Source: Actinomycetes bacterium (GTDB lineage Bacteria > Actinomycetota > Actinomycetes > Actinomycetales > Dermatophilaceae). From it: a stretch of 34,079 bases of DNA. Position numbers and translations under genes: made by a program. The DNA lies in the NCBI GenBank assembly GCA_029778715.1, contig JAKOPT010000128.1, forward strand, positions 1 through 34,079. Direction: 5' to 3'. This document shows, one piece after another, positions 1 to 34,079 of this stretch (the stretch's first letter is position 1; each line of letters begins with the position of its first letter). Under the pieces are notes generated by a model. That model was given only the letters and a program-made list of their open reading frames with translations, was not told the DNA's origin and did not search any database.

Positions 1-614
1 AGGCTGAGGGCGCCGCCGGTGTAGGCCTGCCAGGTCAGGCCCGCCAGCACCTCCGGGGTCAAACGAGCGGCTCCGTGCTCCTCCTCGAGTCGACGACCGA
101 TACGGTCAATGACCACGTTCATAGTCGGGGTCGAAGCAGAGACGGACTCTCGCAACACCTCCAAGCACGCTGCGTCCCACCGGGGGTCAACTGCGGAGGA
201 ACGCTGCCGCAACACACGGCTGTTCACCAGACCAGCCGGGCCTGCTGACCGGTACTGGTGAAGCCAACGCTCCAGAGTGCGCTGGGAGACCTCTTCCCGC
301 CGAGCTACGACAGTCAGACGCTCCTGAAGGGAGCCCTCGTCGGCTTCCAGGAGAGAGCAGACGATCCGGGCCTTGCGCTGAACCTCGCGATGCTGCGCCG
401 GGCTGAGGCCTGCCAGGATGACGTTGTCTGGCGCTTCGTCCGCGTGGGTCGCCGTGTCCACCATGCGTCCGGCAGTGACCACCGCGTGCAGGGACACAGC
501 GCGAAAGCTGTCCCCGCTGCGCAACCGCACCTGGTCGGGGCTGACCTCATCGACCGTCCAGGTCTGGCCCTCGAACCAGAGGATCGACCCGGGACGCAGC
601 TCAACAGCAGTCAT
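1..614 (-). CDS. TnsB/Mu-type DDE transposase, N-terminal part (cut by window edge)
   Basis: The frame is open from ATG at 614 to the left edge (204 codons). The start overlaps the end of the TnsA gene by 14 bases. The visible part begins [19 protein letters not shown], a small N-terminal domain typical of Mu/TnsB-like transposases. It then has a helix-turn-helix-like stretch around residues 105-130 (EEVSQRTLERWLHQYRSAG) and a second DNA-binding-like region. The catalytic DDE domain would lie beyond the edge. The order tnsA-tnsB with overlapping ends is standard for this family. TnsB binds the end repeats and joins 3' ends to target DNA; that role is taken from family knowledge because the catalytic residues are not in view. 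Confidence 0.7.
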   Translation of the reverse strand, partial: MTAVELRPGSILWFEGQTWTVDEVSPDQVRLRSGDSFRAVSLHAVVTAGRMVDTATHADEAPDNVILAGLSPAQHREVQRKARIVCSLLEADEGSLQERLTVVARREEVSQRTLERWLHQYRSAGPAGLVNSRVLRQRSSAVDPRWDAACLEVLRESVSASTPTMNVVIDRIGRRLEEEHGAARLTPEVLAGLTWQAYTGGALS

Positions 615-1260
615 TCGTGCCTCCGGTGAAGTCGGACAGCTGGATCGGCGTATTCAGGTCGACCGTGAGTCGGCCGTACCAGGCGTCCGAGAAGGCGCCC
701 ACGACCCCTGCTGCGCGGGGGAAGGACAGTTCGGGAACAGCGCAGCGCCTGCCCACCGCAAGCGCCCGTATGTTGGCCAGGACCACTGGATCGCCGCCGG
801 TAAACACCTCGTACGTCCATCCCCGCGCCCGACAAAGACGAGAGGTCCACTCGAAGACGGCTCGCACCTCTGGCAACGCTGCGAACTCGGAAGGCTTGAC
901 GTCGACCAGCACCACGTGCCCGCCACTGGTCAGCAACAGATCCGGGGCGTGACGCCGGCACACCTCCCCATCTACACCGGACAGCCACATCGGCTGGGCC
1001 GCGATCCACGTCACCTCGGTGTCGAAGTCAGCCAACCACAGACGATCCAACTCCAGCCGACTCTCATAAGGGACATGACCGCGCGTGGTCGACGACCAGA
1101 ACAGTCCGGAGTAGTGCTTCTGGCCAGCGCGTGAGCCGACTCGCCTCACAGGCAAGGCGCGGGTGAGGCGAGCCGCGTCCACGTCACCCAGGGTGGTCTC
1201 AACCTCCTGACCCGCGGCATCCACATACCGGACCTGCGTGCTCAGCAACTGCGCCGCCAA
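601..1260 (-). CDS. TnsA-like heteromeric transposase endonuclease subunit
   Basis: About 219 residues. The restriction-enzyme-like TnsA core is visible: [16 protein letters not shown], then HAPDLLL and VLVDVKP, giving the E...D...xK metal-binding pattern. In Tn7, TnsA cuts the 5' strands while TnsB cuts the 3' strands, allowing cut-and-paste transposition. The start is uncertain. The frame is open up to 1428, but that lies outside the element end at 1354, so translation must begin inside. I chose TTG 1260. A CTG at 1269 has a better-placed GGAGG, and a GTG at 1317 is also in frame. The gene ends inside the start of the TnsB gene, implying coupled translation. Confidence 0.75.
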
Positions 1261-1288
1261 GGTCTCCAGCCTGCCCCCTCCGCCACTT

Positions 1289-1354
1289 AAGTGGGACAAC
1301 CGACACGCGTCCGCCACTTGAGTGGGATCCCGACACCGTAAGTGGGATCCGACA
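1289..1354 (-). repeat. Three terminal direct repeats, likely TnsB-binding sites
   Basis: Three direct copies of AAGTGGGAtcCCGACA-like sequence lie at 1289-1305, 1320-1335 and 1340-1354. The last ends in ACA, the expected transposon terminus. The first two are preceded by CACTTAAGTG or CACTTGAGTG palindromes. Number, spacing and position match the repeated transposase sites of Tn7-like ends. Confidence 0.65.
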
Positions 1355-1408
1355 GCCGCACGGGCCGAGAAAGTTGGGCAGAGCCGGAACAAGACGGCAT
1401 ACGACAGA

Positions 1409-1429
1409 GTTGAGCCTAGTGAACGCAAG
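1409..1429 (+). promoter_or_regulatory. Degenerate HAIR (HspR operator), upstream site
   Basis: GTTGAGC-N7-ACGCAAG matches the HAIR consensus CTTGAGT-N7-ACTCAAG at 11 of 14 arm positions with exactly the 7-base spacer. It lies 63 bp upstream of the stronger site before dnaK. HspR bound with DnaK represses this operon in Streptomyces and mycobacteria. Confidence 0.5.
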
Positions 1430-1471
1430 TTTGGCTGCCGACGGTTGCTCGCGGCATACCGGAGCGGTTAA

Positions 1472-1492
1472 CTTGAGTCCAAGTTACTCAAC
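1472..1492 (+). promoter_or_regulatory. HAIR (HspR operator) before dnaK
   Basis: CTTGAGT-N7-ACTCAAC matches 13 of 14 arm positions of the HAIR consensus. It sits 25 bp before the dnaK start codon, so HspR bound here should block transcription of the operon, which itself encodes HspR. Confidence 0.88.
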
Positions 1493-1517
1493 TCTCAGAA
1501 CCAAGGAGACCCCCACC

Positions 1518-3407
1518 ATGGCCCGTGCAGTCGGTATCGACCTCGGCACCACCAACTCGGCCGTCGCCGTCCTCGAAGGCGGCGAGCCCACCATCATCGC
1601 CAACGCCGAAGGTGGGCGGACCACCCCCAGCGTCGTGGCGTTCAGCAAGAACGGCGACGTCCTCGTCGGCGAAATCGCCAAGCGCCAGGCCGTCACCAAC
1701 GTCGAGCGCACCGTCCGCAGCGTCAAGCGCCACATGGGCACCGACTGGAAGTCCGCCGAGATCGACGGCAAGCGCTACACCGCCCAGGAGATCAGCGCCC
1801 GCACCCTGATGAAGCTCAAGCGCGACGCCGAGGCCTACCTCGGGGAGCCGGTGACCGACGCCGTCATCACCGTCCCGGCGTACTTCGACGACCACGAGCG
1901 TCAGGCCACCAAGGAGGCCGGCGAGATCGCGGGCCTCAACGTGCTGCGGATCGTCAACGAGCCGACCGCCGCGGCCCTGGCGTACGGCCTCGACAAGGGC
2001 AAGGAGGACGAGCTCATCCTCGTCTTCGACCTCGGTGGCGGCACCTTCGACGTCTCCCTCCTCGAGGTCGGCAAGGACCCCGACGACGGGTTCGCGACCA
2101 TCCAGGTCAAGGCGACCAGCGGTGACAACCAGCTCGGGGGCGACGACTGGGACGAGCGGATCGTCCAGCACCTGCTCACCACGGTGAAGAACACCAGCGG
2201 CGTGGACCTGTCCAAGGACAAGATCGCCATGCAGCGCCTCCGTGACGCCGCCGAGCAGGCCAAGAAGGAACTGTCGTCCGCGACGAGCACCAACATCTCC
2301 CTCCAGTACCTCTCGATGTCCGAGAACGGCCCCATCCACCTCGACGAAACCCTCACCCGGGCCCAGTTCGAGCAGATGACCAAGGACCTCCTCGAGCGCT
2401 GCGAGAAGCCCTTCCACACCGTCATCAAGGACGCCGGTATCACCCTTTCCGGCATCGACCACGTGGTCCTCGTCGGTGGGTCCACCCGCATGCCCGCCGT
2501 CTCCGAACTCGTCAAGAAACTCACCGGCGGCAAGGAGCCCAACAAGGGCGTCAACCCCGACGAGGTCGTCGCGCTCGGCGCCTCGCTGCAGGCCGGCGTC
2601 CTCAAGGGCGAGCGCAAGGACGTCCTCCTCATCGACGTCACCCCGCTGAGCCTGGGCATCGAGACCAAGGGCGGGCTGTTCACCAAGCTCATCGAGCGCA
2701 ACACGGCCATCCCGACCAAGCGCTCCGAGGTGTTCTCCACCGCCGAGGACAACCAGCCGTCGGTGCTCATCCAGGTCTTCCAGGGCGAGCGGGAGATCGC
2801 GCAGCAGAACAAGGCGCTCGGCACCTTCGAGCTCTCCGGCATCGCCCCGGCCCCCCGCGGCGTCCCGCAGATCGAGGTCACCTTCGACATTGACGCCAAC
2901 GGCATCGTCCACGTGACGGCCAAGGACCGCGGCACCGGCAAGGAGCAGAAGATCACCATCTCCGGCGGCAGCGCGCTGTCCAAGGAAGAGATCGAGCGGA
3001 TGGTCAAGGACGCCGAGGCGCACGCCGAAGAGGACAAGAAGCGCCGCGAGGAGACCGAGGCCCGCAACCTCGGCGAGTCGCTCGTCTTCTCCACCGAGAA
3101 GTTCCTCTCCGAGTCCGGCGACAAGGTCGATCCCGAGCTCCGCAAGCCGGTCGACGAGGCCCTCGCCGCGCTCAAGGACGCCGTCAAGCCCGACTCCGGC
3201 GCCTCCACCGAGGACATCACCGCCAAGGTGAACACCCTCAACGAGGCCTCCCAGAAGATGGGGGCGGCCATGTATGCCGCGCAGTCCGAGGCCGCGTCCG
3301 GCTCCGGTTCGCAGGGTGGTTCCGGCAGCGCCGGCGACGCCCCGAAGGCCGACAACGACGACGACATCGTCGACGCCGAGATCGTCGAGGACGAGGACAA
3401 GAAGTGA
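1518..3407 (+). CDS. dnaK: Chaperone DnaK (Hsp70)
   Basis: 629 residues, the usual length. The Hsp70 ATPase domain opens [18 protein letters not shown] and contains [15 protein letters not shown] and [13 protein letters not shown]. The substrate-binding domain and helical lid follow, ending in an acidic tail ([16 protein letters not shown]). ATG 1518 follows AAGGAGA with good spacing and gives the canonical N-terminus; the frame extends upstream but that part is not coding. It is the first gene of dnaK-grpE-dnaJ-hspR. DnaK binds unfolded segments in an ATP cycle driven by DnaJ and GrpE, and in actinobacteria acts as co-repressor with HspR. Two HAIR operators precede it. A Tn7-like element ends about 160 bp upstream. 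Confidence 0.98.
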
Positions 3408-4054
3408 GCCAGGCTCCCTTCGACCACACCGCAGGGGCGGGGGCGGCGCCAGCCGCCCCCGGCCCTGCGGGGGGCGGTGCGTCGCCGTCCGAGGACGCCA
3501 GCGCGCCGGAGGACATGGTGACCACCGAGGCCCTCAACGACGACCCGGCGAGCCCCACCGACGCGGCGGCCGAGCCTGGCGAGCCGGGCGAGTCGGCCGA
3601 GACGGTTCACCCGGACACGGCCCTGGCGGCCGAACGCCTCGGCGACCTGCAGCGGCTCCAGGCCGAGTACGTCAACTACAAGCGGCGCGTCGACCGCGAC
3701 CGGGCGCTCACCCAGGAGCGCGCCGTGCGCGACGTCCTCGAATCGCTGTTGCCGGTTCTCGACGACATCCAGGGCGCCCGCGACCACGGCGACCTCACCG
3801 AGGGGCCGTTCGCGGCGATCGCGGACAAGTTCGAGTCGCTGCTCGGCAAGTACGGGCTGGAGCGGTTCGGGGCCAAGGGCGAATCGTTCGACCCGGCCGT
3901 CCACGAGGCGCTCATGCACCAGGCCTGGCCGGCCGGTGACCCCGCGCTCGACGGTGCCGAGGGCACGACGGTCGTCCTCGTCCTCCAACCCGGCTACCGG
4001 GTCGGCGAGGCGGTCATCCGGCCCGCCCGGGTCGCAGTGGCCGACGCCGAGTGA
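3404..4054 (+). CDS. grpE: Nucleotide exchange factor GrpE
   Basis: 216 residues. GTG 3404 overlaps the dnaK stop by 4 bases (GTGA), so the two are translationally coupled. Residues 1-65 are acidic and Ala/Pro-rich, presumably disordered. A long helix follows ([20 protein letters not shown]), then the C-terminal beta domain with [12 protein letters not shown] and [19 protein letters not shown], the GrpE signature region. GrpE is a dimer that speeds ADP release from DnaK. A perfect 15-bp tandem duplication covers its stop codon (4049-4078). Confidence 0.96.
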
Positions 4055-4078
4055 CCCGGACCCGAGTGACCCGGACCC
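4049..4078 (+). repeat. Perfect 15-bp tandem duplication over the grpE stop
   Basis: GAGTGACCCGGACCC occurs twice in a row (4049-4063 and 4064-4078). The first copy contains the grpE stop codon. The rest of the 117-bp gap to dnaJ holds one GTATGCCG-family octamer (4118-4125, minus orientation) and the GAGAGGAGG ribosome-binding site. Confidence 0.85.
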
Positions 4079-4171
4079 GACCGAGCGCGACCGGGCCGCA
4101 CCATAAGCCCGGGCGCGCGGCATACGACAAACCAACCCGACCCCACCCCACCGAGAGGAGGCACTGAGCCG

Positions 4172-5251
4172 ATGGCCAGCCAAGACTGGTTCGAGAAGGA
4201 CTTCTACGCGATCCTCGGTGTCCCTCAGGATGCCGACGACGCGGCGATCAAGAAGGCGTACCGCAAACTCGCCCGCAAGTACCACCCGGACAAGAACCCC
4301 GGTGACACCGCGGCCGAGCAGAAGTTCAAGGAGATCGGCGAGGCCCACTCGGTGCTCGCCGACACCGCCCAACGCCAGGAATACGACGCGATCCGACAGA
4401 TGGCCCGCGGCGGGGCCCGGTTCACCGCCGGTGGCCCCGGCGGCGGGGGCGGCGGTTTCGAGGACATCTTCTCCGCGTTCGGCGGGGGTGGTGGCACGCG
4501 GGTGCGGTTCGATACCGGCGGCGGGTTCCCCGGCGGCGGTTACGGCGGCGGCAACGCCGACCTCAACGACATGCTCGCCCAGATGTTCGGCGGTGCGGCC
4601 CGCGGGGCCGGACGCGGCGGCGCGGGCGCGGGCACCCGGGGCTATCCCGGGGGCGATTTCGGTGACTTTGGGGGGTATGCCGCGAGCCGCGGTCCCCGCA
4701 AGGGTCCCGACGTCGAGGCCCGCACCACGTTGTCCTTCCGCGACGCGGTGACGGGGTCCACGGTGAGCCTGCGCACTGAGGACGGCCGCACGATCAACAC
4801 CCGGATCCCTGCCGGGGTGCGGGACGGTCAGCGGATTCGGCTGCGCGGCAAGGGTGGTGAGGGTGAGCGGGGCGCCGAGCGCGGCGACCTGTTCCTCGTC
4901 GTCCACGTCGAGGCAGACCCGGTCTTCGGGCGCGACGGGGACAACCTCACCGTCGACCTGCCGGTCAGTGTCGCCGAGGCGACCCTGGGCGCGACGGTCG
5001 CGGTGCCCACGCTTGACGGCTCGCGGGTCAAGGTGCGCATCGCGCCGGGCACCCCCAGCGGGCGAGTGCTGCGGGTCAAGGGGCACGGCGTGGCGAAGAA
5101 GGGCGGCCATGGCGACCTGCTCGCCAAGGTCTCGGTCGTCGTCCCCACGCACCTCAGCGACGCTGCCCGCGCGGCCATCGAGACGTTGGCCGCCGAAACC
5201 GCCGACATCGACCCGCGGGCCGAGTTGTACGCCCGCGCCGGCGCATCGTGA
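4172..5251 (+). CDS. dnaJ: DnaJ-family co-chaperone without zinc finger
   Basis: 359 residues. The J domain covers residues 10-75 with HPD at 38-40. A long Gly/Phe-rich region follows (about 85-170), then two beta-barrel C-terminal substrate-binding domains from about 178 (RKGPDVEARTTLSFRDAV). No CxxCxGxG motifs occur, so it is a class B (CbpA/DnaJ2-like) J-protein rather than canonical zinc-finger DnaJ. ATG 4172 follows GAGAGGAGG. As third gene of the dnaK operon it is presumably the main partner of this DnaK, stimulating ATP hydrolysis and delivering substrates. Confidence 0.93.
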   Translation: MASQDWFEKDFYAILGVPQDADDAAIKKAYRKLARKYHPDKNPGDTAAEQKFKEIGEAHSVLADTAQRQEYDAIRQMARGGARFTAGGPGGGGGGFEDIFSAFGGGGGTRVRFDTGGGFPGGGYGGGNADLNDMLAQMFGGAARGAGRGGAGAGTRGYPGGDFGDFGGYAASRGPRKGPDVEARTTLSFRDAVTGSTVSLRTEDGRTINTRIPAGVRDGQRIRLRGKGGEGERGAERGDLFLVVHVEADPVFGRDGDNLTVDLPVSVAEATLGATVAVPTLDGSRVKVRIAPGTPSGRVLRVKGHGVAKKGGHGDLLAKVSVVVPTHLSDAARAAIETLAAETADIDPRAELYARAGAS

Positions 5252-5258
5252 GGATTCC

Positions 5259-5786
5259 GTGGCCTCGCTGAACGCCCCCCCGCCCGGTTCCGCTGGCGCT
5301 CGCGCCGGCGGCACCGGGCGCGGCCGCCTCCAGGGAGCGGGCGGCATGCCGGCCGGGGGAGCGACGCCCGACGAGACGACCCCGGTGTTCGTCATCTCGG
5401 TCGCGGCCGAGTTGGCCGGGATGCATGCCCAGACGCTGCGGCAGTACGACCGGCTCGGGCTCGTCACCCCCTCGCGCACCCGGGGCGGCGGGCGGCGCTA
5501 TTCCGCGCGCGACGTGTCGTTGTTGCGCGAGGTGCAGCGGCTCTCGCAGGAAGAGGGGATCTCGCTGCCGGGGATTGCGCGCATTCTCGAGTTGGAGAAC
5601 CAGGTGGATGCGTTGCACGCCCGCGTTGCCGAGTTGGTCGCCGAGGTCGACCGGCTGGCCTCGGGGACGGCGCGCCCGTCGCGGGTGTTCTCGGTCTCGC
5701 GCACCGGCGATGTGTATGCCGCGCGCCTCGGTGAGCGGCCGCGGCATACCCGCTCGCAAGCGTTGGTGCGCTGGGCCGGCCCCTGA
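5259..5786 (+). CDS. hspR: Heat-shock repressor HspR (MerR family)
   Basis: 175 residues. A Gly/Ala/Pro-rich leader of about 40 residues precedes a MerR-type winged helix with VFVISVAAELAGMHAQTLRQ, then YDRLGLVTPSRTRGGGRRYS and a coiled-coil helix. The HspR pattern of conserved Arg/Tyr after the turn is clear. GTG 5259 has GAGG 5 bases upstream and starts 7 bases after the dnaJ stop. HspR binds HAIR sites, here at dnaK (two) and clpB (one), giving negative feedback because hspR is the last gene of the operon. Two inverted GTATGCCG octamers (5714-5721 and 5742-5749) lie in its last 25 codons and could form a terminator-like hairpin. Confidence 0.93.
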   Translation: MASLNAPPPGSAGARAGGTGRGRLQGAGGMPAGGATPDETTPVFVISVAAELAGMHAQTLRQYDRLGLVTPSRTRGGGRRYSARDVSLLREVQRLSQEEGISLPGIARILELENQVDALHARVAELVAEVDRLASGTARPSRVFSVSRTGDVYAARLGERPRHTRSQALVRWAGP

Positions 5787-5804
5787 GCCTCGCGCTCGGC
5801 CGCC

Positions 5805-5850
5805 ATTCGAGGTAAAAACGCCGCTGAATCCGCGCGCTATTACCTCGAAT
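5805..5850. repeat. 11-bp perfect inverted repeat between convergent genes
   Basis: ATTCGAGGTAA (5805-5815) and TTACCTCGAAT (5840-5850) are perfect inverted arms around a 24-base loop, 19 bp after hspR and before the convergent Lgt-like gene. There is no T tract, so a terminator is possible but not proven; a protein-binding site is equally possible. Confidence 0.5.
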
Positions 5851-5883
5851 CGGCCGGGCACGCCGGGAAACTCGGGCGGAAAC

Positions 5884-5919
5884 GGTGGCGGTGGCGGTGG
5901 CGGTGGCGGTGGCGGTGGC
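5884..5919 (+). repeat. GGTGGC hexamer tract, six units
   Basis: Six perfect GGTGGC units plus a partial one lie in the 179-bp gap between hspR and the convergent Lgt-like gene. No gene uses this tract. It is prone to length change by slippage. Confidence 0.85.
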
Positions 5920-5965
5920 GGTCGGGTGGCTGCGGCATAGCGCCGAGCATCCGCGTGGGGGGACG

Positions 5966-7006
5966 TTAGCGATCGAGCGCCGGATCCCGGGGCGATCCCG
6001 TGGCGCGGGTGGCCTCCAGTGCGCGCCTGCGCGACAACGCGATCACGAACCCCAGGCCGACGACGAGCGCGATCCCCGAGAGGTACTGCGCTTGCGAGGC
6101 GTGGAGCGGCCCGTAGCGCTCGTTGACCCGCAGGGGCTCGATGGCGAGACGTTCGGCGGCGGCGAGCACGGCATACAGGGAAAAGAGCCAACCGGCCGAG
6201 AACGGGTGTCGGCGGACCCCCCAGAGCACCGCGAAGAGGACGAGGCAGGCCACGGTCTCCCAGATGGGCGTCGGGTAGACGCCGGGGGCCGGGATGGTGA
6301 CGCCGAGGATGTTGCCCTCGTAGTGCTGCGCCCATAGCCAGGTCGGCAGCCACGCGGGCTTGGCGGCGAGGGCGGCGGGCAGGCCCCAGTCGCCGTCACC
6401 GGAGAGTTGGCAGCCGATCCGGCCGAGCGCGTAGCCGAGCATCATCGCGGGGGCGGCGGCGTCCATCGCGGGGCGCACGCGCAGGCCGGCGCGGCGGATG
6501 AGGGCGATGCCGACGAGGGTCGCGACGACAAGGCCGCCGATGACGTTGAAGCCCGAACGGGAGAGGAGGATGCCGCCGGGGTCGCGGGCGAGCGCTGCCG
6601 GGTCTTCGATGGCGGAGAACAGACGGGCGCCGGCAACACCGGCGAGGAGCATCCACAACCCGAACGTCGTGACGAAGTCGTCGAGGCCGCGCCGATCGGT
6701 GACGTGCCGGGGGCGGGACTTGGCGGAGGGCGACGGGGCGTCGTCTTCCGGTCGATCGTCGTCTGCGGCGGGGACGTCCGCTGGCTGGGGCGTTTGGTGC
6801 GTGGGAGGTGCGGCGAGCCGGCCCTCGTGCCAGAGCCGGCGCAGTTCGAGCCGGAACACCCAGGTGGCGGCCAGCACCGAGAGCACGAGGCTGAGCCCGA
6901 ACATGGGGATCGGCAGCGGCAGGTCCGCGCCGGTGAGGGCCCGGACGAGGTCCTGCAGATAGGGAAAAGCCACGAACGTTGCCTTGGTTGGTGGGGTGCG
7001 GACCAT
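5966..7006 (-). CDS. Prolipoprotein diacylglyceryl transferase-like membrane protein
   Basis: 346 residues with about seven hydrophobic segments and a disordered Pro/Asp-rich loop (about 65-105). The Lgt family pattern is visible: LGRIGCQLSGDGDWG corresponds to the phosphatidylglycerol-binding GRxGNFxNxE signature, and YPTPIWE to the HPTQLYE motif. Lgt transfers diacylglycerol to the lipobox cysteine at the outer face of the membrane. The usual Asn of the signature is Cys here, a variant form. I call it Lgt family and do not claim it is the main Lgt. ATG 7006 has no clear ribosome-binding site; GTG 6973, with AAGG upstream, is an alternative. The 236 bp upstream hold two octamer copies (7013, 7202) and no gene I can see. 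Confidence 0.8.
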   Translation of the reverse strand: MVRTPPTKATFVAFPYLQDLVRALTGADLPLPIPMFGLSLVLSVLAATWVFRLELRRLWHEGRLAAPPTHQTPQPADVPAADDDRPEDDAPSPSAKSRPRHVTDRRGLDDFVTTFGLWMLLAGVAGARLFSAIEDPAALARDPGGILLSRSGFNVIGGLVVATLVGIALIRRAGLRVRPAMDAAAPAMMLGYALGRIGCQLSGDGDWGLPAALAAKPAWLPTWLWAQHYEGNILGVTIPAPGVYPTPIWETVACLVLFAVLWGVRRHPFSAGWLFSLYAVLAAAERLAIEPLRVNERYGPLHASQAQYLSGIALVVGLGFVIALSRRRALEATRATGSPRDPALDR

Positions 7007-7242
7007 TGGAGCGTATGCCGTGCCGCTCGGTGGGGTGGGCGGTGTTTCGTCCTCGTCGCGTCGCCGCGGGGCTGCTGGTCGGTGCTGTGGCCGTCGGCGG
7101 CCCTCACTCCTGGTGCGGCCTCGCCCTGCTCCCCCGCCGACCGCCTACCGTGCAGTAAGTGGGGTGTTCACAACGTGTACTGCCCGGTAGGGCGGGCGCA
7201 GCGGCATACCGAGTTAACAGCGGCGCCCATGCCGAATGGCGC

Positions 7243-7971
7243 CTACTCGCAGAGCTGCGGGTGAGCCTCCACGCGGATCAAGTGCTGGTTCGCCGCATCG
7301 AGGAGCCACCAGATGTCATCGTCGATGAGGATCCTGCCGTCGTTGAACATCCGGGAGTCGTCGATCGTGGCACTCGGCATGTTCTTGGCAACCTCGCTCG
7401 CTGGTGAACCGATGACGAGCCCGTGCGGCAGGCTGAGCGAGGGGGTGTTGGTGCCGCGGACCGTCCACGAGGTGAGAGCCTCGGGGCCGCTGGCCGGGTA
7501 CTCACCGTGGAGGGAGAGTTCGCCCCAGGACAGGATCCGGGACTTCCGGTTCGGGCCCTTGAGTTCGCACCCCTTATCCACGACATCTGAGTCGGGCGGC
7601 CCGAGCACCGGTCCGAGCCGGTCGAGCGCATCGGCGGGGTTGTCGCCCAGTGGCACATTGCCGAAGCTGAGGGCTGTGAGGATGATGTGGGCCTTGGCGC
7701 TGGGGGACGCGGTAGGCGGCGCACCTCCCCCGGGCGGTGGCGTCGGTTTGAGGGTGGGCGTCGCGCTCGGCGAGGCGCTTGCCGAGATGCTCGCGCTCGG
7801 CGTGGGTGTGGCGCTCGGAGAGGGCGTCGCACTCGTCGTGGCCGAGGTGCCCTGAGTCGCCGTCGACCCCGACCGATTCCAGAGGAGGATGCCGCCGATG
7901 AGGAGGCCGGCAACGACGACGGCGGAGATCGAACCGATGAGAATCTGTTTGCGGGTCATCCGGCGAATCAT
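7243..7971 (-). CDS. Membrane-anchored extracytoplasmic protein with Ser/Thr/Pro-rich linker
   Basis: 242 residues. A basic N-terminus (MIRRMTRKQ) leads to one membrane segment (about 10-32), then a 60-residue linker of Ser, Ala, Thr and Pro, then a soluble domain of about 145 residues with two cysteines (KGCEL and the C-terminal QLCE) that could form a disulfide. I do not recognise the domain. ATG 7971 is chosen because GGAGGAG lies just upstream; an in-frame ATG at 7986 overlaps that site. It follows the AMIN-like gene by 44 bp on the same strand, so the two are probably co-transcribed. Confidence 0.75.
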   Translation of the reverse strand: MIRRMTRKQILIGSISAVVVAGLLIGGILLWNRSGSTATQGTSATTSATPSPSATPTPSASISASASPSATPTLKPTPPPGGGAPPTASPSAKAHIILTALSFGNVPLGDNPADALDRLGPVLGPPDSDVVDKGCELKGPNRKSRILSWGELSLHGEYPASGPEALTSWTVRGTNTPSLSLPHGLVIGSPASEVAKNMPSATIDDSRMFNDGRILIDDDIWWLLDAANQHLIRVEAHPQLCE

Positions 7972-8015
7972 GGTCTGCTCCTCCATGTGGACTTACTGTG
8001 CGGCACGGACATATC

Positions 8016-8659
8016 TCAGGCCTTCGCTGCCGCGATGTCGACGACAAGTCGCACCGCGTTCGTGAGAGTGAAAGCACGGAATCCCCGACGCGCCCCGCGC
8101 ACAGAGATGAAGACCTGTCGGCCCCCTCGAACGAGGTCCACAGCGGCTCCGCGGCCATGATCGCGGTGGGTGCGAGATCGGCCGAGGTGAGGGCGGTCGG
8201 GGGCGGCGGGACGGCGTCAAATGCGCGCATGTTGGCGACCCGCACCTCGAGCCAGGTGTCACCGACTGTGGACTCCGGCTCCCCACTCACCTCGCCGATC
8301 GGAGCGTCCACCCAACGCACGAGATAGGACAGTGGCCCCGGCCCGTCGAACGTGTACACCACCCGATCGAAGTCGCGATGGTGGCCCACCCTGATCGAGG
8401 TCCCCATACCTGCGCCCGCTTGTGGCCCGCCGCTGTCGTGTTCCACTGGGTTGAGCGTGAACCGTGGCCCATTGAGGGCGGGGTCGGTGGAGTCACCCGC
8501 CGTGGGTGTGGCAGCGGGTGTGGGTGTGGTCGGCGAGCCGCCCGAGCCTGGCCCGAACGTCACGTTGGGTTTCCCGTTGCTCGCGTCCCGACCGCCCGCA
8601 CTCAGGAGGGCGGTGCAGACTCCCACGGCACCCATGCCAAGCGCTGCTCGGCGTTCCAT
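8016..8659 (-). pseudogene. AMIN-like domain secreted protein, frameshifted
   Basis: From ATG 8659 the frame encodes an RR-containing signal-like segment (MERRAALGMGAVGVCTALLS), a Thr/Pro linker and an AMIN-like domain (RVGHHRDFDRVVYTFDG, YLVRWVDAP, WLEVRVANM, PLWTSFEGAD). At about 8113-8121 the homology jumps frame: the next frame reads VFISVRGARRGFRAFTLTNA then VRLVVDIAAAKA and stops at 8016-8018. One missing base explains the jump. Without it the gene would be about 214 residues. Reading on unshifted instead gives unrelated sequence through the downstream gene. This is either a true frameshift mutation or a base-calling error. AMIN-like domains of actinobacteria are extracytoplasmic and of unclear function. 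Confidence 0.75.
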
Positions 8660-8776
8660 GGTGACCACATTAGGAGGCCGCTCCCAGGTTGCGGTATGCC
8701 GAGCCCCCTTCAGGGCACGCGTCTTGCTCAACGGGGATGCCGTATGCCGCCATGACCGGCGTACGCGCGCATCTTG

Positions 8777-8857
8777 CGGTGGGAAAGGGGCACTTCACCC
8801 CCCGACTGTTGGGGTGCGAAGTGGACGGTGGGCGGTTCAGGCGGGAAAGGGGTGACA
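8777..8857 (+). repeat. 80-bp dispersed element, copy A (upstream of clpB)
   Basis: Begins CGGTGGGAAAGGGGCACTTC and ends GGCGGGAAAGGGGTGACA. Two other copies lie at 18213-18292 (minus) and 18915-18990 (plus). The middle has an inverted repeat, CACTTCGC...GCGAAGTG around a C-run/G-run pair; the left arm of this copy has one change (CACTTCAC). It ends 108 bp before the clpB start, outside the HAIR site. The rest of the 306-bp gap holds octamers at 8694 and 8742. Confidence 0.9.
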
Positions 8858-8892
8858 GGTGAGGTGGGCTGGGACGGGACAACAAGACAAGA

Positions 8893-8913
8893 GTTGAGTG
8901 GAATAGACTCAAC
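8893..8913 (+). promoter_or_regulatory. HAIR (HspR operator) before clpB
   Basis: GTTGAGT-N7-ACTCAAC is a perfect inverted repeat that differs from the HAIR consensus only in the two outermost bases. It lies 52 bp before the clpB start. It places clpB under HspR together with the dnaK operon 5.5 kb away. Confidence 0.88.
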
Positions 8914-8965
8914 TTCGTCACCGTTGTCTCCAGTGAACCCCCACCACTTGAAGGAGCCGTTTTCC

Positions 8966-11530
8966 GTGGAGCTGAAGCCGACGAACAAGGTCGCCGAGGC
9001 CCTGGCGCTCGCCCGGCGGGCCGCCCAGGCCGCCGGTCATGCCGAAATCACCCCTGACCAGTTGACGAGCAGCCTCATTCAACTCGACACGCCCCAGGCC
9101 GATGCGCTGCTCCAGGCCGCCGGCACCGGGGCCTCGCACGTCCTCGCCCAGGCCGATGCGCGGCTGCGTAAGCAACCGACGACAAGCGGCGGGGCGCAAG
9201 CCCCGACCTTCGGGCGGGCCGCCCTAGAGGTGCTCCAGCGCGCCGACACCCTCATGCGCGCCAAGGGGGACACTTTCCTCGCCTTCGACCTGCTCCTGCT
9301 CGCCCTCGCCGAGACCGGTCACCTGGCCGCCGTCGAGAAGCGGGGCGCCAAGGATATGGAAGTCAAGATCGACGCCCTCCGCGGGGGACGCAAGGTCACT
9401 TCCGAGGTGCCCGCCGAGGGCGGGGAGTCGCTGGCCAAGTACGGCACCGACCTCACCCAGGCGGCCCGCGACGGCAAGCTCGATCCCGTCATCGGCCGCG
9501 ACGCCGAGATCCGGCGGGTCGTCCAGGTCCTCTCCCGGCGCACGAAGAACAACCCGGTCCTCATCGGCGAACCCGGCGTCGGAAAGACCGCCGTCGTCGA
9601 GGGGTTGGCCCAGCGCATCGTCGACGGCGACGTCCCGGAGAGCCTGCGCGACAAGCGCCTCATCAGCCTCGACCTGGGCGCCATGGTCGCGGGCGCGAAA
9701 TACCGCGGTGAATTCGAGGAGCGCCTCAAGGCGGTCCTGGAGGAGATCAAGGCCAGCGACGGCGAGATCGTCACCTTCATCGATGAGTTGCACACCGTCG
9801 TCGGTGCCGGGGCGAGCGGCGAGGGCGCCATGGACGCCGGCAACATGCTCAAACCCATGCTCGCCCGCGGCGAGCTCCGGCTTGTCGGCGCCACCACGCT
9901 CGACGAGTTCCGCGAGCACATCGAGAAGGACCCGGCGCTGGAGCGCCGCTTCCAGCAGGTCTTCGTCGGCGAACCGAGCGTCGAGGACACCATCGCCATC
10001 CTCCGTGGCCTCAAGGAACGTTACGAGGCCCACCACAAGGTCGAGATCGAGGACTCCGCGCTCGTCGCCGCCGCCTCCCTGTCCGACCGGTACATCACTG
10101 GTCGTCAACTGCCCGACAAGGCCATCGACCTTGTCGACGAGGCGGCCTCCCGGCTGCGCATGGAAATCGACTCCAGCCCCGTCGAGATCGACCAGCTCCG
10201 CCGGGCCGTCGACCGGCTCACCATGGAGGAACTCCACCTGGCCAAGGAAACCGACCAGGCCTCCATCGACCGGCTCGCCAAACTCCGCACCGACCTCGCC
10301 GAGAAGAACGAGGAACTCGCCGCCCTCACCGCCCGCTGGGAGGCCGAGAAGTCCGGCCTCAACAAGGTCGGTGACCTGCGGGCCCAACTCGACGACCTGC
10401 GCACCCGCGCCGAGCGGCTCCAACGCGAGGGCGACTACGAGGGCGCCAGCCGCATCCTCTACGGCGAGATCCCCGCACTCGAAAAGGAACTGGTCGCCGC
10501 CAACGAGGCCGAACAGGCTCGCTCCGGTGACCTCATGGTCAAGGAGCGCGTCGGGGCCGACGACATCGCCGAGGTGATCTCGGCGTGGACCGGCATACCG
10601 GCGGGCCGTCTCCTCCAAGGCGAAACCGAGAAGCTCCTCTCCATGGAGTCGATCATCGGCGCCCGCCTCATCGGCCAAACCGAGGCCGTCCGCGCCGTCT
10701 CCGACGCCGTGCGCCGCAGCCGCGCCGGCCTCGCCGACCCCGACCGGCCCACCGGCAGTTTCCTCTTCCTCGGCCCCACGGGCGTCGGCAAGACCGAACT
10801 CGCCAAGAGCCTCGCGGACTTCCTCTTCGACGACGAGCGGGCCATGGTCCGCATCGACATGAGTGAGTATGCCGAGCGGCACGCCGTGGCTCGCCTCATC
10901 GGTGCTCCCCCCGGTTACGTCGGCTACGAAGAGGGCGGGCAACTCACCGAGGCGGTGCGCCGGCGCCCCTACTCCGTCGTCCTCCTCGACGAGGTGGAGA
11001 AGGCCCACCCCGAGACCTTCGACATCCTCCTCCAGGTCCTCGACGACGGTCGCCTCACCGACGGACAGGGTCGCACCGTCGACTTCCGCAACGTCATCCT
11101 CGTCATGACCTCCAACCTCGGCAGCCAGTTCCTCGTCGACCCGATGCTCTCCCCGGAGGAGAAGCGCGAGGCCGTCATGGGCATCGTGCGGACCGCGTTC
11201 AAACCCGAGTTCCTCAACCGGCTCGACGAGGTCGTCGTGTTCGAGGCGCTCACCCGGGACGAGTTGGCCCACATCGTCGACCTCCAGGTCCGGGCGCTCG
11301 CGACTCGCCTCCACGAGCGGCGCATCGTCCTCGAGGTGACCGACGCCGCCCGCACTTGGCTCGCCGAGCAGGGCTACGACCCGGCCTACGGGGCGCGCCC
11401 GCTGCGCCGCCTCATCCAAAAGGAGGTCGGCGACCGGCTCGCCCGCGCGCTGCTCTCCGGTGCGGTGCGCGACGGGTCGACGGTCACCGTTGATGTCGAC
11501 CCCGACTCCGGCGGGCTCGTGCTCGCCTGA
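8966..11530 (+). CDS. clpB: ATP-dependent disaggregase ClpB
   Basis: 854 residues, the normal length. An N-terminal repeat domain comes first, then AAA-1 with GEPGVGKT (about 201-208) and the Walker B region [15 protein letters not shown]. The long coiled middle domain (about 410-520) binds DnaK, and AAA-2 has GPTGVGKT (about 603-610). GTG 8966 has AAGGAG upstream and gives [20 protein letters not shown], a sensible ClpB start. The hexamer threads aggregated proteins through its pore and hands them to DnaK/DnaJ/GrpE, all encoded nearby. The HAIR at 8893-8913 indicates HspR control. An 80-bp dispersed element also lies upstream. Confidence 0.97.
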
Positions 11531-11648
11531 CGCACCACCCAGCCGGCCCGGGATGCCGCCACCCAGCCGGCCGGGGCGCCGCCCGCCACTCCTCCGGTCG
11601 GTGCCGGGCCGCGAGGTCTGGACCCTGAGTCAGGGCTGAGGCCACCCC

Positions 11649-11684
11649 CATAGGGACGGTATGCCGCGGCATACCGTCCCTATG
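11649..11684. terminator. 36-bp perfect palindrome made of two head-to-head GTATGCCG octamers
   Basis: The 18-base arms (11649-11666 and 11667-11684) are perfectly complementary with no loop base. The centre is GTATGCCG followed at once by CGGCATAC. It lies 118 bp after the clpB stop and 47 bp before the next gene, so it is well placed as a clpB terminator. There is no T tract. As DNA it could also form a cruciform. In Neisseria and Haemophilus, inverted uptake sequences commonly serve as terminators. Confidence 0.6.
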
Positions 11685-11731
11685 CTGGCGCCCGCCGGTG
11701 TGGTGCCGGACGGATTCGAAGGGTGCGGTGC

Positions 11732-12599
11732 ATGAGGCAGGTCTGGCTGGTTCGACGCGGCGTGGCGGTGATCGTCGGTGTCACGCTCGCGACCGGGGTC
11801 GGGGCCTGTGGCGCCCTCCCGTGGCACCTCGGCCATCGCGGTGCGAGCGCGTCGCCCGCTCCTGGCGTCCCGGGCGGCCGCCCCGGCGACGGGTCCGACC
11901 CCACGCCGAGTCGGGTCACGGCATACGCCATCGTCGGTGGCCACGACCTCTCACCGGCCCCGACCACTCGGGACGCCGCGCTCTGGGCGACCTTCCGGGC
12001 CGTGGCGTCCGACGGCGTCATCGCCGCCAAAGTGGCGAGTTTCCAGGTGTCGGAGGAGAAATCGGATCGGTTGGCCCAGGTCTCCCGCAGCGAGGCCGAC
12101 CCGAGCCGGTGGGACGTCGACATCAACGCGACCGCGACCACCGACCAGCGCGACCTCGTCGTCACCCTCGTCCACGAGTACGGCCACATCGTCACCCTGA
12201 GCCCGCCGGAGGTGACCGCGCAGACGCCCTGCCCGGGCGTCACCATCGACGAGGGGTGCGCCGTGCCCCAGTCCCTCGACCGTCACGACGCGCTGGTGGG
12301 CCGGATACGGGGACGGCGCGGCGAGCGCGCCCGACCGGGACGCCGACACCGCCGACGCGCTCGCGGCCGCGCATCCCGGCGCCTTCGTCAGTGGGTATGC
12401 CGCGACCAGCCCGGTCGAGGACCTCGCCGAGACGTGGGCCTGGTTCGTCCTCACCGACAAGCCGGCGGGCGCCGGGGAGGCGCAGGACAAGATCCGGTTT
12501 CTCTGGGAACGCCCCGACCTCGTCACCGAACGCGGCCGCATCCGCGCCGACCTGGCCGCGGCCGGCCTGCCGCAACCGGACCCCGCGACCACCCAGTGA
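11732..12599 (+). pseudogene. Lipoprotein with HExxH-like HEYGH motif, frameshifted
   Basis: ATG 11732 follows GAAGGG. The first part encodes a signal peptide with a lipobox-like GVGAC, a Gly/Pro linker and a domain with VTLVHEYGHIVTL, resembling a zinc-peptidase helix, followed by CPGVTIDEGCAVPQS. Between about 12265 and 12294 the coding frame changes. The continuing frame reads WWAGYGDGAASAPD, then SGYAATSPVEDLAETWAWFV and DKIRFLWERPDLVTERGRI, and stops at 12597-12599. One extra base, or two missing, accounts for it. Intact it would have about 288 residues. HEYGH followed by a downstream Glu-rich helix suggests a metallopeptidase-like fold, but activity is not shown. Real mutation and base-call error are both open. 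Confidence 0.7.
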
Positions 12600-12662
12600 T
12601 TCGCGTCAACGAACAGCGGTTGAGCCCCCGGGATCCCGTGCCTACCCAGTAGGGTGACGGCC

Positions 12663-13370
12663 ATGCTGCGCCGCCTCCGCACCCTGGTTGCTGCCCTGGT
12701 TGTCGGGCTGGCCGTCGGGTTCCTGGTCGCCGGCTGCAGCAGCACGCCCTCGGCGCCGCAGGTCACCCCGCAGCAGGCGCTCGACAAGGCGCGTTCGACG
12801 CTCGCGACCGCCAAGTTCGTCACCATGGTGCTGACGAGCAGCGGGGTGCCTGAGGGGCGCAACGGCGTCACCGCGGCCACCGGCACCGGCGAGGTGTCCG
12901 CCACCGCGCCCAAGTTCCAGGGCACGATCACGGGCACCGTCAACGGCCTCAAGGGCAACATCGACATCATCTGCATCACCGACAAGGCGTGGTGGAAGTT
13001 CTTCACCCCGAACTACACGCCCGCCGACCTCGCCTCCCTTGGCGCCCCCAACGCCGCGGCCTTCTTCCACCCCGACAGCGGCCTGACTTCGGTGCTTGCC
13101 GCCACCACCGACCTCACCGCGAAGGGCAAGGCGCGCCTGGGTTCGGAGGTCCTCACTTCGTATGCCGGGCACGTCCCGTCGGCGCCCATCACGAGCCTGC
13201 TCCACCTGGGTGAGGGGGCCGCGCCGTTCGAGGTGACCTACGGGCTGACCGATGCCGGTGAGGTGCGGCAGGCGGTGCTGACCGGGGCGTTCTTTGCCGG
13301 GTCCATCTCGACGTACACCGTGACGCTGACCGACTACGGCAAGGCGGCGACCATCACGGCTCCGTCGTGA
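12663..13370 (+). CDS. LppX/LprG-family lipoprotein
   Basis: 235 residues. The signal peptide ends in the lipobox LVAGC (residues 23-27). The body fits the LppX_LprAFG family: ALDKARSTLATAKFVTMVLTS, a beta-rich half-barrel, and VTYGLTDAGEVRQAVLTGAF. In mycobacteria LprG carries triacylated lipids from the membrane to the cell envelope with the MFS pump P55 (Rv1410c) encoded just downstream. The same arrangement occurs here: the next gene is an MFS exporter overlapping by 4 bases. ATG 12663 has AGGG at good spacing; GTG 12654 is an alternative. Confidence 0.88.
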   Translation: MLRRLRTLVAALVVGLAVGFLVAGCSSTPSAPQVTPQQALDKARSTLATAKFVTMVLTSSGVPEGRNGVTAATGTGEVSATAPKFQGTITGTVNGLKGNIDIICITDKAWWKFFTPNYTPADLASLGAPNAAAFFHPDSGLTSVLAATTDLTAKGKARLGSEVLTSYAGHVPSAPITSLLHLGEGAAPFEVTYGLTDAGEVRQAVLTGAFFAGSISTYTVTLTDYGKAATITAPS

Positions 13371-15430
13371 CCGGGCCGGACGCTGCCTCGTCAGCGAACC
13401 CCTCGTCGGCGAACCCCTCGTCAGCGGGTCCCTCGTCAGCGGGTCCCTTGTCAGCGGGTCCGCCGGCTGTCGGGCCCACTGCCGGGCACACCGCGCCGCG
13501 CGCGCTGCTGGCGACCGCCTCGGTGGCCGTGGCGCTCGCTGCCGCCGACACCTATGTCGTCGTCTTGGCCTTGACCGACATGATGGCCGGGGTCGGGTTG
13601 GGCGTGACTGCGCTCCAACAGGCTGCGCCGATCATTTCGGGTTTCCTCCTCGGTTATGTCGCGGTGCTCCCCCTCATCGGGCGGATTGCCGACCTCACCT
13701 CTCGCCAGCGCGTGCTGTTGGGGTGTCTCGGGGTATTCGTCGTGGGTAGTGCGGTCACCGCGCTCGCCGTCGAACTCCCGGTCCTCGTCACCGGTCGCCT
13801 CATCCAGGGGATGGGTGGTGGCGGCTTGGTTCCGACCACCTTGGCGCTGGTCGCCGACCTGTGGCCACCGGGTCGACGCGGTATGCCGCTGGGCTTGGTC
13901 GGTGCCGTCCAGGAACTGGGTTCGGTGCTCGGCCCGCTCCTGGGGGCCGCGATCCTGGCGGTCGCCGACTGGCGCTGGATCTTCTGGCTGAACGCGCTGG
14001 CCGGCCTGGTGCTGCTCGGGGTCGTGGCCCTGCTCAGCGCACGGCACCCCGCAGCCGGGTCTGCCGGCGAGCCAAGCGACGGCGGAGGAGGATCGGTACA
14101 CAACCCACCTATTGGTCAGTTGTTGACGGGGAAGTCGGTACATAAGCCACCTATTGGTCGGTTGTTGACGCGGAGGTCGGTACATAACCCACCTATTGGT
14201 CAGTTGTTGACGGGGAAGTCGGTACATAACCCACCTATTGGTCAGTTGTTGACGGGGAAGTCGGTACACAAGCCACCTATTGGTCAGTTGTGGACGCGGA
14301 GGTCGGTACACAACCCACCTATTGGTCAGTTGTGGACGGGGGCGTCGACGCTGGTCGCGATGCTCACCGTCGTGGGGCTGGCGCTGCTCGTCCTGGCCCT
14401 TGCGGCACCCGAGGCGCTCACGACGAGTGTCACGTGGGGCATTCCGTTCATCCCGCTCGGCACATCCGCTTCCCGCGTGGCGACGCCCATCGGCGTCATA
14501 GCCCTTGCGCTCCTCGCGCTGGCGCTCGCGCTCTGGCTGCGCCGGTCGTCGCCGGTGCTGCGACAGGCCGACCTACTCGGCGCCCTCCTCCTCGGTACCG
14601 CTCTCGGCGCGGTCATCCTCACCTTCGCCGCGGCCGACCCCCAACGCGAGGTGGTCGGACCCTGGGGGCTGGTCCTGTTGCCGGTGGGAGGAGTGGCGAG
14701 TGCGGCATACCTGATCCACCATCGGCGGGCGGCTCACCCACTGGTGCCGCGGGGCCTGATCCGCGGACGGGCGGCGTGGGCGCTCGTCGTGAGCGCGGCT
14801 GTCGGGGTGGCGCTCGTGGCCGTTGTCGTCGACGTGCCGTTGCTCGCCCGGCTGGTCCACACCGACTCGGAAACGGGGGCGGCGTTCGTGCTCGTCCGGT
14901 TCCTCGTCGCGGTGCCGGTGGGGGCGCTGTGCGGGGGCTGGCTGCTGCGCTGGACCGGCGACGGGCTGGTGGCGGCGGGCGGCTTGCTGGCGGCGGCGAG
15001 CGGCCTGGCATTCATGACGACCTGGGGACGCGGGTCGCTGGACACCGGGGCCTCGGTGGCGGTGCTCGCGGCGGTGGGGTTCGGGGTCGGGCTGGCACTC
15101 GCGCCCGTCAACAACGCGGCGCTGGCCCGCGTCCCGGAGGCGGCGCACGGCACCGTCAGCGCCCTCGTCGTGGTCGCCCGCATGGTCGGGATGGTTGTCG
15201 GCCTCGCGCTGCTCACCGCCGTTGGGCTGCACGCGTATTACGCGGCGGTCGCAGCCCTCCCCGACCCCACCGACACGCGCGCCCTCGTCGACGCAGGTCT
15301 GGTCCAGGTCCATTGGGTGTTCCGGGGCGCGGCGCTCGCCGCCGGGCTGGGGGCCGTGGTGGCTCTCCTCCTCGGGGTGCGCCGCCCCTCGTATGCCGCG
15401 GCGCGGCATACGCACACCGTCGGCCTATGA
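13367..15430 (+). CDS. DHA2-type MFS exporter, P55-like, with repeat insertion in the central loop
   Basis: 687 residues. GTG 13367 overlaps the lprG-like stop by 4 bases. A Ser/Pro/Ala leader built of five 15-bp repeats comes first, then six membrane segments with the cytoplasmic MFS motif GRIADLTSRQRVLLG after TM2 and a DHA2-type GPLLGA motif C in TM5. The TM6-TM7 loop (residues 243-326) consists of six 14-residue repeats of the form SVHNPPIGQLLTGK. Eight further membrane segments follow, consistent with a 14-TM DHA2 pump. Position after an LprG-like gene suggests lipid export as for Mycobacterium P55 (about 518 residues); the loop repeats explain half of the extra length. An inverted octamer pair (15390-15412) lies in the last codons. 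Confidence 0.88.
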   Translation: MTGPDAASSANPSSANPSSAGPSSAGPLSAGPPAVGPTAGHTAPRALLATASVAVALAAADTYVVVLALTDMMAGVGLGVTALQQAAPIISGFLLGYVAVLPLIGRIADLTSRQRVLLGCLGVFVVGSAVTALAVELPVLVTGRLIQGMGGGGLVPTTLALVADLWPPGRRGMPLGLVGAVQELGSVLGPLLGAAILAVADWRWIFWLNALAGLVLLGVVALLSARHPAAGSAGEPSDGGGGSVHNPPIGQLLTGKSVHKPPIGRLLTRRSVHNPPIGQLLTGKSVHNPPIGQLLTGKSVHKPPIGQLWTRRSVHNPPIGQLWTGASTLVAMLTVVGLALLVLALAAPEALTTSVTWGIPFIPLGTSASRVATPIGVIALALLALALALWLRRSSPVLRQADLLGALLLGTALGAVILTFAAADPQREVVGPWGLVLLPVGGVASAAYLIHHRRAAHPLVPRGLIRGRAAWALVVSAAVGVALVAVVVDVPLLARLVHTDSETGAAFVLVRFLVAVPVGALCGGWLLRWTGDGLVAAGGLLAAASGLAFMTTWGRGSLDTGASVAVLAAVGFGVGLALAPVNNAALARVPEAAHGTVSALVVVARMVGMVVGLALLTAVGLHAYYAAVAALPDPTDTRALVDAGLVQVHWVFRGAALAAGLGAVVALLLGVRRPSYAAARHTHTVGL
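13388..13462 (+). repeat. Five 15-bp tandem repeats in the MFS N-terminus
   Basis: Five units of TCGTCAGCGaacCCC/gggtCCC type encode SSANP SSANP SSAGP SSAGP LSAGP. The first two and the last three form subgroups, showing stepwise expansion. They add a flexible cytoplasmic leader and are likely variable in copy number. Confidence 0.88.
14093..14344 (+). repeat. Six 42-bp tandem repeats inside the MFS gene
   Basis: Six uninterrupted units of exactly 42 bp begin at 14093, 14135, 14177, 14219, 14261 and 14303. Each has the invariant core CCACCTATTGGTC. Variants are AAC/AAG (Asn/Lys), CAG/CGG (Gln/Arg), TTG/TGG (Leu/Trp) and GGGAAG/CGGAGG. The unit is in phase with the gene, giving SVHNPPIGQLLTGK and variants. 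The same core recurs at 27699-27887 in the glnH-like gene. Confidence 0.95.
15390..15412. terminator. Inverted GTATGCCG pair at the end of the MFS gene
   Basis: CGTATGCCGC (15390-15399) and GCGGCATACG (15403-15412) are perfect 10-base arms around a 3-base loop, 16 bases before the last base of the stop codon. It would form a very stable hairpin in the transcript end. No T tract follows, so terminator function is inferred. Confidence 0.5.
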
Positions 15431-15581
15431 CGCCATTGGCCGGCAGCGAGACCCTGGGCCGTGACCCACACGAAGTCGGCGAGACGGCATCCGGCCTTCC
15501 GGGGCCTCCGGAGCCCAAGGTGAGGTGCGGGCGCCCGGTGAGCCCACCGGTGCCGCTGCGCCCAGGCACCTGAAAGCGCTA

Positions 15582-16274
15582 CTACGGCACCTGACGGGGC
15601 GTTCCCTCATCGGCGCTTGGTGCCTGTTGGCCAGGCACTGCGGGCGCGGGGAGGGCCCGGGCCGGAGCGACCGGGAGCGTGGCGGCCGGGCACGCGGTGC
15701 CGACAACGGTGCCGGAGACCGAGGTGCAGAACGTCTCAGCCGGGCAGGCGGCGAGGGTACCGGAGAAGGCAATCCGGATCTGGCTCCGTAGGTTCCACGC
15801 GGCGACATCGGTGGCGCCGATAGCGTAGGCCCAACTGACGCTGGCCCCGCCCGCGATAGTGGCCGTTGTCGTGAAGGTGAAGGTCACGGTGCCGTTGGCC
15901 GCCAGGGCTTGCGAGATCGTGGCTGTGCCCACGCCATTGAGGCTTGACACGGTGACCGTGCGGGCCGTGGCGGTCTCGTTTTCCAGCAGCCAGGTGATCG
16001 TCGCACCGGCCGGGATGCTGACCGAACCCGCGAGGTTGGTCGCGCTGATCCGGTCCGCTGAGGCGGACAGCGGGACCTCTGCGACCGCGAGATCCGGGCA
16101 CCCGGAGGTGGCGAGCGCTGGAGCGGCGGCAGCCACCGCGAGCACGGGGAGCGTCCAAGCGGCGCTTGCCGTCACCCGGCGGCGAGTGAGCCTTGCTGAG
16201 GACGCGGACCATCGAGCGTGACCGGGATCGGCGGTGGCATCGCGCGATGGCGACCCGGGAATTCGGGGGCGCAT
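15582..16274 (-). CDS. Secreted protein with RR-type signal peptide, unknown function
   Basis: 230 residues. The leader contains LTRRRVTASAAWTLPVLAVA and a probable ALA-TSGC cleavage area, a signal type with twin arginines and AAWxxP that is common among actinobacterial surface proteins. The mature part has a beta-rich domain (SIPAGATITWLLENETATAR) resembling Ig-like or bacterial adhesion folds, and a Pro/Ala-rich tail. ATG 16274 has AGGAGG 6-8 bases upstream. The glycine-rich protein at 20048-21127 has a closely similar leader. I see no catalytic motif. The 151 bp between this gene and the convergent MFS gene hold nothing else. Confidence 0.72.
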   Translation of the reverse strand: MRPRIPGSPSRDATADPGHARWSASSARLTRRRVTASAAWTLPVLAVAAAAPALATSGCPDLAVAEVPLSASADRISATNLAGSVSIPAGATITWLLENETATARTVTVSSLNGVGTATISQALAANGTVTFTFTTTATIAGGASVSWAYAIGATDVAAWNLRSQIRIAFSGTLAACPAETFCTSVSGTVVGTACPAATLPVAPARALPAPAVPGQQAPSADEGTPRQVP

Positions 16275-16430
16275 GGAGGCCCTCCTGCCAGAGTGTGCAC
16301 GGCTCTGGACCTCTCCAGGGCCACTCGCAGGCTAGCAAGGACTGGACGAGCGCGAAGCAGCGGCCAGAGGTGGCCTTGTTCCGCCGGAGCATGAGCCCCG
16401 GTCGGGTCGGTGCGGACTCGTCGGGGCCGG

Positions 16431-17303
16431 TCAGCGGGCCGCGTCGATGAACTCGATGAGCGCGTCGGTGACCTGGTGGGTGGCTTCGTACATGAGCATG
16501 TGGCCGAGGTCGGGGATGACGGTGAGGCGCGCGGAGGGAATGGCGTCTTGGAGCATCCGGGCATAACTGACCGGGGTGAGACGGTCCATCGAGCCGACGA
16601 GGATGTGCGTGGGGACATCGACGAAGTGGGCGAGCGATTCGATCTCGTCGTGGTCCTCGATGGCGTGGAAGAACTGGCCGATCGTCGGCATCTTGGTGCG
16701 TTGGATCATCGCGACCGCGGTCTTGATGTCGCTCGGTTTGGCGCCCCGGCCAAAAAGCAACCGCCCCTGGACGGCCGTCGGCACGAGCACGCGCGGCGCG
16801 ATCCGGGGCGCGCGCGCCGCCACGCCCATGACGAACGACTCCAACGGGATCGGGCGCCGCCCCTGGACAGAAGCGGCGGTGCCGACGAGCACCACGCCGC
16901 ACACCCGGGCGCCGAAATGGGTGTGGTGGCTCCCGGCATACGCCATCACCGTCATGCCGCCCATGGAGTGGCCGCCGAGCAGCACCGGGCCCTCGGGAGC
17001 GGCGGCGTCGATGACCGCCCGCAGGTCGGAGGCCAGCAGCCGCACGGTCGCCCGATCGGGGTGCCCCATCGAGGACTCGCCGTGACCGCGCTGGTCGTAG
17101 GCGACCACGCGCACCGGGCGGTGTTGGAGCAACTCGTCGATGACTGGTTCCCAGGCGTGCCGGGTGAGGGTCCAGCCGTGGGCGAGCACGATGGTCGGCA
17201 ACTCCGGATCGACCGTGCCCTCGGCGGGGAGGTACTCCTCGGCCTGCAGCACCGCATCGTCACTGACCGGCACCGTGAACTGGCGGGTCGTCGGTGGCCT
17301 CAT
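16431..17303 (-). CDS. Alpha/beta hydrolase
   Basis: 290 residues. The fold is clear: oxyanion HGW at 42-44, nucleophile elbow GHSMGG with Ser113, acid in GSMDRLTP (Asp240) and His268 in DLGHMLMYE. Length and motifs match esterase/lipase-like or haloperoxidase-like hydrolases; the substrate cannot be told. No signal peptide, so it is cytoplasmic. ATG 17303 overlaps the xthA stop by 4 bases, so it is the second gene of an xthA-hydrolase operon. The 156 bp after it hold no gene. Confidence 0.9.
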   Translation of the reverse strand: MRPPTTRQFTVPVSDDAVLQAEEYLPAEGTVDPELPTIVLAHGWTLTRHAWEPVIDELLQHRPVRVVAYDQRGHGESSMGHPDRATVRLLASDLRAVIDAAAPEGPVLLGGHSMGGMTVMAYAGSHHTHFGARVCGVVLVGTAASVQGRRPIPLESFVMGVAARAPRIAPRVLVPTAVQGRLLFGRGAKPSDIKTAVAMIQRTKMPTIGQFFHAIEDHDEIESLAHFVDVPTHILVGSMDRLTPVSYARMLQDAIPSARLTVIPDLGHMLMYEATHQVTDALIEFIDAAR

Positions 17304-18109
17304 CGTCCGGCTCCGCTCAACTCGACGACGACAGGGGCGTGGTCGCTCGCACCCTTGCCCTTGCGCTCCTCACGGTCGATGGCGGCCCCGTGGACCCGGG
17401 CCGCGAACGGCGCCGAGCCGAGGATGAAGTCGATCCGCATGCCCTGCCGTTTGGCGAAGCGCAACTGTTGGTAGTCCCAGTAGGTATAGACGCCGGGGCC
17501 GGGTGCGTGCGGCCGCACCACGTCGACCAGCCCGGCCTCGGTGAGAAACGCTCCGTATGCCGCGCGCTCCCGCGGGCTCACGTGGCTCTTGTCGGCATAG
17601 AACTCCATCGACCAGACATCCTCGTCTCGGGGGGCGATGTTCCAGTCCCCGCACAGGGCGACTGGCAGGGGGTCGGCAGCCCAGCGGCTGGCTTCGTTCT
17701 TGAGAGCCGACAACCAGGCGATCTTGTAGTCCATGTGGGGGTCGTTGAGGTGGCGACCGTTGGGGACGTAGAGCGACCAGAGGCGGACGGCGTCCTCGCC
17801 CGCGCCGACGGTGGCGCCGATCGCGCGGGCCTCGATTTGTGGCGGTTCGCCCCAGGCGGGGACGCCCGGGAAGCCGACCTCGACGTCGGTGAGGCCCACT
17901 CGGGAGAGGATCGCCACGCCGTTCCACTGGTTGAGTCCGTGATGTGCGACGTCGTAGCCAGCGTCGCGGAGCCGCTCGTACGGGAATTGAGAATCCTTGG
18001 CCTTGGACTCTTGGAGGGCGAGCACGTCGACCTCGTTGCGGGTCAGCCACGACTCGACTCGGTCGATCCGGGACCGGATCGAGTTGACGTTCCAGGTGGC
18101 CAACCGCAT
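17300..18109 (-). CDS. xthA: Exodeoxyribonuclease III / AP endonuclease
   Basis: 269 residues, typical for ExoIII. Motifs in order: MRLATWNVNSIRSR (metal site), LALQESKA with the metal-binding Glu, SLYVPNGR, CGDWNIAP (active-site Asp/Asn) and KGASDHAPVVVEL with the catalytic His near the end. The enzyme repairs abasic sites and 3' blocks using Mg2+. The start gives the exact family N-terminus. The 80-bp dispersed element copy B lies about 100 bp upstream in the same orientation as the gene. The alpha/beta hydrolase follows with a 4-base overlap. Confidence 0.95.
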   Translation of the reverse strand: MRLATWNVNSIRSRIDRVESWLTRNEVDVLALQESKAKDSQFPYERLRDAGYDVAHHGLNQWNGVAILSRVGLTDVEVGFPGVPAWGEPPQIEARAIGATVGAGEDAVRLWSLYVPNGRHLNDPHMDYKIAWLSALKNEASRWAADPLPVALCGDWNIAPRDEDVWSMEFYADKSHVSPRERAAYGAFLTEAGLVDVVRPHAPGPGVYTYWDYQQLRFAKRQGMRIDFILGSAPFAARVHGAAIDREERKGKGASDHAPVVVELSGAGR

Positions 18110-18212
18110 ACGTCCGACCCTACCGGGAGGTATGCCGCGTGCTCCCGCCCGTGCCCAACGTCACCCTCGTGCCGGGCTGGTCGGTTCGCTTCTCTCCGTG
18201 CCTGTCTCTTGC

Positions 18213-18292
18213 GTCACCCTTTTCCCGCCTGAACTGTCCAGTGTCCACTTCGCACCCCAACTGTCGGGGGGCGAAGTGCCCCTTTCCCACCG
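18213..18292 (-). repeat. 80-bp dispersed element, copy B (upstream of xthA)
   Basis: On the minus strand it reads CGGTGGGAAAGGGGCACTTC...GGCGGGAAAAGGGTGACG. The internal arms CACTTCGC and GCGAAGTG are intact, with CCCC/GGGG extending the stem. It lies 103 bp before the xthA start in the same direction as the gene. Confidence 0.9.
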
Positions 18293-18484
18293 GAACTCCG
18301 GTCCGCAGTCACATGCCAGTTCGGCGCGCTCGGCGGCGAACACCGATCCACGCGGAGCCCACGGGGCAAGGCGCACAGGGAACGTAGCGATGTGCGCCGC
18401 GCGGAGAATAGGGCGCACGGGTGTGTAGTACGTAGTACGGAGTGCGGCGCATGGCGCCGGGCGAACAGGTCACGCAGCACGGTG

Positions 18485-18594
18485 TGCGGGAGCCGGTGCG
18501 GGGCGCGGTTCGCGGCCGAAGGCCATGACCGCCCAACCTGTGGTCGCCCGGTCGCGGTGCGGGAGCCGGGGAGGGGCGCGGTTCGCGGCCGAAG
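18485..18594 (+). repeat. Pair of 37-bp direct repeats
   Basis: Copies at 18485-18521 and 18558-18594, near-identical, starting TGCGGGAGCCGG and ending GGTTCGCGGCCGAAG. They are 73 bp apart in DNA with no recognised gene. Confidence 0.8.
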
Positions 18595-18914
18595 ATGGGA
18601 GCGATTGCGCGTGATGAAGCGTTCTGGCTGTCCCCACGACCGCCACGCTTCAGCCAAGTCCGAAGCCGCGTTCGCCGCGGACCATCCCAACCAGGAAACG
18701 CGATCCGAACCTCCTCCCGAGCGCGGGCCGGTCACCAACGCGAGCCCGGTCACCAACGCGCGCCGGTCGGGGCTGCCCTACCGGAAAGACCTGAACAACC
18801 AGCGGCCTCGCACCCCAACGCACCGGATCAACCGTGCGGACCCGGGTCCGGCGCAGCCGTGCCGGTCCCAACTCGTGCGCAGTCGAATCCGGCCGGGTCC
18901 TCGGTCTGAACTTC

Positions 18915-18990
18915 CGGTGGGAAAGAGGCACTTCGCCCCCCGACAGTCGGGGTGCGAAGTGGACGCAAGACGGTTCAGGCGGGAAAGGGG
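18915..18990 (+). repeat. 80-bp dispersed element, copy C (upstream of the SDR)
   Basis: Reads CGGTGGGAAAGAGGCACTTC...GTTCAGGCGGGAAAGGGG, ending 52 bp before the SDR start and in the same direction. The internal inverted repeat is intact. Copies B and C face away from each other around 622 bp of anonymous sequence. Confidence 0.9.
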
Positions 18991-19042
18991 AGGTCAGAGT
19001 GACGGGAGGGGCAATGGGAGCCGCGGGCATAGGGTGGCACCC

Positions 19043-19807
19043 ATGACCACCGCACTCGTCACCGGCGCCACAGCTGGCATCGGCAGGGAGTTCGCCACCC
19101 AACTCGCCGCGCGCGGACACGACCTCGTCCTCGTCGCCAGGGACACCGAACGCCTCGAAGCCCTCGCCGAGCAACTGCGCCACGACCGCGGCATCGCCGT
19201 CGAGGTCCTGCCCGCCGACCTCGCCGACCGGGCCGCGCTGACCACGGTCGCCACCCGGATCGCCGACCCCGACCGCCCAGTTCACATCCTCGTCAACAAC
19301 GCCGGATTCGGACTGCGCCAGCCCTTCCTCACCAACGACGTCGCCACCGAGGAGAACCTCCTCGACGTCCTCTGCCGGGCCGTTCTTGTCCTCTCCCACG
19401 CCGCCGGCCGGGCCATGCGCGAGCGCGGGCGCGGCACCATCATCAACGTCTCCTCGGTCGCCGGGTGGGTCGCCGGCGGCAGCTACTCCGCGGCCAAGTC
19501 GTGGGTCACCGTGTTCTCCGAGGGCCTGGCCACCGAACTGGCCGGCACCGGGGTCACCGTGACCGCCTTGTGCCCCGGCTTCACCCGCACAGAGTTCCAC
19601 GAGCGCGCCCACCTGCGCCTGGACACCATCCCCGACCCGTTCATCCTCGAGGCTCCGCGCCTCGTGCGTGACGCTCTCGCCGACGCGGACAAGGGGCGCA
19701 TCATCTCGGTGCCGGGCGCGGCATACAAGGCCTTGCGCGTCGTCACCCACCTCGCGCCCCGCCCGTTGGTGCGCCTGGGCCAGTTGGGTCGCAAACGCCG
19801 CCCCTGA
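19043..19807 (+). CDS. Short-chain dehydrogenase/reductase
   Basis: 254 residues. Cofactor loop TGATAGIGREF (about 7-17), DLVLVARDTERLE where the Arg at the end of the second strand suggests NADPH, VNNAGFG, INVSSVAG and the catalytic YSAAK (Tyr about 148, Lys about 152). The C-terminus (HLAPRPLVRLGQLGRKR) resembles the DltE/YqjQ-like classical SDR group of actinobacteria. ATG 19043 is the only start that gives the Rossmann N-terminus; the open frame further upstream is non-coding. Substrate unknown. The 240 bp after it hold octamers at 19824 and 19859 in direct orientation and no gene. Confidence 0.92.
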   Translation: MTTALVTGATAGIGREFATQLAARGHDLVLVARDTERLEALAEQLRHDRGIAVEVLPADLADRAALTTVATRIADPDRPVHILVNNAGFGLRQPFLTNDVATEENLLDVLCRAVLVLSHAAGRAMRERGRGTIINVSSVAGWVAGGSYSAAKSWVTVFSEGLATELAGTGVTVTALCPGFTRTEFHERAHLRLDTIPDPFILEAPRLVRDALADADKGRIISVPGAAYKALRVVTHLAPRPLVRLGQLGRKRRP

Positions 19808-20047
19808 CGTGACCACGGCTCCGGTATGCCGCCTGCCCGCCGCTGGCGCCCGCGTCCCGTATGCCGCCGCGTCATCTCACAACGACACTCGCCGTGGGCG
19901 TCCCGCCGGCGTGGCGATCCGATGAGCGGGGGGTGCGGCGCAGGTGTGCGTCCTCGGAGCGCGCGGGTTGACCGCGTGACGCCGATGTGGCGAGACCGAC
20001 GTCGTGATGCGGGATGAGCGTCGCGAGAGGGTTCAGTACCCGAGAAC

Positions 20048-21127
20048 TCAGTGGTAGATGAGGATCGAGCCCGGCTTGCGGACGCCGGCGCTGGTGCTCC
20101 CGTTGTTGGCTAGCGCGATGGTCTGTTCGCCGACGGTCGATCCGAAATAGTTGCTCCCGCCACCGCCACCCGCACCGAACGCGGAGGCATTGGTGATGCT
20201 GCCCAACTTATGGACGAAGGACTCGGCAGCCCCTGAGCCGCCGCCTGCGTACCCGCCGCCGCCAGCCCCACTCGTCTCGTTGGCTGTGGTTTGGCCATCG
20301 GTGGTTGTGCTCGAGGCGACCACACCGTTGGCGCCGTTCCCGCCCGGAGCACCGCTACCGGCCGCACCCACGGTCGTCACCGCGTTCGACACGGTCACCC
20401 CCGTCGGCGTCGTGTACGTGGGAACCGCGGTGGCCGCTCCGGGCGTAGCGCCTATAGCGCCGATGCCTCCGGGCGCCGTTACCGTAAACGCAGATAGCGA
20501 GGTAAAGGACGCCGTGAGCGTCGGCGCGTCGGCCTGCGCCGCCCCACCAGCGCCGGCGGATGTTGTCCATGTCGATCCCGATGATGGCACCACGGCGCCT
20601 CCGGAACCGCCGCCGCCCCCAGCAACGACTATCGGCGTCGTGCCGCGCAGGATGGCGCTGCCGCCGCCCCCGGAGCCACCGTTGTTGCCACTGCCAGTGA
20701 CCGAACCGCCGTTGCCGTAGCCGCCGCCCCCGGTTGCGCTGACGAAGTTGCCGGAAGCGTCGACGACGCGCGCACCGCCGGCCCCGACGATTAGTGTGAG
20801 GGTTTCCCCCGGGACCACGGCGAGACCACCCGTGAGAAAGGCGCCGGACCCCCCGATTCTGTTCGAACTATTCCCCCCGCCCCCTCCGCCTGTTACCTGG
20901 AAGCAAATGCGGGTGATGTTGGCGGGCACGACCCACTGGGTGGTCACGGCCGTGCTCGACGAGGTCGAAGGCGCGGGGGCGGTGAACTTGGGGGTGCTGC
21001 CGAAGAGCAGGGCGCACCCGCTCGCGGCATACGCCGGGGCAGCGGTCGCGACCGCAATGGTGGGCAACGCCCACGCAGCCCCATGAGCAACGGTGCGCCG
21101 ACTGGGGCTCTTGATTCTCTCTCCCAC
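20048..21127 (-). CDS. Secreted glycine-rich protein (ALK-type Gly-rich domain)
   Basis: 359 residues. The leader (SPSRRTVAHGAAWALPTIAV, cleavage near AYA-ASGC) is a twin-arginine-like signal matching that of the protein at 15582-16274. The mature part starts with a beta-rich sequence (TTQWVVPANITRICFQVTGG) and is then dominated by poly-Gly runs in the pattern of the Gly_rich domain known from ALK/LTK receptors and some bacterial surface proteins (GGLAVVPGETLTLIVGAGG). It is presumably a surface or matrix protein. GTG 21127 is the only start giving the signal peptide, with no strong ribosome-binding site. Base use is slightly less GC-rich than neighbours, which could mean transfer. Confidence 0.75.
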   Translation of the reverse strand: MGERIKSPSRRTVAHGAAWALPTIAVATAAPAYAASGCALLFGSTPKFTAPAPSTSSSTAVTTQWVVPANITRICFQVTGGGGGGNSSNRIGGSGAFLTGGLAVVPGETLTLIVGAGGARVVDASGNFVSATGGGGYGNGGSVTGSGNNGGSGGGGSAILRGTTPIVVAGGGGGSGGAVVPSSGSTWTTSAGAGGAAQADAPTLTASFTSLSAFTVTAPGGIGAIGATPGAATAVPTYTTPTGVTVSNAVTTVGAAGSGAPGGNGANGVVASSTTTDGQTTANETSGAGGGGYAGGGSGAAESFVHKLGSITNASAFGAGGGGGSNYFGSTVGEQTIALANNGSTSAGVRKPGSILIYH

Positions 21128-21447
21128 ACGAAGAGGCTAGGGCGAAACCGGTGCCTCGGCAAAGGCTGGAGCCGGCAGAGGTGGGGATTCAATCTGGAGC
21201 GAAACGCCGTTGATGACAACTGATGTCCAATCGAGGACCTCTCTACCCCGGCACGGCGTGGAGGGGGAGGTGCGCGAGAGCGGGTAAGAGAAGGGAAGGC
21301 CGACGGCTCGCTGCCGCGCCTGGTGGAGCAAGCGCCGTCCGAGATGGGGACCAGGAGTTCGTCCCCGGAGGGCGTGCCGGTGCAGGAAGGGTCGGGGGCC
21401 AGATCAGACAGCGCGCGCCAGTGGGTATGCCGCGAACGCGGCGCGGG

Positions 21448-21539
21448 CGTCGGCGCGCGGGCGTCGGGACGCGAACGTCGGGACGCGGGCGTCGGCGCGC
21501 GGGCGTCGGGACGCGAACGTCGGGACGCGGGCGTCGGCG
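21448..21539 (+). repeat. GC-rich minisatellite, 14-bp units in 42-bp higher-order repeats
   Basis: Two perfect 42-bp units start at 21448 and 21490, with the start of a third at 21532. Each consists of three 14-bp subunits ending GGGCGT or GAACGT. The array lies directly before pyrE, between octamers at 21425 (plus) and 21540 (minus). The rest of the 430-bp gap from 21128 shows no gene. Confidence 0.88.
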
Positions 21540-21557
21540 CGGCATACGATCGGAGGC

Positions 21558-22112
21558 GTGAGCGACATTGCCGCCGACCGGGCCGCCCTTCTCGAGATCG
21601 TCAAAGACAAGGCCATCGTCCACGGCCGCGTCACTCTCTCCTCGGGCAAGGAGGCAGACTACTACGTCGACCTGCGCCGGATCACCCTCGACGGTCAGGC
21701 TGCGCCGCTCGTCGGTCGCGTCATGCGCGATCTCGTCGCCGACCTGGAGTTCGATGCCGTCGGCGGGTTGACGCTCGGCGCCGACCCGGTGGCCACGTCG
21801 ATGCTCCACGCCGCGGCGGCGGCCGGCGAGCGGCTCGATGCGTTCGTCGTGCGCAAGGCGGGCAAGGCCCACGGCCTGCAGCAACGCATCGAAGGCCCGT
21901 CGATCGCGGGGCGGCGGGTGCTCATCGTCGAGGACACCTCGACAACGGGCGCCTCGCCGCTGGAAGCCGCCCGGGCCGCCCAAGAGGCCGGCGCGCAGGT
22001 CGTGGCCGTGGCGACGATCGCGGACCGCTCGACCGGTGCGGCGCAGGTGTTTGCCGACGCCGGCCTGGACTACCGCTTCGTCTATGGGCTGGACGAACTC
22101 GGTCTGGCCTGA
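21558..22112 (+). CDS. pyrE: Orotate phosphoribosyltransferase
   Basis: 184 residues. The PRPP-binding loop VLIVEDTSTTGASP is near residue 121. The N-terminal GRVTLSSGKEADYYVDLRR and the catalytic-loop region VVRKAGKAHGLQQRIEG are typical of OPRTases. It makes OMP from orotate and PRPP in pyrimidine synthesis. GTG 21558 follows GGAGG 2 bases upstream of the start region. It stands alone; the next gene starts 85 bp later. A minisatellite abuts its 5' end. Confidence 0.95.
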   Translation: MSDIAADRAALLEIVKDKAIVHGRVTLSSGKEADYYVDLRRITLDGQAAPLVGRVMRDLVADLEFDAVGGLTLGADPVATSMLHAAAAAGERLDAFVVRKAGKAHGLQQRIEGPSIAGRRVLIVEDTSTTGASPLEAARAAQEAGAQVVAVATIADRSTGAAQVFADAGLDYRFVYGLDELGLA

Positions 22113-22197
22113 CCCAGATTCGCGCGTAAGGGGTGTGTCTGTCGGGGTGGGCGCCTAGGATCGATCCCGGAAGTCGTCTTCGACCTCGGGAGTCCCC

Positions 22198-22920
22198 GTG
22201 CTGATCGCCGCCATCGTCGTCGTCGTTATCATCGCGCTCGTCGCGTTCGTCATCGGCAGTTACAACGGCCTTGTCAAGTTACGCAATCTAGTCCAGGAGG
22301 CGTGGCGCCAGATCGACGTCGAACTCACCCGCCGCCACGATCTCATCGGCAATCTCGTGGAGACGGTGAAGGGGTATGCCGCGCACGAGCGGGGCACGCT
22401 CGAAGATGTCATGCGCGCGCGGGGGGCTGCCATGAGCCCGGGGCAAGGGCCGGCGCAGCAGGCCGCGAGCGAGGGGATGCTCACCCAGGCCCTGGGGCGG
22501 CTCATCGCCGTCGCCGAGGCCTACCCCGACCTCAAGGCCAACCAGAACTTCCTCGCCTTGCAGGCGGAGCTGTCGAGCACCGAGGACCGGATCGCCTCGG
22601 CCCGCCGCTACTACAACGCCAACGTCCGCGAGCTCAACACCAAGGTCGAGACCGTGCCGAGCAACATCATCGCCGGCATGTTCCACATCGGCCGCGCCGA
22701 GTACTTCGAGGCCACCGGTGAAACCCGCGAGGCCCCGCGCGTCGACTTTGGCCAGCGCGAGGCGACCATCCCGCCGCCCGCGTCGTATGCCGGGAGCGAG
22801 AGTGGCGGCGCGGCATACCCGCCCGCGGGAGCCGCCCCGAGCGGTCCGGGAGCGGGCAGCGCCACGTCTCCCGACGAACCCCCCACGGCCGGCTCGTCGG
22901 GATCGGGGAGCGCATCGTGA
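22198..22920 (+). CDS. LemA family protein
   Basis: 240 residues. One N-terminal membrane helix (MLIAAIVVVVIIALVAFVIG) is followed by the LemA helical domain: SYNGLVKLRNLVQEAWRQID, RRHDLIGNLVETVKGYAAHE, LKANQNFLALQAELSSTEDR, IASARRYYNANVRELNTKVE. A disordered Pro/Gly/Ser tail of about 55 residues ends the protein. LemA proteins lie in the membrane with the helices outside in many predictions; their role is unclear. First gene of the nine-gene run. GTG 22198 with GGGAG upstream. An inverted octamer pair (22785 and 22811) lies in the tail. The stop overlaps the next start by 4 bases. Confidence 0.9.
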   Translation: MLIAAIVVVVIIALVAFVIGSYNGLVKLRNLVQEAWRQIDVELTRRHDLIGNLVETVKGYAAHERGTLEDVMRARGAAMSPGQGPAQQAASEGMLTQALGRLIAVAEAYPDLKANQNFLALQAELSSTEDRIASARRYYNANVRELNTKVETVPSNIIAGMFHIGRAEYFEATGETREAPRVDFGQREATIPPPASYAGSESGGAAYPPAGAAPSGPGAGSATSPDEPPTAGSSGSGSAS

Positions 22921-24143
22921 GCGACGGCACCGCGGCCGCCCCCCAACCGCTTGCGCCGCCCGACCAGGTCCTCACCCTGGAAGCCCCGGCGCCCCCGGCA
23001 CCGGTGGCGGCAACCGCGGCCCCCAAGATGGCGCCTCAGGTGCCGGCCGAGGCCATCCCGGGGCTCGACGCGCGGGTCGAGACGTTCATGGATGCCTTGA
23101 CCAAGGCGGCCCCGCGCAGTCCCGAGTTCGCCCAGCAGGCCGACAACGTGCGCACCATGGGTGACGCCGATATCCGGCGGGCCGCGGAGACGAGCAACCG
23201 GCTGCTCCAAACGCCGGTCAAGGCGCTCAAGGAGGGCGGCCTGGCGGCCGGTTCCGCCGTCGGGCACACCCTGCTGGAGTTGCGGCGCACCGTCGAGGAC
23301 CTCGACCCGAGCGCGGTGACCGGGGGGCGCAAACTCCTCGGTTTCATCCCCATCGGGGACAAGGTCGTCGATTATTTCCGCCGCTACCAAAGCGCCCAAA
23401 GCCAACTCAACGCGATCCTGCACAGCCTGCGCAACGGCCAGGACGAGTTGACCCGCGACAACGTCGCCCTCAACCTGGAAAAGACCAACCTGTGGGCCAC
23501 CATGGGCCGGCTCAACCAGTACGTCTATATCGCCGAGCGACTCGACACGAAACTCGCGGCCAAGATCGCCGAGTTGGAACTGTCCGACCCCGACGGGGCC
23601 AAGGCGTTGCGCCAGGATGTGCTCTTCTACGTCCGCCAAAAGCACCAGGACCTGCTCACCCAGTTGGCCGTCTCGATCCAGAGCTACCTTGCCATCGACG
23701 TCATCATCAAGAACAACGTCGAGCTCATCAAGGGCGTCGACCGGGCCTCGACGACGACGGTGTCGGCGCTGCGCACGGCGGTCATCGTCGCCCAGGCCCT
23801 CGGCAACCAGAAACTCGTCCTCGAGCAGATCACCGCCCTGAACCAGACCACGGGTGGGCTCATCCAGCGCACGTCCGAGATGCTCAAGGACAACTCGGCG
23901 GCCATTCAGGAGCAGGCGGCGTCCTCGACGATCGGCCTGCCCGAGTTGCAGGCGGCGTTCCAGAACATCTACGCGACGATGGACTCGATCGACTCGTTCA
24001 AGATCAAGGCGCTCGACACGATGGCGCAAACCATCGGGGTTCTCGAGACCGAGGTGGAGAAGTCCAAGGACTACCTCGCCCGGGTCCAGGCGCAGGACGC
24101 GCGCGGCACCCAGACGATCGACCTCGGCCAGCCCGGCCGCTGA
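22917..24143 (+). CDS. Toxic anion resistance protein, TelA family
   Basis: 408 residues. After a Pro/Ala-rich leader (1-45) the protein is almost wholly helical and matches TelA: SRLLQTPVKAL-type start (here SNRLLQTPVKAL), LGFIPIGDKVVDYFRRYQSA, LEKTNLWATMGRLNQYVYIA and VSIQSYLAIDVIIKNNVELI. TelA homologues belong to the tellurite/stress (Ter-associated) systems, often next to kinases and phosphatases; the molecular role is not settled. GTG 22917 overlaps the LemA stop by 4 bases. Cytoplasmic by prediction. Confidence 0.92.
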   Translation: MSDGTAAAPQPLAPPDQVLTLEAPAPPAPVAATAAPKMAPQVPAEAIPGLDARVETFMDALTKAAPRSPEFAQQADNVRTMGDADIRRAAETSNRLLQTPVKALKEGGLAAGSAVGHTLLELRRTVEDLDPSAVTGGRKLLGFIPIGDKVVDYFRRYQSAQSQLNAILHSLRNGQDELTRDNVALNLEKTNLWATMGRLNQYVYIAERLDTKLAAKIAELELSDPDGAKALRQDVLFYVRQKHQDLLTQLAVSIQSYLAIDVIIKNNVELIKGVDRASTTTVSALRTAVIVAQALGNQKLVLEQITALNQTTGGLIQRTSEMLKDNSAAIQEQAASSTIGLPELQAAFQNIYATMDSIDSFKIKALDTMAQTIGVLETEVEKSKDYLARVQAQDARGTQTIDLGQPGR

Positions 24144-24161
24144 CCCGACGCGCGGCCGAGC

Positions 24162-24722
24162 ATGGGTTTGGGGCAGTGGTGGCGGCGCACCATGGGTGCG
24201 CCCGTGCCGCCTGCGCCGACCCTGCCCACGCCGCCCGGTGCTCCCGAGATCCTCGCCTCCTTGGGCCGGGTCGACGCGCTCCTCGCCGATGCTCACGCCT
24301 CGCCGCTGGTGCGCTCGCGTGTCGATCGCATCGACCGGTCCATCCGGGCCACCCTGCCGCGGCTGCCCCAGCTGGGGGTCGGCAGTGAGGATGCGTATGC
24401 CGTGGTCGCCACCGCCACGAACTACCTCCCGGAGTCGATCGAGGCCTACCTCCGGTTGCCCCGCGACTGGGCCGACACCCGCCCCATCGACGGCGGCCGG
24501 ACGGCGCTCATGGTGCTCATCGACCAACTCGAACTGCTCGGGGTGAGCATGGACCGCATGCTCGACGCCGCCACTCGGGCCGACGCCCAGGCCCTCATCG
24601 CGCAGGGCCGGTTCCTCGACGCCAAGTTCGGCCGTGCGCCGGTGTCGAGCGCGCCCTTCCCCGGGTCGCCGGCCCCGATCGGGGATTCGGGGCGCTCGGG
24701 CAACACCTTGGACCTGCCGTGA
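24162..24722 (+). CDS. Small helical protein of unknown function in the TelA-PknG run
   Basis: 186 residues, not recognised. A basic/aromatic start (MGLGQWWRRTMG), a Pro-rich linker, then a helical domain (about 30-155) with LASLGRVDALLADAHASPLV, LRLPRDWADTRPIDGG and ALMVLIDQLELLGVSMDRML, and a disordered tail. No signal or membrane segment. It starts 18 bp after telA and ends 25 bp before the AAA+ gene, so it is almost surely co-transcribed and may link the two. The domain resembles short helical C-terminal regions seen beside TelA proteins, but this is a weak impression. Confidence 0.75.
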   Translation: MGLGQWWRRTMGAPVPPAPTLPTPPGAPEILASLGRVDALLADAHASPLVRSRVDRIDRSIRATLPRLPQLGVGSEDAYAVVATATNYLPESIEAYLRLPRDWADTRPIDGGRTALMVLIDQLELLGVSMDRMLDAATRADAQALIAQGRFLDAKFGRAPVSSAPFPGSPAPIGDSGRSGNTLDLP

Positions 24723-24747
24723 CGGCGCCCATGACCGGGGAGGGATC

Positions 24748-26355
24748 ATGACATCGACACATCCGCTGGCCGGGGCACTCGACCGGCTCGCCGCGGCCGG
24801 GCGGGCCGCTGGCGCCGACCCGGCCACCGCGCGGGCCGAGGGCGAGTCACTGGCCGCGACCATCGCCGAGGCGGCCACTGGGGCCTTCGCCGACTGGGGG
24901 GCAGCGACCGGAGGCGGCGGCGCGGAGGAGTTCATGGTGGCCGCGTCCCGAGGGCGGCGGTGGCGGGTGGGGCCGACCCCGACGCTGGCCGCGCTGCTCG
25001 ACACCGACCCGGCCGGGGCCCGGGCCTACGCGTCGGCGCTGGCTGAGGTATGCCGCGCTGCCGCCTCGCTCGGGCAACCCTCGGCGCGCACCGCGGAGAA
25101 CGCCCGCACCGCGGCAGCCGCCCAACTGTCAGCGATCGGCGCATCCGGTGATCGCTCGCCGGGGTCGTCCGCTGAGGAAGCATCGACGGCGCCCCTAACC
25201 CCGGCGGTGCCCGTCGCGCCGTCGGAGCCGCCGAGCGAGGCGATGACCGATGCGGTCCGCGGCTTGTGGTCGCAGGTGATGGGGGAGTTGGAGACGGTGG
25301 GAGCCCGGGTGCGCGAGGTCTCCTCCTCGCCCGAACCGCCCCCGCGCGGCCTCGACCTCGGGCCGGTCGACCCGTGGGCACCGGGCCGGTTCACCATGGA
25401 CCCGCAGGGGCCGCCCTCGTCACCCGACCCGGTCCCGCCCGGCGTCCCCCCGACCAACGGGACGGCACCGACGACGCCCGGGAACGGCATACCGGCAACC
25501 CCGGATGCCGAAACAACGGCGACGCCGCCCCCGGAACTGCCGCCGGCGCGACCGTTGGCGGAATTGCTCGCCGAACTCGACGCCCTCACCGGGTTGCGCG
25601 CGGTCAAGGCCGAGATCCACCGGCAGGTGGCCCTGCTCCAGGTCGAGGCTAAACGCAAGGAGGCCGGCCTCAAGACTCCGGCGATCACCCGGCACCTGGT
25701 GTTCGTCGGCAACCCTGGCACCGGCAAGACGACGGTCGCCCGGCTCGTCGGCGGCATCTATCGGGCGCTCGGGCTGCTGACCAAGGGGCAACTGATCGAG
25801 GTCGACCGCAGCGAACTGGTCGCCGGCTATCTCGGGCAGACCGCGATCAAGACCGCCGAGGTCGTCGCCTCCGCGGTCGGCGGCGTGCTGTTCATCGACG
25901 AGGCCTACGCGCTCGCCGGCGACCAGTACGGCACCGAGGCGATCGACACGCTCGTCAAGGAAATGGAGGACCGCCGCGACGACCTCGTCGTCATCGTGGC
26001 CGGCTATCCCGTCCCGATGGCGGTCTTCGTCGCCCAGAACCCCGGCCTGGCCAGCCGGTTCCGCACCACCATCGAGTTCGCGGATTACACCGACGACGAG
26101 TTGGTGTCGATCTTCGAATCCCTGGCCGCGGCCGACGATTACGACGTCGACGACGCGGTGCGGGCCCGGTTCCGTGAACTCCTCACCGGCACCGAACGCG
26201 GGCCCTCATTCGGCAACGGCCGGTTCGCCCGCAACGTCCTCGAAGCCGCGATCGGCGCCCACGCCTGGCGGCTGCGGGACGTCGCGGCCCCCGACATTCA
26301 GGCCCTGCGCGCCCTCACCCCCGAGGACCTCACGCCCGAGGAGGGCACCTCATGA
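24748..26355 (+). CDS. CbbX/CfxQ (SpoVK-like) AAA+ ATPase
   Basis: 535 residues. Residues 1-145 are a helical Ala-rich domain, then a long Pro/Thr-rich linker (about 150-265), then one AAA+ module: Walker A GNPGTGKTT (about 320-328), the pore-loop-like AGYLGQT, Walker B VLFIDEAYAL (about 379-388), and SRFRTTIEFADYTDDEL with the arginine finger region. The CbbX group remodels client proteins (Rubisco in CbbX). Here the client is unknown, and the neighbours suggest a signalling or membrane complex. ATG 24748 is preceded by GGGAGGGA. The stop overlaps the GlnX-like start (ATGA). Confidence 0.9.
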   Translation: MTSTHPLAGALDRLAAAGRAAGADPATARAEGESLAATIAEAATGAFADWGAATGGGGAEEFMVAASRGRRWRVGPTPTLAALLDTDPAGARAYASALAEVCRAAASLGQPSARTAENARTAAAAQLSAIGASGDRSPGSSAEEASTAPLTPAVPVAPSEPPSEAMTDAVRGLWSQVMGELETVGARVREVSSSPEPPPRGLDLGPVDPWAPGRFTMDPQGPPSSPDPVPPGVPPTNGTAPTTPGNGIPATPDAETTATPPPELPPARPLAELLAELDALTGLRAVKAEIHRQVALLQVEAKRKEAGLKTPAITRHLVFVGNPGTGKTTVARLVGGIYRALGLLTKGQLIEVDRSELVAGYLGQTAIKTAEVVASAVGGVLFIDEAYALAGDQYGTEAIDTLVKEMEDRRDDLVVIVAGYPVPMAVFVAQNPGLASRFRTTIEFADYTDDELVSIFESLAAADDYDVDDAVRARFRELLTGTERGPSFGNGRFARNVLEAAIGAHAWRLRDVAAPDIQALRALTPEDLTPEEGTS

Positions 26356-27599
26356 CTCAGATCGCGGCGAGTCCTCGCCCTGCGCCGGGCCTCGTCGAGT
26401 CCCGTGAGATCGCCCAGGGCCGGGCCATCCCGGCATACCTCACCCGGCTGCGGCTGGGAGTGGCCCTGCTCATGCTCACGGTCGCCACGCTCACCGTCGG
26501 CCAACTGTTCTTGGGGCGGGCCGCGGCGAATCGCGCCGCCGCCGACGCCGAACAGGTGGCCCGCATCCAAACCATCAAGGTCGACCTGTTGCGGGCCGAC
26601 GCCCTTGCGACCAACGCCTTCCTGACCGGCGGGCTCGAAGCCACCGCCCAGCGCACTGCCTACGACCAGGCCATCGGCGCGGCATCCGCGACGATCGCCG
26701 CTGCGTCGAGCGCCCAATCCCTCGACCGGGACGCGCTCGCCGAACTCAACGCCTTGCTCGTCCGGTATGCGGCGGGCATGGAGGTCGCGCGCGCCAACAA
26801 CCGGCTCGGTCTGCCCGTCGGGGCGGCCTACCTGCGCGCGGCGAGCGCGGACCTGCGCGGACGGGGCATGGTGCTGACCGATGCGCTGCTCACGGCGAAC
26901 ACGGTCCGGGCCCGGAGTTCGCTCGCCGATCAACACCCCATGTGGGTGGCGCTCCCCGGGCTGCTCGCCCTCGGCGGACTGTATGCCGCCAACCGCTGGA
27001 TCGCGACCCGGTTCCGGCGCCGCATCAACGTGGGCATCGCCGTCGCCGGTGGGCTCACTCTCCTCCTCACCCTCGGTGCAGTGGCGGTGTCGAGTGCGCA
27101 GGCGCTGGAGAACACGAGGTTGCAGGACGGCTCGTACGGTGCCCTGCTTCGGGTGGCGCAGGCGCGCAGTTCCGCCAATGCGGCAAAGTCGAGTGAGAGT
27201 CTGCGGCTCATTGCGCGCGGTTCGGGAAAGTCGTTCGAAGAGGCATGGGCGACCCAGTCGAAGGACGTGAGCGGGCTGATACCCGACACGCTCCGCGACC
27301 CCTGGACGGCATACACCAAGGCCCATGCCGCACTCGTGGCCAAGGACGATGCCGGTGATTGGGACGGGGCCGTCGCCTTGGCGACGAGCACGGCCGCCGG
27401 TGCGGCGACTCCGGCGTTCCAGGAGTTCGACACCCAGTTGGCTGCGGAACTGGACGGTGATCGGGCGAGTGTCGACAGCGCCCTCAACAGCGGCAACTGG
27501 GTGCCCGTTCTCGTCGCCGTGCTCGCGGGGCTCGCCGGGCTCGGGGCCACCTGGGCGAGTTGGCGCGGAGTGTCGCGCCGTCTGGAGGAGTACGTATGA
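26352..27599 (+). CDS. glnX: GlnX-like four-helix membrane sensor
   Basis: 415 residues. Four membrane segments: about 30-55 (VALLMLTVATLTVGQLF), 197-217, 224-247 (GIAVAGGLTLLLTLGAVAVS) and 384-404. Two helical extracytoplasmic domains of about 140 residues lie between TM1-TM2 and TM3-TM4, like paired chemoreceptor sensor bundles, and almost nothing is left in the cytoplasm. This is the layout of mycobacterial GlnX, which passes the state of the lipoprotein GlnH across the membrane to kinase PknG. Order glnX-glnH...pknG is kept here. ATG 26352 overlaps the AAA+ stop; the stop overlaps ATG 27596. Confidence 0.85.
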   Translation: MTQIAASPRPAPGLVESREIAQGRAIPAYLTRLRLGVALLMLTVATLTVGQLFLGRAAANRAAADAEQVARIQTIKVDLLRADALATNAFLTGGLEATAQRTAYDQAIGAASATIAAASSAQSLDRDALAELNALLVRYAAGMEVARANNRLGLPVGAAYLRAASADLRGRGMVLTDALLTANTVRARSSLADQHPMWVALPGLLALGGLYAANRWIATRFRRRINVGIAVAGGLTLLLTLGAVAVSSAQALENTRLQDGSYGALLRVAQARSSANAAKSSESLRLIARGSGKSFEEAWATQSKDVSGLIPDTLRDPWTAYTKAHAALVAKDDAGDWDGAVALATSTAAGAATPAFQEFDTQLAAELDGDRASVDSALNSGNWVPVLVAVLAGLAGLGATWASWRGVSRRLEEYV

Positions 27600-28873
27600 A
27601 CCTCAACGGCCCTGGTTCCGCGAAGTCTGTTCTGGGAAGTCCTGGTCCTGCCAGTCCAGATCCCGGGCCGGTTCGGGCTCGGCCGGCTGCACACAAGCGA
27701 CCAATAGGTGGGTTAGTGACACGAAGGAAGGACCGGTTGTGGGGCACCCTTCCGGCGGGTGTGCATAAGCGACCAATAGGTGGGTTAGTGACACCCCCGA
27801 CCGCCCCCACCCGCCCCACGGGTGTGCATAAGCGACCAATAGGTGGGTTAGTGACACCCCCGATTGGCAACAAGGCACCTATTGGTCGAATAGTGACGCG
27901 GGGGGTCATCGTGCCCCTCCTGCTCGCCGTCGCCCTCGCCGTCGGCGCCTGCTCGGGCCCCACCGCGACCGTCGTCCCGTCGGCCTCGCCCACGTCGTCC
28001 GGCGCGTCCACGTCCACCGCGTCCCCGAGCCCCTCGGCATCCGCTGCGACATGCACCAACGCCACCGCGTCCTATGCTCCCGACGGGCCACTTCCCGGTC
28101 CGGACGCCCTCCCCTCCGGGTCGACGATGGCGGCCATCAAGGCCCGGGGTCGCCTCATTGTCGGCGTGTCGGCCGACACCTACCTCCTCGGCTCGCGCAA
28201 CCCCTTGACCGGCACCATCGAGGGCTTCGACATCGACCTTGCGACCGCGATCGGGGAGGCCATCCTCGGCCCCAACCCGCGCATCCAACTGCGCGTCATC
28301 ACCGCTACCCAGCGACTCCCGCTGCTCCAGGCCAAGGAGGTCGACGTCGTCGTGCGCAACATGACGATGACCTGCGACCGGTGGACCAAGATCGGGTTCT
28401 CGGCCGTCTACTACCAGGCCGGGCAGAAGATCCTGGCCCGTAAGGGCAGCGCGATCACCGATGTCGCCTCCCTCGCCGGCCACCGGGTGTGCGCCCCGAC
28501 GGGCACGTCGAGCATGGACACCCTGCGCCGGCTCGCCCCCACCGCGACCGCTGTCCCCTCCGACAGTCACACCGGCTGCCTCGTCCTCTTCCAAAGCGGG
28601 GCCGTCGACGCGATCACCGGGGACGACACCGTCCTGGCCGGGTTGGCCGCCCAGGACCCGTATGCCGTCGTCACCGCGGCTCCCGCGTTCACCCAGGAGC
28701 CCTACGGCGTCGGCGTCAACGCCGGGTCCGTCGATCTGGCGAAGTTCGTCAATGCCCTCCTCGAAAAGATGCGTGCCGATGGCCGGTGGCAGCACAGTTA
28801 CGACCGGTGGCTGGCCCCCACCCTCGGCGCAGGCACCGGCCAGCCGGCTCCCACATACGGGCGCACCCCGTGA
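27596..28873 (+). CDS. glnH: GlnH-like amino-acid-binding lipoprotein with repeat-bearing 5' extension
   Basis: 425 residues if read from ATG 27596, which overlaps the GlnX stop (ATGA). The first 99 codons carry four copies of a dispersed repeat and give no plausible domain. The signal peptide only starts at about residue 100 (VTRGVIVPLLLAVALAVGAC) with lipobox VGAC. GTG 27893, in frame, would give a normal 326-residue lipoprotein but has no clear ribosome-binding site. After a Ser/Thr linker comes a family-3 solute-binding domain (LIVGVSADTYLLGSRNPLTG, EGFDIDLATAIGEAILGP, DVVVRNMTMTCDRW, ITGDDTVLAGLA). In Mycobacterium GlnH binds Asp/Glu and signals through GlnX to PknG. There is no ABC permease or ATPase here, which supports sensing rather than uptake. 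Confidence 0.87.
   Translation: MNLNGPGSAKSVLGSPGPASPDPGPVRARPAAHKRPIGGLVTRRKDRLWGTLPAGVHKRPIGGLVTPPTAPTRPTGVHKRPIGGLVTPPIGNKAPIGRIVTRGVIVPLLLAVALAVGACSGPTATVVPSASPTSSGASTSTASPSPSASAATCTNATASYAPDGPLPGPDALPSGSTMAAIKARGRLIVGVSADTYLLGSRNPLTGTIEGFDIDLATAIGEAILGPNPRIQLRVITATQRLPLLQAKEVDVVVRNMTMTCDRWTKIGFSAVYYQAGQKILARKGSAITDVASLAGHRVCAPTGTSSMDTLRRLAPTATAVPSDSHTGCLVLFQSGAVDAITGDDTVLAGLAAQDPYAVVTAAPAFTQEPYGVGVNAGSVDLAKFVNALLEKMRADGRWQHSYDRWLAPTLGAGTGQPAPTYGRTP
27699..27887. repeat. Four copies of the CACCTATTGGTC repeat in the 5' part of glnH
   Basis: Three copies read on the minus strand (cores at 27699-27711, 27771-27783 and 27834-27846), flanked by GTCACTAACC and GCTTATGCACACC-like sequence. The fourth (27876-27887) is in plus orientation, so copies 3 and 4 form perfect 12-base inverted arms around a 30-base loop. 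The minus-strand copies share ACCCACCTATTGGTC with the 42-bp array in the MFS gene. Spacings of 72 and 63 bp keep the frame open. Confidence 0.92.
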
Positions 28874-30057
28874 TCCGCCACCAGGCCCCGACCGCGCCCG
28901 GCGCCCTCGGAGAACGCCTCGACCCCGGCGCCGTGCAGGTCTACCTCGCGGACTTGGCTGCGTGGAGCACCGCCCGTCGCGCCGAACTCGACGAGTTCGA
29001 CGCCGAGGCATTGGCCGCCAATCGCGCGCACGACCTCACCGCGGACCTCACCTTGTCGATGGCCCTGTGGAAGTCGGTCGCCGACCGGCTCGCCTTGCTC
29101 CAGGCGACCTGGGATGGTGGCCGGGTGGGCCCGCGCGAGCGCGAACGCCTCTCGGTCCTCATCTGGGGCCGACTCGACACGACCACCGCCGGTCCGGCCA
29201 CCAACGGCAGCGGCAGTGTCGCGGTGTCCTTGCCCGAGGCCTGCCGGCTCAGTGATGCGCTCGCCAGCCAGTTGCGGGTGCGCTTGGCCCTCGACCCTGC
29301 CGCCGACGAGTTCGCCCGCCGCCTCAAAGACCTTCGGGCACAGGTCGAACGCCTCCGCGACCAGGTCGCCCTCGAACCCGAGGCCGCCCGCCCGCCGCTC
29401 CTCGCCCACGTCGACGACATCGCGAGCCGCACCAGCACGCTCACCGACAAGGCGAGCCGTGGCGCGGACATCGGCGGTCTCATCGGGCCCCTCGAAAACG
29501 ACGCCGCCCGCCTCGAACACGACCTCATCGTCGGTGCGGCCCGCCGCCGCGACGCGGCCGACCTGGCCCGCGCCGTCGCCGCACAGCGCGACACGCTGCT
29601 CGCCCGTGGCGCCGCCCTCCAAGCACTGGCGACCCAGACCGTCGCCGAGGTCGACCCGGCCCCCAACTACGCCGTGCCCGACGTGGCTGCGCTGGGCCCG
29701 GTGCCCGGTGACCCCGGCGCGCTCGCGGCATACCGGCAACGGCTGGGGCGCGTCGGGCAGGCGCTCGAGGTGGCCCAGGAGGCGTATGCCGCCGCGCTGC
29801 GCTCCCGCTCCGACCTCACGGCACGCCTCGACGCCTCCGACATCCGGGCCGGCGCGATCGGGGTCGCCGACCTCCCCGACGTGCGGGTCGCGTCCCAGAC
29901 GGCCCGCGCCCTGCTTGCCCGGCGCCCCGCGCCGCTGCCGGTGGCGGGTGCCGCGGTCGCACTCTGCGAAGCCTGGGTGGCGTGGTGGGGGTCCGAGCGG
30001 GGGGTCCAGCTGGCGGACCGTCCTCGGGTGAGCGTCGCGAAGGAGAGTGGCTCGTGA
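28870..30057 (+). CDS. Helical coiled-coil protein of unknown function between glnH and pknG
   Basis: 395 residues, not recognised. No signal peptide or membrane segment. Almost wholly helical: LGERLDPGAVQVYLADLAAW, heptad-like stretches (EFARRLKDLRAQVERLRDQV; about 150-235), LARAVAAQRDTLLARGAALQ and a C-terminal helix with WVAWWGSERGV. GTG 28870 overlaps the GlnH stop and its own stop overlaps the kinase start, both by 4 bases. This placement between sensor and kinase suggests a cytoplasmic scaffold, a kinase partner or a substrate. That is inference only. It is not part of the classic mycobacterial glnX-glnH-pknG set as I know it. Confidence 0.82.
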   Translation: MIRHQAPTAPGALGERLDPGAVQVYLADLAAWSTARRAELDEFDAEALAANRAHDLTADLTLSMALWKSVADRLALLQATWDGGRVGPRERERLSVLIWGRLDTTTAGPATNGSGSVAVSLPEACRLSDALASQLRVRLALDPAADEFARRLKDLRAQVERLRDQVALEPEAARPPLLAHVDDIASRTSTLTDKASRGADIGGLIGPLENDAARLEHDLIVGAARRRDAADLARAVAAQRDTLLARGAALQALATQTVAEVDPAPNYAVPDVAALGPVPGDPGALAAYRQRLGRVGQALEVAQEAYAAALRSRSDLTARLDASDIRAGAIGVADLPDVRVASQTARALLARRPAPLPVAGAAVALCEAWVAWWGSERGVQLADRPRVSVAKESGS

Positions 30058-32498
30058 AGTGCACACAGCCGGGGTGCCCCGGGTCGATCCTCGATGGCTA
30101 TTGCGACGTCTGCGGGTCGCCGGTGCCTTCCCCCCAGTCAGCAGCCGGTATGCCGCCCGCTTCCCCGCCCGCCAACGTCACCGGTGGTGCGACGGCCGGC
30201 TCCGCCGCGGTGGCCGCGGCGCCGGTGGGTTCGGCCCGCGAGCGGTCCGCGGCCGGGGAATCCCCGCTCGGCGACGAGGCGACCCAACCGGCTGCGGCCG
30301 CGGGGAGCACCTCGGTGCGGTTGGACTCGGCGGCGTTCGGGTCGGCCCGGGTCGGCACGAACGCCACCCGCCGGTTGCGGTCGGGGTCGTTGCGGCTGCG
30401 TGCGGCTCGCCTCGGGGCCGGGCTGACCCAGGTGCCACCCGCCCCGGCCGTCGACCCGGCGGGGGCGATCAAGGCCCTGCCGCAGGTGCCGGAGGACAAA
30501 CGGTTCTGCGCGTCCTGCCAGGGCCCGGTCGGGCGGTCCGTCGAGGGCCGACCGGGCCGGGAGGAGGGGTTCTGCCCCGCGTGCGGCACGGCATACTCCT
30601 TCACCCCCAAACTCAAGCCCGGGGATCTGGTCGCGGGGCAGTACGAGGTGGCGGGGGCCTTGGCGCACGGCGGGCTCGGCTGGATCTACCTCGCCCGCGA
30701 CCGCAACGTCTCCGACCGGTGGGTGGTCCTCAAGGGCCTGCTCAACTCCGGTGACGCCGACGCGCTCGCGGCTGCCATCGCCGAGCAGCGTTTCCTCGCC
30801 CAGGTCGAGCACCCGCTCATCGTCGAGATCTACAACTTCGTCACGCATGACGGAGCCGGCTACATCGTCATGGAGTATGTCGGGGGCCACTCGCTCAAGG
30901 ACATCCTCAAGGAGCGGATGGCCGCGGCCGGTGGGACCTACGATCCGCTGCCGGTCGACCAGGCGTTGGCTTTCATCGTCGAGATCCTGCCCGCGTTCCA
31001 ATACCTGCACGACCTCGGGCTCGTCTACTGCGACTTCAAGCCCGACAACCTCATCCAGGTCGGCGACGCCGTCAAACTGATCGACCTCGGCGGGGTGCGG
31101 CGCCTTGACGACCGCGACTCGGCGATCTACGGCACGATCGGCTATCAAGCCCCCGAGGTGCCGACCGCGGGCCCGTCGGTGGCCAGCGACATCTGGACCA
31201 TCGGGCGGACCCTGCTCGTGCTGTGCATGGAGTTTCGCGGGTACCAGAGCACCTACCTGACCTCGCTGCCCGATCCGGCGAGCACGCCCCTGTTCCAGCG
31301 GTACGACTCGCTCTACTGGTTGCTCGCCAAGTGCTGCGCCCTCGACCCCGACGACCGGTTCGCCTCGGCGGACGAACTGCGGGTTCAGGCGCTCGGCGTC
31401 CTCCGCGAAGTCGTCGCGATGAGCACCGACGGGATCGCGCAGACCTCGGCCGCGTCGCCGCTGTTCACGACCCCCGCGGTGGCCTCGGACGAGGTCGACT
31501 GGTCGGACCTGCCGGGGTTGCGCCCCGATCCGAGCGACCCGCAGCATTCGTGGGTGACGTCGTTGGCCCCCGGGTCGCCCGACCAGCGGCTCGCTGACCT
31601 CGCCCAGGCCACCACGGATAGCGCGGAGGTGTGGTTGGCTCGGGGCACCGAACACCTGCGTTCGGGCAACATCGGGGATGCGATCGCCGACGCTCAGAAA
31701 CTGCTCGCCGACGACCCCTGGGACTGGCGGGCCCTGTGGCTGACCGGACTGGCCGAGTTGCACAACGGTCGCCCAGAGGCGGCGCGGGGCAGTTTCAACG
31801 CCGTCTACCGGCAGGTGCCCGGGGAGTTGGCGCCGAAACTCGCGCTCGCGGTCGCGTGCGAGGCGAGCGGGCAGGCGGAGGTCGCCGAGGGCCTCTACCG
31901 CACCTGCGCCGCCACCGATGCGGCCTACCTGGCGCCGGCGGCGTTCGGGATCGCCCGGATCGCCGCTGCGCGCGGCGAGGTCGAGGCCGCCGTCGCGGCT
32001 CTCGACCGGGTGCCTTCGACGAGTCGGGGGTTCGCCCAGGCGCGGCGGTTGCGCGCCGAGGCTCTGCTCGCCGGTGTGCGCGTCCGTGCCAATGGCCCCG
32101 CGGCCGGCGCGGCGTCCGCTCCGGGCTCGAAGTCCGGCCCGGCGTCTCCCGCGCGTGGCTCGGTGCGTGGTTCCGCTGCTGCTCCCACTCCCGCCCCGGC
32201 GGAGGCTGGGGCCGACCTTGGCAGGCTCGACGCGGCATACCGGAGCCTGGACGGGGTGACCCTCGGGGTGGGGGAGCGCGACCGGTTGGTCGCCCGCATT
32301 CTCGAGCGGGCTTTGGGTGTGGTGGCCGCGACGGGCCGGGCGCCGGGGACCGTCGGCCCGTATGCCGCGGACGAACGTTCGCTGCGCGGCGGGCTCGAGG
32401 CGACGTACCGGAGTCTGGCGCGGGAGGCGCCGACCCAGAACGAGCGGATCGACCTGGTCAACCAGGCCAATACGGTGCGTGCCTGGAGTCTGACGTGA
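30054..32498 (+). CDS. pknG: PknG-like Ser/Thr protein kinase with extra N-terminal zinc ribbon
   Basis: 814 residues. N-terminal zinc ribbon with Cys3, Cys8, Cys17 and Cys20 (GYCDVCG), a disordered region, then the PknG rubredoxin-like pair FCASC (about 152-155) and FCPAC (about 174-177). The kinase follows (about 190-450): AHGGLGWIYLARD, the lysine in VVLKGL, the PknG-type catalytic loop VYCDFKPDN (no HRD) and LIDLGGVR instead of DFG. The C-terminal half is TPR-like (LRSGNIGDAIADAQKLLADD; ALWLTGLAELHNGRPEAARG). In mycobacteria and corynebacteria PknG phosphorylates OdhI/GarA to control 2-oxoglutarate use in response to amino acids. GTG 30054 overlaps the previous stop. The PP2C gene overlaps its end. 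Confidence 0.93.
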   Translation: MKCTQPGCPGSILDGYCDVCGSPVPSPQSAAGMPPASPPANVTGGATAGSAAVAAAPVGSARERSAAGESPLGDEATQPAAAAGSTSVRLDSAAFGSARVGTNATRRLRSGSLRLRAARLGAGLTQVPPAPAVDPAGAIKALPQVPEDKRFCASCQGPVGRSVEGRPGREEGFCPACGTAYSFTPKLKPGDLVAGQYEVAGALAHGGLGWIYLARDRNVSDRWVVLKGLLNSGDADALAAAIAEQRFLAQVEHPLIVEIYNFVTHDGAGYIVMEYVGGHSLKDILKERMAAAGGTYDPLPVDQALAFIVEILPAFQYLHDLGLVYCDFKPDNLIQVGDAVKLIDLGGVRRLDDRDSAIYGTIGYQAPEVPTAGPSVASDIWTIGRTLLVLCMEFRGYQSTYLTSLPDPASTPLFQRYDSLYWLLAKCCALDPDDRFASADELRVQALGVLREVVAMSTDGIAQTSAASPLFTTPAVASDEVDWSDLPGLRPDPSDPQHSWVTSLAPGSPDQRLADLAQATTDSAEVWLARGTEHLRSGNIGDAIADAQKLLADDPWDWRALWLTGLAELHNGRPEAARGSFNAVYRQVPGELAPKLALAVACEASGQAEVAEGLYRTCAATDAAYLAPAAFGIARIAAARGEVEAAVAALDRVPSTSRGFAQARRLRAEALLAGVRVRANGPAAGAASAPGSKSGPASPARGSVRGSAAAPTPAPAEAGADLGRLDAAYRSLDGVTLGVGERDRLVARILERALGVVAATGRAPGTVGPYAADERSLRGGLEATYRSLAREAPTQNERIDLVNQANTVRAWSLT

Positions 32499-33841
32499 GT
32501 GACGCGGGCCGGGGCGCGTGTGCGGCCTGCGGGCACCCACTCGGCGAGGGCGCGGCATTCTGCGAGGCGTGCGGCGCCAAGGTGAGTTGGTCGAGCGGGG
32601 CGGCGGCACCGACAGCCGCGTCCTCGGCTGCGGAACCGGGCCCGGCCGGGTCGCCGTTGCCTTCTCAACCGGTGCCGCCGCTGGGAACGGCAGCCGCGCG
32701 GGCGCAGGGGGGAGCGGTCGCGCCGCCTGCCCAGGGCGCCGACGAGGTCCCCATTTCGCGGGCCACCTCACCGGCACGGTGGCGCGAAGACCCGGCGGCT
32801 CCACCCCCGGGACCGACGGTGTGTCTGCAGTGCGGCGGGGCGGTCGCTGCCGACGGCTATTGCGAACAGTGCGGTGTCAAGGCGCCGTCGGGGCGTGACC
32901 ACTTCCGGGAGACGCCGGCCCCCTGGGTGGCCGGGGTGTGCGATCGCGGCCTCGTTCATGCCCGCAACGAAGATGCGATGGCGCTGTGGGCGCAGGGCGA
33001 GAGCGCGGACGTAGGGCGGGCGGCGCTCGTCGTCTGCGACGGGGTGTCGTCGTCGGTCGACTCGGATGTCGCGGCCCTCGCGGGGGCACGGGCGGCCCGG
33101 GAAGTCCTGCGCGCACCGCTGCCGGCCGGCTTGGGGGTGCCCGAGAGTCGCGAGGCGGCGGCGACCCGGGCGTTCGTCCTGGCGGCCGAGGCGGCCAACG
33201 CCGCGGTCGTCGCCCACACCGCGCTCTCGTCGCCCAACCCCGCGTCGTGCACCTTCGTTGCCGCCACGATCGAACCGGCGCCGGCCGGTGACGCGAGCGC
33301 GCCTGGAGCGGGCGGCATCCGGATTCGGTATGCCGTCATCGGTGACTCCCGCGCCTACTGGTTGCCGGACGCGGGGGAGGGCGTGCAGTTGACGACGGAC
33401 GACTCGATGGCCTCGCTGCTCATCGCCGGCGGTATGCCGCGTGCCGAGGCCGAGGCATCCCCGCAGGCGCACGGGATCACCAAGTGGTTGGGCAAGGACA
33501 GCCCCGACATCGTGCCGGTCGTCGGGGCCCTGGTTGTCACCCAGCCCGGTTGGGTGCTGGTGTGCAGCGACGGCCTGTGGAACTACGCCTCCGAGCCGGC
33601 CGCTCTCGCCGAGGTGATGCGCGCGTATGCCGCCCCGGCCACGCCCCCGGAGACGGTCACCCCAACTGTCCCGGCGGAGGCCCCCGTCCCCGTTGTCTCG
33701 CCGGAGTCGGTTGCTCCGGCTGCGCTGCCGGAGTTGCCTGCGCCGGTTGCGCCTGGGGGGCTGGCTCTGCACTTGGTCGAGTTCGCCAACGCCCAGGGTG
33801 GGCGCGACAACATCACCGTTGCGTTGGCGCGGCTGGGGTAG
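32495..33841 (+). CDS. PP2C-family Ser/Thr phosphatase with two N-terminal zinc ribbons
   Basis: 448 residues. First zinc ribbon CAACG...FCEACG (Cys9, 12, 23, 26), a Pro/Ala linker, second ribbon CLQCG...YCEQCG (from about 110), then a PP2C domain from about 147: DRGLVHARNEDAM, VVCDGVSSSVDS (metal-binding Asp-Gly), YAVIGDSRAYWL, LVCSDGLWNYA and GGRDNITVALARL. A 40-residue Pro/Val-rich insertion sits before the last motif. PP2C enzymes remove phosphate from Ser/Thr using Mn2+/Mg2+. Overlap with pknG by 4 bases makes it the likely partner that reverses the kinase. Last gene of the run. Confidence 0.93.
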   Translation: MSDAGRGACAACGHPLGEGAAFCEACGAKVSWSSGAAAPTAASSAAEPGPAGSPLPSQPVPPLGTAAARAQGGAVAPPAQGADEVPISRATSPARWREDPAAPPPGPTVCLQCGGAVAADGYCEQCGVKAPSGRDHFRETPAPWVAGVCDRGLVHARNEDAMALWAQGESADVGRAALVVCDGVSSSVDSDVAALAGARAAREVLRAPLPAGLGVPESREAAATRAFVLAAEAANAAVVAHTALSSPNPASCTFVAATIEPAPAGDASAPGAGGIRIRYAVIGDSRAYWLPDAGEGVQLTTDDSMASLLIAGGMPRAEAEASPQAHGITKWLGKDSPDIVPVVGALVVTQPGWVLVCSDGLWNYASEPAALAEVMRAYAAPATPPETVTPTVPAEAPVPVVSPESVAPAALPELPAPVAPGGLALHLVEFANAQGGRDNITVALARLG

Positions 33842-33871
33842 CGCGTCGTCAGGGTCCTCGCGTGGCGTGAT

Positions 33872-34079
33872 CTACGTACGTCTGGTGTAGGTGATGGTTT
33901 TGTGGCCGGTGGGGGTGGTGTGGATGTGGTGGGTGTATTGGGGGTCGTGGATTTTGCGGTGGTGGTGTGAGCAGAGGGGGATGGCGTTGTGGAGGTTGGT
34001 GGGTCCGCCGGTGGTGTAGGGGTGTTGGTGGTGGAGTTCGGTCCAGGAGTAGGGGCGGTCGCAGTCGGTGGCGGCGCAT
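33872..34079 (-). CDS. HNH endonuclease of the DUF222 type, C-terminal part (cut by window edge)
   Basis: The minus frame is open from the right edge to TAG at 33872-33874 (68 codons visible). It reads CAATDCDRPYSWTELHHQHP, then YTTGGPTNLHNAIPLCSHHH and RKIHDP, a textbook HNH nuclease motif with zinc cysteines, as in the multi-copy DUF222/HNH proteins of actinobacteria. Codon use is unusually rich in CAC/ACC/CCC. It is convergent with the PP2C gene, 30 bp apart. A possible start codon inside this stretch exists in another frame only, so the true start is outside the window. Confidence 0.85.
   Translation of the reverse strand, partial: CAATDCDRPYSWTELHHQHPYTTGGPTNLHNAIPLCSHHHRKIHDPQYTHHIHTTPTGHKTITYTRRT

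Follow-up and report, generated by a model that had tools for sequence, protein, structure and literature searches.

The iterated octamer GTATGCCG, a candidate DNA uptake sequence of the Dermatophilaceae

In a stretch of 34,079 nucleotides from a genome of the Dermatophilaceae (the window) and in the genomes of its relatives we analyzed the octamer GTATGCCG. We consider it a likely DNA uptake sequence, that is, a genome-wide tag of self DNA and the predicted target of the competence machinery. The original prediction had proposed either an uptake-type or a HIP1-type genome signature. Our data support a signature of this kind, and we favor the uptake type because GTATGCCG is non-palindromic, has one-base dialects, occurs in inverted, putatively hairpin-forming pairs and is kept up in an all-or-none manner. 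No such signature was thought to be described for actinobacteria, and our searches of the open literature likewise turned up none for Actinomycetota.

An exact count over the whole window gave 51 copies between positions 1395 and 33632, 29 on the plus and 22 on the minus strand, in agreement with the earlier count. About one copy had been expected by chance. Dinucleotide shuffles of the window (n=100) contained 0.63 copies on average and 3 at most, and an order-2 Markov model fitted to the window sequence, the kind of model that had been named as a possible refutation, expects 1.14 copies and not 51. By the score of this model GTATGCCG is the top over-represented 8-mer of the window. The second possible refutation, a motif common only in the window, does not apply either: the genome (G000; 3,077,377 bp) contains 4,205 copies, 2,081 and 2,124 on the two strands, or one per 732 bp. 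This is 34-fold more than for the reversed word used as control (54 + 69 = 123), and it is the highest density among 149 Dermatophilaceae genomes. The word is lengthened by flanking preferences, C or T being favored at position 9 and G at position 10. On inspection GTATGCCG contains no 4-bp palindrome. The transposon at 1-1354 is free of copies as had been noted; since only about 2 are expected there, this means little on its own.

Besides four inverted pairs treated below, plus-strand copies are located at 3272..3279 (within the Hsp70/dnaK gene), 4675..4682 (within the dnaJ gene), 7013..7020, 8694..8701, 8742..8749, 10867..10874 (within the ClpB-like gene), 12395..12402, 13160..13167, 13881..13888, 17555..17562, 18130..18137, 19824..19831, 19859..19866, 21425..21432, 22374..22381, 24395..24402, 25048..25055, 26981..26988, 28660..28667, 29784..29791, 30148..30155, 32360..32367, 33328..33335, 33432..33439 and 33625..33632. 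Minus-strand copies are located at 1395..1402, 1452..1459, 4118..4125 (intergenic), 6169..6176, 7202..7209, 10591..10598 (within the ClpB-like gene), 11919..11926, 14703..14710, 16934..16941, 19719..19726, 21025..21032, 21540..21547, 25485..25492, 26431..26438, 27307..27314, 29726..29733, 30589..30596 and 32233..32240. By the assignment of our own gene caller, 16 of the 51 copies are intergenic and 35 genic. Copies had been claimed for all genic frames and for the regions between genes. Indeed every frame and the intergenic regions are occupied, but the frames are strongly biased (18 of 22 sense copies lie in phase 2 and read Tyr-Ala, 9 of 13 antisense copies lie in phase 1 and read Ala-Tyr) and the intergenic density is 2.3 times the genic one. 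Within genes, sense copies exceeded antisense copies in three samples (112:62, 216:145 and 132:114). The accessible text of PMC2346458 describes that known uptake sequences likewise prefer one orientation within reading frames.

The preference for Tyr-Ala and Ala-Tyr frames would fit a mutational or codon-usage by-product, caused by a codon pair or dipeptide bias, and yet we regard this explanation as extremely improbable. Synonymous shuffles keeping the proteins and the codon usage of each gene fixed yielded 2.5 genic copies in the window (n=100, maximum 7) compared to 35 observed, 17.9 compared to 195 in the sample from G000 and 40.7 compared to 404 in the sample from G002. As the shuffles give far fewer copies, codon choice fails to explain GTATGCCG, as had been argued before. 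Two further observations speak against a by-product: intergenic copies are about twice as dense, and in the G000 sample the word contains 104 of the 235 TAT codons.

Near-matches had been described as scarce, and 23 of the 24 one-mismatch neighbors occur only 0-3 times each in the window. The exception is GGATGCCG with 11 copies; its 683 copies in this genome are inside the usual range for Dermatophilaceae. The comparison of orthologous sites, which had been suggested as a check, covered 24 motif-rich genomes or loci with 1,377 orthologue pairs, 2,400 comparisons and 300 distinct sites. Between orthologues, 44.8% of the GTATGCCG sites were exact and 10.2% had one mismatch, whereas other words composed of the same letters were exact in 20.8% and had one mismatch in 25.6% of 221,735 comparisons. 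The ratio of exact to one-mismatch sites is therefore 4.4 for GTATGCCG and 0.81 for the control words. The octamer is either intact or lost between orthologues. Under the uptake reading, DNA bearing the word would be taken up preferentially and its recombination would restore and spread intact copies, so that single-mismatch forms would stay rare.

Neighboring copies show a preferred arrangement. Of 35 neighboring pairs spaced within 35 bp, the inward orientation (+-) accounts for 21, the outward one for 9 and the same direction for 5, with 6.5 expected per class (Poisson p 4e-6 for the inward excess). Judged by their sequence, close inward pairs may form terminator-like hairpins. The window contains four inverted pairs: 5714..5749 (5714 + / 5742 -), a putative hairpin close to a gene end; 11659..11674 (11659 + / 11667 -), an abutting pair predicted to form an intergenic hairpin, roughly 130 bp beyond the ClpB-like gene; 15391..15411 (15391 + / 15404 -), whose hairpin would lie shortly before the end of an MFS gene; and 22785..22818 (22785 + / 22811 -), a candidate hairpin within a gene, in its 3' part. 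In Neisseria, inverted DUS pairs have been linked with terminators, according to the accessible parts of PMC3630211 and PMC2397512.

A strand-bias test had also been suggested. For G002, which is a single contig, 20 regions totalling 400 kb contained 151 forward and 153 reverse copies; with the origin not mapped, no regional strand polarity was detected across these regions (chi-square p 0.97). Counts were Poisson-like in 19 of the 20. Such an evenly spread, over-represented octamer could be a Chi-like regulator that stops a nuclease of the RecBCD, AddAB or AdnAB type and marks self DNA at double-strand breaks. Low counts in two islands, out of few examined, would agree with this and equally with an uptake sequence: one prophage has 2 copies compared to 16 expected from the genome mean and 8.6 from its flanks (p 0.009), and one glycosyltransferase region, picked because it is low, has 2 compared to 16 expected. 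We nevertheless judge a Chi-like role unlikely. Chi in E. coli is polar and far less dense than the one copy per 0.7 kb and 34-fold excess in G000, whereas the G002 sample lacks polarity, and we know of no inverted hairpin pairs for Chi. The even spread could also reflect a site that serves to segregate or organize the chromosome or to bind nucleoid proteins (of the KOPS, AIMS or parS type), or one that a restriction-modification system protects, which we hold to be less probable still. KOPS and AIMS have a polarity along the origin-terminus axis that was not seen in the G002 sample, for which the origin is not mapped, and restriction sites are usually avoided, whereas GTATGCCG is enriched.

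We then turn to the relatives. In the Dermatophilaceae (GTDB; the family of Phycicoccus elongatus), GTATGCCG reaches at least 0.15 per kb in 81 of the 149 genomes and stays below 0.05 per kb in 57. Outside the family, none of 293 genomes reached 0.15 per kb in a 296-genome sample of the phylum. On a ComEC tree, presence and absence changed at least 11 times. Relatives of this genome use the one-base dialects GGATGCCG, GTATGACG and GAATGCCG. GGATGCCG exceeds 0.6 per kb in 7 of the 149 genomes: five (G018, G027, G087, G124 and G139) have 3,619-4,480 copies of it and 40-361 of GTATGCCG, while two congeners of G124 carry both words (2,195 + 1,217 in G067 and 2,099 + 1,189 in G101). GTATGACG exceeds 0.3 per kb alongside GTATGCCG in six of the 149 genomes, and GAATGCCG is abundant in one, G014 (3,135 copies, 0.85 per kb). 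GGATGCCG is also a mark of one further family, where it reaches 0.8-1.3 per kb in 8 of 17 genomes. One-base dialects, at times two in a genome, fit awkwardly with a fixed structural site. For an uptake sequence, they may arise through shifts in the preference of the receptor.

GTATGCCG shares marks of Neisseriaceae uptake sequences, namely dialects, all-or-none upkeep, putative hairpins, even strands and independence of codons. It differs from them in that it is unrelated in sequence, has 8 (to about 10) bases, and belongs to high-GC Gram-positive hosts with Tad/Flp-type pilus loci. The Pasteurellaceae USS has a 9-base core; this core is unrelated to GTATGCCG, and USS uptake is Gram-negative. 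The accessible text of PMC3630211 describes DUS as short non-palindromic words with thousands of copies, strong exact conservation, inverted pairs and dialects among related taxa, two of which occur together in Simonsiella muelleri. It also states that every DUS dialect has the core CTG, a triplet missing from GTATGCCG and its complement. USS are similar in that their copies number from hundreds into thousands and prefer one orientation in reading frames (PMC2346458, in its accessible part); a USS receptor has been predicted (PMC12616744, likewise). HIP1 of cyanobacteria is a highly iterated octamer as well and is low or absent in some members of its clade, as the available portion of PMC4390886 states. 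Very high iteration, patchiness within the clade and exact upkeep would also suit a HIP1-like word that is linked to the modification of DNA or to mismatch repair and has no uptake role. We think this improbable, since HIP1 itself is palindromic (GCGATCGC) and contains methylase sites (same source), and GTATGCCG is not palindromic even over 4 bp.

For an uptake sequence, the competence machinery reading it would be the Tad (Flp) pilus together with ComEA and ComEC, and a surface receptor, possibly a TadE/TadF-like minor pilin or ComEA, would bind GTATGCCG. Competence genes, another suggested check, are present: ComEC was found in 145 of the 149 Dermatophilaceae genomes, comEA at 39 of 40 loci examined and T2SSE-family ATPases in 23 of 24 genomes (G008 alone has none above the cut-off), and family models confirmed two tad loci in G002. 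Motif-poor relatives carry the same comEC and tad loci as motif-rich ones, so the machinery does not track GTATGCCG. Because they share comEA/comEC and the Tad pilus genes, we regard the uptake function as an inference. Reading frames of comEC or comEA are split in 2 of 20 members of the motif-rich set and 2 of 20 of the other set. In the GGATGCCG-rich G027 the second tad locus lacks shared pilin families after tadC, as in the motif-poor G091. No receptor for GTATGCCG was found in the genomes examined. We know of no transformation experiment in Dermatophilaceae, and none turned up in literature searches. Micrococcus luteus requires both its tad loci and comEA/EC for transformation (PMC4322843, accessible text), a set resembling the comEA/comEC and two tad loci of Dermatophilaceae; the term "uptake sequence" is absent from the accessible parts of this and two later papers.

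The textbook example of bacteria limiting sex to their kin is the uptake sequence, known from two Gram-negative families. With two families of one actinobacterial order involved, the chances seem to us evenly balanced that there is one old code for sequence-specific DNA exchange, G-N-ATG-N-CG (GTATGCCG, GGATGCCG, GAATGCCG and GTATGACG), which a receptor of the Tad pilus reads and which has undergone many losses and changes of one letter at a time. If so, it would be, to our knowledge, the first genome-repeated uptake sequence beyond Neisseriaceae and Pasteurellaceae, and also the first that a Tad pilus reads. The same design would have evolved again in high-GC Gram-positive bacteria, likely with another pilus type, and the word of a genome would tell with which kin it exchanges genes. 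The 81 of 149 genomes with GTATGCCG, at least 11 changes between presence and absence and several dialect switches provide natural replicates in a family that includes polyphosphate-accumulating wastewater bacteria (PMC9123174, accessible part). GTATGCCG may also serve as a ready marker for foreign DNA in these genomes. A single Microbacterium phage contained 7 copies of GGATGCCG in 16.7 kb.

The original prediction reported 51 copies of the octamer GTATGCCG in the window, 29 on the plus and 22 on the minus strand, and our recount gave the same numbers, against 0.63 copies expected from shuffled sequences. An order-2 Markov model of the window does not predict this count either (1.14 copies expected), and by the same score GTATGCCG is the top over-represented 8-mer. 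Near-matches are indeed scarce: of the 24 words one mismatch away, GGATGCCG has 11 copies in the window and every other has three or fewer. Nor is the word confined to the window. Pattern counts, on which all genome-wide figures rest, gave 4,205 copies in the window's own genome (G000, a 3,077,377-bp draft in 162 contigs, 82.7% complete), one per 732 bp, versus 123 for the reversed word. HIP1 is a palindrome and GTATGCCG is not, which makes a HIP1-type reading unlikely.

We assessed strand and regional distribution in 20 regions of G002, the single-contig genome of Phycicoccus elongatus Lp2, which was recognised by its identical ComEC and is the closest named genome. With 151 forward and 153 reverse copies there was no regional strand bias, and counts were Poisson-like in 19 of the 20 regions. 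Readings of the word as a Chi or KOPS site fail on polarity in these regions.

Codon choice had been dismissed as an explanation, and shuffles holding protein sequences and per-gene codon usage constant agree: they leave 2.5 genic copies in the window where 35 are present, 17.9 versus 195 in 164 kb of G000 and 40.7 versus 404 across the parts of G002 that were sampled. Of the 235 TAT codons in the G000 sample, 104 belong to copies of GTATGCCG. Based on gene calls from our own script rather than a standard gene finder, the intergenic density is 2.3 times the genic one in the window and 1.9 times in G002. Genic copies are more often sense than antisense in three samples (112:62, 216:145 and 132:114). 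In G002 the Tyr-Ala frame (sense phase 2) is preferred by 122 of 144 sense copies, and the Ala-Tyr frame (antisense phase 1) by 61 of 89 antisense copies.

Neighboring copies also show a preferred arrangement. The pair scan covered 1,022 sites in 1.395 Mb of motif-rich loci; two words were searched for in locus L034, and a 3.5-kb part of G002 entered the scan twice. Pairs up to 35 bp apart comprise 21 inward, 9 outward and 5 same-way pairs, versus 6.5 expected per class (p = 4e-6). Some inward pairs form long perfect hairpins 20–42 bp beyond the end of a gene, e.g. at L049:3414, L052:8821 and L164:2650; others sit within genes. In the window an abutting inverted pair is found at 11659–11674, beyond a ClpB-like gene. 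At 36–60 bp the situation is the opposite: 18 pairs are outward, 7 inward and 5 same-way.

Orthologues were compared across 24 motif-rich genomes or loci (1,377 orthologue pairs, 300 distinct sites). At orthologous sites the word was exact in 44.8% and carried one mismatch in 10.2% of 2,400 comparisons, versus 20.8% and 25.6% for all other words of the same letters (221,735 comparisons). Since the same site enters many orthologue pairs, we take the percentages as the result. Between orthologues the word either stays whole or decays. This agrees with 25 gene pairs of G000 and G002, in which the word was exact in 34 of 66 cases with 3 one-mismatch cases, the controls being exact in 104 of 471.

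P. elongatus Lp2 is placed in GTDB Dermatophilaceae as Phycicoccus_A (PMC9123174), and in Intrasporangiaceae by the NCBI taxonomy. Among the 149 genomes of the GTDB family, grouped by thresholds of our own choice, 81 are rich (0.15 copies per kb or more), 57 are poor (below 0.05) and 11 form a middle class between these limits, five users of GGATGCCG falling into the poor or middle class. G000 is the densest with 1.37 per kb. Counts can be unlike within one genus (3,681 in G117, 1,062 in G026, 19 in G091). At least 10 copies were found in 14–22 kb loci of named organisms, among them Knoellia, Pedococcus cremeus, Intrasporangium oryzae, Humibacillus, Terracoccus, Terrabacter and Flexivirga, and none in loci of Janibacter melonis, Dermacoccus abyssi, Phycicoccus jejuensis and Intrasporangium flavum. 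Across 296 genomes sampled from the phylum, the only rich ones are the three that belong to the family. The 22 order-mates counted outside the family carry 2–167 copies each, close to the reversed-word controls.

In 40 family genomes the top 8-mers of the 10–20 kb surrounding comEC, normalised against a panel, pointed to one-base variants, and genome-wide counts upheld three of these dialects: GGATGCCG, GTATGACG and GAATGCCG. Together with GTATGCCG they share the constant frame G-N-ATG-N-CG. GGATGCCG reaches 4,480 copies in G124, 3,949 in G027, 3,838 in G087, 3,816 in G018 and 3,619 in G139, in which GTATGCCG is found only 361, 40, 272, 235 and 288 times, respectively. G003 and G155, with GGATGCCG mildly raised to about 0.35–0.38 per kb, were left out of this user count. 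Both words are present in G067 (2,195 GGATGCCG, 1,217 GTATGCCG) and G101 (2,099 and 1,189). Six genomes combine 1,557–1,966 copies of GTATGACG with 1,734–2,542 of GTATGCCG, and G014 combines 3,135 of GAATGCCG with 1,025 of GTATGCCG. GGATGCCG is also a mark of a second family of the order: by our own density calculation, its 17 genomes comprise 8 at 0.8–1.3 per kb, 8 at 0.3–0.7 and one at 0.15, the maximum among 212 genomes of other families being about 0.29 per kb. This second family is likely Microbacteriaceae, since a named Microbacterium locus holds 30 GGATGCCG in 22 kb. GTACGCCG, the top word in several 20-kb loci, showed a broad background in the 296-genome phylum search, where none of the genomes came close to the other words in density; it is therefore not claimed as a dialect. 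Two possible dialects each come from a single 15–22 kb locus: GTATGCGG in Nostocoides sp. F2B08 (L101) and GTATGGCG in Flexivirga endophytica (L105).

On a ComEC tree of 63 rows, 60 of which had a state, built by a quick search with SH-aLRT as the sole branch support, presence or absence of a word changes at least 11 times, counting losses and regains together and entering the middle-class genomes G021 and G071 as absent. All states change 14 times, versus a shuffled mean of 24.

The twentieth region of G002, which encodes glycosyltransferases and gives a weak match to an integrase core, has 2 copies of GTATGCCG versus about 16 expected. In the span G002:C1:1742000–1780000 (loci L198 and L062) the first 18 kb, which precede this GTATGCCG-poor region, carry 17 GGATGCCG versus 4 expected and may be foreign DNA from a GGATGCCG-using donor. 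Genome G592 carries a prophage of roughly 15 kb (limits drawn by us) with a serine integrase and with portal relatives in 86 phage records. This prophage contains 2 GGATGCCG, versus 16 expected by the genome mean and 8.6 by the flanks (p = 0.009). A single Microbacterium phage gave 7 GGATGCCG in 16.7 kb. A search for more islands with the phage portal family PF04860 found no match above cut-off in 60 motif-rich genomes, and one weak match.

Transformation in Micrococcus luteus is reported to require two tad loci and comEA/EC (PMC4322843). ComEC is present in 145 of the 149 family genomes, and comEA adjoins comEC in 39 of 40 loci, the exception being G000, where a contig end cuts the locus. T2SSE-family ATPases scored above cut-off in 23 of 24 genomes searched; the lone exception is G008, which is motif-poor and 97% complete. 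Two tad-like loci occur in motif-rich as well as motif-poor genomes. In G002 family models matched ComEA, ComEC and the tad proteins, some with scores under the curated cut-offs, and confirmed T2SSE and T2SSF in both tad loci. One locus encodes two TadE-like pilins and one TadE/G-like pilin, the other an Ssd-like ATPase, a DUF4244 protein and a TadE minor pilin. A processing-site pattern scan for pilins was set aside, as it overlooked pilins found by BLAST families. Presence of ComEC or of a Tad-type ATPase is ruled out as a switch between the rich and poor states, both kinds of genome carrying them. Broken com genes do not account for the poor state either (2 of 20 loci in each set, the poor set including the GGATGCCG users G018 and G027). 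No machinery component compared here tracks the word across rich and poor genomes. Loci L029, L018, L041 and L046 include genes split over two frames: comEC of G091, comEA of G016 and also comEC of the motif-rich G020 and G058.

From these patterns we infer that GTATGCCG would function like a DNA uptake sequence. With the uptake sequences described for Neisseriaceae (PMC3630211, PMC2397512) and Pasteurellaceae (PMC2346458), taken as a set, it shares abundance, occurrence on both strands, dialects, two dialects per genome, inverted hairpin pairs, exact upkeep and sense bias. It is not a Neisseriaceae DUS, because the CTG core is absent. As plain text the octamer is too common to be informative: it or its complement matched 3,142 papers, and the 20 of these that were listed deal with unrelated subjects. 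Among the open-paper matches listed, we found no uptake sequence for Actinomycetota, and none for Actinobacteria, Micrococcales, Microbacterium or Intrasporangiaceae.

The window holds further features. A minus-strand ORF at 601–1317, in the stretch originally called a transposon, has a weak match to a TnsA-like endonuclease domain (E = 3e-4, under cut-off). ACCAATAGGT occurs in ten copies versus 0.02 expected. Within the frame of a predicted MFS transporter, between its two Pfam halves, about 6 tandem copies of a 42-bp unit, all containing CACCTATTGGTC, occupy 14093–14341. CACCTATTGGTC is found again at 27700–27886, within a long ORF encoding a solute-binding protein.
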